Shown one piece after another: positions 1-64,000 of a DNA stretch of 64,000 bases (the first letter of the stretch is position 1; each line of letters starts with the position of its first letter). The notes beneath the pieces are model-generated. The model did no database searches and was not told where the DNA came from. It saw nothing but the letters and a program-made list of their open reading frames with translations. The DNA lies in contig CAIIXF020000009.1 of the NCBI GenBank assembly GCA_903813345.2, positions 33,545,259 through 33,609,258 on the forward strand. Direction: 5' to 3'. This DNA is from Owenia fusiformis. Lineage: Eukaryota; Annelida; Polychaeta; Sabellida; Oweniidae. The position numbers and the translations under genes are program-made.

Positions 1-573
1 TAAAATTTGAACCAGATCAATTCACTATGTATTTGATTTATCAAAGATAACACTCAAGAGTTATCAAGATTATGTTTTTTTACAAAAATGGTGGCCTATT
101 TTAAAATTCAGAGGCCATCTTGAAAATTTCTTCCTGAGCAAAACTCCTTTGTCTCTTGGCATCAACATATAAAATTTGAACCAAATCCATAAACTACTAT
201 TTGAGTTATCAAAGATTACATTTTTTATGAAAAATGGTGGCCATTTTGAAATTCAGTGGCCATCTTGAAAAGTTCTTCTTGAGCAAAACGCCTTTGTCTC
301 TAGGCATCAGCATATAAAATTTGAATCGAATCCATGAACTACTAATTGAGTTACAAAAAATGGTGGCCATTTTGAATTGAGTGGCCATATTGAAAATTCC
401 TTCTTGAACATAGGTCCTACACCCATAAGGCATAAGTCTATAAAATTTGAACCAAATCCGTCGACCAGTATTTGAGTTATCGCCAGCACACACGAGCGGA
501 TAAACAAACGGACAGACAAATGAATGAACACACTGCTTCTCTATATCCCTATGAGCTCTGTTCGGTGGGATAG
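1..573 (+). mobile_element. Satellite-cored element, family A (3' part, cut by window start)
   Basis: Tandem modules of roughly 145 bp, each holding ATCAGCATATAAAATTTGAA, TTGAGTTATCAAAGAT and a near-palindromic ATGGTGGCCATTTTGAA. They are followed by a short GGAC-rich stretch (about 495-520) and an end containing TTCGGTGGGATAG. The same modules and end recur at 34653-35727 and 42327-43650, where the 5' end is also present. It is non-coding; open frames here are by-products of the repeats. The plan resembles the non-autonomous Helitron-like (HINE, 'pearl') elements of bivalves. That class assignment is inferred. Confidence 0.75.
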
Positions 574-1704
574 TGAAATTATTAGCTTATTCGGACCTTC
601 AAATTAAAACTTTATTTATCAACCTCATTTCTAGCATTCTGACATGGTTGATCATAGATTGAACCACCTCGCTTTCATATTGCAAGTTTGAAAAGAAAAA
701 GATATGAGTATGAGTGAGTATCGAAATGGCTCCTTTCCTACAATGAAAAGAGTCAGGGTATTATACCATACAACATATTTCTTGTAAAAATATCACTTTG
801 CAAAGATACATTAGAAATTCATATCTCACTTATTATTGAGAGATAGCATGAGCTATTTAGAGTTTTATTGTCGACCAGGATGTATTATATGCGACCCACA
901 CTATAAAATTATATATCCTTACACATGCATCAGTATTCAACATAATGCATATAACTTTGTGCATGCTTTGTAGTTTTTATAATACAGTTAATGATTGTAG
1001 ATACATTTTTACAGTTAATGACCAATGTAATCGTATAATGATACTATTTGTCATATAACGATACTATATGTCAATAAAGGTTCTATAATTACCTTAAACT
1101 ATAACTAAGTAATGCATAGCCTTAATGGGTACAAAATAAAAAAAGATCTTTTTAGTACTTTAGTAAATGAATTACGGAATGGAAATATAAATACCTTGAA
1201 CATTGTTCTATATGAGAAAATGAGAGCATAAAATATACTGTTTCCAAGGAAACTCATCTGCCAATTAGCAACCATCTGCGAAGAGGTGTTAAAGCAAATA
1301 TTTTTGCTTACCATAAAATACAGAAATGTAAATAATCATTCTAAATGATCTCATTTTGTTGCTGGCCGATCAAAGTGTTCAATTAATTATCAATCTATTG
1401 GAAAACCTCATAAGATGCTCTATAAAGGAAAATACACGGACCTTTGATTATTAAATATGTTTTTTGTTTTGAATTACTTCAGCTACTAGCGGTTGAGGTC
1501 TAGAATGGCTTTTTCAGTTCATAAGCACACGTTTGACCTTATGATGCATAATAACATGATAGATGCGTTTCTATTGTCAATAACCAATAACCAGCTAGCG
1601 AGAGTTTGCCGATTAAAGAGGAATTTACATTTTAATGCTGCCAAAATCATAATAAGCTCAAGTGTAGCATTCATGAGTCTGAATGTTAAGTGACTAATAG
1701 CTTC
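574..1704. other. No gene or repeat recognised
   Basis: AT-rich sequence with frequent stops in all frames. Nothing recognisable in coding or RNA terms was seen. Confidence 0.5.
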
Positions 1705-1980
1705 CAGGGGCGTAGCCAGCTTTCAGTCAGGGGGGGGGGTGTGATAGGCCAAAAAAGTTCAGTTTTCAGTCATGGGGGTGTGATCGTGGCATTAGCAACC
1801 CAAAAAAAGATTAAGATTTCTTTGAATTTTACAAAAATTGATGTAACTTTCTTCAAACTTGAGCTAGATCCTTCAAATAATAAAAGCATGTTAAAGCACT
1901 TTTCTTCATCTATATAATGTTATATCATTGGTTATAGGGGGGTGGGGGGGGGGTGCAATCATTGCACCCCCTTCTATGGC
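1705..1980. mobile_element. MITE-like repeat with 'CGTAGCCAG' end (family I, diverged)
   Basis: It opens with GGGGCGTAGCCAGC followed by a G run, and closes near CACCCCCTTCTATGGCTTC, an imperfect inverted end. The body is unlike the 9538 copy, so membership rests on the ends only. Poly-G runs lie at about 1731-1740 and 1936-1952. Confidence 0.4.
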
Positions 1981-2235
1981 TTCTCATAGACAGAAAGTGC
2001 AGTTTAATAATTTTCTAAATAAATATTCTGATAGGATACTAGACTACATAGGTGTAGCCCATAACCAATAATAATAGAATATTAGATAGAAGAAATGCTT
2101 TTTATTTGAAGTTTCTGGCTCAATTTTGAAGGAAATTCAAAATTCAAAACAAATCTTCAATTTTTGGGGTTTCTTATGCCATGATTGCACCTCCCTTACT
2201 AAAAATCAGATTTTTTTGGCATTCAGCTAAAATAA

Positions 2236-2274
2236 TGATATAGCATATAATGATATAGCATATAATGATATAGC
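2236..2274. repeat. 15-bp tandem repeat, 2.6 copies
   Basis: The unit TGATATAGCATATAA is repeated without mismatch. Confidence 0.85.
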
Positions 2275-2380
2275 TGGTCTGAGAACTGAAGAAAACTCCA
2301 ACTCCTTTCATTACGCATAGCAATCTCTTTTTCTAATGACTGGTTATGTAATGTGAGGTTTTACATGTACCCACATATTT

Positions 2381-2516
2381 CCTTGGTCACATTTGCTCCA
2401 ATTTTCACTACGGCGCCCGGCCGATTGAGTATTTTTTTCAAAATTGAATACAATATTGAGCAAAACACTCAATCGGCTGGGCGCCGGCTGATGGATCGGA
2501 GCAAATTTGACCAAGG
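2381..2516. mobile_element. Palindromic MITE, family D, copy 1
   Basis: The element is nearly one long inverted repeat. CCTTGGTCACATTTGCTCC at the left pairs with GGAGCAAATTTGACCAAGG at the right, and CGGCCGATTGAGTATTTT pairs with the ACTCAATCGGCTGGGCG side. A second copy lies at 5606-5751. It has no coding capacity; the short frames across it are mirror images of each other. Confidence 0.85.
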
Positions 2517-4009
2517 CATTACATATGAAAATGATCATATCTATCACTGTTTCCAGGTGGCATACTTATATTACTCTGAAGTAGATGTGGATCATGCACA
2601 CCTACATGAAATAACTGATGCCCACTTTCCCATAAGTAAGCCTTATATTACCTAAGAAATAATTTGCTAATGAAAGACAGGCGAGCTAATGAGTTTTTGA
2701 TATCATGAAAATGATTTGTGACATAATAATGTGATCGTGATAGTCTAAGAACCTCAAGTCATTTATTAGGGCTTTAAACTCCATTGGTTTGATTATAAGG
2801 TGTGTCTATCAGCCAATTATCTATGGTTGTAACCAGGGGATTAAAGACCTCTACCCACGATACTATACTGTCACACCTTTCTGTTCTGGGACAAGCAACA
2901 TCTCTACATGAATAAGGTAGACCATGGCATTGTATAATAGGGCTATAATGGTGCAACGAAATCATGGTGTTGCAAGGTTCTCAGGCCTCAGTCAGTATGT
3001 ACGGTTCTACGGTTAGATTTTAAACAGTAAATTCAGAAAAAGATTGCGATTTCCAAAAATATTGCCGTTCGCAAAAGTGAATGTGAGAAGAACTCAGGAT
3101 TATTGATGCTTCTCAATAATATAAAGCTCAATTTTGGTGTTATTTGGGCTTTCTTGCGATGGATGCTGTTCCTGTTCTCTCACAAGCATTAGCAAGAAGT
3201 ACTCTGATGAATCAGAATGGTCAAATCCTCTTGTCAACGGGGCATAGCACAATATGATGAATTTGTGTGTAGGTGTGGGTGAGGGAGGCTATAATCTTTC
3301 TGATACCTACCATCATTCAAACTATACATAACACAATCACTCAGATTCAACAGATTCCATGCTGGAATATCTCTGTCAATTGAAAAAAATACAAAGTAGA
3401 AGATTGCATCAGTTCATCACATAAACATATTTTTGATCAAGTCGGTATAAAAATCAGTAGTAAATATATTGTTTCCTGGTCTGCTAAACATTCATTTTCT
3501 CATAAAAACAATAAGACATATAAGGATCTGAATCTTGCAGTTGATACATAGATACATGAACATGAATAACACCCCCCCCCCTCCAACGCAATGTAAAACA
3601 AATATCAATGAGTACAATAAATATTCAATTTTGCATGCTAACAATGCCTCTTTAAGCTATTATTGAGATGTAATAGGTACTTTTTTCATAACTAAAAGCT
3701 GTTTTAATAACGTTGCTCTAACAGAATATGCAAATAATGGTCCATACCCAGTTGTTGTTAATGTTTTATGCATTATGCCATTGCTGCATGATGATAAGTT
3801 GCTATTATCTATTTCAGTCTATAAATTAAGTTTTTTATGTATTACTGGCTTACATTTTACGATACATTTCTTTTAATTGCCATGGCTTATGAGTATTTTG
3901 AGTAATGAGTTAAAAAGGACATCACTGAACACCAGATAGAACCAATTAACAAGCTCCATATACACCCCCCCCAAAAAAAAAAAATAACAAGGCATTATAT
4001 TAACATGCA
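2517..4009. other. No gene recognised
   Basis: Unique AT-rich DNA with short C runs at 3570-3580 and 3965-3972 and an A run after the latter. A minus-strand open frame without an early Met spans about 3290-3105, but it has no recognisable family or splice context. Confidence 0.45.
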
Positions 4010-4113
4010 AAATGTCACCCCTGTCATTTGTTACAGACACTGAACTCCGACACAAACTGCCAGACGCAACGACAAAAGTTGGAGATTATAACAGTATGTC
4101 ATCAGGTGACGTA
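4010..4113 (+). mobile_element. Family B MITE (TGTCACCACC type), diverged copy
   Basis: It begins AAAATGTCACCCCTGTCATT, followed by TTGTTACAGACAC, and ends GTATGTCATCAGGTGACGT, the degenerate 3' hairpin of this family. It is preceded by AAGGCATTA..AACATGC, as at most copies. Confidence 0.7.
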
Positions 4114-4544
4114 AAACATACAGTGTATTTGGAGTGCTTTCAGTTAAATCAATGTGTTCCTTCAGTCATATCATGGATAAAGAGGTCAATGATAGTAAAC
4201 AATACAGTCATCTGAATATCCTGCATGCAGGGTCTAGTTATAAACTGGCCAAAGATCTCTTTAAAGAAGCAAAGTTGAATGAATGCGAAGGGTATCAACT
4301 GATTAAAGATGTCTTTTATTGCTTTGTTGTCTGTAGAAAATTTAATATAAGGCTAAAGTTTAAGGCGAACTTTAAGTATTCATTTTCATCATATTCCACC
4401 ACTTTTTATGAAAGCATTTTTAGAAGCATCCCTCAGTCAATATAATATGTGGTCAATAGTCAAAATTGTTGACCACTCACTGACCAATCAAAATTGAGTA
4501 TTTAGAATAAGATGCTAACAATAACTATTGTATCCAATAGTTCT

Positions 4545-4600
4545 TCAGCTTCGCACGACCGACGGGAGCTGAGTGAACGAAAATGATAGTTCTTTAAATC
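4545..4600. mobile_element. Fragment of family J repeat
   Basis: CTTCGCACG...CGACGGGAG.TGAGTGAACGAA followed by TTCTTTAAAT matches the right end of the copy ending near 17910. Confidence 0.5.
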
Positions 4601-5605
4601 AGCTGTTTTAATCTAAGGTAGCCAGTGTACTGCTATAATCACATGTTGTTGTTGTATTGAGCTTTGGGCTAACAGTTTAACAAACAATACCGTATAATGG
4701 AGATAGACAGTTAACAAATAGCCCACTTAACATAATTGATCACTTTAGTAAAAGTAAAGATTTTTGATGTGCAAATACCCTTTTGAATGGTTTCATTTCA
4801 TCTTCAACTAGCCTCTGAGGTAGCCTTGTGCAAGACTGCATGCGTATCCGTTTGTACTTCACCTACTTAACACAAAGGTGAAGTATACATGGGGACGGGG
4901 GTGGCATAACTGAGGCAAGACTATCTCTAAGGCTGATGGTACTTTTGATGAATTATTAAAAACCTGATCAGCGCTCATCACAAAAAGGGTTTCATAAATC
5001 GATGATTTTTCAATACTATGTCTTATCTGGGATCTTTTTGCCTCAATGCATTCCTTGTAATGCTAACATTTTCTTTAAATGTCATGCCTTATTCATAAGT
5101 AAATACAGATATTTAAACACTTTTGTTAATTTCTATTAACTGTTAAAGAAATCAATATTATATTGTTCTTGTTGCGGAAATTTGCAAATTTACAATAATC
5201 CCCCATTTGATAAGAGGATATCATAGACTTTTGAAATATCATATTTAAAATGGTATTAACAACACACTATATTGGTTAGAAAATGATACCAGTTATTTGA
5301 AATCTTATCACCCCCTATATCTCTGATTCTAAATTTAATATAGGGGTTATACTATATATGGAAAGATAATCAAGTGTAATGGGAGATTTGATAGCGCTTA
5401 TATTATAAAAGGCAAATGAAAAGGATTAGGATATCATTAGTGTCTTTTCGCAGATAGCATTTTTGTTCATTAACCTTCTTTTAACTGGAATGTGTGAACT
5501 TATCATATACAATCATCTTCCAATGCCAAAATGTGACAATGGCGCAATGCTTAATTTATAATATAGTACAGTATACAAATAAATATTTCACTGAGGCACT
5601 TACAG
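4601..5605. other. No gene recognised
   Basis: AT-rich unique sequence. A small inverted pair lies at about 4857-4888 (TACTTCACCTA and AGGTGAAGTA). No exon-like stretch was seen. Confidence 0.45.
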
Positions 5606-5751
5606 TAATGCCTGGGTCACATTTGGTCCGATTCATTGGGTGGTGCCCGGCTGATTGAGTATTTTGTTTTAAATTGTATTCAGATTTGAATAAAATACTC
5701 AATCGGCCGGGGGCCGGCTAATGAATCAGAGCAAATGTGACCCAGGCATTA
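5606..5751. mobile_element. Palindromic MITE, family D, copy 2
   Basis: The ends are TAATGCCTGGGTCACATTT and AAATGTGACCCAGGCATTA, exact inverted copies. The inner arms CGGCTGATTGAGTATTTTG and AAATACTCAATCGGCCGG also pair, so nearly the whole element folds back. Confidence 0.88.
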
Positions 5752-5833
5752 GTTGCCTGTCTAGGGAAACATTTTTTGAAAAATTCAAAATTCTGAGGCT
5801 CCATATTTTTGAAGTTTCTTCAGTTTTAGAGTA

Positions 5834-6011
5834 CAGTAAAACCTGTCTTAGTAAACATCCCTCTCTAGTGGACACCTGTGTTTAGTGAACACCACTTAAA
5901 GACACATTTTACATTGATTCATGTATAAAATCCCCTCTCTGTAGTGAACACCTTCCTACAATGAACAATTTTTGTGGCTCCATAGGTGTTCACTATATAC
6001 AGGTTTCACTG
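5834..6011. mobile_element. pogo-type (Tc1/mariner) MITE, copy 1
   Basis: TA dinucleotides flank CAGTAAAACCTGT at the left and ACAGGTTTCACTG at the right. The interior has repeated GTGAACACC and TAGTGGACACC phrases, as in short pogo/Tigger derivatives. A related element ends the window at 63777-63963. Family naming rests on the CAGT termini and TA target site. Confidence 0.7.
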
Positions 6012-6083
6012 TATATAACAAATGATAACAATGCCTTGATATTTGACAATTTTTAAAAGATAAGTCTCATTAAACACAGTTAT

Positions 6084-6284
6084 CTTCACAGGATTTTTTT
6101 CTCAAGTGCGTTAAAATTCTCATTTTCACAATTCAAACCAAAATTGGTCAAAATATGCCAATTTTTCATGATCTTTCTAATTTTTAAGAGGTTGCAAATG
6201 AATTTTCAGGTGGGTGCAAGCCTATTTTCAAAATCCTAGGTGGGTGCTACGCCCACTTGCTTTGATGCTGGGGAGATCACTGTT
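6084..6284. mobile_element. MITE family H, copy 1
   Basis: It shares AGGATTTTTTCTCA, AAATTGGTCAA.ATATGCCAA, AGGTGGGTGCTACGCC and GGGGAGATCAC with 49268-49473. In that copy the two ends (GTGATCTCCC and GGGGATATCAC) are inverted. Confidence 0.7.
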
Positions 6285-7966
6285 TTATATATAATGAACC
6301 TATCGGGAATTATGATGAGTATAAGCTAAGTGAAAAAAAACAGTGCCATACGGTGTCAATTGATATTGATGAAAGCACTAGTACAAGCTAATATCTTCAA
6401 TATAAGCGAATATCTCCAACCTGTGAAGTTAAGAAAACATGTTTATTAGATCTGTCAGACCCTGATAAGTGAGATATATAGGGAAGGAATTTATTCATAG
6501 CCCATATTAAAGGCAAGTAAAGGCTAAACTTTACCTTAGTAATTAATAAAATTGGCATGCCCTCCTTGTGATGTGACATATATGAGAGTATGTCAGGGAA
6601 TCTTTATCACCATATCAAATAATTTATTGGTTCTTAATAATCCGAACAGGTTTCAATTTCTGAACCAAGAATTCTAAATACCTGTGAAAAAGATCAGTTT
6701 CTTTGATATACCATTAGCAGCTGCCGTAAGTATCACAATCATAAAGGTAATGCTTCAAAGGAATAAATTGATCAAGCATTTCAAGCAAACTAATAAATGA
6801 AATAAATGAAAAAATGAAAATAGCAAAAATAGCCAATAATGCACTATTCAAATAAAGAAATGCGAAACACTCCTTAATTGAACAAAGAGCGTGGGAGGAA
6901 CAGAATGTAGGAGGATGGTAGCTATTAAATCGTTTACACATAACACATTGACCTGTGGACTGACCATTTTTGCCACCATACTGAAACCTATGACCAATAT
7001 CTCAAATCAAGGAGAAAATGTGACAAGGGAGAGGGGTTTACATGAGTAGAATAATCAACAAATAAATAATGTTGGTCATTTTTATGTTTATGTTTAGCAT
7101 AGGATTTGATCCTGTTTCAGATTAACTAAATTGTATAAAAATGTAAAGAAAATTACATCTATTTGAGAAAAGGATGAGAATTTAGCAAATATACACCTGA
7201 CTGGGTAGGTAACAAATGAAAACCTGCATGAAAAATGGCAGCTATATTTGGACTTTACCCTCGACTAAATATAGGTTCTCTACATCAAAGTTGCCAGTTA
7301 AGAGCTATAAATTTTCTCTTCCATCAAAACCTTAATTACACAGCTAAGCTGCTTCCAAGGCATGAAAACAAACCTATTAATTCCACCTAACTATAGGTCA
7401 GTAATCACCACATTTAGTAACTTCCATGTGAAATTTCTATATTTCCGGAGAACGTTATGAATTCAATGGATAATGACAAGATTTATGTTGTGAAAATTGC
7501 CAATTAAAAATCGGATCAATATATGAGGTTTAGATACTGCAGATGCCGTGGAGATAACAAGTGTTTTTTATCTGGTAATATTTTACATCAGGTAAAGGAA
7601 GGATGAGAATTAGTAGTTCTTGCATATCAGTTGATTGCATAATTATAACAGAGATGTAACAAATGAATAATCCAGTACATCATATCAAGCATTAATAACA
7701 CAAATTAACAGTCCTAAACATGAAGGAGTTGAAACGTACTCGAATATTAATAAATAAAGGTTGTGACTTGAAGAAGTTTTTTTGAAGAAAACATGCTTTT
7801 TTGTATAAATAAAACATTTTAACAGATAAAGATTTATGAATAAAAAAAACAAAAAACATCAGATGAATTATTTATTAAGATGTTGTTTCTAATTTATGAC
7901 ATAGACACAGCTGATTTTGGAAGACTCTAAAAAGGCAATATAATTCGGCGAAAAAAATTTGGCGCT
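6285..7966. other. No gene recognised
   Basis: AT-rich unique DNA. The longest minus-strand frame (6941-6714) is hydrophobic and low in complexity and has no support. Confidence 0.45.
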
Positions 7967-7999
7967 GTTCCGGCACCGTTCCGGCACCGTTCCGGCACC
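7967..7999. repeat. 11-bp tandem repeat, 3 copies
   Basis: GTTCCGGCACC is repeated three times exactly. Diverged GGCACC words follow to about 8030. The surrounding open frames on both strands come from this GC-rich patch. Confidence 0.85.
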
Positions 8000-9265
8000 A
8001 AAACCTTTTGACACCAAAATTTGGCACCGGACTAGTCAGTCCATTTGTACCGAAACGGCGTCGAAAATCAGATTGCATTTTGGGGGTGTACATCAGAACC
8101 CACAAATACAAATACCACTGATATACCAATTTAAAGTCAATTGCACTAATTATTACATATATTTCTTGATATGCAAAAACAATTACTAAAGATTATTCAA
8201 AATACTTCCACTTCTTAACATTGAGATCAAGGATTGCAAAAATATGATAATACCAAATAGAAAGGCTAAAGTGATAACATCCATGACCTGACAGAAGTAG
8301 CGTGATATATCGAGAATAAAACACCTTGACGCGCCTGCCATAGATTATCATAATTGAACCCAATTATATGTTTTCATGTAAACTGCTGATGCTTTGAGTT
8401 AACTGTTATGGATTATATTATTATTCAATTTACAAATGATATGTCATTTTTGCAGAATTTATGCATGGATAATGTTGAAATAAAATGTTTAATCAAACTC
8501 TTTGTTATGATCAGAATCTAACACTTACTGCAAAGCATTTTATTTTTGCAAGCATTTAACATGTGAGCTTACAGTACTTGTGAAATTAATATAATAGAGT
8601 TTAGTGATTTTGCTATCAAAGTAAGCACCTTGATGAAATGGAATATTGAGTTGTTTCTTAGGTATTTTATCAAGTGAGATATTTGGTCATAATATGAGAA
8701 AACACAATTATGATGAACAAACTGGGGAAATATTGTGGTACACATCTATTTATTTATTTATTTATTTATTTATCTATTTATTTCGACTTACACTTTTAAA
8801 ACAATGGTAGATGTGTAATTTTCACAATTTTTCTTTTGACGTCATTGATGGTCAGAAGGAATTTTATTTCTCCAAGATATTGTTAAGTTTTCAAATTTAT
8901 GCGCTTTCATTGGTTCAAACAATCACTATGGAAATAGGTATGCAACAATATACAGTATATGCAGTGTTACTCTTTCAAAATGTACAAATAAATTCCGAGT
9001 TAACTGATCATATCTTGGCCAATTCTTAAGGCTGGGTCTTTAAACTTTAAACATAGTATAATATGTATACATTTATATAATCAGTCATAAGTCGAGCATC
9101 TTTCCTTATGTGCAATGTAGAAATCTCATCGTTTTTTGAGAATTAAAACAGTTATTTCTTGTTACAAATAATCACTTTTCTTAATGGTTTTGATGTTTTT
9201 CCAGAATGATGAGGGAACAATGGTTTTTATGGGTCTTGTATCCATAAACAAGGCATTAACATGCA
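8000..9265. other. No gene recognised
   Basis: AT-rich unique DNA containing a TTTA microsatellite at 8745-8783 and nothing else identified. Confidence 0.45.
8745..8783. repeat. (TTTA)n microsatellite
   Basis: About ten tetranucleotide units with one TCTA interruption. Confidence 0.95.
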
Positions 9266-9373
9266 AAATGTCACAACCTGCCATTTGTTACAGACACCGA
9301 ACTTCGAATACCAACAACTGGACCCAGTTCATAAGAAAATTGGAGACCATAACAATATGTCACCACACCACTT
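9266..9373 (+). mobile_element. Family B MITE
   Basis: AAAATGTCACAACCTGCCAT, TTGTTACAGACACCGAAC and the 3' end CAATATGTCACCACACCAC. The usual GGCATTAACATGC precedes it. Confidence 0.8.
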
Positions 9374-9537
9374 AAATGCCATTGCTGCATTTTATAAGGA
9401 GCTAATTACCATGGATATGGTCGAATAAACACCCCTGAGAACACCCTTGGATGCATGTCATGTCATGTCATTTAAACTTAAACTTAAATGATCAAAACAG
9501 AAATAAATTGAAAATAACTTAATTTGATGGAATGACT

Positions 9538-9730
9538 CAGGCCCATAGCCAGGGGGGGTTCTCGATGGGTTCGAGCGAGAACCCCCCCCCTGGCCAAAAT
9601 ATCTTTCAAAATCATGCAGTTTTTCACCATTCTGAGCACTTTTTAAGTGATTTTGGCCAATTTTGAACCAAAACCCCCCGGAATTTTTCAATAAGTGAAC
9701 CCACCTTGGCAAATCCTGGCTACGGGCCTG
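9538..9730. mobile_element. Family I MITE with 'GGCCCGTAGCCAGG' ends
   Basis: CAGGCCCATAGCCAGG at the left and CCTGGCTACGGGCCTG at the right are inverted. The interior contains GATGGGTTCGAGCGAGAAC next to a C run, CAGTTTTTCACCATTCTGAG and TTAAGTGATTTTGG, shared with 44199-44319. It has no coding capacity. Confidence 0.85.
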
Positions 9731-9956
9731 TGACTGCTTTCATAATTTCATAGCAAAATATCTAAAGATGATTACAGTGATGAGTTTTATTCTTTTATCA
9801 TCGCCTATTATTTTCTGCTTCAGTCATTTATTTGAATTCATTAATTGCTCCAGTTGGTCAAATCACCGATCTCCAAGAATGTTCAATATGTTGGCTATAT
9901 GAATTATTCCATTAGAATACTTAATTGCTTTGTTAGTACATTTTTTAGTAGGCTTA

Positions 9957-10629
9957 TGGCCTAGTCACATAGCCCGGCCGATGAGGTTACGATGAGTCAG
10001 CGATGCAATTTTCACCGAACTCGGCCGAACACCGGCCGGACATCCGTGGCGTTTGTTGCTTAAAACCGCATCGGTGGTAGCTCGGTGAAATTTTAACTTC
10101 GGAGTTAAATTTCACCGGGCTCTCACCGAGCTCCCTCATTATGTCATCGCAGCCCCATCGTAACCACATCGGAAAACACGTCGGCTGGTGCACGGCCGAG
10201 TATCGGCCGGTGTCCCGTGCATCTGAGACAACCAGAGGACGAGGTTTTTTAACGGACAGCGGCCGAGCTCCGACCGAGCTCCGGCCGATGTGGGACAGAG
10301 CATCGGCCGGTCACTGTTCAAAGCCCGTTAACAACCCGGCCTGCGATCGCACGGTGTCCTGTTACCTGCTCGGGTACCGGCCGTATTCCTTCCGATGTCC
10401 AGCCGACCTCCGGCCGGTAGTTGCTGCCACATCGGCAGAAAAAAACTACCATTTTGAGACAGACTCCGTACGGTCACCGGCCGGTGTTCGGTCGGTCGCC
10501 TGAAGATGTCCGGACGGAGTCCGTTCACGTCACCGAGCTCTGCTTCCGATGAGGAGAGCTCGGTGGCACCAAAAAAATCCACCGAGCTCTACCGATGCCG
10601 GACATCGGCCGGGCTAGGTGACTAGGCCA
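9957..10629. mobile_element. GC-rich Harbinger-like MITE
   Basis: Terminal inverted repeats of 27 bp with one mismatch begin TGGCCTAGTCAC and run on through GCCCGGCCGATG. A TTA lies just outside each end (9954-9956 and 10630-10632), which fits the TWA target site of PIF/Harbinger elements. The interior is strikingly GC-rich and CpG-rich against its surroundings. It holds about a dozen CGGCCG or CCGGCC words and repeated CTCGGTG and ACCGAGCTC. The overlapping frames on both strands, up to 120 codons, follow from the scarcity of stops in GC-rich DNA and resemble no transposase. It is therefore non-autonomous. Confidence 0.8.
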
Positions 10630-10632
10630 TTA

Positions 10633-12199
10633 AACAAACTAGTCTAAGATGCCCTATCAAAAATGATTGAACAAATCATCAACTTTGATTCATATTTGAT
10701 GAAACACATGGTTAAATACATCCACTAAGTATTAGTGGAGCAGAAAATAATCGTATAGTCACATTATTGATGCATTGAGGATATCGAAATCGACTCCGAG
10801 GTCCATAATCGTGACTTGCTACAGTCCGTTTTGAGTCGCTATAGCAAGCCTTATTACATCAAATTTTAGATGTTCGCAGAGGAAAATAAAAAAATGACAT
10901 AAGTGTAATGCTAATAAAGGTAAAGTGGAGCTGTTTATTGAAAGAATACAGCAACAATATGAAATATCCTAGATCTTTGTGTTAATCAAGGCATCGATAG
11001 ACTGTTTTGGAAGTGAATTCAAGCAATTTTCTTCAATAATTTTATCAGAAATAAAGACATACAGTCCTGATATAATATATAATAATCCAGGCATAACTTT
11101 TACCTAATAATGAAACACTTATCAAAACTATAGCAAAATCATGCATAATTTGTAAATGTGTTCTGATCAGTTACAATGAATAATAGTACTGTTGTAATTA
11201 GAGATGATTTTCATTACTTTAAATCTTAACTGAAAATTTTAAGTTGACATCTGACACATTGATATATAATATAAATATTATTATGTCATACACGATGTCA
11301 GTGCTCGATTAAATATGCATAGTCAATTACAACCATTTTTTGCAAAGATGTTTTACGAAATCATTTTAGAATTTTGAATTTTGATGAATTTCACTTCTAA
11401 ATTTCTCCTGATTTTCTGCTTTTGTTTTTCTTGGCTGATGCTAATCCTTGCATCATGTATAATAATCAAAGTACTATGCTCATATTAAAATCAAAAGTTA
11501 TTAAAAAATATCATAAAACTTCAAACCTCAGTTGTTTTTCCAATTAAAAGCTAAATAAAAAGTTATTGAAGGTTAAAAGATCCAGAAATGTTAAAATTCA
11601 TTAGAATTGAAAAGGGTGTGGTTTATGAGCATGCTGAAAATATATTACTCTGTATCTACATACATGTACATCAGTAATGGGGGTAACCTATAGATTCTAG
11701 CATCCCCATCAATTTTATGTCTTCCAGTGTTGATATGAGGGTTTTTTATGAACACTTAAATGGACTTAATGCAATAGAACATAATTGCATGTACATTAGT
11801 ATTCATTTGAGAGCATCTTTTGAGCAGATTAATAGCATTGATGTGACACAGAATTACAAGTTGCAGATTGTACTATGTAGCATCCCTCAAGATGGGGCTT
11901 TGCTTCTATCAGAGCTATGAAAATAATTAAAATACCCCTCGACCAAGGATAATATGCAGTAGATTTTATGACAATAAAAAATAAAACATAATAAGATCAA
12001 TTTTACCAACATATCATTTTATGTTTTATATTAGTAATGCTTTAATACATATTTTTTGCAACTGAATGCTATTTTTCTACTAAGGCCACACCAATGAACA
12101 ACAATGATTCTATGTTTACTATATTGCTTACACAATTTGCCACTCCTTAAAATGCAATAACAATTTCTCAAAAATGTGGTTTTGGTCAAAGGAATACTG
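10633..12199. other. No gene recognised
   Basis: AT-rich unique DNA. Nothing coding or repeated was identified. Confidence 0.45.
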
Positions 12200-12275
12200 G
12201 TGTTTGGTGGTCGGTGTCTGTAAAAGGGTTTGGTGTCTGTAACAAATGGCAGGTAGTGACATTTTTCATGTTAAT
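12200..12275 (-). mobile_element. Family B MITE, inverted fragment
   Basis: Reverse orientation: GGTGTCTGTAACAAATGGCA, then GGTAGTGACATTTTTCATG and TTAATGCCTTG. The GGTGTCTGTAA phrase appears twice. Confidence 0.75.
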
Positions 12276-13109
12276 GCCTTGTTTTTAGATGCCACTCTCA
12301 CAATCACTTTCAATTAAAGACAGAACTGAGAGTAATCAAAGAATTGCAATAACTGGCCTAAGTGATGCATGCTACATCCATCAATAACTCATATTAGTAG
12401 TATACTAATATACTGCATGATGTCCTAATGTACTGTATGATATATGGAATAAGACCCCTTGATCATCCCAGGAAAATAAATTAGATCATACCTTGTATAA
12501 GTTCAGTTTTAAAATCGAACACATAGCTGGACATAACATAACAAAACACAAAATCAAATGATCAGGAATAGTATACTCATTTAAAGGACCATAATTTGGT
12601 TCACAAATCCCCACTTCATTCAAAAACATTAGAGAGGAAGAAAGTGAAATAAGCATGAAATATAAGCATGAAAACACCTTTCATTTCAAGTGAGAGCCAC
12701 TGTGTTATAAAGTGTAATTATCTGTTAAGTATACATTAAGATGGCTTGATTAATCTATGTCAATTAACAACACTAGGTGGTCAATGCCTTAACTTGATTC
12801 ATTGGTGCGATAATGACATGTGCAAGTGGTTAGTATTTCAGATTTATATATAATGCTATAGAAAACTGAAAAAACACATTTATAAAGAATATCTATATTA
12901 TGATACATATTTACAGGGTTCATAAAGTCAGAGTCAGAACTTGCATGTAATACTAACCTGAACAAGAAAATCTGATTTATCCCTGTATATTAGATTTCAC
13001 CACTTCAGATCCTGAAGTAGCTAACATTTATTTTGATTTCAAACTCCCATTACAGACCATGAAGGTTGCATTTAAGGTTGAGACAAAACTCACCAATGCA
13101 GTTACATAG
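12276..13109. other. No gene recognised
   Basis: AT-rich unique DNA between two family B fragments. No exon or repeat was identified. Confidence 0.45.
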
Positions 13110-13180
13110 AAAATGTCACTACCTGCCATTTGTTACAGACACCAATGGTTGAAAACCATCTACCAAAAGTTGAATGGCAG
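13110..13180 (+). mobile_element. Family B MITE, 5' fragment
   Basis: AAAATGTCACTACCTGCCAT and TTGTTACAGACACC are present. The 3' hairpin is missing. Confidence 0.65.
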
Positions 13181-14819
13181 CTATTCATAGGCAGATGACG
13201 GTGCAATGAGTCAAATTCTAATTGGACAGTCATTTTCTGCCTGCTAATTCTAATAGTTGAAGGCTAGATCGAACAAGTACTTCATACTTTAAAAGCGTAG
13301 GTAAAGTCAAGCACCTGACGAGGAGTAGAATTCCCCCTTAAAGTACATATACAGATAAATATACAACTAATTAAGGAGCCTCCTCTACTCCCTCTAGCTA
13401 TAACAATAGATATACCTCCTTATAGACTAATAAGGCGTCTACATGAAACAAGGGCTATGGAAGCAGCTAAGACTAACTAGAGGCACGTATTAAAATAGCA
13501 ACATCCTCAGATTAATTGACTTCAAATGGCACAGTGATTAATTAGTCAAAATGACCTTAAAATTATAAAACATCCATATATGTAAGATATGTATTGTGAT
13601 CAATACATATCCATCTCTAAAACTCAAAACCAAAGGAGAATTTATTCAATATTCACTGCTCACAAATAATCAATAAACTTGACCTCCCAACTAATTATTT
13701 CAAATATTAACATATCGGTGTGAATGAACCATTAATTCAGAAGGAATTTACCAACTTTATATTTAACATAATATTAAATAGGTTGGACTTTTTCCATATA
13801 AGGGCTTCCTCACATGTCTACTTTAGAATGTCTATGGTATAAGTGTTTATATCAAGAATGAAATAATTGTTTTATGAAGAGGAATCTACACGCTTTAAAA
13901 CACTTCCCTCGTACACGTGCTACATCAATGCATGCGCTATGCTCCATTTGCCCATCGGGTAAGTGAGTGTACGAGAATTGAAATATTTATTTCATGATAT
14001 GAGAGCATGTATAAATTCTATATTGCTAAGATAAAAATACCTGCACTTAGTTCATCTCAAGTATCAAACCTGACGCAAATTGCGTTACCTATAAAGCTTC
14101 TAGATTTCGTCAATTCAAGTCGCATAGTCGTTATCTGAAGCCGCAGACCTCTTTGTCAATCAGAGCTCTGTCAATTAACCAATGTATTACCTATTTGAGT
14201 GGTAAAATGACGTTATTCCATTTCCGGAAAATCATTAATTTGTTCGACAATGTAGGCAATACAGAGGATTTAAGGTGTGGGAAAATAGCAGATAAAATTA
14301 AGCGTAAATTAAAAAGGAAATCAGTTGTTTTAATTCTCCATTTCGCTGTTCGCTCTTTGAATCAGAACGTTCGCATATATGGTGCATATATGTACTCAAA
14401 AAGGACAAAATTTGATTGGTCAATATTTTTCAACGATGCATTTCGTGTAGCTATTTGTGAGACCCGAAAGTTCTAAATCAAATTAATTACGCAATTTTGT
14501 TTTTACACCCGCAAGCTAAATAAAAAAATGACACCATCGGAATTCTTCTTCTTTGTCATTGAATTAATAGTCAGTATACCAGATTTAATCAATAAAAGAT
14601 TATACAATTAACAACAAAATTAGGAAACGAGTATGTAAGATTTGCTTTCGAACCACTAAACTTGACCTAGATAATAGCGACGTGTCTTCTTTGGTCAAAT
14701 GCTTAGTTGTTTGTGGGTTTTCAACGTAACTCTATAATGTAATATGAAGATGAGTACTTTTATTCAGTTGTTGCATCGATGTTACAGTTTGTAGTGCGGT
14801 AATATTGGCATGAACGTGT
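13181..14819. other. No gene recognised; small foldback at 13908-13975
   Basis: CTCGTACAC (13908) and GTGTACGAG (13967) form an inverted pair around a more GC-rich core. A 107-codon plus-strand frame at 14153-14476 is lysine-rich, of ordinary AT-rich composition and unrecognised, and is not accepted as a gene. Confidence 0.4.
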
Positions 14820-15165
14820 TGAAAGTCGAATGGAATTGCTTTTTCCAATATGGCGACTAGTCACGTGACTTCTTCTCTTCCGGAATATACTCCCATTTTC
14901 AATCATTGTTTTCACCCCGTTAGGAGCCAATAAAATGAAAAAAAATATATGTTATATAAAGATTATTAAAAGACTAATTGTTTCTGATAGTTTGTTTTCT
15001 CCGATCGCATGGAGATTCGATCGAAAATATCGCTTGAAAAATGGGTATGAAAATCCCCATGTTAAACCAACGGGGAAAAACAAGGTAGAAAAATTTTGTT
15101 CCCCCGCGAACTGCATCATGGGAAATATTTTGACCTTATAAGGAAAAACTTTCGCGCCATCTTTA
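14820..15165. promoter_or_regulatory. Promoter-like island
   Basis: Consensus-like sites cluster here. AGTCACGTGACT (14859-14870) is a 12-bp palindromic E-box. CTTCCGGAA (14877) is ETS-like. CCAAT lies at 14927. TTTCGCGCC (15150) fits the E2F consensus TTTSSCGC. YY1-like AATATGGCG lies at 14848, and AAGATGGCG is read on the minus strand at 15163-15155. Local CpG content is above that of the flanks. A plus-strand ATG at 14850 opens 27 codons to a TAA at 14931, and a minus-strand ATG at 15160 opens 14 codons; neither has a convincing splice donor. The gene served is unknown. An enhancer or a chance cluster is possible. Confidence 0.35.
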
Positions 15166-15750
15166 TTAGAGATTCAATACTACCGAATCCGCGATTTTAA
15201 GAATTGAGAACGTGATTGCAATCTATTCAATTCATACATTCACAATAGAGTTGTCTTACATTTTGAAGCAAGATATTTTGTTAACCAAAAGTTGAGAATT
15301 GTTAAACATATATAATGCTGATTTCATAAAGAAAACCTACACAAACTTGGAAATTGACATAGTGCTGAAAGGAGTGAATTCAAGTAAAGCATGATGAAAA
15401 GCCATGATGGCTTTTCGAATAAGCCCTCTGTATACTCATGTACTCTGTCTACTGTAATTTTTATGGTATTATTTTTCTTATAAACTACAATAATCTATGT
15501 TCTAGGCCTATAGAAGTTATAATATATTATATTACATCAAAGAGTGATGACACTTTTCATGTCATTTGATGCTGATTGATACATAAGGCTGAGGTAATTT
15601 AAAATAGTGTTTATCATTATGTAATATTCTACGTTTGATGAAAGGATGAGGCTTTTTATCATTAATGCTGGCTCTTTTTAAACAAATATCTGGTTAACTG
15701 CACACTGCATTTCCATTTTCATTCAAAATTTATACAAGGCATTAACATGC

Positions 15751-15853
15751 AAAATGTCAACACCATTTGTTACAAATGCCAACCGCAACCACTGTCACAA
15801 AAAATGGAGACCATGTAGACAATATGTCACGACTTTTTGGAGGTGACATAAAA
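15751..15853 (+). mobile_element. Family B MITE
   Basis: AAAATGTCAACACCATTTGT at the left. CAATATGTCACGACTTTTTG followed by GAGGTGACATAAAAA at the right is a nearly intact 3' hairpin. Confidence 0.8.
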
Positions 15854-16010
15854 ATTGGGCATTCATCATATATTAGATGCATGTTGATCTTTATATATAG
15901 AATGTTTTACAACAGATGCTTAAGCTAGATGAAATGTTGAAGGAAAGCTGAATGTTTTTGTGCTGATAATATCATAAACACTTCTTTGTAGTGTGAGACA
16001 TTAAGATACA

Positions 16011-16076
16011 AAGTGTCAACACCTGCCATTTGTTACATACACTGAACACCAAACACCCAACACTGTCTACAAAAAT
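16011..16076 (+). mobile_element. Family B MITE, 5' fragment
   Basis: AGTGTCAACACCTGCCATTT, then GTTACATACACTGAACACC and TGTCTACAAAAA. A segment with AAAATGGCAGCC follows at about 16120, a motif of the satellite-cored elements. Confidence 0.65.
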
Positions 16077-17473
16077 AGGGTTCTTGTGATAGCCATTTTG
16101 GAACCTTAAATTCAAAATGGCAGCCCCCAGTAAATTACTTTTATATTATTTTATATATTTTATATCATTCTTAAACCTGTTGTAACTAAATATATGCGAG
16201 ACAATAATCAATGTTAGGTGAACTGTTTATTTGAGTGTAACTGTAAACTTCTCCTTTAAACACTTTGTCCTGGCCTAATGTTCATGATAACTAAGTGATA
16301 CAAAATCTATACCAATCGTTCAAGGTGATCTTCTCCTAATTGTTGTACTAATTGAAAAGCTTAACAATAATGGCATGATAGTTAATTAGTCAAAGTGGAG
16401 ATGAAAAGTACCCTTTGCATTCGTTTGACTTCGTTAGCTTCTTAAAAGATAGCTTCATTACTTTAGAACTAACCTCTGCACTCAGGGTAGATGAAAATTT
16501 AGAACTTAATGACACACTTTTCTATTACAGAATACAGGTAGAATAAAGATAACCCTTTACCATAAGGGTTATTTCTCCTCACCAAACCTAAATGTGTTTT
16601 TAGTCTCACCTTGAACTCCCATTTGGCTCATCATACTTCTATCTGACTATTATATATGACAAAACAGTTAAACATAGAATTTGAGTTTGAATATGAAATC
16701 AATGATTGCTACAAAAATGTATAATAAAGCTTCTGTTTTTATATTAAATACACAAAACTAAAACCAATCAGAGAAATTGCTAGATGACATTTTACCTATA
16801 AATCATAGTCTGCACTATAGTATAGCAAAATATAAAGTAATTAATCAAAGGCATCAACAGAAACAGATAATTCCAATGTTAACAACCGCACAATTAAGGA
16901 CAGTGCACAGTGTACTACACGATTAAAAGGACATTGCGCAGTATACACTTACTGTAATGAAAAAGGAAAACGAAGGGAGTTTATTTGCTTTAAGATCACA
17001 TAATTACAAAATCATCATTAACTCAGTTTGTTTCATTCCCATGAAATAAACTTTATCAAATGAAAAAACTATAATACTTTAGTCGTGGGGAGTAAGTCAT
17101 CCTCCCTCACATATTCCCCTTATTAAAATATTTTGTATATAGAATAAGAGGGAGGGGGTGACTTATTCCCCATGCCTCTAGCGTTAAAAGTTAAAATTCA
17201 CTTTTTGCTTTTTGTATATGGAGGTTATCGATATGACACTAACTGCAGATTCAAACAGGTTGCCCAGATGCTACAATACATGTATATGAGTGCATAAAGA
17301 TGCCCATCTGCATAAAGTGGCAGCAGCGATGACACGATTTATGTGGTGTCCATCAACCCACACACCCGCAGCATATAATACAATGACAATATAACACATT
17401 TGCTAAGTGCAATAAAAATAAATATTAAGGGATACAAATATTATCCATTCTAATTCACAATGCTTCTTTAAAT
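16077..17473. other. No gene; family J fragment and an inverted repeat
   Basis: CCCTTTGCATTCGTTTGACT at 16410 is a fragment of the left end of family J. GTGGGGAGTAAGTCA (17085) and TGACTTATTCCCCAT (17159) form the arms of a 90-bp foldback. The rest is unremarkable AT-rich DNA. Confidence 0.5.
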
Positions 17474-17910
17474 TACTCTTTGCATTCGTTTGACTTCGCT
17501 TCTAGAAGAGAGCATCGCCTGCACTCTTACAGTTTACAATAGATCTCTGAACTCATTGAGCCATTCAGAGTTCGGTGTCGAAATATGACCGACTTTTTAC
17601 ATATGGTCATTTCCTCTGACATTATCGTAAAGTTAATAAGTATGCATTTAGCATGTGTTCCTTTCAGCTCGCTGATTGGTTGAGAAAAATCAGTGCGATA
17701 GGTTTGAAATAATCTAGGTCCTGGGCTGTCACTGCCATAAGTTGTGAGGGGGGGGGGGGGGGGGCTGATAAACTGTAAAACTGTTACATAGTCTATACTA
17801 GGCAGAGGGTAGTTTATAACTATGCTCTGCACGCCATCTTCGCACGCTCCGGTCTTCACTGCGACGGGAGACGAGTGAACGAAGATGCTACACGCAGAGT
17901 ATCTTTAAAT
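17474..17910. mobile_element. Family J repeat, longest copy
   Basis: It matches 53852-54175 throughout: CTTTGCATTCGTT, TGTCGAAATATG, GGTCATTTCCTCTGACAT, CTGATTGGTTGAGAAA and CTAGGCAGAGGGTAGTTTAT. The ends are imperfectly inverted (GCATTCGTTTGACTTCG and CGAGTGAACGAAGATGC). A G run of about 18 bases lies at 17747-17764. The open frame across it on the minus strand is not thought to be a gene. Confidence 0.7.
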
Positions 17911-19214
17911 AAAAGTACAGATCATCAGCCTTTGATAAGCACACTAATGAATCTAGTAATGTTGACATTTAATGACATCATTTCAAAAGATTAATATAAA
18001 ATTACAACATTACTTTAACCTGCAATGAACAGAAATACATCTGTATCGTTCAACCATCTCTAATATATCAAAAAGAGACTCTATAAAATGTCGAAGAAAT
18101 GTAATAATCTTTTCGGAATATACAATTTCAACAGCTTTAATGGATGTTATAAATTATAGTTATTCCTCCTTGACAAAAAATAGATGTTACTGAAAATAGA
18201 TAAAAAATAATAGGTTTCAAGTTCTACTTCAGCTTCATCTAGTAGAGCTCATCCTGTTGAATCTATTGATTAAGAACGTACCATATAATAAATATAGCAA
18301 CACTGGCTTAAAGCATATTGAAACCCAAAGTAATCAGCCAAGAAGCGATTTATGAGGAGATAAATTAAGAGGCTAATGACATTTTGGGATGTATATACAG
18401 TATATTGAGTCTAATACCTGTCGTCATCAACTCTGATTTCATTAATGTATAATTGGTCCATAATAAGTCAGTCTGAAGCTCAAAGGATCTCAAAGATATC
18501 GCAGATGGAGTGATCAGTAGATATGATACACCCACGACTCGTTTTATTGTCTTTTCAAGCAATCTCACAAAAACGGAATCAAAAGTTCTATATCATAATC
18601 AATTATTGTCATTGCATAAACAAGAAAAAATGAGATTTGCCTACACGTCAAATTGCTATCAATGTCACATCTTTTTAAGTAGGATAAAACCTCACACACA
18701 CACCGCAATATATCACAAAAGACAAGACTGACATTTCCGCCATTGTCAAAGACATCTAGGTAGACATATATTTAACTATACCCACGTAACACTTTAAGGA
18801 CATCCTGTTTGTCTAGTGAAATTCGAAATCAATGAAATCAATGTCAACCTGTGTCTTTGATCATCTTTTGGATATCTTAGGAAACTTCAAATGAAACGAG
18901 ATGTGTGAAATTGAACATAAAAGAAGCAGTTCAATTCAAGACACCAGATTTGAGACTTTTCAGAGTAAACAAAATCTTTAGACTTCGACCTTTGATGCTT
19001 TTACGATTATCAATTTTTCATTTAATAAAAAATCAAAAAAAAACATAATAAACAATGATAAAAATTTAAAAATGAAAACCTTCATTTAGATTTTAACCCA
19101 TGACTTGGATAAAATCTGACCCAATTTCCTTCCCACGAGTTAAGATAACAGACTGTCTGAGAAACTGCACGTTGCAGAGAAAACATATACAGAAAGAAGA
19201 CAAAGATGAAAATA
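17911..19214. other. No gene recognised
   Basis: AT-rich unique DNA with short frames only. Confidence 0.45.
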
Positions 19215-19254
19215 AAGAAGAAGAAGAAAAAGAAGAAGAAGAAGAAGAAGAAAG
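19215..19254. repeat. (GAA)n microsatellite
   Basis: A purine trinucleotide run with an A-rich interruption. It accounts for the glutamate-rich frame that crosses it. Confidence 0.9.
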
Positions 19255-19398
19255 AGTATTATTATTTTTATATTGTATTTCTGAATATGAAATAATGATA
19301 TGCTATTAAGTAAACTTAATTTCTTTCAATGACACATTCAGGAAATCCTAGCTATCATTCTGATTCTTATCGCATCTGTGAAACAAGGCTTTAAAATG

Positions 19399-19490
19399 CA
19401 AATGTCACCACCTGCCATATGTTACAGATGGCGAACACTAACCACCATCCATAAAAAGTTAGAGACTAACAATTCATGGTGGTGCCATAA
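19399..19490 (+). mobile_element. Family B MITE
   Basis: AAATGTCACCACCTGCCATA, GTTACAGATGGCGAACAC and the degenerate end CATGGTGGTGCCATAA. Confidence 0.75.
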
Positions 19491-21520
19491 CAATGAGATG
19501 GCAGAATTTATCATGATTCTAGCCTTGCATTGAAGCCTTGTGTCCTTCACACTTCACCTCTAGAAGGTGACGTAGACTGCCGAGGGGCAGATATCCCGAT
19601 CTGAATAAGGTCATATTTACCATATACACACAAACACACACAATTAATGCAATCCTCAGTCATGACATTGCTTTATCTTCATGCAATAAACATACTAATT
19701 AGATGTCTACGACATAGAGGCAATTATTCCATCTTATTCTTTCTGATTAAGATCATTTATAATAACTAATGACATCTGATTAGTTCTGCAGCACTTCAAG
19801 GACAAAAGACATTTCTTTAACAAGGTCATTCTTCTCCACATAATCAATAATCCTGCTATCCTCTGACCATGTAAGCCCATTTTGATCTTTTCTGAGATCT
19901 TAATAATCATAAATGTGGCTTTCTTCTATTGAATTTGATTAAACTTAATATCAGCTGCTTGTATGCAGGGAAGATTTTTTTTGACTATTTTGATATATGC
20001 TCACAGATCAAACAATTCCTGTACAAACTACATGTATATCTTCTGGGTTTTTTTCACACACCTGTTACTATAAATTTCTCAACTCTTTTGGGGGTAGAGT
20101 ATATAGCGAGGATTCAAAGACTTGACCATCAAAGACCCTATCATTAATTCTGTGATACATAATTCCATTTTAACCAATTTAATTCTGGATGATTCTCTCT
20201 TAATTTGAATGAAATGTTCTCATTTCTTCCATTTTATATAATAATTAGTATTGCCGTTACAAATTAGTACATGCTCTATAACTTTGTCCTTTTTCTTCCA
20301 TCCACTCAAATTTACATTTCAAACCATGACAACTGTGACATTTTATCTCAGATTTACCTGTCTTATCATGAATGTTTTTTATGCTAATATGACACAGAAG
20401 TAAACCATGCAGAAAACCATGCTACTTTGTCAACTAATATTCATTAATGATAAAGATAAACATCTTATTGATTTTCCATTTCTTGTAATTTGAATTTATT
20501 TCTAGAAATTCTACATTTATTGCAGGATATTGGGTTATCGGCATAGATAAATACTAAAAATAGAAATGCATTTCGTAATTAGTGATCCCGATTTACATAA
20601 AATGTCTGAATGGAGGAGGAGATTATCGCTGATTAATGGCACCCTCAGTGATACTTATGACCTGTAGAGGTCGAGGGCACTCTGCTCTATTTGAATGAGG
20701 AACTTTCAGTTCAACAATTTTCAGTTTGAAATAAAGTGATGTCAGCCATATTGAAATTCCTTAAAGGTCCCTTGCAAAGTTTGAAATATGTTTTTATCAT
20801 TCATTTACTTCGAAAAATATGTAAGTCAAGTTTTTGTTTCTAAAATGTTTTAATATAATATTAAAATTTGAAGTTGAAATCATTCCCGCTTACTTATCAA
20901 CCAATTTTCTTAACTTTTAAGAGAAAAAGCATGTGGTAATGAATGCTTATTAATAGATGTGTGACCTAAAAACACTTTTTGAAAGGAGCATGTAGGTTAT
21001 CGCAAACAATTTCAGAAGGTTATATCTTGGATTATGACTATTTTGTGACAATGAAGATAGGTTTATCTTTTAGATTAATTCATTATATATATATATACAG
21101 TAATAATAAAGTCAAACAAACTCGGAGATATTTAACTAGCAATCAACCCATCAACACACGTTTTCAAAGATGTTGACCCCATTTTCACCAAAAATGCAAT
21201 CATTTTTTACAATGTTTAATGCATTACTATTCTTTATTTTGATGTATCAAATAGTTCTTGAAAGAAAAACTTAATTGCTTTAAGATAAGTGTTCCCCATG
21301 TTATTTCTCCATTAAAAAATCTCACGCTATCCATTGGTTTCAGTTCATTTTGGTCATCCAAATTTAGTATCTTTAAAGTCCCTGGAGCAATCAACTTTTC
21401 CTTTTTGGAAATCGAACATGTCTCAAAGCACATTCTAATTATGTATTCAACAATATAATAAAATGTTGCATTTTTGGTGAAAATTAGGTCAACATTTTTG
21501 AACAAGAACACAAATGTGTA
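19491..21520. other. No gene recognised
   Basis: AT-rich unique DNA. A minus-strand open stretch at about 20720-20630 is slightly GC-richer, but I could assign neither splice sites nor a family. Confidence 0.4.
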
Positions 21521-22674
21521 CAAAATGTCCCCACCTATGGGTGATCCCATCAAATGGTTATCCTAAAAATGAGTAGACAAGACTTTAACGACACAATTTG
21601 AGGATGGAAAATCCAATATGGCCACCTTAAAATTTACCCAGAGTGCCCAAAAATTAGTCAGTTCTAGATTTTCATACTAAGAATCATCCCTGAAAACTTG
21701 AAATTGATCTACCAAACGGTTCACCTGGAAATGCGTAGACAAGACTTTACAGACAAGATTTGAGGACGGAAAATCCAAAATGGCTGCCTTGACATTTACC
21801 CAGAATGCCCAAAAACTAATCAGATCTAGATTTTCATACTGAGAATCATCCCTGAAAATTTGAAATTGATCTACCAAATGGTTCACCTGAAAATGCGTAG
21901 ACAAGACTTTACTGACAAGATTTTAGGATGGAAAATCCAAAATGGCTGCCTTGACATTTACCCAGAATGTCCAAAAAGTAATCAGATCTAGATTTTCATA
22001 CTAAGAATCATCCCTGAAAATTTGAAATTGATCCACCGAATGGTTCACCTGACAACGTGCAGACAAGACTTTACACACGAGATTTTAGGACCGAAAAATC
22101 CAAAATGGCCGACAATAAAAAAGTGATTATGAGTTTTTGCTAATTTCTTTCAACAAAATTATCACATATAACTACTGTTAACAATAACATAGGCTTTTAC
22201 AACAAAGTACACCTGAAATTATTTATAAAGCTACTAAATAGTTTAAGTATGAAAACTGAATAACACCATTCAATATGATACAAAGTATTATCGTGCGCTA
22301 ACTTTTCTTAAAACATTCAAAATGGCTGACATGACTGAGCTTACAGGTCCAAAACCTAATCAGATCTAGAATGAAGTGAGCTGAACAAGATGTTAAAGTT
22401 TTAAAAGCAACTGTGAAGCCGTTTTTCTTAAAGTTTGCAGACAAGGATTTTAGCATTTGACTTCAAAATGGCCGACAGGAAGTTGGTATCGAGTTAATTT
22501 TTTTTCATCCACATCTGTATGCACTCATAAGTTATCCCTGAAAATTTGAAGGTGATATCTGTAGCGGTTTTGGAGAAAACTCCCGGACGTACGGACAGAC
22601 AGACGGACAGACAGACGGACGGACGCGCCTAGGCCGACAATATGGCCCCACACTATGTGGTGGGGACATAAAAA
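21521..22674 (+). mobile_element. Satellite-cored element, family B long form
   Basis: The left end AAAATGTCCCCACC is complementary to the right end GGTGGGGACATAAAA. The core has tandem modules of 162 bp: AAGACTTTA recurs at 21579, 21741, 21903 and 22065. The modules contain AAAATCCAAAATGGCTGCC and CTGAAAATTTGAAATTGAT. They are followed by a GGAC microsatellite (22585-22623), then a 3' hairpin GGCCCCACACTATGTGGTGG. This is the same order of parts as family A. The overlapping frames on the minus strand arise from the modules. Confidence 0.85.
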
Positions 22675-24593
22675 GTGTGTTGATTGGTCGATTGCCTCTT
22701 CATTATCACTTAGGTCTGATTAACTAAATTATCATTATATATACTTTTCTTGAAGAAAATGAATGGATCTAAAAGATATACCCATGTTCATGACCAGAAA
22801 ATATTAATAATTCAAGCTAGAATCGTTTGAAATTGTTTGCGATAACTTACGTGCTCTTTATAAAAAATATATATGGGGCCTTTAAATGATTGTACTCATT
22901 ATACTTTATGTTATATTTTCAGAATTGATAAGTACATAATGTTTATTTCATGAATTACTCAGAATTTACATTGACTGTATGCTGGTCCTCGGCCCAGACC
23001 TTCTGAGGAGTAATATATTTTACTATAAGTAACAAAATAACATGAATTGCTTTCTATATATTCATAGAAGATACTATATAAAAGCAGAAATTAAGAGATT
23101 GTCGGATAATAATTTAATCCCCAAGTGGCAGGTGCCATTTTTGTCAGTGGATAGTATATCTATATCATCACAGTTCATTGGCTGATCATATCAACGACCA
23201 GAATAAGTTATCCAACTCATTACGTTAAGTTTGCTCATTTAGTTACCCAACTGCATGAATGAAATTTCCCATTGTATTATGGTCCTGAATTGTGATATTG
23301 GGACTTGAATGATATGGGGAGAGGGGCATCAGACAGTGTTTCTCTTCACGTTGGATTATGGTTTGGGATAGTTCGGGTTTGTTTTCCTTATGACTGGTAT
23401 ACACATGAACATTTTCTTTTTCTTGCTGGATTTATAACAAATGGTCCTATACATACTATGTATCAAGTTTATATAACGTTTGTACAGAAGAAATAGCGGT
23501 TTGTACAATCAATCAATACAAAGTATATAAACATTTGCTTATAAAATGTGCAATAAAATAAATGAAAACCATTAATTGTTTGACAATAAATAAAGAAAGA
23601 GTATATGGAACGAATATATTTTCGAAAAAGAGGCCAAGATGACCTTTTTTTAAAATGATAATCAAACAAAGTCCATTTTTTCATATCATGTGCCAACTAT
23701 TGTATTGTGGCTAATGTAAGGCCTTAAAGACATTCAACCTTTTGTTCAATTTTCCCATAGATTTGATCAGAATAATTAATTCTGGAAATATGAATAATGT
23801 TTTTCCTCAGATGTCTATCAGACTCTCACAATATTTCATGTGATAATATAGTTTTTTTTATAATTGTCCACTTTTTTACATAAATTCCTTATTTACTCAT
23901 GAGATACCCCAAAGCATATCCGGCCATATGAAAACCAGTCAAATTCTCTCTTTATTTTACTTCGAAAAAACTCGGAGCAAATGATAAAACAATATGACAC
24001 AATAAATGTGATAAACATGCTGACATCAGATACCCCAGTGATAAACATGCTGACATCAGATACCCCAGTGATGTTCTATAAAATATAAATAAAGATATAT
24101 TCAGTCTTGCATGACTAACGATTGCTTGGGCTGGCATTCGATTTACTTCAGTGACTTCTATGCGGATAGCATCTATTTATACCCATTTTCGCTCACAAAT
24201 AATATTATTATCCAATAATATGAAACAAGAATGATGACTGATGCACAAATGCTATTACTCCCACTCAAGAGAAAATCTAAGCAAACAAAAAAATGTTGAA
24301 AAAATGATTCGAATGAATACTTCCGAGTTAAGCAATACTGAATACATCGCTAGCAATTGATAGTTAGCAATAAACAGTAAAGTCACACGAGCAATGAATT
24401 TAATCATTTCCATCTTTATGAACAACATTATTTATGGTATAACATGTAAATGAGGTCAACAAGTACACAATATATGATAACATAAAATATGTGACAATAT
24501 ATAAATTATCAAGAGCTCCCATACACTAGCCTCATTAGATGTTTATTGGCTCTTGCAAATAGAAAACAATTTAAGGCAACAAAAGGCATTATA
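22675..24593. other. No gene; 30-bp exact duplication at 24008-24067
   Basis: AT-rich DNA. GTGATAAACATGCTGACATC plus 10 more bases is repeated twice in tandem without change, suggesting a recent event. A 63-codon plus-strand frame at 23305 is unrecognised and lacks support. Confidence 0.5.
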
Positions 24594-24670
24594 AGCATTG
24601 ACATAAACAAGACATCATTAAAATGACCTCATGATTAACTTAGCTCGGTATCATAACAATAACCTCCCAA
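24594..24670. repeat. Degenerate 36-bp satellite units, left outlier
   Basis: AAAATGACCTCATGATTAAC and ATAACAATAACCTCC keep the spacing and key words of the main array at 25085. Confidence 0.55.
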
Positions 24671-24790
24671 GTGACCTTTTGCGATCAGAATTCAAGTATT
24701 TTGTTCATGGATACAGTTGTCATGTATTTTGTCTTATTGGTATGACGTCATATTAAGATAATATTAGACATGATGAAGATGAAATGGCGA
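24671..24790 (+). repeat. Left arm of a 1.7-kb inverted repeat
   Basis: GTGACCTTTTGCGATCAGAA, then GTATTTTGTTCATGGATAC, TTGTCATG and TATGACGTCATAT. It is the reverse complement, with scattered mismatches, of 26255-26384. Confidence 0.8.
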
Positions 24791-25084
24791 TGAAATTCAT
24801 ACTTAACATCATTGCCTATAAGTGACCCCATTTCATTATTAAGGAATAAAGACCAAAATTTTATGATTCATGGCGCAATAAGTGAAATTTTTTTATTATT
24901 GTTCTTTGGCAATGGCCAGCATAAAATTTGAGGTCATAACTTTGCCATAAATCAAAAATCGTTCTTACGATTCTAATATGGTAAACAGACAAGAAACACA
25001 ACTATTTGCATTTATAAATTTTAGCGGTCATACATACTTCAATATAGACCAGTAAATCAATTGTTCTAGCTACTGTGATGTAAC

Positions 25085-25470
25085 ATATCATATTAGAATA
25101 AACAATTATCTTAGAATTAATTGAACAGGGCATCATATCAATGACCTCACAATTAATTGAAGAGGGCACCATATCAATGATCTCACAATTAATTGAGCAG
25201 GGCATCATATCAATGACCTCACAATTAATTGAACAGGGCATCATATCAATGACCTCACAATTAATTGAACAGGGTATCATATCAATGACCTCACAATTAA
25301 TTGAACAGGGCACCATATCAATCATCTCACAATTAATTGAACAGGGCATCATATCAATGACCTCACAATTAAGTGGACAAGGAATCATAATAAATGTATT
25401 GAACAGGGTATTACATCAATGACCTCACAATTAACTGAACAGGGCATCAAGTTAATAACCTCACAATTGA
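25085..25470 (+). repeat. 36-bp satellite array, about 10 copies
   Basis: The unit reads roughly TCACAATTAATTGAACAGGG then CATCATATCAATGACC. The copies are highly alike in the middle and decay at both ends. Because 36 is a multiple of three, both strands carry periodic open frames (MTSQLIEQGIIS-type repeats). These are taken as by-products, not genes. Confidence 0.9.
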
Positions 25471-25767
25471 TGATTTGCGATCACTGGATGCATTTTATCT
25501 TTTTGTGATGTCCCAATTAGGTCACACTGCTATTAGCTTTTTGATTTTGAGAGATTATCTTCTGTATTTCGTACTTTATTGATTTATTTTTCACAAAAGT
25601 GTTCGATTTGACTAGATCAACATTCATTCTAAGCACATGCCAAGTCTAAGATCTTACTGACATGATTTAGATAGCGGTTAAGCACCCCCCTGATTTTGAA
25701 AAAAATGGGGGGCACTTATAGGCATCGATGTTTCGTATGAATATCATCGAAACTTCACACATATAAA
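25471..25767. other. Spacer in the inverted-repeat composite
   Basis: It begins GATTTGCGATCACTGG, resembling the start of the 24671 arm, so it may be a third, decayed copy of that boundary. CACCCCCCTGA and a nearby G run (25685, 25708) form a small hairpin. Confidence 0.4.
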
Positions 25768-26149
25768 CAGGGCTTGCATTAACGGCGTCCCGTACATGTT
25801 AAGGACTCAAAAATAATTTGGAGGACGCAAAAATTGAAAATATTTCCGTTTTTTGGACGCAAATTTTTTTAGGTCAATACTACAATGTGTTTACAACGAT
25901 ACCTAACAAACAAAAAAATAATTATGATCTCTCACCTTTATTTGAATCGTAAATAAGGCTCAACATGTTGAATATTTACAAATAATCATGATTCTCTCGA
26001 AGGTGTTTTGGTAAAAAATGCTTTTAAAATAAAGTTATACCTCAAAACAGGCTAGAAATAGGGGACACACTTTTTTTCCAAAGGACACACTTTTTAAAAA
26101 AAATTGCATCCTTGGGACTCACAAATTTTCTAACCTAATGCAAGCGCTG
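25768..26149. mobile_element. hAT-like MITE
   Basis: The ends CAGGGCTTGCATTA and TAATGCAAGCGCTG are inverted with one mismatch. TATAAA lies immediately outside both ends (25762-25767, 26150-26155) as a direct repeat. The interior has paired GGACGCAAA and GGACACACTTTTT phrases. A CAGNG terminus fits hAT. The flanking repeat is six bases seen, against the usual eight. Confidence 0.7.
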
Positions 26150-26254
26150 TATAAAGATATACTCATGATCTAGTCACATCGGCATACCTGGTAAATATCT
26201 AACCCATGGTTTTCATAAAAGAAACAATACCATTTTTAGCTCTAAACTGCCACG

Positions 26255-26384
26255 TGTCCGCCATTTCGTCTCTCCATCATGTTTAATATAATTTCTATAT
26301 GACGTCACACCAATAAGATGAAATGCATGACAACAGTATCCATAAACAAAATACCTGAATTCTGATCGCAAAAGGTCAATTAAA
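26255..26384 (-). repeat. Right arm of the 1.7-kb inverted repeat
   Basis: It contains ATATGACGTCACACC, TATCCATAAACAAAATACC and TGAATTCTGATCGCAAAAGG, mirroring 24671-24790. Confidence 0.8.
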
Positions 26385-26440
26385 TGGAAGGGGCATTATA
26401 GCAATGACTCATAGTTAACTGGACTGGATAAACAATGATC
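26385..26440 (+). repeat. Degenerate 36-bp satellite units, right outlier
   Basis: AATTAAATGGAAGGGGCATT, ATAGCAATGACTCATAGTTA and ACTGGACTGG keep the order of the main array's unit and the same orientation, although they sit outside the inverted arm. Confidence 0.6.
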
Positions 26441-28327
26441 TGACAATTTTAATATATATTTCTCGAATAGTATTTTGTATTCATTACCCAAATAAAATAC
26501 TAATTCTTACACATTCAATTTTGAGGCTGATGTTAATTTTCATAAAACCTTATCCTTTTTTACAACTGTTTTATAAAATTTCAATCAATTGCTTTTCACC
26601 TTATATAAAGCACACATAGCAGCTGCATATATCCATACTAATTGATTTTTGTAAAAGATCACTGAAGGTTTTTGAAAGTAATTAGAAAAATCATTCAAGT
26701 TCATTCTCCTGTACTTCACTGTCTATAGTGCTTCAGCTCTGAATCCAATGCTAATTTATTACATGCTTCACTTAATTCACAATGTTATAGTATTGCTATG
26801 GTGATACAACTGAATGTTGAAAAAGTTCAGATTTCCTCCAGGGACTTTGAATTCGTATGGTCCGAGAATGAATCTGGTTAAATTTCATCACGGCAATGAT
26901 GCATTGTGGAATTAATCTTGGAATTTATTCTAACATTGGTGAATTAAAACAATCTTCAAGGATAAATCCTAGGATTCTACCAACTCATCAAATATCTATC
27001 TGGATCAATTATCAAAAATTCATCCTAAAAGATAAAATTTATCCAGATAATATTCGGATAATACGCATTCACACGTTCATTCTTATAAGCAACCCTGAAA
27101 CCTTATCAATACCTATACCATCCTCTGACATTCAGGTGATTTTAAAGATTTGACCGGATCGGGAATAAGATCTCACTAACCTATCTCTGACAAAAAGTAG
27201 CTTCATGACATTTTATGGGATGTTGACTGTGAAAAATGTTAGCTTCGACAGAATGAAGGTTCCAAATGACATATTCTGATTGGAGTTTAGGTAGAATTGA
27301 CTAATACGCATGGTCATTAACATTATATCTCCTGCAATGCATCGCTTTAAGTGGGATAAATTTGCATTGGTCCGTTGATTAAACCAAATTCTCCCGTATT
27401 GTCGGGACGATAGAGTTTATACTAATATCAAATTACAACCCTCACAATTGATACAAGTCAAACATATATAAACCTGAAATCAAGCCATTTCAACATTTCA
27501 TGATTATCATCAGTTTCGAAAAATATTAGTGAAAATGCTTTGCAGGTTGTCATAAGGAAATTTATTTGTATTGATTGTGCAAATATATGTAAAGAAGAAT
27601 GTCAAATAAAGCTGAAATGATGTGTTAAAAATCAGACCCCGTATATTTCAATGGGGGAAAACCCGGAATTCGAACTCTCCAACACGGGAGGAAAAATATT
27701 GCAGTCATTCTGAACTATCGCGTGTTGCACTATTATCTAGAACTGTAAGCAGATAGACGAGGTCAGCTCTAGTTTATTTCAAATGTTGATTTTGAAACTT
27801 TTAACCAATTTTGTGGGATCTAGAAAGCCCGAATCTTGATTATTTACAAGTTCAATTTTTGGGATTCCTTCATCTTATTTTATACATAACCTTTATTGTA
27901 ACAAATCTTGGACATAAAATCCATAGCTTGACTTTAGTGTAACATTTCTTCATTTTCTGGTCATTTAAACACCTTGAGATCAACGTACAATGGTAATCGT
28001 ACACTGTTAAGTGGTCTATAAAGCCCCCTATAAAATATATTTATGAGGAAACGAGGATTAGCTAGGCTCAATGAAACAAAGTATTTGTTCAAATAATCGT
28101 CTTATTCAATGTCTTAAAACTTCAAGAGAAATAAAACAAAATAGGCTAGTGAATACGATATTGACATTAAAATGACAGAAAAAGAATAGTTTTTTAATTT
28201 TTTAATTTAATCTTAACAATAATGAAATAAATTATGTTTTGGGAGGGGTACAGTAATCCATAGTATTACATACCTAACGAAACATTTGCATAGAAGTCAA
28301 TGGGAAACTTAATGGGGTTTAACCATC
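26441..28327. other. No gene recognised
   Basis: AT-rich unique DNA. GAATTCGAACTCTCC at 27667 resembles a pol III B-box on the minus strand, but there is no cloverleaf around it. Confidence 0.45.
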
Positions 28328-28511
28328 GGTATTGCCCGCTAACACTGATATTGCCAACTTACACTGATATTGCCCGCTTATACTGATATTACCCACTTAC
28401 ACTGATATTACCCACTAACACTGATATTGCCCGCTTACACTGATATAACCCACTTACACTGATATTGCCCACTTACACTGATATTGCCCGCTTACACTGA
28501 TATTGCCTACT
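28328..28511 (+). repeat. 19-bp tandem repeat, about 9.5 copies
   Basis: The unit is ACACTGATATTGCCCGCTT, with G/A and C/A variants at the CCCGC part. Confidence 0.9.
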
Positions 28512-28953
28512 TTCTTTAATAATGATGACAATATCATGATGGCATTGGCATGTTTCATTTCCATCAAATAAAGGTATGAAATACATCAGTTATGTCACTA
28601 TGACATTAAACATGCTTTCGTTCTTGCCCAAATATAGATCATCCCAAGGGTGGCCTATATGTGCATAAATCAGGCATTTTACATCATAGGGACATAACTT
28701 CTAATTAGCACACTTTTAGTGAGAAGGAAGAGGTTAACTTGAAATTAGCAAAATCAATTTTACTTTTACATCAATCTTACATCATCTTATTTTGGGGTTA
28801 TATCCAAACATTGACCCCATCATTCATGAAAGATGTAGATTTAGTTATTGCTCAATTGTCAAAGAATAACAATAAGCCCATATTATTAGATTATCAGGGA
28901 CTTGGTCAGTCAGTATAATGGGAAATGTGAAGTTGGGGCTGGATGTCTTGATC
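28512..28953. other. No gene recognised
   Basis: AT-rich DNA without a recognised feature. Confidence 0.45.
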
Positions 28954-29260
28954 CTTCATTGGGGATGACCAGCTTTGGAGTGTCCTGATGGTATATGGGA
29001 TCAAAGCAAAGTACAACCCTCGTCTCTATTCATAACTGGACCTAGTGGTGGATCTTAATGGCCTCTCATTGTCTTCATTGGGGATGACCAGCTTTGGAGT
29101 GCCCTGGTGGTATATGGGATCAAAGCAAAGTACAACCCTTGTCTCTATTCATAACTGGAGTGGTGGATCTTAATGGCCTCTTTGTTGATTTTTCCTCATT
29201 GTCAAGGACAATTTCCATAAAAGAAAGGTCAAAGAGGCCATTAAGATCCATCAACTGGTG
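28954..29260. repeat. 119-bp tandem duplication followed by an inverted tail
   Basis: CTTCATTGGGGATGACCAGC starts at 28954 and again at 29073, and the two copies are nearly identical to about 29188. GTGGATCTTAATGGCCTC (about 29163) is then mirrored by GAGGCCATTAAGATCC (about 29232), making a hairpin. Short frames here are not supported as genes. Confidence 0.8.
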
Positions 29261-29684
29261 TCAATTTCTTCACGATGCTATGAGGTGCATATCTATTTTA
29301 TGCTGACCCATAATTCTTTAATTTATATCTTTCAGTGAAGGAATACATTTTTTGTTAAATGAAAACATGGTCATTTTCTTCACTAATACAAATCTACCTA
29401 TTCATCTAACATATTAACATCACATATCAGTATATGCCTCCTTAAAATGATAAAAACGTATCGCGTAGTATGAGCTTGTTATTTCTGCATAACCCGGAAC
29501 CAAGTTTATTAAAATCATATTTTTAGCCAAGCCCCGCAAACCTCAACATGTAATGAGGTCATGCAATAGGATACAATTAAGGAACTGATATTCTTATTAA
29601 CTCACATCAAAACAACATAATAGGTGTAATCACATGGATGAATGATATACATTAAAACCTGTTTTGTGGTTTACATATACTAAT

Positions 29685-29855
29685 CCAGGCCAGTTAGCCA
29701 GGTTTTGTCAAGGGGGTTCAGTTCAGCTTTCAAATAAATTCAGTGGGCTTGATATTGGCCTAAATCACTAGAAAAGTGCTCAAATTGTGAAGAACTGAAT
29801 AATTTTGAAAGAATTTCCGGCTAGGGGAAACCTCTCTGGCTCCCAGGGTAGGGGT
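29685..29855. mobile_element. Family I MITE, diverged
   Basis: CCAGGCCAGTTAGCCAGG at the left. The interior GAAAAGTGCTCAAATTGTG and AATTTTGAAAGA are inverted relatives of the 9538 copy. The right end, CTGGCTCCCAGGGTAGGGG, is degenerate. Confidence 0.5.
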
Positions 29856-30816
29856 ATGTAGTCTGACATCATATAGACAGTGAACAAATATTAGTTAATG
29901 AAAACACAGAATGAAATCCTGTTTTGTAATAATCCAACATTTTATACCCTTTCAAAATAGTTAAAAGACTTCTGCACTCTTTAAATAAGAGATGATTCTT
30001 TGATTAGCTTTAATCCAATCAGAACACATCTAGGATTTCTACGGTATGAAGTTTTTTATAAAAGGATTTGGTTGTGATTGAACGATAATATTTTAAATTG
30101 ATCTGAAATGTCAAATATGTATCTGACGATGTATTTGGATCATTTTCTCTAGAACTAAGCACAGGATTATTAATAAGTTCATATTCATATATGGCAATCC
30201 ACGTAACGCCTTATATTAAATCTTTCTAGTTTTTTTATAAGCAAACATTTCCGTAACATTATTGAGATTTAATCAGCAACTCAGACTTTTTCATTTCAAG
30301 ATATCAGACATAACAATAAAGCATTTATCTGATAAATGCAGAATGCTATTTGAAATGTCATGACATTTTTAGTAATCATTTCATTTTTATGTCTTAATGA
30401 AGTCAATGCCTTCTTGTCTTCCATTAATTATTCTAAAATGATGCTGATTATAAGCAAGGCGCCTTCCTACTTTGTTCTACTCTCAATCCTTGTGGGTGGG
30501 TGGGTGGGTGGTAAGATGTTTTACAACCAATTAGCCATGGAAGAATTCATTAAAAGTTGCTGAGAATGTCTATGACACTAGGGATCGGATGGAACACAAA
30601 TAAACTGATAAACTTTTACAATTTTTCTTCTTTTTCTTATTTTACTTTTACAAAGTTAATATAATACATAAAAACTTGAAAAATACAAGATACTGATGTT
30701 TAAATATTCCTGTACAGAACATATTTATGATCTTATTTGGGAAAATGAAATGAAATTAGTGCATTCTGTCTCCCTCCGCAAATGCTACCATAAAATTCTG
30801 AGTTCCAATACCAAAG
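29856..30816. other. No gene recognised
   Basis: AT-rich. A 67-codon plus-strand frame at 30360 starts with a hydrophobic segment but ends in a (GGTG) stretch and resembles nothing known. Confidence 0.4.
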
Positions 30817-33139
30817 CCATGTATTAGGAATGGGACAATTATGTATGGATTGGGATAGTTATGTATTAGGAATGTGACAGTTATGTATCAGGAATGGGAC
30901 AATTATGTATTAGAAATGGGACACTTATGTATTAGGAATGGGACAGTTATGTATTAGGAATGGGACAGTTATGTATTAGGAATGGGACAATTATGTATGG
31001 ATTGGGACAGTTATGTATTAGGAATGTGACAGTTATGTATTAGGAATTGGACAATTATGTATTAGAAATGGGACACTTATGTATTAGGAATGGGACTGAT
31101 ATGTATTAGGAATGGGACAGTTATGTATTAGGAATGGGAAAATTATGTATTAGGAATGGGAAAATTATGTATTAGGAATGGGACTGATATGTATTAGGAA
31201 TGGGACTGATATGTATTAGGAATGGGACAGTTATGTATTAGGAATGGGACAGTTATGTATTATGAATGGGACTGATATGTATTAGGAATGGGACTGATAT
31301 GTATTAGGAATGGGACAGTTATGTATTAGGAATGGGACAATTATGTATTGAATGGGACAATTATGTATTAGGAATGGGACAGTAATGTATTAGGAATGGG
31401 ACAGTTATGTATTTGAAATGTGCCAGTTATATTAGAAATGGGACAGATATGTATTAGGAATGGGACAGTTATGTATTAGGAATGGGATATTTATGTATTA
31501 GGAATGGAACAGTTATGTATTAGGAATGGGACAGTTATGTATTAGGAATGGAGCAGTCATTTATTAGGAATGGGACAGTTATGTATTAGGAAAGGGACAG
31601 TTATGTATGGATTGGGACAGTTATGTATTAGGAATGGGACAGTTATGTATTAAGAATGTGACAGTTATGTATTAGGAATGGGACAATTATGTATGGATTG
31701 GGACAGTTATGTATTAGGAATGTGACAGTTATGCATTAGGAATGGGACAGTAATATATATTAGGAATGGAACAGTTATGTATTAGGAATGGGACAGTAAT
31801 ATATATTAGGAATGTGACAGTTATGTATTAGGAATGGGACATTTATGTATTAGGAATGGGACAGTAATATATATTAGGAATGTGACAGTTATGTATTAGG
31901 AATGGGACAATTATGTATTAGGAATGGGACAGTTATGTATGAGTAATGGGACAGTTATGTATTAGGAATGTGACAGTTATGTATTAGGAATGGGACAGTT
32001 ATGTATTAGAAATGGGACACTTATGTATTAGGAATGGGACTGATATGTATTAGGAATGTGACAGTTATGTATTAGAAATGGGACAATTATGTATTAGGAA
32101 TGGGACAGTTATGTATTAGGAATGTGACAGTTATGTATTAGGAATGGGACAGTTATGTATTAGGAATGTGACAGTTATGTATTAGGAATGTGACGGTTAT
32201 GTATGAGTAATGGGACAGTTATGTATTAGGAATGAGATAGTTATGTATTAGGAATGGGACAGTTATGTATTGGGAATGGGACAGTTATGTATTAGGAATG
32301 GGATAGTTATGTATTAGAAATGGGACAGTTATGTATTAGGAATGTGACAGTTATGTATTAGAAATGGGACAGTTATGTATTAGGAATGTGACAGTTATGT
32401 ATTAGGAATGTGACAGTTATGTATTAGGAATGTGACAGTTATGTATTAGAAATGGGACAGTTATGTATTAGAAATGGGACAGTTATGTATTAGGAATGTG
32501 ACAGTTATAATAGAAATGTGATATTTATGTATTAGGAATGGGACAGTTATGTATTAGAAATGGGACAATTATGTATTAGGAATGGGACAGTTATATATTA
32601 GGAATGGGACAGTTATGTATTAGGAATGGGACAGTCATGTATTAGGAATGTGACAGTTATGTATTAGAAATGGGACAGTTATGTATTAGAAATGGGACAG
32701 TTATGTATTAGGAATGGGACAGTTATGTATTAGGAATGGGACAGTTATGTATTAGGAATGTGACAGTTATGTATTAGGAATGAGACAGTTATGTATTAGG
32801 AATGTGACAGTTATGTATTAGGAATGTGACAGTTATGTATTAGAAATGGGACAGTTATGTATTAGGAATGTGACAGTTATGTATTAGGAATGTGACAGTC
32901 ATGTATAGGAATGTGACAGTTATGAATTAGGAATATGACAGTTATCTATTAGGAATGTGACAGTTATGTATTAGGAATGGGACAGTTATATATTAGGAAT
33001 GGGACAGTTATATTAGAAATGGGACAGTTATGTATTAGAAATGTGACAGTTACATTAGAAATGGGATATTTATGTATTAGGAATGGGACAGTTACGTATT
33101 ACGAATGGGACAGTTATGTATAAGGAATGGGACAATTAC
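30817..33139 (+). repeat. 22-bp minisatellite, about 105 copies
   Basis: The unit is ATGTATTAGGAATGGGACAG plus TT. Common variants are TGTGACAG, AGAAATGGG, ACAATT, ACTGAT and a 20-bp ATGTATGGATTGGGACAG form. A seven-unit block including the 20-bp form recurs 152 bp apart at 30832 and 30984, which is higher-order structure. TGTGAC variants cluster after about 32090. It has no open frame. Confidence 0.95.
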
Positions 33140-34652
33140 GTCCTATCCATAACAGACACTCTTAATATTAAGAACTATGGACATTATGTATCATTAAACA
33201 TTTATTTTTCTAACTATCTTAAATATACATTCACTCAACCATGCGATTTAATGAGCTAATATATCGGGTGTATATATAGAATCCTGAACCATAAATAGCA
33301 AGAAGGATTTGCAATTTCCCATAATTCAAAGACTCTAAAATGGCAATTCCAAAGAATAGCTTGTCCAGCAAACAGAACAGAATCCCCTATATCAAATTTG
33401 CCATTTGCACAAATATCCATTATACCCATTATTTTGGTTTGACTGAAAAATGATGCCATCATTATACATATTTCCCTCTAATATGATGAAAATCCATCAA
33501 CATGTACAAGTATTTGAGTTAAGATTTGAACCAACAGGCAGACAGAGTGACCAGAGTGGAGGGCTTCACAATGATCCAAATATAAGAACAGCCTCCTCTG
33601 ACTAAAAGTGTCAAGGAATCATGCTAGCTACCCTCCTTTACAATGCATTAGTTCACAATGATGAAATATATTCGCTCGGCCATGGCACTTTATGAGCCCA
33701 TGCGTCACAGGTGCAAGAGTCTAAGTATCAGAATAACAATCAGTATATCATGTGTACTGTCCAAGGGGATCAATTTTATTAGGCTGTCTCAGACACTGTC
33801 TCTGACCTAACTATTATACCTTAATCTTATTATACTCCTACTCTGAATATAACTTGAGGTTCAGCGTGTGTTCAACGACATTTATTTTTACCAGAAGAAT
33901 TTAATTGATTCTCACAAGCGCAAAGTTTGTCAAAATGTGATGATACTTTGTCTCAAGCTTTTCAGTCATTTATGGGTACATACGTACTGCCTAATGTGCA
34001 ACCTTTTACTATTTGAGAAATGTTAGATTTGAAAATTACAAAATCATAATGGAGTTTTATCAGAAATATCTTAAAATGTGGCATGTTTCTAGTAAAATCA
34101 TTACTATAGAACAATTAATAAAAATAAAATCTATAAAAATTCACCGCATTGATTTTTGTGCATTGAAGAATGATGTTATAAGATTGAACATTTTTTGAAA
34201 TATCCAAATGCTTAAGTATTCGATTTTATCGGTGTGTACATTAATGTCAATGTTATTTCAGTTAAGAATCAATTACCTTATCATTACATTAACATCTCTC
34301 TTCAATGTCATCCTTTCATTGTTCTCTAGGGACATAGTCTCCTTGATAATGAATTAACCTACATATAACCATATTGCTTATATTATAAGCAATTCTAAGA
34401 AAGCTAATAACTGGATATAAATGATTAAATGAGCTTGGGTATAATGGATTAAATTAATTTGTTATATATTAACATAGATTGCTCTGATGCCCAGAGGCTT
34501 GCAATAATCACATGAAGCTCTCTTTAAGGGTACAAAATCACACTCTTCTAACAGGAAACATCGATGACATACATAAATATAACACTATTTTTTTGAGAAA
34601 GTAAATGAGTTAAAAGTGCAGGATGACTTTTTGAACTTTGCAATTCATAAAT
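33140..34652. other. No gene; possible decayed family A tail
   Basis: CATGTACAAGTATTTGAGTT, then CAGGCAGACAGAGTG at 33500-33550 echo the end of family A. The rest is AT-rich and unassigned. Confidence 0.4.
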
Positions 34653-35727
34653 AACTAGAAAAACAGCAACTCCAAGGAGTAGCAAATCCCACCGAACAAA
34701 ACGTATTTTGATAATAAGTGGCAATCTTGAAAATTTCTTCTTGAGCAGAGCTTCTTTGTCCCTAAGTAGCAGCATATAAAATTTGACCCAAGTCTTTCAA
34801 CTGATATTATCACATTTTTAATGACAAATGGCAGCCATTTTTATAAAAATTGGCCATCTTTAAATGACTTCTTGACCAGACCACGATTATCTCTAAGCAT
34901 CGGCATATAAAATTTGAACCAAATCCATTGACTTGTATTTGATTGATCAAAAATTAAAGATAACATTTTTTATGAAGAATGACGGCCATTTTGAATTTCA
35001 GCTGTCATCTTAAAAAATTCCTCCCAACCAGATTTCCTTTGTTCCTAATCATCAGCATATACAATTTGAACCAAATCCATCATCTGATATTTGAGTTATC
35101 AAAGATAACGTTTTTTAACAACAAATGGTCGCCATTTTAAAATTCAACAGCCATCTTGAAAATTCCTTCTTGAGCAGAGCTTGTTTGATCCTAAGCATCA
35201 ACATGTAAAATTTGAACCATATGATTCCACTGGTATTTGAGTTATCAAAGATCAAGTTTTTTTTATGAAAAATGGCGGCCATTTTGAAATTCAGTGGCCA
35301 TCTTGAAAATGTCTTCTTAAGCCGAGCTTCTTTGTCCCTTGGCATCATCATATAAAATTTCAACCAAACCCGTCAATTGGCATTTGAGTTATCAAAGATT
35401 ACATTCTTTTAAGAAAAATGGCAGCCATTTTGAAATTTAGGCTTCATCTTGAAAATTCTTTCTTAAACAGATTTTCTTTGTCCTTAGAAATCAGCATATA
35501 GAATTTTAATTAAATCCATTCAATGGTATTTCAGTTATCAAAGTTTATGTTTTTATATGAAAAAAGGCAGGGGTCCTATACCCATAAGGCATGAGTCTAT
35601 AAAATTTGAATCAAAACTGTTGACCGGTATTTGATGAACGAATTAACAGCCAGAGGGAAATGGACAGAAGGACAGAAGTATGAATGGCTTTCCTATATCC
35701 CTCACAAACCTCGTTCGGTGGGATAAT
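34653..35727 (+). mobile_element. Satellite-cored element, family A, complete
   Basis: The 5' end is AACTAGAAAAACAGCAACTC, continuing to AGCAAATCCCACCGAAC. The core consists of 130-150 bp modules with ATCAGCATATAAAATTTGAA and AAATGGCGGCCATTTTGAAA. A weak GGAC-like stretch (GGACAGAAGGACAGAAG) and the end CTCGTTCGGTGGGATAAT follow. The 5' ATCCCACCGAAC is the complement of the 3' end. Confidence 0.85.
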
Positions 35728-37044
35728 TAAAATTGATACCCTTTTTGATTCTACAGCTTCACCAAACATACAAAACTATTCTTTGGGAAAAAAAAGTGTA
35801 GGATGGATGTTGAAAGTCTTGAACTCTCTGACATAAAACTTCCCTCAATGAAAGCACTCTATTCAAAAGATTCATAATTACTTTGTAACTACTAGTTGAC
35901 TGTCTTAAGGCTAGAATATGAGATGTTTCCTGAAGTGCCTTTTCCTTCATAAGACAGAGGAAGTAATATAAACCAGATTAAAATTGAATGGAAGTGGTGA
36001 ACGTAATCCAATGCAAATGTACTATTATATAAGTATAAGCAAATCTGTAAGTCTGTAAAGTTAAAATGTATAAGTTGGATAACACAATATTAAGGAAGCA
36101 AACCAAAGTACTTTAACTCCAGGCTAAAATAAATACAAATTCCATGATTGTCACAAATTGATGAGGAGCTTTTTATTTTGTATCTATTTTGCATAGAGTT
36201 TCGGAATGAAGAATTATATTCAAGTGTATCAATTATAATTCGCTCGGATATTCATTCAATCCAGGGTTAGATATGTAATCTAAATGTCACATATCTGAAC
36301 CCTGGAGAGTGCATTTACTCAAAATGACCATGGGCAACAATATTGGTATGCTCCCCGGACCATGTGTTTTACTTCGACTGACATTGGAAACAATATTGTT
36401 ATGCTCCCTCAGTGATATGTTTTACTTTGACTGACATTGGAAACATCGGTTTCAAAATGCACAACTATGAGCAGGTTGAATATGACATTAGGGCAGCATA
36501 ACATACTTCCATAGACTATCATAGCACAAGATAATTTAATTGTCTGACAATAAATAAAGCGAGAATGTTTGATCAGTTGATACTTTGTAGAATATGATAT
36601 GGAGAATTGCAAATAGCATCCTGGTAGATGAATGTATTTATCCTGAACTGTACAATGTTTTAGATTATTAAAATGAACCATCAATTAGATTAGCTGCCTG
36701 AAAATATACATCGTGAGATTTTTTTTGCATTTTGTTCAGCTTCTGAGCAAATGAGTAATACAAGCACCGGTTATTATACTGCAGTGAGAACTCTGTATCT
36801 GTCATGCATGAAATTATAAACAGAAAATAAGTTAAAAAGCTCTAATCCGGTGCAGCATCTATTCTATCAGTAGTGCATTCCTCGTAGCAACTAAAATTTG
36901 TTTTTTGTTTTGGGCTAGTCTTTTCAAAAAGCATCAAAAGACCTGCTACTTACTCCTCTTTGACAAATATACGTCAAACCTCATCTCGTTTTTTTTCATT
37001 TCTTAAATATTTTGTAATAAGAGTATGAGTAAAAATGCCCTCAC
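35728..37044. other. No exon found; short palindrome and 53-bp duplication
   Basis: This is downstream of the last identified POLD2 exon (minus strand), where the next exon could lie, but none was found. CCAGGGTTAGATATG and CATATCTGAACCCTGG (36261-36305) form a 45-bp palindrome. A 53-bp unit is duplicated in tandem at 36338-36443 (TTTACTT.GACTGACATTGG). Confidence 0.5.
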
Positions 37045-37146
37045 CTTCAATGGTTTTCTGCTGGAATGAGGGTGCGTTTCCAGCGAAATATACATGCGGA
37101 CATTCCTCCAAGATGAAAGGATCCTCATCCAGATATGGGTAGCAAC
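37045..37146 (-). CDS. POLD2: POLD2 exon d: DNA polymerase delta subunit 2, C-terminal domain
   Basis: POLD2 is the B subunit that bridges the catalytic POLD1 to POLD3 in nuclear replicative polymerase delta, and it also serves polymerase zeta. This 102-bp exon has acceptor CCATTTTCAG before GTTGC and donor GAAG before GTGAGG. It reads [20 protein letters not shown] then [15 protein letters not shown], the first G being split with the previous exon and the last G with the next. In human POLD2, as I recall it, the matching stretch reads GCYPF..TDPFIFPECPHVYF and CGNTPSFGSKIIRG (about residues 383-417). ECPHVYF.GN.PSF is the hallmark of the degenerate phosphoesterase-like domain of B subunits. 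A longer frame overlapping it in another phase is a shadow. The following exon (about 50 residues, VPDFS..LVNLR in human) was not found. Confidence 0.95.
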
Positions 37147-40100
37147 CTGAAAATGGAAAATGGAAAACAACTCATGTACTACACGGTCAAATGTTTGAAT
37201 TGACAAACTTCCCCCCCCTCCTACTCCTATGACGTTACTTTGAGAAGAGTAAAAACAATTGAGATGGCGCCTAAATGCAATCTTTGTTAATACAGATCTT
37301 ATAAAGTTCGAAGTTAATGCAACAGAGGAGTAAAGTTTATAGACCCTGAACAATGATATAATGGATCTTGGTCAGATGTATTATCCTGTATTATTGCTAG
37401 GTAATTGTTGTTATTTATGACAGTGAGACTAGGGGAATAAATGATGTAATGAGGCATAACAAAAACATAACTCGTCCATAAGATTTTTAAACTGAAGCAT
37501 AAAATTTCTCTGAATGACATACAATATAATATGTTTTGCTAACATCATTTTTTATAAATCTATTCAATAGGATCATTTTTCAACAGTCAGATAAATCCAA
37601 ATTTTACTAATTTGATCCAAATATCTCAATATTTCATCCTTATGGTAATAACCCAGATGCAAGTAGGTAGTTACCAGTTTCACCACCAGGTGACTAATTT
37701 GGGGCAGATAGCATGGCAGATATGGTAGAAAGTTCCCTTAAACCGAATATTCATCAGTTTTAGTGTTTCAAAATTTCATATTAGCCTCATGCATCTGATA
37801 GTTATACCAATTGAAATATGTCAAGAAAAAGAAAATATTATCTGTTCAATAAAATAAAAGATATTTCACTTTTTGTGATTTCATAACATGGGGAATCTCC
37901 CCGACCTTGTAGTCACATTTTCAAAGTTCTAATACAAAGTTAAATTTTCAAAGTTGATAAACACTTTTTAAAACCAAATTTCTAGATGTAGTTTACATGT
38001 AGATTTCAAATATGATATCACTTTGACTAAATTTTGAATATTGAATGATGTTAATCAAGATTATCTTAACTTGCACCTGGTCTGTTGGCTGTATTACTGT
38101 CTTTGTACTATTATCATTATATTCAGTTATGCATAACAATGTGCGTAAATATGTGACAAGCTTCAGGTTGGATAAGCCGATGATTAATAAGGAAAAACTT
38201 GATATGTCACCTGACAATACAAATTCTGAAATCCATGTACTTAGATCGATGTTGTTTGTCTCCTGTTGATCCATTCCTTTCAAGCAAGAACAAGGAATTA
38301 AATATACAATTTGCATGACCAACTTGCACACTTCTAGGATGGCAAAACGTACACAGATTTCCCTTCTACTGGATCTAAGTAGTTGGGTTAAAACGATTAA
38401 ATGTTTTGGATCAAGATGATTTCCAATGATAAAATACATTGTACTATGTCTATGTGTGTTCATTGATGACTTTCATTACTGTCAAGAGAGGGCGAAAGTT
38501 GATATTATTGTATGTACTATTGTGGAAATCTCTGTTCTGCAGCAATATGAAACAAACAGCATATGTCTCATCCAAAATGGTAGACATAATTCCGTCTGCC
38601 ATTTTGGATGAGACTAACTGCAGTTTGGTTTACCCAGCTTTTAACTGGAATAAATATTTCTTCAGAAATATAAATATAGTTCAAATTGAAAATAACAATA
38701 GATTCTTGATAATAATAATTCCTTCATATTAAGAATAGAATTGTAAAGTAAAATGCATATTTGTTCCATTAATGCACAGTACATTATGCTTTAATAAAGC
38801 ACTGCTTAAAGCAGGAACCCACTTGTGACTTGGAATGTATGAGCCACAAAGCCCAGGACATTTAGCTTTTACTCTATATTCATTTATTATTTTGATCATG
38901 ACCTTGACATGTTTTTATAAGGAAATTGTGAAAGTAGAAGATTGAATAGAAGGCCTAATGGGAATAAGAATGTTACATTCATCAGATATTAGAAAACCTG
39001 ATGGGAATTAAGCATGCTTTTAGCAACATATCTCTGCTGATATAGATGCATATTATAACACTTTTGAGATTAACAAACATTACGTAAATGTTCTTGCAAG
39101 TTCCAACCCTGACTAAAAATATTTTCATTTTCTTATTACTGAGGGCCTAGGCAAAAATGTCTATATGAAATTAAAGCAAAGTTGATCTTTTTTTTTTGAG
39201 ATTTCCCTATGTAGATAGCACAGAAATAATAATTATTTTACACATGTATCTTACGGGCAATCAATGGTGACAGCTACCTGTCACAAATGACACTGAAAAT
39301 GGGCCATCACTATGTTTTATACTGCAATTTTATCCATTGCCAATGGTTATTAACTAAAATCATGAAAAATGAGAAGATTTGGTTTATCATTACTTGAAAG
39401 TAAGATAAATAATCACTGATGCATCATGAGTCTGTGTTTTACAGTTCATACTTTTTCATATGAACATTCTGCTTATATCAAACAATGCCTAAGTAAATGC
39501 TAAGTAAATTATTTTATTATAATGTGGCCAAGTGCACATCATTTTGCCAAACATAGACATGCAAATGTGAGTTTTTCTATTTTTATTATATTTTTTGACA
39601 TCTTATTCTTTAATATTTTCTTTTATGTTGCTTTGTGTGATTTCAGTCATGAAACATCATCTTACAGCAACAACATTCTTACTGTACTTAACTGTTTGGA
39701 TAAAAATGTCTAAGTTAATTCATTGTTATATGCAAATCCTTTGGCCAATAATTTTGAAAAAGATGGTGCCCTCTTTTTCAATTCCAAAGAATTCAGACAT
39801 TTCTGCATCTTAATATTCAATAACTTTTGATCAAATAAATCAATTGTGTTTGATAATCTAATCTTATGATTATAAGGCAAACATTAGCATAATTTCTTTA
39901 AATACTTTACTCTAAATATTCCATGCTGCTACTTTGAACACTAATAACTGTTACGTGCCTGAGAAATGACTTGAGCAATATCTGAAAATAATGAACCGGA
40001 ATTATGACTTCTTGTTAATTATAACTTCAGACTGAGTTTTCTCACAAACTTGCGATGCGTTGTCGTGTTGTTATAATCATTACATCAAACCGGATTTAAA

Positions 40101-42326
40101 GGGGAAAGGTAATTAGCAGTTGTTAATGAGAAAATAAAGATTTGTTATATGGTATCACATCTTATTAACCGACACATGTGTATGCTTTATTATATGTATT
40201 TTCACTCTTTTAATGACTTTCTGAGATGTAATAACTTAATATATGCATACATCTCCAATTAAAAGCACAAAGTGATAACCAATTGGATGAGCACACTGAT
40301 CATGAAAAACAAAAAATCAAAGGAATAAATGAACAAAGTGAAAAACATGCAACGTGTCATGTAATTATAAAAGAAGGAATAAGAAATAGGGAACTATGTA
40401 AACATTTGTTCCGGATGAGAGAAAAAACTAATTTTGCGTGAACCATATTAAGTGAAGAAATCTTATTGTGGCTGATAACTATCTTTGATCAGTATTCCCA
40501 TTCAGGTCGGAATAACCCTGTTAATTAACTGAATAATTCCCGGCATAATCCTATCATAACAACCTTATCGCAGGAACTTTTCTCACAATGTTAAGGATTA
40601 TTTCTTGATTGTTATTTTCATTGCTTGCATGCTGTTTGTTTGTCATTAGCCTTGCTTGGATTTGTATTGTTTGTTTTGATTATTAATGCAAACATGCTAT
40701 AACTTATGCAAAAGAATTATGTTTTTACAAAGAAAAAAAAAAACTTTTTTATATGGAAATTCACTCACTAACTTGAAGAAAGACAAATCATGAAACAATT
40801 GTACATGTACATGTATATCACAACCATCGTTATGAGCCTTTTTGCACGTTACCTTTGTAACGATCCCTTCATTATTGGCCTTATATGGTCACCTTCTCAT
40901 TATAGAATTTCCCAGAATCATTAATTCTTTATTTTATGATAAGAAAATAGAGTACATAATATAAATAAATTTTCTTCATTTGCATAGGATTTGCAGACAC
41001 TGAGCTCTGTCAACAAAAAATCATTGGATTTTCCGCAAATCTTATTATAGTGTATCCTGCTTGATCTATAAGAATTGCAATTATAACGAAGTAAAAGAGG
41101 TATTAACGCAATATTGCAGCAGAAATAGCTCTGCTCTGAAGACGATGCAATCTAATAAGTCACGTCACCTTAAACTGACCTCTGCATCGTAACTGTTAAC
41201 ACCTGTTAACGAGATACAAATCCCAAGTGTCTAATAAGAAAAAATATCCTGTATTGTAAGTTATTACTAGTCTATCCAATTTGATACAAAAATCCAATTT
41301 TCAGGGTAATTGTGCCAAGTTTGTATGACGAAAAACGTATTCTTTGATTGTCACAAACTGATGATGCAAACCAGCGAGTAATTATTGAGCATGGGTATCT
41401 TCCTGGTGAGATATTGTTCTCTTAGTCAGCTACATAACAGCGCCCTCCACAGGAACATCACAAACAATCTTTATCGTAATGAATTTAGTTTCTTGATTTA
41501 ATGGACTTCAACCCCATGTAATATTCCTTAATTGGTTAACGAAGAATTAAACGCAGAGATATATTAATTCAGAATCTTATGACGATCAAAAGAAATCTAT
41601 TATATTTATCATGGATTGTTTTTAGTTTTCATGAAAAACATCCCTGTACGGAACGTTTTGAGGAAATCCAAGGGGATCAAGTGGCATTTCAAAAGTAAAT
41701 CCCAAAGAGACGCCGAGTTGTGCAAATTTAATTACACCGGATGAAAAGGTAAAAAGTCGTGAAAATAAAGTCCACAGGAAGAGCTCATATTCAATCTCTC
41801 TTGACGATCAATAGTTAAATGATCTCTTTTTTGGATTATCTACAAGTGTTCTGTATTGCCATAATGACTACACTACAATATGGATGGCGCATGTTTGACC
41901 ATGTACTTTTCTAGAGACCTTGCCTTCATTTATTTTCATTAATTCTTTTTATTACTTTTCAATATTATTCTTTTTTAATGAGCAATTATAATAATAATTA
42001 ACTTGTCAATCGCCAATAAGGGGATTTTTTAGGATTAAAATCTAAAGACAATTATTTGATCTAGCCAATATTCAAGTAGTTTGTTTAGTCCAAAAACAAT
42101 GACCCTACATTTTCCGTTTATAATGAATATTTCAAATTCAGAACTCCCATAAAAGGCCTTGAAATCTACATGTACATTTGAGATAACAACAAATCAGATC
42201 TTATGTATATTTTCTTCACTCTGCAAATATTATTCTCATCCAAGTGGCTGATAGTGCTAAAGCAAGGTCGCTACAAGTGTTTATGTTTTTATATGTAATG
42301 TGAAATAAATTCTACAAATAAAAAAT

Positions 42327-43650
42327 AACTAGAAAAACAGCAACTCCACGGAGTAGCAAATCCCACCGAACAAAACATGTTTTGATAAAAAAATTGAGCC
42401 AAATTCATCCACTGGTATTTGAATTATCAAAGATTATGTCTTTATGAAACATGGTTGCCATTTTGAAATTCAGCTGTCATCTTTAGATTTCTTCTTTAGC
42501 AGAGAATGTCCTTCCAATGGTATCTGGGTTATCAAAGATTACTTTTTTAATGAAAAATGGCAGCCATTTTGAAATTTCTTCTGAAGCAGATCTCATTTTT
42601 CCCTAAACATCAGCATATAAAATTGGAACCAAATCCATCCACTAGTATTTGAGTTATCATTACTTACGTTTTTTTAAGAAAAATGGCGGCCATTTTGAAA
42701 TTCAGTGGCCATCTTGAAAATTTATTTTTGAGCAGAACTTCTTTGTCTCTAAGCATCAGCATATAGAATTTTAACAAAATCCGTCAACTAGTATTTGAGT
42801 TATCAAAGGTTACGTTCTTTTATGAAAAATGGCGGCCATTTTGAAATTTAGCTACCACCTTGAAAATCCCTTCTCGAGTAGAGCTCATATGTCCCTTGAC
42901 ATCATCATGTAAAATTTGAACCAAATCCATTCAATGGTAATTGAGCTATCAAAGATAATGTTCTTTTATGAAAAATGGCCGCCATTTTGAAATTTAGCTG
43001 CCATCTTGAAAATCCTTTCTTGAGCAGAGCTCCTATGTCCCTAGGCATCCGCATCTAAAATTTAAACCAAATCCATTCAATGGTATTTGAGTTATCAAAG
43101 ATAACGGTTTTTTTACGAAAAATGGCCGCCATTTTGAAATTTAGCTGCCATCTTGAAAATCCTTTCTCGAGCAAAGCTCCTATGTCCCTAGGCATCAGCA
43201 TCTAAAATTTGAACCAAATCCATTCAATGGTCTTTGAGTTATCAAAGATAACGTTTTTTTTACGAAAAATGGCCGCCATTTTGAAATTTGGTGACCATCT
43301 TGAAAATGTCTTCTTGAGCAAGGCTGCTTTGTACCAAGGCAACAGCCTATAAAATTTGAACCAAATCCATCCACTAGTATTTGAGTTATTAAAGATTATA
43401 TTTTTTCCGAAAAATGGCCGTCATTTTGAATTAAGCGGCCATATTGAAAATTCCTTCTCGAGCAGAGGTCCTACACCCGTAAGGCATAAGCCTATAAGAT
43501 TTGAATGAAATCCGTCAACCGGTATTTGAGTTATAGCTTGGACACACGAATGGACGGACGGACGAACGGACGGACGGACGAACGGACGGACGAACAGACG
43601 GACGGACGGCTTTTCTATATCCCCCTCGAACTTCGTTCGGTGGGATAATA
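42327..43650 (+). mobile_element. Satellite-cored element, family A, best complete copy
   Basis: The 5' end AACTAGAAAAACAGCAACTC includes ACTCCACGGAGT (a small hairpin) and AATCCCACCGAAC. The modules repeat about every 145-147 bp (TATCAAAGATAAC at about 42946, 43091, 43238) and each carries AAAATGGCCGCCATTTTGAA. A GGAC/GAAC microsatellite (43553-43610) precedes the 3' hairpin CGAACTTCGTTCG and the end GTGGGATAAT. It lies within the large POLD2 intron. Confidence 0.9.
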
Positions 43651-44198
43651 AAAATCAGATCTGTTAACTTCTCTGTATCAGTCAGAGGGGAGTACTGTAT
43701 GGCCGGATCAGGGTTAGTATATTTACCTTAATATGATGCAGTGTTGAGGGATTTATGTTGATGATTTTATAGAATAAAACTGCATAACCCAACTGGCAAA
43801 ACATCAACAAATAGCTTTATTTGCTATTACATTGTATTCTATAGACATTACTCCCTTCAGTGAATATGCTTGGCTTAAAATTCAATTAAAATTCAATTAA
43901 TCAAACATACTTCACATTCTTTTTCATAGATACTATGATTTTATAGAATCAGCTTTTTTCTGGTTTTTGATTTCTGCATTTTTCATCAAAGGATTAATCG
44001 ATCAAGAGATATCACTCATTTTAATGAACCTTATGAAATTGTTGGTCTGATGAGAATTTACATAAACGTTCATTCCCACATGATGACAGTTTCGGATCAT
44101 TGATCAACAACAGTTTATATTCTGAACTTCTGATTTTATTTATTCTTGGAATCATTTCAGAAGCTAATATTAAATTCTGAAGTTTTGTTCTCTTGCTA

Positions 44199-44319
44199 AA
44201 GGCCCAGCCAAGGGGTTCAGGCAAACCCCCTTGGCCAAAATCTTTTTCAAAATTGTGCAGTTTTTCATGATTCTGAGCACTTTTTAAGTGATTTTGGGCT
44301 GGCTACGGTACGGGTCTGT
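44199..44319. mobile_element. Family I MITE, short copy
   Basis: AAAGGCCCAGCCAAGGGG at the left and GGGCTGGCTACGG at the right. The interior CAGTTTTTCATGATTCTGAG and TTTAAGTGATTTTGG is as at 9538. It lies in the POLD2 intron. Confidence 0.75.
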
Positions 44320-46747
44320 ACTATGACATCATAATATCATCGTTGTGTACAACAACTGATTTAAGAAATGTAAATTCGTGACAGTTTCTATAGTAATGAA
44401 ACCTGCAGAACAGGTCAAATCCATAACAGCTAGGACTCATCTAAAAATATGCTGTCTGATCTATTGACTTAAAGACAAAGGTGCAGGTGTATAATCTTTC
44501 AAATAATAAATGAATTCAACTATAAACATTAAACTCTGAAGAAATAAAAATTGAAATATACTTTGTTGTTATGACATCACAATGCAGAAAAATACTTATT
44601 AGAAAATTCATATTTCTATCTAAAGATGGATGCATTTTTGGCATATAAAAAAGTTAAAATCTTTTGATCAGACAAAAACACATGAGAATTGTATAAAAGT
44701 CAATAGACTAATGTAACTTAAATGTTTACATTTCTACCCAGCAAGCAAATGACTTTTTTCTGATATATCATAATGCAATTAGGTTTCATCATAATTGCAT
44801 TTTTCTTTCTCATGAACAACTCTGTCGCTTACTATAAAGTTCATCGTAACCTTGCGACTAGGGTTTCAATAATTTCCTTGAGATGCATCATCATAATTAT
44901 CATTAGGCAGAATAATCAAGACAAATAACATATCAACAGACCCTCCCATATAATTTATAGAAAACAAGGAGATGTAAAAGTATTCATTATTCTCACACTG
45001 GGGCCATTTTAAATTTTTAGCATCCCTATGAAATTAATGTTGTACAAGAATTTCATACTTCATATGCCACATGGAAAATTTTTATTTTATTTCAATTTTC
45101 TGTAGAGTGGAATGATATCATGTGACCTTCATCAGTTAGTAGCAATGGCACATTGGAGATGTTGCTAATAAGTGAAAGTATAATGATGTTTATGCATATA
45201 GCTTTACATTATTACATTATACAAGTTTGAGAGAAGTGAAATTTTGTGTTTGGCGAAAAGACGTTCTTATGCAATACATATAGAAATCTCACTATTAAAA
45301 GCATTCTTTAAACTGATAGAATACAGTCATCATCGTCCAATTAATTCGATAAATTAGAGATCCAAATTGCCATTGATTGTTTGCAGCATTATTGTACTTA
45401 TATAACTATTGCACTTATATTACATGTATTATCAAATGGAGGTTATAATGACCTATAAAATGTATTCTAAAACTGTTTTATCTCAGCATAACCTGTGACA
45501 TATCATCACTATACATCAACTATATTTTAGAAAAAATCATGATATGGAAATAATAGATTTGTGCACTATTGGGAAGAAATTAATTTTCTTAAAAATACAA
45601 ATAATACCTCTGAATTTCTTCTTTTAACTTTGAAGTATCTTAATAACAAAGAGAATAACCTACTCCATACATCATTTATATGTAACAATCCCTTCTATTT
45701 GATGTCTAATAATGCTCATAGTTAAAGCTGTTGAAAATGGCGCCAGCATATCAAACTCTAATAAAATAAAAATATAAAAAATACAAGAACGAAATGACCC
45801 AGAATGATATACAACACTGATATATTTCAATACAGAATAAAGTAATTTATTGTTTAATACCAACAATAACTTTAATTCATCATATTGTATATCAATACAG
45901 ACAAAAGTATTTTTAAGTAAATTAGATTGATGACGATGATGTATAATATATCAAATGTGTTGAGTAACTAAATACACTTTGTATTTGCCAATAGCAGGTC
46001 ACAGGATACACGATTTTCTATTTTTATTTGAGCAATGATATTTATCTCATGATACAATACAAATGATATGACCAATTTTAGCGTGAAATATGCAATTATT
46101 TTTTATGTCACATACTGGCTTTGAAATAAGCAAAATGACATGAAAAGAACATTAAGTGAAAATGTCAGAAATTATAAAATAATTAAGCAAAGGTAAGTTT
46201 ACCAGATTAAGCCATGGGAAAAATATGTCGCAGCCAAAGCAATCAAACAAGACTCCTATTGCAACTTACAATGTACTTGAAGACTTAAAGAATATTTTTG
46301 GCTCATATCATTCCTTGTCATGTCTTTTTTCTAAAAATCCCACACTTTGTCCACACTTTGGTTCAGGAAAACTATGGATCTGATTACGCCTTTAAATGTT
46401 GGAGTGACATTTCAAAATCTTGCACGTAAGGAAGAAAAACCAGAAAAATGAAGAAATGCTACTTTTTAAGAGCTGATTTCAAACTAAAACAGGCTTGATT
46501 TATCAATAAATATCATCAAGAATGAGAGTCAGATCAAATATTGATTTAATTCTTAATTCCACCTTGATTAAGAATCAACCATACCTGATTTAGAGTTGTA
46601 CAATAATGATGAAGGGTTGAATTCAGACTTGAAAAAAAGATAAATTCAACCCTGTTTGTTGAACTCAGCCTCGTTTCAGATGTTGATCTTTTCTCTTGAG
46701 TTAAGACTATTGATTTGAAATGAAGAGAAGTAATCTTGATAGTGTAC

Positions 46748-46875
46748 CTAAAGTGTCTGGTGCAGTAGGCGCCAAGTGTCCCCATCTTAGTGAGCTCTCA
46801 AGCACTTCTAGGTAGTCTGTCCTATTACTATATCTTGTTATGTCTTCTATAGGCTGGCCTGAATGACCAAGAAAC
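46748..46875 (-). CDS. POLD2: POLD2 exon c: DNA polymerase delta subunit 2
   Basis: A 128-bp exon with acceptor TGATGTTTCAG before GTTTCTTGG and donor CTTTAG before GTACAC. It reads [17 protein letters not shown], then [18 protein letters not shown] and APTAPDTLG; the first R is split AG|G from the previous exon and the last G is split into the next. In human POLD2, recalled from memory, the matching region is VRFLGTSGQNVSDIFRYS ... [22 protein letters not shown] (about 340-383). FLG.SGQ...D..RY and the [11 protein letters not shown] junction are typical of the family, where the phosphoesterase fold lacks catalytic metal residues. The reading frame is intact. The exon is visibly GC-richer than its flanking introns. 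Confidence 0.95.
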
Positions 46876-47340
46876 CTGAAACATCACAAAGTGCTCAATT
46901 CATTGAGGAAATCCAACATGTGAAAAGGTCTCTGAAAATGAACACTTTAATACATAGCATATCCATTATCCAAGTGGGTGGGGCTCAAGGGGTTTACACG
47001 AGCCCTTCCTCATGTAATTTAGTTGGGTTGGCAAAGAGATAGGTACACAGTGGTACAATATATGTCCTACTTCACAATTTCAAAATTGCAAATACTGGGC
47101 CCCACCTAGAAAATGTGAGTCTTGTTGATGAAAAAGCCAGGGCATGTTATATCAAGCAGACAGTGAGGATCAAAGACACAGTTTTAGAGCTGAAGCTATG
47201 GATTAGTATTTGTGACATCATATCCATATGAACTTAATCAATGCAAAATCTATCGATGCGATTTTTGCTCATTTTGGTGCTATGGGGCAAAAACCTAAAA
47301 TGCTTAAATTGAATTAATGAAACAACAAAGCATAACATTC

Positions 47341-47440
47341 AAAATGTCACCACCTGCCATTTGTTACAGATGCTGAACCTTGAACGCTGACTGCTGAACA
47401 CCAACCACTGAACGCTGTCCAATTTGTCACCACTTTTTAT
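47341..47440 (+). mobile_element. Family B MITE, 3' end truncated
   Basis: AAAATGTCACCACCTGCCAT and TTGTTACAGATGCTGAACC, then a run of CCAACCACTGAACGCTG-type short repeats, and TTTGTCACCACTTTTT without the closing half of the hairpin. Confidence 0.8.
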
Positions 47441-48303
47441 TCATCAGTTTGTTTTAAAATTTCAATTTTCAATTTAAATCAGAAGTAATTTACACCTTAT
47501 CACATTCCATATTGTTAAAGGTGCTGATCCTCTCATTGATGTCAATCACGTTGTGTTCATTTCATGACATTGGCTTTCCAAGGGGCCTATTATAACAATG
47601 ACTTTGAGGGTGATAATAACTCTACATTAAAGTGTTACAAAATCCAGGGTACAGATCCTATTATTATCATTTCTGCTCGCTCGCTTAACAAATGAACCCA
47701 GAAACAACTTGACTTCAAAGAAAGCCTCTTTTCCCTGACAAAATATACACCATCGTCGGTACCCTCACTGAATAACTATTCTCAATGGATAGGTCGAAAG
47801 ATTGATAAAGCAAGATGATAAACGTTGTTTTGGACAAGAGTCAAATTTTATCTTTTACAAGCATCTCATAAATTCTAAATTCTTTTTCTATCCTATTAGT
47901 CATTTAAAATTTGAGACTTTAACAAAAGGTTGCAATAATCAGTGGATTGTATTGTAATGCTACTTTGATAATGAAATCTCAATGATAGAAGATAATTCAT
48001 AAAATAAAACAGAAATAAAATCTATTAGAATGATTAGTTTATATTCGAAAATGGCCAAGATGATACAAATCAATGGGTATAACTTGACTCTTGTCAATTA
48101 CATTAGCTTTTACAGAAAATAGTTTATTTTGAAATACAAAAAAAATCAATAATAAAAAAAGATTAATAAAAAAATTCAGTTATTTCACCCATTGATCAAG
48201 GCACAGGTTGAACAATATTGAACTTCAAAATCAAATATGATTAATTAATCTTTGGGAAGAAAAGATCAAAACAAAAATAAACAAAAACAAGGTGATAACA
48301 TGC

Positions 48304-48414
48304 AAAATGTCACCACCTGCCATTTGTTATAGATGCCTAACACTGACCACGGGACATAGCCCACAAAAAAAGAGACTATAACAAAATGTCACCACTTGTG
48401 GCAGTGACATAAAA
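48304..48414 (+). mobile_element. Family B MITE, complete
   Basis: AAAATGTCACCACCTGCCAT at the left. AAAATGTCACCACTTGTGGC and AGTGACATAAAA at the right form the 3' hairpin. Confidence 0.85.
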
Positions 48415-48608
48415 AGGCTGATTTATTTGGGGGAACAAACTATCACTTGTAATAATTTAGTAAGCATTTTTATCCCAGATTAAAGTGAGATTCAATTTTT
48501 ATAAAAGTACAATTTTTCCTGAAGAGGATGAAACTAAGTATCCACTGGTGCTCAGTGAATTCAAGTATAAGCTCATTTGTATTATATAAATTCTCTGCAT
48601 AAGCTCAC

Positions 48609-48766
48609 CTAATGCCATCTATACTGCAATCATATGGGTTTGTGACAGCATGCATTGTGGGATACATGGTGGCTTGCGGGAACATACATCGATGCAAAGC
48701 CTGCTGGGGCATGGTGCTGTTTGATGGATCATGTTTTCCTGGCATTACATCTACCTCCATACAGGC
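48609..48766 (-). CDS. POLD2: POLD2 exon b: DNA polymerase delta subunit 2
   Basis: A 158-bp exon with acceptor CGTTTTCTAG before GCCTGT and donor ATTAG before GTGAGC. It begins in phase 0 and ends two bases into an Arg codon. It reads [39 protein letters not shown] and [13 protein letters not shown]. In human POLD2, recalled from memory, this is [53 protein letters not shown] (about 287-340). VDVMPG..DP and LPQQ..H.CMFP are diagnostic of the B-subunit phosphoesterase-like domain. There are no internal stops, and CpG and GC content rise sharply against the intron. A 77-codon plus-strand frame over it is antisense shadow. Confidence 0.96.
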
Positions 48767-49662
48767 CTAGAAAACGTGATGAAAGATTGGTAGATATCAT
48801 GATTACAATTTGTACACTCCTCTCCAAGAGTTTGACAAACATGGCTTCCCTATGGACACTGTGTTCTACAATTTCATGTTTTATTTAAAACTGCCAAACA
48901 TAGACAGACATGTGGTCCAATAGAAGATTTGGTACTTCCAGATTTTTGGAGTGGGGTGTACAATACAGGTACATATTGTACATACTGGAATACATGTAGC
49001 ATTACATGCATAATATACAATAATATTTGGGAAAGACATCTCAATAGCATAATTGGTTTCAAGTTGAGATCCTGACTTATTATCACAGAAATAATTACAT
49101 CACAGGAAATTAATAAAATAACATTGTTAATGCTATCAAACCTTCCTAATCATTTTACAACTGATATACGTACGTATACACGTATATAGTGAGCAATGCC
49201 CTGTTTCAATTTTGTACAATTTCTCATGGGCTACTTCGAAATGTTTTAACAGTAAAGATACGTAGTTAGTGATCTCCCAAGGATTTTTTCTCAGGTGGGT
49301 GCAAAATTTTCATTTTCACAATTCAGACCAAAATTGGTCAAGATATGCCAATTTTTCACAATTTTTTTTCACTTTCAAGTGGGTGCAAATGGATTTTCAG
49401 ATGAGCAAGGCTATTATCAAAATCTCAGGTGGGTGCTGCGCCAACTTGCTAAAAAAAGCTGGGGATATCACCGATAGTCTTGCATGAAGTCTCTGCAGCT
49501 ACTTTACTTCCAGGTAAGGATGTATGGGGGGGGGGGGGTGTCACACAACAGGCTTAAAGCAACACGACTACAGCAACAAAATATGAAGACACTTAAAGGT
49601 ATATTTGTGCTTAAAGCCACGAATGAAAGAAAGCCTCTTAGAGATATCATAAGAAATCTTAC
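48767..49662 (-). other. POLD2: POLD2 intron (0.9 kb)
   Basis: Phase 0: donor GCG before GTAAGA at 49662, acceptor TTCTAG at 48767. It holds a family H MITE and a G run at about 49526. Confidence 0.9.
49268..49473. mobile_element. MITE family H, copy 2
   Basis: AGTGATCTCCCAAGGATTTT at the left and AGCTGGGGATATCACCG at the right are inverted. The interior AGGTGGGTGC occurs near each end. It matches 6084-6284. Open frames on the plus strand are incidental. Confidence 0.75.
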
Positions 49663-49743
49663 CGCAAGTTGTACTAGAAGATCATCAAGGGATTTAATCG
49701 CCTCAACACTTCCGGCAGCTGAGTGCGTCGTCAGATACTTGGC
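49663..49743 (-). CDS. POLD2: POLD2 exon a: DNA polymerase delta subunit 2
   Basis: An 81-bp, phase 0-0 exon with acceptor TTCTATTCTTATCAG before GCCAAG and donor CTTGCG before GTAAGA. It reads AKYLTTHSA, then AGSVEAIKSLDDLLVQLA. In human POLD2, recalled from memory, the matching stretch is [27 protein letters not shown] (about 260-286), just after the ILAGNLL..S.Q.RD...K segment. It forms a helix of the phosphoesterase-like domain that leads into VDVMPG in exon b. Frames extending past the splice sites on either strand are shadows. The preceding exon, and the whole N-terminal OB-fold half (~260 residues), was not found between here and the window end, so a long intron is implied. Confidence 0.94.
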
Positions 49744-50273
49744 CTGATAAGAATAGAAACACGTCAAATATTAAAATGTAAATGGCTATATGTTGCTGAT
49801 TAACTAATACCTTATAGGATTTTAACACTAGACTCTATAAGAGACTTAACCTGTTCAGACTAATGATGACAAAAATACATATCTTGAAAAAAGGATGTAT
49901 TCCATGACATATTAAGTGATATTTTTAACAAAGAACATCATGCAACATAGTCACTATTGCTACAGAATTTGCTTGGATGTCACGACAATGAAGCTTTATT
50001 GCTATACATATCCATGTATTTTCTACAAAACATGTTACGAATGAAGTATCATTATATTAATCTGGGGGCCCTTAACAGAAACTTTGTAAAGTTAAGAATT
50101 TGTAAAATCCATTGTTCTCTAACTGTGACGTCATTAAATTCGTAACTTTTACAAAAAGTTTCTGTTAATGACCCCCTGAAGATGTTTATGTTTTTTACTC
50201 AGTTTTAAGATGAAATGTGAAAACGTGGCATACTAATGCATCATGTAATAACTCTTAAAGGCATTCACATTAC
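49744..50273. other. Probable POLD2 intron sequence; no exon found
   Basis: AT-rich DNA immediately upstream (minus-strand sense) of exon a. AAACTTTGTAAAGTTA and TAACTTTTACAAAAAGTTTC (50080-50165) form an inverted pair. Confidence 0.5.
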
Positions 50274-50550
50274 AAAATGTCACCACCTTGTTGTTCAAAT
50301 CTCAAATCTAAAGTCAGATTTGAACTTCTGAGAACTTGTAGATGATTTTGAAAAAAGGTCAATTTGAAGCAAGTTGAAAAAAATACCTTTTTGACCTTTA
50401 GAAGGTCATTGAAGGTTAATTAAGTTATTGGAAGATGTAAGAATTTGTTACAGACGCCAACTGGCACCCACCAACCACCGACCACCAACTGCCGTCACGA
50501 ATAAAACAGAGACCAAACAATATGTCACCACTTTTTGGTGGTGACATAAA
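50274..50550 (+). mobile_element. Chimeric family B element with a family C core module
   Basis: The left end AAAATGTCACCACC and right hairpin ATGTCACCACTTTTTGGTGG are family B. Between them, AAATCTAAAGTCAGATTTGA, TTCTGAGAACTTGTAGATG and AGAAGGTCATTGAAGGT are modules otherwise found in the family C core at 54990-55060 and 55580-55670. The usual TTGTTACAGACGCCAAC with CCAACCACCGACCACC follows. Confidence 0.85.
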
Positions 50551-51394
50551 AACCCTAATTCTTGATTCATTTGTTATTAATGTTTATTGATATCAAGCTC
50601 CTTCAACTCGATGGAGCAGATTTACCAAAGCTTATAAGAATGGACGATCTTGCACAGATTCTCATAAAATAACCTTTATATTAGGTGGAGACATTAGTCT
50701 AGTATTGTAAAATCTGTTTCATTAGTGAATTCTGGTGTGACAAGTTAAACGTGTTTCATTCATGAATTCTCATAGGTTAAGATTTCATACATATACGTAT
50801 CGTTGAAAAAAGGGTTCACAAATGGAGGTGTTCACCTGCGAGAGTTGGTTTCAATTTAACATTTAAGGCAAGTTTGTCTTGACATTTCATATAATGTGTC
50901 AACCTCGTAATATAGTATAGTGCAGACAGTAGGAGTCGTCATGAGCTGCTACTTCTGCCTTATCAATTGCTACGATAAAGTACACGACCATTGAAAACTC
51001 ATTTCCTGTTGCTATCACTCAATTGCCACCGAGTGCATGATTCTCAAATATACTCCCTATATATCGCAACATGATTTTACTCAAACAACAAAGGTTATGG
51101 TAACGAAATGTTACCATCTGATTAATTTAAGCAGGAATAAAGCTAGAGGGGGCAAAACTAATCCATTGATATTTCATTTTTATGAGGTAATTGTTAGATT
51201 GTTGAATGAGTTCAAGTTGCCAAGGATATTGCCTAAAATGTGAACACTTTCATTCCATGTTTATAGGTGTTAACAAGTCAATCTGTCCATTAGTTCTGCA
51301 CTTATTGCTCATAATATCTAGGGTTATTGCTATATTACGAAAGTGACTCATGTTACGGACACTGAAGACAATGCTAACTGCCAGACATACAGGA
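50551..51394. other. No gene recognised
   Basis: AT-rich, inside the presumed POLD2 intron or upstream region. No exon matching the N-terminal part of POLD2 was found. Confidence 0.45.
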
Positions 51395-51530
51395 AGCCGC
51401 AGAGCCAGGATTTGCCAAGGGGGTTCACTTTCTAGTAAATTCCAGAGGGAATTCAAATTTGACAATTTTGGCCCAAAAATGGCCAAAATGTTGAAAAACT
51501 GCATGCTTTTGAAAGATTTTTTCATCATCT
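51395..51530. mobile_element. Family I MITE, diverged fragment
   Basis: AGAGCCAGGATTTGCCAAGG with GGGTTCACTTTCTAGTAAAT, and TGAAAAACTGCATG, match the interior of 9538-9730 in inverted orientation. Confidence 0.6.
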
Positions 51531-52870
51531 TTGTTAGTGGCGACATAGAGAGATAATACAATGTATGTGGTACCTGCCTACTCACCCAGACACACCCATA
51601 CACACTAGCACAAGATGACATCAATATAGTGCTATAACGTTAAATGTGACGAAAACAATGCATTACAAGATGACAAAATATAACCACCTGATATGTTATT
51701 GTAAATGATTACTACCAAATGCCAACATGAAACCCAGGTCACAATGAGCCAAAAATGGTAGGTATAACAGTGTGACACCACATCCTGTTGACAAAATGAC
51801 TGTCAATATAAAATATCTTATGTACTCGAGAATGAAAACTTAGTGATTTTAAATATCAGTTTACGCATCTCTGTTAAGCATGATGCTAAAGATCAGATTT
51901 TATGTTTGTGGCTAAACCTGATTAAAGTAATAATTGAAATATCATGAAGTTCATCTCATCTCTCCTTGAAAATGATGAAAGCCATTTCATGTTGAAGTCC
52001 AATTAACAAGCATGCTTTTATGCTTAATGAAATCAATTTATGGAATACTTAAAACTTTTTTAAAGTGATTTGTAATGTTATATTAATGCCTACTGCCTGC
52101 AGATGTTGGGAATGTACTTTTACAATGAATTAAATGAAATAAATATTGATTTTCAAATCATAAAGGAAAACAACTTCACAAATTAAATTCCAACACACTG
52201 TTACTGTAAATGTCTGTGTATTTATTCAGTTGGATGGAATATGCCTTTGGCGTACTCTGAATCTACTGGTTAAATAACCCTCCTCTCTGCATAATACATA
52301 TGATTTTAAAATTTCAATATGGACACAATCTTAATGAGCTCATTGAAGATTTAACATCTTTTTATGGGAGTTAGAATCTGAACTGAATGTCCGCCATATA
52401 CAAGCAGGAAATATGTCGTCGTGATTTTCTGACAACATTTCTGATTGCATCAAATAGCTACCTTGAAACTTAAAGAGTACAGATAGGTGGAAAGAATTGT
52501 GCTCTTGAGAAAGGTTATAGACTTGCACTTAGACTGTCTATTGGGACTAAAGGGGAAGATGTGGGTTGAGATGAATTGTGTAAGTTCTGTAAAGATCATG
52601 ATGAAAGGTTATGTTAAGTGTCTCACTACTTCTCTCCGATGTGGGGTGTATCATAATGTCATCAATTCAAGTAAAAAGCAGATCAACTAAAAACATTTTT
52701 AGGACCCTCAGGATTGTACAAATCCACTTTAGCTTACAAAGTCTTTGCTGTAGCTCTGAAAACTGTTTGAAATTTCATTGAACACACCAACTACGTTAGG
52801 GGGAGGGGGTGGTAAAGAGCCAAGTTTTATTATAGAAAAACATAAACACTGACTTCAATATTCAATAATG
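51531..52870. other. No gene recognised
   Basis: A GTGAGT donor-like site on the minus strand at about 51580 bounds a short frame with no family match. The remainder is AT-rich. Confidence 0.4.
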
Positions 52871-53130
52871 TTCAATTCAACAAGACACACAGCGATAATT
52901 ATTCCATGTTTATAAAAGCAAAATAGTAGTCATGTGATTTACCCAGCATGCCCAAACTTAATAAGATGTTGCCACCTAAGTTTGCATTTCTAAAAATTTA
53001 AAGATAAATTGGCTGTACTGTAATGTTTTATTCTGAAATTTTGATGGGAAAATTTATATGGTGCCCCCTGTATTCTGCAAAGCAGCACAAGAGGCTGACG
53101 ACAATAAAGCGCTTTTTAAAGTACAATTAA
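52871..53130 (+). mobile_element. Family C element, short and decayed
   Basis: ACAAGACACACAGCGATAAT at the left, TTTACCCAGCATGCCCAAAC inside, and GACGACAATAAAGCGCTTTT at the right. These are the same words in the same order as at the ends of 54463-56055, with only one internal module. Confidence 0.65.
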
Positions 53131-53851
53131 AAATAGGGAGATTTCCATTTTCATTACGTCATATCAGACTCATAACTGGATACTCATCACAACTTTTTGT
53201 TTGTGAAAACTCTCCTAGAAAGGTATTGATAGATATTTCTTTAATTGGCATGATTGTATCAAAACATGATACAGAGACTAGGCTGTCAGAAGTCTGGAAT
53301 CTCTCACGATCTGTATGTCAGGATGCAATATGGCTAGCCAATAGGGATTCATGTTATTATGTCGATATCCTCATAATCAAAGTGAAATGTCGGGGGAGGT
53401 CATATTCTAAAGTGGAAGATGATATTACAATTATAACAATCTCTATATAAAAGCTTTGTTATCAGTCCAAGGTCATAACACACAGGAATCAGATGAAATA
53501 ACAATGAAAAAATTCAATCAAATTGTGAATCTGTCATTCCAGTTCATGAGAATATAACAGTAAAACAACAATATGTTTAATATTGACAGGCTAGAACCAC
53601 AAATGCCATGTTTCCAATGGTTCATTGAGATAAACAACTTCAACAATGACGTCAGTTTAGCTTTACATTAACGTAAAAACAATGAAAATCACTCAATTAA
53701 AAGTGACATGTGACATACATCGATTCCCCAGAGTAGCAAGTCACACCAAACAAAACATATTTTATCACTGATCATTTTGAACATGATAGAAATAAGGCAG
53801 TAGTAATTTCTCATTTTGGCAAAATCTACATCCATGATGAAATGTGACATA
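53131..53851. other. No accepted gene; 130-codon plus-strand frame
   Basis: A frame from 53058 to 53450 starts within the family C relic and runs on into unique DNA. It has no recognisable domain or splice context, so it is not called. Confidence 0.4.
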
Positions 53852-54175
53852 CCCTTTGCATTCGTTCGACTTTACTTTTTAAAAAAGAGCTCCGTCTTCA
53901 CTCTTTCAATTTACAAGATCTCACCGAGCTAATCAGAAATCGTTGTCGAAATATGGACGACTTGGTCATTTCCTCTGACATCCAACATAGTTAATGAGCA
54001 TGTATTTAGCACATGTTCCTTCCACTTCACTGATTGGTTGAGAAAGGGTCAGCGTGGTAGATTTGAAATGATTTATTACCCAGGCTGTCACAGGCACCAA
54101 TTTTCGGGGCGGGGCTGCTAAACTGTAATATAGTCTCTACTAGGCAGAGGGTAGTTTATAACTAGACTCTGGGCG
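53852..54175. mobile_element. Family J repeat, second copy
   Basis: CCCTTTGCATTCGTTCGACT, then TTGTCGAAATATGGACGAC, CTGATTGGTTGAGAAA and TACTAGGCAGAGGGTAGTTT align with 17474-17910. The right terminus is missing. Confidence 0.7.
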
Positions 54176-54462
54176 CAGGGTAACCATGACACCATATTAG
54201 TTGTTGACTAGAGGTCTTATGTCCATATGACATTATCTTATAAAAAGGACAAAAACAAATGACTAGTACATTTACTTGTACATCGTCAGAAATTATATTT
54301 CTCCTGCAGAATATTGCTGTGAAAATTATATTTTACAATTCCTTTAAGACAACAGCTTATAAATTTGGACCAAATCTGATAATTGGTATTTAAGTGATCA
54401 TGGAAATGGTGACTGACAGAAAGTGTGACAGAAATCATAAAAACAAGACACACAGTGATAAA

Positions 54463-56055
54463 TATCGCACTTTGAAGAGCAAACTGGCCACCATGCAATT
54501 TACCCAGCATGGCCAAAACCTAATCAGACCTTGGCACTAGTCTGCTCTTGCATCTGTAAACATTTCAAGTTGACAAGGTTAGCGGTTTTCCTGCAATTTT
54601 GATGACAATTGATTTGTAGTCTCAAACTTTGAGAAACTTGGATAACATCATTTGTAACCTAGTTTAATGACCTTGACCTTCGACCTTGAAAATTTCACTT
54701 TTTCAGACCTCAGTAGGTCTTTTGTAATTAAGCTGACCTAAATTTAAATCCAAAATATCAATTTAGAAAATCAACTTTTTTGACCTTTTCAAGGTTACTG
54801 AAGGTGAATGAAAGGTCAAATCTGTGACCTAGTTTAATGACCTTGACCTTTGACCTTGAAAATTTCACTTTTTCAGACCTCAGTAGGTCTTTTGTAATTA
54901 AGCTGACCTAAATTTAAATCCAAAATATCAATTTAGAAAATCAACTTTTTTGACCTTTTCAAGGTCACTGAAGGTGAATGAAAGGTCAAATCTGAAATCT
55001 AAGGTCAGATTGGAACTTCTGAGAACTTGTAGATGTTTTTAAAAAAAAATTGGTCAATTTGGAGCAAGTTTAAAAATTCAAAATGGGCGCCAAATTGAAA
55101 AATTCAAAATGGCCACCATGTAATTCAGCCAGCATACCCAAAACCTAATCAGATCTTGGCAATAGTCTGCTCTTGCATCTGTAAAAATTTCAAGTTGAAC
55201 AGATAAGTGGTTTTCCTGAAATTTTGATGACAAGATTTGTTGAAAAATTCAAAATGGCTGCCACGTAGTTTACCCAGCATGCCCTTAACCTAATCAGATC
55301 TTGGCACTAGTCTGCTATTGCATGTGTAAAAATTTCAAGTTGAACAGGTTAGCGGTTTTCTTGGAATTTTGATGACAAGAATTGATTTGTAGTCTCAAAC
55401 TTTGAGAAACTTGGATAACATCATTTGTGACCTAGTTTAATGACCTTGACCTTCGACCTTGAAAATTTCACTTTTTGCAGACCTCAGTAGGTGTTTTGTA
55501 ATTAAGATGACCTAAATTTAAATCCAAAATATCAATTTAGAAAATCAACTTTTTTGACCTTTTCAAGGTCACTGAAGGTGAATGAAAGGTCAAATCTGAA
55601 ATCTAAGGTCAGATTTGAACTTCTGAGAACTTGTAGATGTTTTAAAAAAAAAGATTTGGTCAATTTGGAGCAAGTTGAAAAATTCAAAATGGCCACCATG
55701 TAATTCAGCCAGCATACCCAAAACCTAATCAGATCTTGGCAATAGTCTGCTCTTGCATCTGTAAAAATTTCAAGTTGAACGGATAAGTGGTTTTATTGGA
55801 ATTTTGATGACAAGATTTGTTGAAAAATTCAAAATGGCCGCCACGTAGTTTACCCAGCATGCCCTTAACCTAATCAAATCTTGTTACTAGTCTGCTCTTG
55901 CATCTGTAAAAATTTCTAGTTGAACAGGTAAGCAGTTATCCTGGAAATTTGATGACAAGATTTGGTTCATGTGCCACCCGCCCGCACGCCCGCCCGCCCG
56001 CCCGCCCAACAGCACAAGACGACGACAATATAGCACTTTTTCAAAGTGCGATAAA
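54463..56055 (+). mobile_element. Satellite-cored element, family C
   Basis: The left end ATCGCACTTTGAAG is the complement of the right end CTTTTTCAAAGTGCGATAAA, and GCACTTTTTCAAAGTGC is itself a 3' hairpin. The core mixes a 170-bp module (AGTTTAATGACCTTGACCTT at 54661 and 54831, again near 55436) with a second module (TTCAAAATGGCCACCATGTA, AGTCTGCTCTTGCATCTGTA). A 580-bp block recurs at 55101 and 55681. A CCCG microsatellite (55977-56007) precedes the 3' end. The flanks GGACCAAATCTG at 54372 and 56060 look like family A-type sequence split by this insertion. Confidence 0.88.
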
Positions 56056-56931
56056 AGTTGGACCAAATCTGTTGTTAGGCATCTGAGCTATCAAAGAAAA
56101 CAATTTCAAGAAAATGACAAATTAAGCAGCCAAATTATTCAGAAAATGTGTCATCTTGTTTCTGAGATATCAGCTGACTTATTTTAATTGGATGATGAGC
56201 CAATGGGTTATGAAGAGTAGTATTTAGCTGACTTAGATGTACTTAGATGTACTTAGTAGGCCTTCATCTATCTCTGAATTATCCTGAAGGAAATGTACAT
56301 TTGTACATGGTCAAGATTTAAATCAACTAAATTCATTCTGCAATTCATCACCATCCAAACCATGATTTTTTCAAAAATATATTTATACCTAAAATTACAT
56401 AACTGGATGTTCTTCATCCTTCCAACTATATTGCATTGTCACTAAAAGGAAAGCCGTTATTCCTGAGCTGGAAAACCTCTGAACCCACTTTTCAATGCTA
56501 CGGCTCAGGTGTCACATAAAAGTGCACCCCGTTCAGACTGTGAAACCAAAGAAAATCTGACATCCTTCCCAGAATACAATACCGTGGGATCCATGCTGTC
56601 TTCTAGGAAAGACGTAAGAATCATCAGAACTGCTAGGCATATTTACTCAATAAAACCAAATAAATAAATTAACAAGTCGAAGGTTAGAATGTCCTGACCC
56701 CATCAATTTTCAATCTAATCCATAACAAAAAAAGATAACAAGTGCCGGTTAAAATGCCAGTCTCCGGTGAAATATGTGATGGCAACAGTTAGGTTTTCTT
56801 ATCATGGATGACACCTGTTGTTTTTAGCAGCCAGTAGCAACAGGTTGTTATTCTAGCAGAGCAGAACACTGCTATTATGGATCTACTTGGCAACAGTAAG
56901 AATGATGCCTACTAAAAACCTATTGTCTGAC
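56056..56931. other. No gene recognised
   Basis: After family A-like words to about 56150 the DNA is unique. 56460-56620 is slightly GC-richer, with short open frames on the minus strand and no known match. Confidence 0.4.
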
Positions 56932-57486
56932 CCAATGTCAAACAACAATGACCCAATGCAATGTCGAACAATGACCCAATGTTGAACAATGACCCAATGT
57001 CAGACAATGACCTAATGTCAAACAATAACCCAATGTCAGACAATGACCCAATGTCAGACAATGACCCAATGTCAAACGATGACCCAATGTCAGACAATAA
57101 CCCAATGTCAAACAATGACCCAATGTCAAACAATGACCAAATATCAGACAATGACCCAATGTCAGACAATGACCCTGTGTCAAACAATGACCAAATGTCA
57201 AACAATGACCCAATGTCAGACAATGACCCTGTGTCATACAATGTTCCAATGTCAAACAATGACCCAATATCAAACAATGACCCAATGTCAGACAATGACC
57301 CTGTGTCATACAATGATCCAATGTCAAACAATGACCCAATGTCAAACAATGACCCTATGTCAGACAATGACTAAATGTCAAACAATGACCCAATGTCAGA
57401 CAATGACCCAATGTCAAACAATGACCCTATGTCAGACAATGACCCTATGTCAAACAATGACCCAATGTCAAACAATGACCGAATCC
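56932..57486 (+). repeat. 18-bp minisatellite, about 31 copies
   Basis: The unit is ACAATGACCCAATGTCAG, with A/G variation at the last base and occasional CCCTGTGTC or CCAAATGTC variants. Since 18 is a multiple of three, four long periodic frames (SDIGSLFDIGSL-, NNDPMS- and TMTQCQ-types) arise on both strands. None has unique flanking coding sequence. Confidence 0.93.
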
Positions 57487-58060
57487 TATGGTAAAATATT
57501 ATTAGGAAATACTTTTGGAAAATCTGTCTGAAACAAAAAAGGTGGCCCGTGCTCAAAGAAAAAAGTTACATTTTAAAATTCTAAAGGTCTCTCATTTAGG
57601 GTTACACATATTTCTTTTACATCTCCTAATAATCTTTCCAATGACTACCTTAAGCAACTTTAATATTACATCAGTCACATTTTCAAAATCATAGGATGTC
57701 CTCTTTATTCTAGTTAAGGTGTGCTTGTCATGTCATGTTCTTTACCTATAAATATCTATAAGAAATAAATAGCAATGTGTATATATGGTATATCGTGTTA
57801 AAACGTTTATGAAAACAGTAACATATAATATTTTACAACTTCATGAATAAACAAATAAATGAATGATCAGTCAAAAGTAAATAATCATCAGTCATTGGTC
57901 ATACTAATCAACGATTTTAACAGTTCATCTTCAGAATCATCTGAAATTAAATTGTTGAACTCAAATTTCTCAAGTGACTCGGCCATAACTACCAGCCTCC
58001 TTTTGAGTCAAGTAGCAAAATTCTATAATCCGTAGGATAATGCACCATATTCTACGGTTT
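57487..58060. other. No gene recognised
   Basis: AT-rich spacer between the minisatellite and the satellite-cored elements. Confidence 0.45.
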
Positions 58061-58620
58061 AACTAGACAACAGCAACGCCAAAGCTTAGCAAATCCCATC
58101 GAACAGCCATGGCTGGCATTTAAAAAAAAAGTATTTAGCAAAAATGGCAGCCATTTTTCAAAATGGCCACCTTTAACCAAAAGTGTCATTAGACAGTGTG
58201 CCATGCTTATAGTATTCACATACCAAATATTAACAAAATCACTCCACTTCTTTTTGAGTTATAGTAAAATACGTTTAAATGGTGGTCATTTTGAAAAATG
58301 CCATGTTCTTCTTAATATCTACATTTCTAGCTTTATTAATGTCCTATATAATTTTTTTACTTTTAAAACATATTGCTATTACAGTTTTACATATTGCACC
58401 TAAAATACTGTAAAATCGCCACTAAAATGGCCGCCATTTTTAAATGAGCAGCCATTTTGAAAATCGGCTTTTGAGCAGAACTTCTACCCCCATAGGGTAT
58501 ATGTGTACAAAATATGAACAAAATCGGGCCAAGGGTATTTGAGTTATTGCCCGGACGGACAGATGGACAGACGGACGGAGGCATTCCCTATATCACTCCT
58601 AACTTCGTTCGATGGGATAA
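58061..58620 (+). mobile_element. Satellite-cored element, family A2, copy 1
   Basis: The 5' end AACTAGACAACAGCAACGCC continues to AGCAAATCCCATCGAACAG with the palindrome CAGCCATGGCTG. The core holds AAAATGGCAGCCATTTTTCA, and a GGAC stretch and the end AACTTCGTTCGATGGGATAA follow. It is a sister of family A with the same end logic but different modules. Confidence 0.85.
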
Positions 58621-58736
58621 AAACTGTATTCGATAGTTAAGTGAAAATTTGTCAAAAATATCATATTTTACCACCGATAACAAAAATATAATTCTTATTT
58701 TGACACAATATCCTGTGAATATCATGGTAAATATAG
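58621..58736. other. Spacer whose right half is duplicated
   Basis: TGACACAATATCCTGTGAAT (58701) and the bases up to the next element recur 808 bp later, at 59509. Confidence 0.8.
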
Positions 58737-59501
58737 AACTAGACAACAGCTACGCCAAAGCATAGCAAATCCCATCAAACAGCCATGGCTGGCATTTTTA
58801 CAAACAAAGTATATAGCAAAAATGGCAGCCATTTTTCAAAATGGCCACCTTCTACCAAAAGTGTCACATTGAAATCGCTCTACTACTTTTCGAGTTATGG
58901 TAAAATACCTTGAAATGTTGGCCATTTTTCAAAATGGCCACCTTTTACCAAAAGTGTCATTAGACAGTGTGCCATGCTTATAGTTTTCACATAGCAAACA
59001 TGAACAAAATCGCTCCACTACTTTTCGAGTTATACTAAAATACGTTAAAATGGCAGCCATTTTTCAAAATGGCCGTCTTCTACCAAAAGTGTCATTAGAC
59101 AGTGTGCCATGCTTATAGTATTCGCATACCAAATATGAACAAAATCGCTCCACTTCTTTTCGAGTTACAGCAAAAATCGTAAAATAACGAGTAAAGGCCA
59201 CCATTTTTCAAGATGTCTGCCATGTGCTTCTTTAATATCTACATTAGATATGTCCTATATCATTTTTTTACATTTAAAACATATTGCTATTACAGTTTTA
59301 CATATTGCACCTAAATTACTGTAAAATCGGCACTAAAATGGCCACCATTTTTAAATGAGCAGCCATTTTGAAAATCTGCTTTCGAGTAGAACTTCTACCC
59401 CCCATAAATGTGTACAAAATATGAACAAAATCGGGCCAATGGTATTTGAGTTATTGCCTGGATGGACGGAGGTATTCCCTATATCCCTTCAAACTTCATT
59501 T
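58737..59501 (+). mobile_element. Satellite-cored element, family A2, copy 2 (3' end lost)
   Basis: It starts AACTAGACAACAGCTACGCC. The modules repeat ATGGCAGCCATTTTTCAAA and TTAGACAGTGTGCCATGC. It stops at CCTATATCCCTTCAAACTTC without the terminal hairpin and runs straight into the duplicated flank. Confidence 0.8.
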
Positions 59502-59544
59502 CATATTCTGACACAATATCCTGTGAATATCATGGTAAATATAG

Positions 59545-60314
59545 AACTAGACAACAGCTACGCCAAAGTGTAGCAAATCCCATCAATCAGCCATGGCTGG
59601 CATTTGCAAAAATGGCAGCCATTTTTCAAAATGGCCACCTTCTACCAAAAGTGTCACATTGAAATCGCTCTACTACTTTTCGAGTTATGGTAAAATACGT
59701 TGAAATGTTGGCTATTTTTCAAAATGGCCGCCTTTTACCAAAATTGTCATTAGACAGTGTGCCATGCTTATAGTATTCACATAGCAAACATGAACAAAAT
59801 CGCTCCACTACTTTTCGAGTTATACTAAAATACGTTAAAATATCTTCTACCAAAAGTGTCATTAGACAGTGTGCCATGCTTATAGTATTCACATACCAAA
59901 TATAAACAAAATCACTCCACTTCTTTTCGAGTTACAGCAAAAATCGTAAAATAACGAGTAAAGGCCACCATTTTTCAAGATGTCTGCCATGTGCTTCTTT
60001 AATATCTTCATTAGATATGTCCTATATCATTTTTTTACATTTAAAACATATTGCTATTACAGTTTTACATATTGCACCTAAATTACTGTAAAATCATTAC
60101 TAAAATGGCCGCCATTTTGAAATGAGCGGCCATTTTAAAAATCGGCTTTCGAGCAGAACTTCTACTCCCATAGGGTATATGAGTACAAAATATGAACAAA
60201 ATCGGTCCAACGGTATTTGAGTTATTGCCTGGACGGACAGACGGACGGACGGATGAACATACGGACAGACGGAGGCGTTCCCTATATCCCTCCGAATTTC
60301 GTTCCATGGGATAA
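59545..60314 (+). mobile_element. Satellite-cored element, family A2, copy 3
   Basis: It starts AACTAGACAACAGCTACGCC and carries the same modules as copy 2 with one partly deleted. A longer GGAC microsatellite (60230-60275) and the end TTTCGTTCCATGGGATAAT follow. Confidence 0.85.
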
Positions 60315-61065
60315 TTAGTAAAATACAGATGTACATTTGAATAACTGACATTGACATTCAGGTGGAATTGTGGTGATGGATGACTACTTCATAATATATT
60401 ATGAAATTCATATCTCCCAAGTACATGTATATGGCATGCGCTTGAACTTATGAGGAGATGTATCACTTTGTTTTTCTGGGATGTTCACTGAAGCATGCAA
60501 ACACCCTTGCAAATTATACCAAGGTGGACAAAGGTCAAAAGGTTATTAATTTGATATAATGAAACACAGCTGCAAGTGATAGGCTGGGAAAACAATAAGT
60601 ATAAAATGTATTTATTAAAAAGCAAATTCAATGAATCAACTAAGCAATAGTACATACAAGGCATTTTCAAAGAGAGTGAAGATCGAGACTCCATTTTTCA
60701 TAAACTGAGAAGGAAAATCTTAATATTGAAATTTCATGTAGAAACTTAAAAATATAAATAAAAATAAGTACAAAATCTGTTAGAAACCCATATTTAGTTA
60801 ACACTATTTTGCAAGTTAGTAAATCAGCCAATTCTTTAAAAATTGAGGAAATGAAAAGTGTTGCCTAAATTTTTCATAAGGGTGTGTAAATACTTCTGAT
60901 GAATAATGCAGCATTTAAGACTATGATGTAAATCAGACTCATATATTGTTCAAGAAAAACAAGATATTTTTAGAGCGCATCCTATTATCGTAACTAATAC
61001 CACTAGAATTCGTAATAATAATAAATAAAATACACATTTATCATTCCGTATTTTTCTTGCATTGT
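60315..61065. other. No gene recognised
   Basis: AT-rich unique DNA. Confidence 0.45.
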
Positions 61066-61535
61066 CACTGTTTCACAACTAGTCACTTTGACGGAACGTC
61101 AATTTAACAAAATGGATGAACTTCCTGGATACGAATTTTTGGTTTTCTCGATTTATACATATAAGTCATGTTGCGAACTATCCTTTGGCACAAAGTTAGA
61201 CAATATAGTCTAGCTTTTAGAAATGCTCTCGGTTTGGAATTTGATTTTTTAAATAAAGCTGTAATTCATGCATTTAGACCATCGCTTTTGTTACATTGAT
61301 GTAATTCGTCAAGGTAACAAAAGCGAGGAGCTAAATATATGAATTGCAACTTCATTTACAAAACTAATTCTCAATCGAAGAAACTTATTAAAACTAGACT
61401 ATATTTTCTAGATTTATGCCAAATTATAATCTGCAATAAGTAGGTTATATCGAGAAAACAAAGAACTAATAACCAGGAAGTTCCTCCATTTTGTTACACT
61501 GACGTTCCGTCAAAGTAACTAGTTGTGGAACAGTG
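61066..61535. mobile_element. Full-length foldback MITE, family F
   Basis: CACTGTTTCACAACTAGT at the left and ACTAGTTGTGGAACAGTG at the right begin arms of about 225 bp each that cover the whole element. Further paired words are TTTGACGGAACGTCA, GGTTTTCTCGAT/ATCGAGAAAAC, ATATAGTCTAG/CTAGACTATAT and TCGCTTTTGTTAC/GTAACAAAAGCGA. The loop is only about 20 bases near 61305. It has no coding capacity. Confidence 0.88.
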
Positions 61536-63776
61536 ATGTTAAAAAAAGATAAAGATTTGCATATAGATTATAATACAGATAACTATAGAGTCCCAAGTCG
61601 GTAAAATTGACCTTGACCTGTTACATGCTTCCATTCATATATATATATATACTTATGCATTTCCATTTAGTTTTAAAAAATGATTCTTGGAAAAGTGCTA
61701 GCAAATCGGCTGCTCAAACGCCTACCAAGATGTATTTAAAATATTTCTTTAAATAAATCAAAGAAGAGCGGAGACGCATAAAATTATATGGATTGGATAG
61801 CTATAAGAAGATTTGGTATAAATGTAGTAAAAAATTCTAATAGAAAAATTTGTTAACATTTTCAGAGTTATTTTTTGCATGAGTATACCTCTTAACATTG
61901 TAAGTCTATTTCAATTAATTTATTGATATTTTACATATTGTACTTGGTAAGTTATTGAAATATCACTATTTATTAACATTGTGAATTTGACAAACGATAA
62001 TTTGTTTAAACACCTTATTTTATTTTTCACATTAACCATTAATAAAACATGACTGTTCATTTGGCATTTTATATAGCATGTTTATAAATTAATTCAGGTT
62101 ATAGTAAAGTAAAATGTAAACTGCAGTAATTGTAAGGCCAATACTTTATAGAAAATTAGAAAAATGTCCAATTAACCATTTTGTCAATTTCCTTGGCTAA
62201 TGCAGGTCAATTAGTTGAACATGTTCAGCATTCAATATCAATGTATTTCCCATTTGTTAAAATGTGGAATGATAGAACATTTCTGTAAAGTGAACAACCT
62301 CTTTATGATGAACACATACACGCAATAAACACCTTTCTATGATGAACACCATTGTGTTATGAACACTTTCGTATGATGTATGTGCAATAAACAACTTTAT
62401 ATGATGACTTTTATGATGTATACATATCTGCAATAAAATATAGTCAGAAATCCAGAAATCAATTCAATAAAGACATACCATAACCCTATTACTTCCTGGT
62501 GAATAACACCTGGGAATATAATCGATATCCCTCCTCAAAAAATTATATCCACCTAAATGGCCTGATCATCTCTGTATCTTACTCTCTGACATCTAAAAAA
62601 ATGTTAAAAGCTATAGTCAAATATTGAATATGGGTTTTATTCCTCAGTCAATATGATCTAGGCCCAAGGGATAAAACCCATATCCAATCCCTACGAGTAA
62701 ATAATCTCAACATATGCTCTCACTTTATGAATGGATAATATAAAATACTGCTTCCCAATAAATGTGATATATGATAAGCCATTAAAACAATATCATGTTA
62801 GAGAAACTCTTATTTCACGAGGCGCCGGCTGATTTAAACGATTGAAACATATTATTATTTCATAAATATCATTGATTAACGTTTTTATTCTTATCTATAA
62901 TATTGAGCATACATGCTTTTTTCAATAATTTCAACAAATATAATTTGACTTGAATGTCAGCATAATATCAAATGATTTCAGAATGTAATACTGAACATTT
63001 ACTTGGTAAAAATACAGGACCTATCATTGTCATATGGCCCAATCAGATTGATAGAACTTAGAAGCCAGAACATGTTTCATTTTTTTTCATTTTTTCAACT
63101 AGTATACAATATATCACATGCGATACTCAATTTGGTAAAAGTAAACATTAATTGGTTCTGTCCATTTAAAATCAAAATTTGTATAATTTGGATTGAGAAT
63201 GTCAAAGTTCGGAAACTTAGGGGAAAAACTCTATGGAATGAGGTCTCTCGTACGCCAATAAAAGTATGTTGTACTATTATATTTTTGAAATGAAAATAAT
63301 ATTTTTGTTCTCCTTTGCGTAGGAGTAAACTGACTGATTATACCAGTTTTTCAATTTCCACGAGCGATTAATACTACCATAAACTAAAGTAATAGATTGT
63401 CAGTTAATCATGTTGTTTATACCGCTAGAATAATATAAAGCATCATATGAAATTAACTGGCAGAACAATGTTGTAATCAAAACTATATGAACAACTATTA
63501 ATTTCCTGCATTTGAAATGAGGGCAAGTTCTCGGGATTCTTTGATATTATTATTCTTCAAGCAAGGTCCAGATGAAGTTTGACAACATTTGTATTTATTT
63601 TATGATCATTCCTTTATTGATTTATTTCTTAGCTAATAATAAGGCAATAATAAAAAAAATGGTTCAAAAAACAAAAACAGCAATATATTGGAGGGTATTC
63701 CATTTCTGACTAATCCTGGGAAGGAAATTGTCGGGATATCGCAAAATTTTGGGTTTTGCAACTATTGTTTGTGGTA
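61536..63776. other. No gene recognised
   Basis: AT-rich. 62285-62420 carries repeated GATGAACAC phrases like the interior of the pogo-type MITEs and may be a decayed copy. A 96-codon plus-strand frame at 63003 has no recognisable domain. Confidence 0.4.
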
Positions 63777-63963
63777 CAGTGAAACATGTATAATACGAAC
63801 ATCTCTTGGACTGGTAAAAAGTGTTCAGATAAGCAGGTGTTCATATTTCTAGGTTTTATTAACATTTAAGTCAATAGGAGATAACAAATTTGGAGCCAAG
63901 AAAAAGTGTTCAAATTGAGAGGTGTTTGGATTAGAGAGGTGTTTGTATATACTGGTTTCACTG
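63777..63963. mobile_element. pogo-type MITE, copy 2
   Basis: TA, then CAGTGAAACATGTATAATAC at the left; GTATATACTGGTTTCACTG, then TA at the right. The interior alternates AAGTGTTCA and GAGGTGTTTG, a diverged relative of 5834-6011. Confidence 0.75.
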
Positions 63964-64000
63964 TATTTGATTGTGGTAAAATTATGATTATTCAAGGACT

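Follow-up and report, generated by a model that had tools for sequence, protein, structure and literature searches.

Helentrons are rolling-circle transposons that encode one protein with three parts: a Rep (HUH) nuclease, a PIF1 helicase and an AP-type endonuclease. Their non-autonomous relatives, the HINEs, were described in 2014 (Thomas, Vadnagara & Pritham; PMC4067079). In the account given there, HINE/DINE-1 elements and Helentrons have subTIRs, a palindromic subTIR or nearby inverted repeat, a microsatellite or tandem repeats, a 3' palindrome, a TT target with T's at either end, and a Rep-helicase-endonuclease partner of which the HINEs are deletion derivatives. The elements reported here had the same features; as far as that account goes, they differed from it in nothing of kind, except that the family B partner found here had the tandem modules at its own 5' end, a feature that the account does not give for its partners. 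With canonical Helitrons, as characterized in PMC4067079, they shared the Rep-helicase, a 3' palindrome near a terminal CT-tetramer and the lack of an ordinary target duplication, whereas the features by which canonical Helitrons are recognized (5' TC, A-T insertion, no endonuclease) were not those of the elements here, which had no 5' TC, a TT target and an endonuclease domain. Eleven HINEs, some unrelated in every module, have been reported in Crassostrea gigas (Vojvoda Zeljko et al. 2020, PMC7492417), and that study already documents several unrelated HINE end-families within a single bivalve genome. By description, these oyster HINEs agreed with the present ones in having several families per genome, some of which had no related module, monomers mostly of 140-180 bp, a GTCC-type microsatellite and TT insertion, and differed in that they could not be tied to any autonomous partner, whereas partners were linked here for two families, and in that a module cluster was tied to one end pair, whereas homologous modules (B and C) stood here in different ends. 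The pearl elements CvA, CvE and CvG (Gaffney 2003, cited in PMC11136912 and PMC7492417) were likewise described as differing in sequence and alike in structure, with ~160-bp central repeats.

The window, that is, the whole 64,000-nucleotide stretch of Owenia fusiformis DNA analysed, is packed with short protein-less Helentron copies (HINEs, non-autonomous Helentrons; Table 1), and no match to the family B protein was found anywhere in it. These copies very probably belong to several HINE families, protein-less relatives of Helentrons, with B and B2 linked to coding partners. A first-pass annotation, made from the sequence alone, had described three end-families (A, B and C) built on one plan; its observation was partly confirmed, and its interpretation was partly supported.

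Table 1. Helentron-related elements of the window (window coordinates).
Element	Positions	Strand	Parts and remarks
Family A HINE, truncated by window start	1..571	(-)	5' end at 571
B2 copy	9249..9367	(-)	5' end damaged, high end approximate
B2 short HINE	15735..15849	(-)	no modules
B2 short HINE	19384..19488	(-)	no modules
Family B HINE	21503..22669	(-)	162-bp modules 21551-22109; paralogous empty site 21139-21220
Family A HINE A1	34655..35724	(-)	low end: 3' tail CTAG and palindrome; high end: hairpin 5' end
Family A HINE A2	42329..43646	(-)	146-bp modules 42563-43534; GGAC microsatellite 43552-43609
B2 short HINE	48288..48410	(-)	no modules
B2 short HINE	50262..50547	(-)	3' tail degenerate, low end approximate
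Family C HINE	54444..56052	(-)	170-bp modules 54653-55001; 145-bp modules 55095-55384 and 55674-55964; CCCG microsatellite 55977-56007
Family A HINE, subfamily A3	58063..58618	(-)	ATCCCATCGAAC; identical C-to-T change at both ends
Additional A3-type copy	58739..59510	(-)	5' end degenerate, high end approximate; module ~135 bp
A3-type copy (59545 copy of the first-pass annotation)	59547..60312	(-)	ends degenerate

The end structures of A, B and C were real and well above chance. Counted on both strands of the 498-Mb genome, the exact end word occurred 884 + 826 = 1710 times for A, 1339 + 1288 = 2627 times for B and 516 + 548 = 1064 times for C, against 9 + 4 = 13, 76 + 64 = 140 and 29 + 20 = 49 occurrences of the same word read backwards, the genome-wide control. 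SubTIRs of 11-15 bp were present at the 5' end and within the 3' end (64 copies); these copies were mostly selected by exact end words, a few window features excepted, and the support for the subTIRs is the genome counts. An inverted arm complementary to the end word (at least 5 nt long, at most 45 nt from the end word, better of the two ends taken), as had been claimed for the hairpin, was found in 21/22 A, 20/21 B and 21/21 C copies, against about 8 after shuffling (means of 7.8, 8.4 and 8.2 copies, both ends shuffled and the better taken; 5, 9 and 2 in a laxer control without that choice between ends). By the same rule, 62/64 copies had an inverted repeat or palindrome at the 5' subTIR (about 24/64 shuffled). 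The microsatellite was present in 18/22 A, 20/21 B and 20/21 C copies (shuffled means 0.4, 3.7 and 6.1). Tandem Repeats Finder returned a 146-bp module for A, a 162-bp one for B and two for C, of 170 and 145 bp; end words, hairpins, microsatellites and modules stood as first described, with the A and C positions correct to within a few bases.

The orientation had been read backwards: from the orientation of the gene in the B partner, the hairpin and microsatellite end is the Helentron 5' end, and what had been called the 5' end is the 3' subTIR. From the outside inwards, the 5' end consists of TT, subTIR, complementary arm (hairpin), microsatellite and modules; the 3' end consists, from the inside outwards, of the inverted subTIR, then a palindrome, then CTWG followed by T. 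The 3' subTIR had been seen in the first pass, and the palindrome with CTAGT (A) or CTTGT (B, C) beyond it had been overlooked. A short 3'-terminal palindrome was seen for family A; the 3' stems of B and C were short, and the predicted lowest-energy fold differed from them. What had been treated as a single family B split in two, ATGTCCCCACC (B, modular) and ATGTCACCACC (B2). The common order of parts held for the modular A, B and C elements and failed for B2, because the short B2 copies of the window had neither module nor microsatellite. The ends did differ among families as annotated, but to say that they share no sequence was too strong: the subTIRs of all four families fit ATNNCMC, and the 3' termini were mostly CTWGT. 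Four subTIR columns were identical across A, B and C, which 1362 of 200000 letter shuffles equalled in a post hoc test, made after the match had been seen. Nor did all modules carry AAAATGGCNGCC, as the 170-bp module of C was without AAAATGGC; over the whole window, 55 of the 65 AAAATGGC sites fell inside the elements, which make up 7.9 kb.

Element ends coincided with insertion boundaries at TT. The 5' flank was TT in 58/61 copies and T followed CTWG in 60/61, after three copies with no readable 3' tail (A_L050, A_L056 and C_L075) were left out; among the exceptions to TT, L062 was truly TA, L060 was in fact TT and L095 had been oriented wrongly. In each of families A, B and C, TT was present once at empty sites and on each side at filled ones, so that the shared insertion rule proposed in the first pass held, at flanks and at empty sites, as a TT common to the three families. 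The empty site of C_L071, in a host tandem repeat, matched at 98.3%, the sole difference being the 2 extra T's of the joined flanks. Joined flanks had 2 extra T's at the empty sites of B_L102 (95%), B_L094 (within a C element, 92.7%), the window's own B copy (84.7%) and A_L065 (81%), and also at that of B_L093 (89.6%), where the count was blurred by poly-T and an adjacent change. When the A_L065 flanks were joined by a single TT, 40 genomic sites (40 scored of 2019 candidates) matched along the full 140 nt with 93-96% identity; the best was equal in length and the remainder were 6-8 nt longer. Weaker spanning matches, such as A_L057 (74%, 7 gaps), were left out of this evidence; C_L085 and B_L096 were rejected as inverted self matches at the element end, and C_L073 as an unclear 81% match. 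Insertion was thus at TT with no other duplication, with one contrary junction (B_L104), whose diverged counterpart was 2 nt longer instead of shorter. An origin as MITE-like cut-and-paste transposons that have short terminal inverted repeats and duplicate a TT target would also agree with the inverted repeats at the two ends and with the net gain of TT at empty sites; pearl elements were originally named MITEs, according to PMC7492417. That origin is extremely unlikely, given that the 3'-side inverted repeat is subterminal, with the palindrome and CTWG beyond it, and that the proteins of the partners identified combine Rep, PIF1 helicase and endonuclease.

The partner of family B was a 12.2-kb element (C1:4661045 to ~4673246) with B ends at both sides. 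Its first 50 bases were identical to the B HINE consensus, and the B subTIR was present letter for letter at both ends. One ORF of 2053 aa contained Helitron_like_N (2e-25), PIF1 (9.9e-29) and Exo_endo_phos (9.7e-6), that is, the Helentron combination of Rep, PIF1 helicase and C-terminal AP endonuclease. Its Rep stretch FWRNEFQQRGSVHSH had F-W-R and an S after RG, in agreement with the Rep motif 2 marks (F/Y-x-R nearby, S after RG) given as Helentron marks in PMC4067079, and deviated from the published form twice (N for V/I, V for P/L). Also present were the microsatellite and the 162-bp module, in 3.1 copies, which places the tandem modules within the autonomous B element itself. Identity to 19 of the 20 fetched B copies was 83.9-92.4% over 1.0-1.1 kb, and 89% to the B copy of the window; copy L095 matched over ~800 nt only. 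Upstream of the 3' subTIR no likeness to the B HINEs was visible by eye, and a simple deletion is therefore not proved at that end. A second autonomous B copy, on C2 (C2:24601785), had stop codons.

Coding elements on C6 (near 5179124), C11 (near 29204585), C10 (near 10906625) and C47 (near 9075) carried the B2 3' end (4/4 read, 3' end only), all four with the B2 subTIR there; they shared AATTGTTTTAGGTGGTGACATTTTGTCATGTTAATGCCTTGT and diverged beyond it. The last 31 bases before the T of this end occurred 2938 times at up to 2 mismatches (control 0), and the B2 copies of the window had 4-5 differences each from it, usually including one missing base. The proteins of the B and B2 partners were ~52% identical (46% for the C47 copy), and the B2 partner matches extended to the end of the endonuclease. 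With one intact copy known and the second degraded, the autonomous B element could be taken for a chance assembly of B HINE 5' and 3' parts around an unrelated Helentron gene. This is very unlikely, as no further B end lay within its 12.2 kb at up to 2 mismatches (hairpin arm excepted), the ORF orientation fitted, the C2 copy preserved the succession of coding part and 3' part, and in the four B2 partner copies read the gene was likewise followed by the 3' end, at a common boundary. A Rep/helicase partner with the same ends, as anticipated in the first pass, was thus found for B (both ends) and B2 (3' end).

For A and C, no coding partner was found by searching with the bases just inside the 3' subTIR together with Rep matches, a search that misses partners whose bases there equal those of HINEs. 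The A search gave 60 matches, and the one opened (in L001) proved to be a variant HINE whose subTIR is preceded by CC. The single C match (C8:5985697) had no Rep match nearby among the 59/59 scored candidates, nor among the 28 scored of 197 candidates in a second Rep listing. The expected 3' region (L114) of a Rep element at C5:30807401 contained only an opposite-strand A3-type 5' end, and no end was assignable to the gene. The C-end pair at C1:670288 and 683859 was considered as one long element and dropped; tblastn with the B protein found nothing in its 3-kb end loci, and no Rep match was listed between them. Among the matches listed, no exact end of A, C or B2 lay closer than 60 kb to the Rep element at C1:21115714, and none of 30 Rep loci (1.5 kb on each side of the Rep match) matched the elements of the window.

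That A and C were abundant, yet without a partner seen for either, would be expected if one Helentron protein moved all families through the terminal fold (hairpin plus palindrome) and a minimal ATNNCMC/CTWG signature, not through family sequence; the families also have in common their plan, their TT target, the CTWGT terminus and the ATNNCMC core, in agreement with this. It is nevertheless improbable. The B and B2 coding elements carried exactly their own subTIR and 3' tail, which a sequence-blind machine does not require, and subfamily A3 had the same base changed at both ends, which indicates that the two end sequences are maintained as a matching pair. The earlier proposal of one machinery reading structure and not sequence is accordingly disfavoured, since the B and B2 partners each had their own family's exact subTIR; related machines, each matched to its end sequence, fit better.

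On the favoured reading, the Rep-helicase-endonuclease of each partner would nick at the borders between TT and AT and between CTWG and T, and one strand would be peeled off by rolling-circle replication and inserted at TT, with the 5' hairpin and the 3' palindrome marking start and stop. B HINEs would be internal-deletion derivatives of an element like the B partner, short B2 HINEs may be products of further deletion, and A and C HINEs were presumably moved by other partners.

The modules of B and C were homologous (alignment score 92; maximum over 200 shuffles 29) and their ends were not, so that the families are not unrelated as had been annotated. Tentatively, and with some doubt, the modules of 140-170 bp may be an inherited Helentron 5' part, not captured passengers, that moves between end-families such as B and C.

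The terminal rule of the first pass is known Helentron anatomy, and the resemblance to HINE and pearl elements that it drew was supported, the elements having the HINE anatomy. Coding elements sharing HINE ends were identified here for two families, a point that the oyster study, by its description, left unresolved (PMC7492417). Satellite-like modules within an autonomous element bear on the question of capture versus intrinsic origin of such repeats. If modules do move between end-families, Helentron ends would evolve and swap separately from the satellite-like modules, and these transposons would be a standing source of dispersed satellite DNA.

The end words of the three families of HINEs (non-autonomous Helentrons, without protein), counted exactly on both strands of the whole 498-Mb genome, of which the window is part of contig C9, occurred 1710 (A), 2627 (B) and 1064 (C) times, versus 13, 140 and 49 for the respective reversed words. 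The copies sampled (n = 64) comprised 20 end-paired copies per family, taken as the first listed contig C1 places among 100 listed per family, plus four copies from the window (two of A and one each of B and C); window copies of subfamily A3 and the short B2 copies were left out. Because copies were picked by exact end words, agreement of the two ends inside copies is not independent evidence. Orientation was decided by the longer complementary arm, which reversed at least locus L095, and probably L056; L060 was excised with one of its sides out of register.

With copies oriented like the coding partner (the Rep-PIF1 helicase-endonuclease element sharing HINE ends), the order was host TT, subterminal inverted repeat (subTIR; ATCCCACCGAAC, ATGTCCCCACC or ATCGCACTTTG), complementary arm, microsatellite, modules, inverted subTIR, palindrome, CTAG or CTTG, and host T. 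A complementary arm of at least 5 nt followed the subTIR at the better of two ends in 62/64 copies (about 24/64 with both ends shuffled and the better taken; 16 with a looser control), and a microsatellite was present in 58/64 (shuffled mean about 10). Among the 61 copies with a readable tail (A_L050, A_L056 and C_L075 left out), the 5' flank was TT in 58 and the base following the CTWG position was T in 60; of the three flank exceptions, L060 is actually TT, L095 is reversed and L062 is genuinely TA. The final five bases were CTTGT in 20/21 B and 19/20 C copies, and CTAGT (15), CTAAT (3) or CTTGT (2) in A (n = 20). The motif ATNNCMC was common to all four subTIRs (A, B, C and B2); the four identical columns of A, B and C were equalled by 1362 of 200000 letter shuffles in a post hoc test.

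End words, hairpins, microsatellites and tandem modules were present as described in the first-pass annotation, made from the window sequence alone. Its element orientation was inverted: with the layout read in coding-partner orientation, the 5' end is the one bearing the hairpin, and what it called the 5' end is the 3' subTIR. Its single family B separated into B, with modules, and B2 (ATGTCACCACC), and the order of parts it held common did not extend to the short window B2 copies, which have neither modules nor microsatellite.

The 162-bp module of B and the 145-bp module of C are homologous, with a local alignment score of 92 (maximum of 200 shuffles 29). The A module matched the C 145-bp module (score 32, shuffle maximum 31) and the B module (score 26, equalled in 1/200 shuffles) over some 20 bases each time. 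The 135-bp module of A3 scored 30 against C 145 bp (shuffle maximum 29), and the C 170-bp module had no match above shuffles among the remaining modules. AAAATGGC occurred at 65 sites on both strands of the window, 55 of them within elements. From the module homologies across families, ends and modules have partly separate histories.

A variant of A with two non-T bases (mostly CC) ahead of the 3' subTIR was found at 60 genome places, and the single CC-type copy examined was a modular HINE. In the window, three A3-type HINEs are consecutive; the stretch preceding the second and third (ACAATATCCTGTGAATATCATGGTAAATATAGAA) is identical, which suggests that the element was duplicated along with its flank, not that each copy inserted by itself.

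Coordinates of elements and associated features
Feature	Position	Observation
Window B copy	window 21503-22669
Empty site of window B copy	window 21139-21220	84.7% identity
A3-type HINEs	window 58063-58618, 58739-59510, 59547-60312	row 58063-60312
Minisatellite	window 25115-25468	36 bp x 10
Minisatellite	window 28330-28512	19 bp x 9.6
Minisatellite	window 30819-33138	22 bp x 106
Minisatellite	window 56959-57484	18 bp x 29
B ends flanking partner	C1:4661045 (+), C1:4673213 (-)
PF14214 match in B partner	C1:4667175
B protein (L111/L112)	C1:4665069-4671228
Repeated coding part of B partner	C1:4668528, ~4671842	84%
B HINE nested in C element (L094)	C1:2509756-2511803	in 5' part of host
Host repeat of A_L065	C6:33442273 and 39 places	93-96% alike
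A variant, examples	C1:73419, C158:17157

The proposed search for empty sites, made within the sequences fetched, yielded uninterrupted copies matching the joined flanks of six insertions, which together with the flanking bases show the element boundaries and the TT target: C_L071 (98.3% identity; host a tandem repeat), B_L102 (95%), B_L094 (92.7%; the empty site is nested, the host being a C element), B_L093 (89.6%; poly-T and an adjacent change obscure the T count), the window B copy and A_L065 (81%). The junction of joined flanks had two extra T's relative to the empty site in all six cases, the count being blurred for B_L093. B_L104 was opposite, its counterpart (86% alike) having 2 nt more. 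Weaker spanning matches, such as that of A_L057 (74%, 7 gaps), were left unused. With the A_L065 flanks joined by one TT, the 40 genomic matches scored of 2019 candidates covered all 140 nt at 93-96%, the best equal in length and the others 6-8 nt longer; the host is itself a repeat of at least 40 copies. The extra TT may be a target duplication or may belong to the element itself, an ambiguity also set out in PMC4067079.

The genome held 58 matches to PF14214, one of them flanked by B ends. This B partner started with ATGTCCCCACC directly after a TT, its initial 50 bases being identical to the B HINE consensus, contained a GTCC/GTCT microsatellite as well as the 162-bp module in 3.1 copies, encoded a protein of 2053 aa in which the domains DUF6570, Helitron_like_N, PIF1 and Exo_endo_phos were recognised, and ended in GGTGGGGACAT, palindrome and CTTGT. 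It was 83.9-92.4% alike to 19/20 fetched B copies over 1.0-1.1 kb (about 800 nt for L095) and 89% alike to the window B copy. No further B ends were found within it at up to 2 mismatches, the hairpin arm excepted. About 330 residues of charged, KKKRENEEYRTSER-like repeat form the protein's N-terminus, and part of the coding region is repeated in the element's own 3' region.

With the C-terminal 1688 residues of this protein as query (28 scored of 197 candidates), relatives were found on contigs C11, C6 and C10 (52% identity, frames unbroken) and C47 (46%, one stop), together with a degraded B copy on C2 (75-88%, stops) and 22 further loci at 31-33%. Past the C6, C11, C10 and C47 genes, AATTGTTTTAGGTGGTGACATTTTGTCATGTTAATGCCTTGT was present in 4/4 with divergence thereafter, a boundary that by its sequence is the B2 3' end; the domains of these B2 partners were assigned by alignment to B. 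A 31-base word of the B2 3' end had 2938 genome matches when 2 mismatches were allowed (control 0). Seven B2 ends were located in the window with up to 4 edits permitted; each was 4 edits from that word, and most lacked a base of TTTTGTCATG. The window B2 copies therefore belong to an older or separate subfamily; some of them have the 11-base B2 subTIR unchanged. The Rep/helicase partner anticipated in the first-pass annotation was identified for B (both ends) and B2 (3' end), and none was found for A or C with the bases inside the 3' subTIR or among the 28 B-protein relatives scored of 197. Rep matches with open frames of at least 3000 residues numbered 23, of which 17 lay outside C1-C12, several per contig (C13, C515, C505 and other small contigs); most of those fetched were 79-99% alike in DNA.

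The HINE/Helentron class and the identical terminal plan were already known, being defined in passages of PMC4067079. Eleven such elements, inserted at TT and some of them unrelated across all modules, are described for Crassostrea gigas in PMC7492417, whose authors could not connect them with autonomous partners; CvA, CvE and CvG, unlike in sequence, share a common structure according to earlier work cited in a passage of PMC11136912. The passages concerned of PMC8268682 and PMC10294476 name no partner. The link to coding partners is useful; such a partner may already be recorded in Repbase or described in other papers.

By analogy with Helentrons, Rep would nick at the element borders and the element would be copied by rolling circle, the hairpin acting as start signal and the palindrome as stop signal, with insertion at TT. 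The three families had been suggested to share one machinery reading structure rather than sequence. One machine reading shape alone may hold for A and C but is otherwise disfavoured, because each identified partner carries its own family's letters and both A3 ends changed together.
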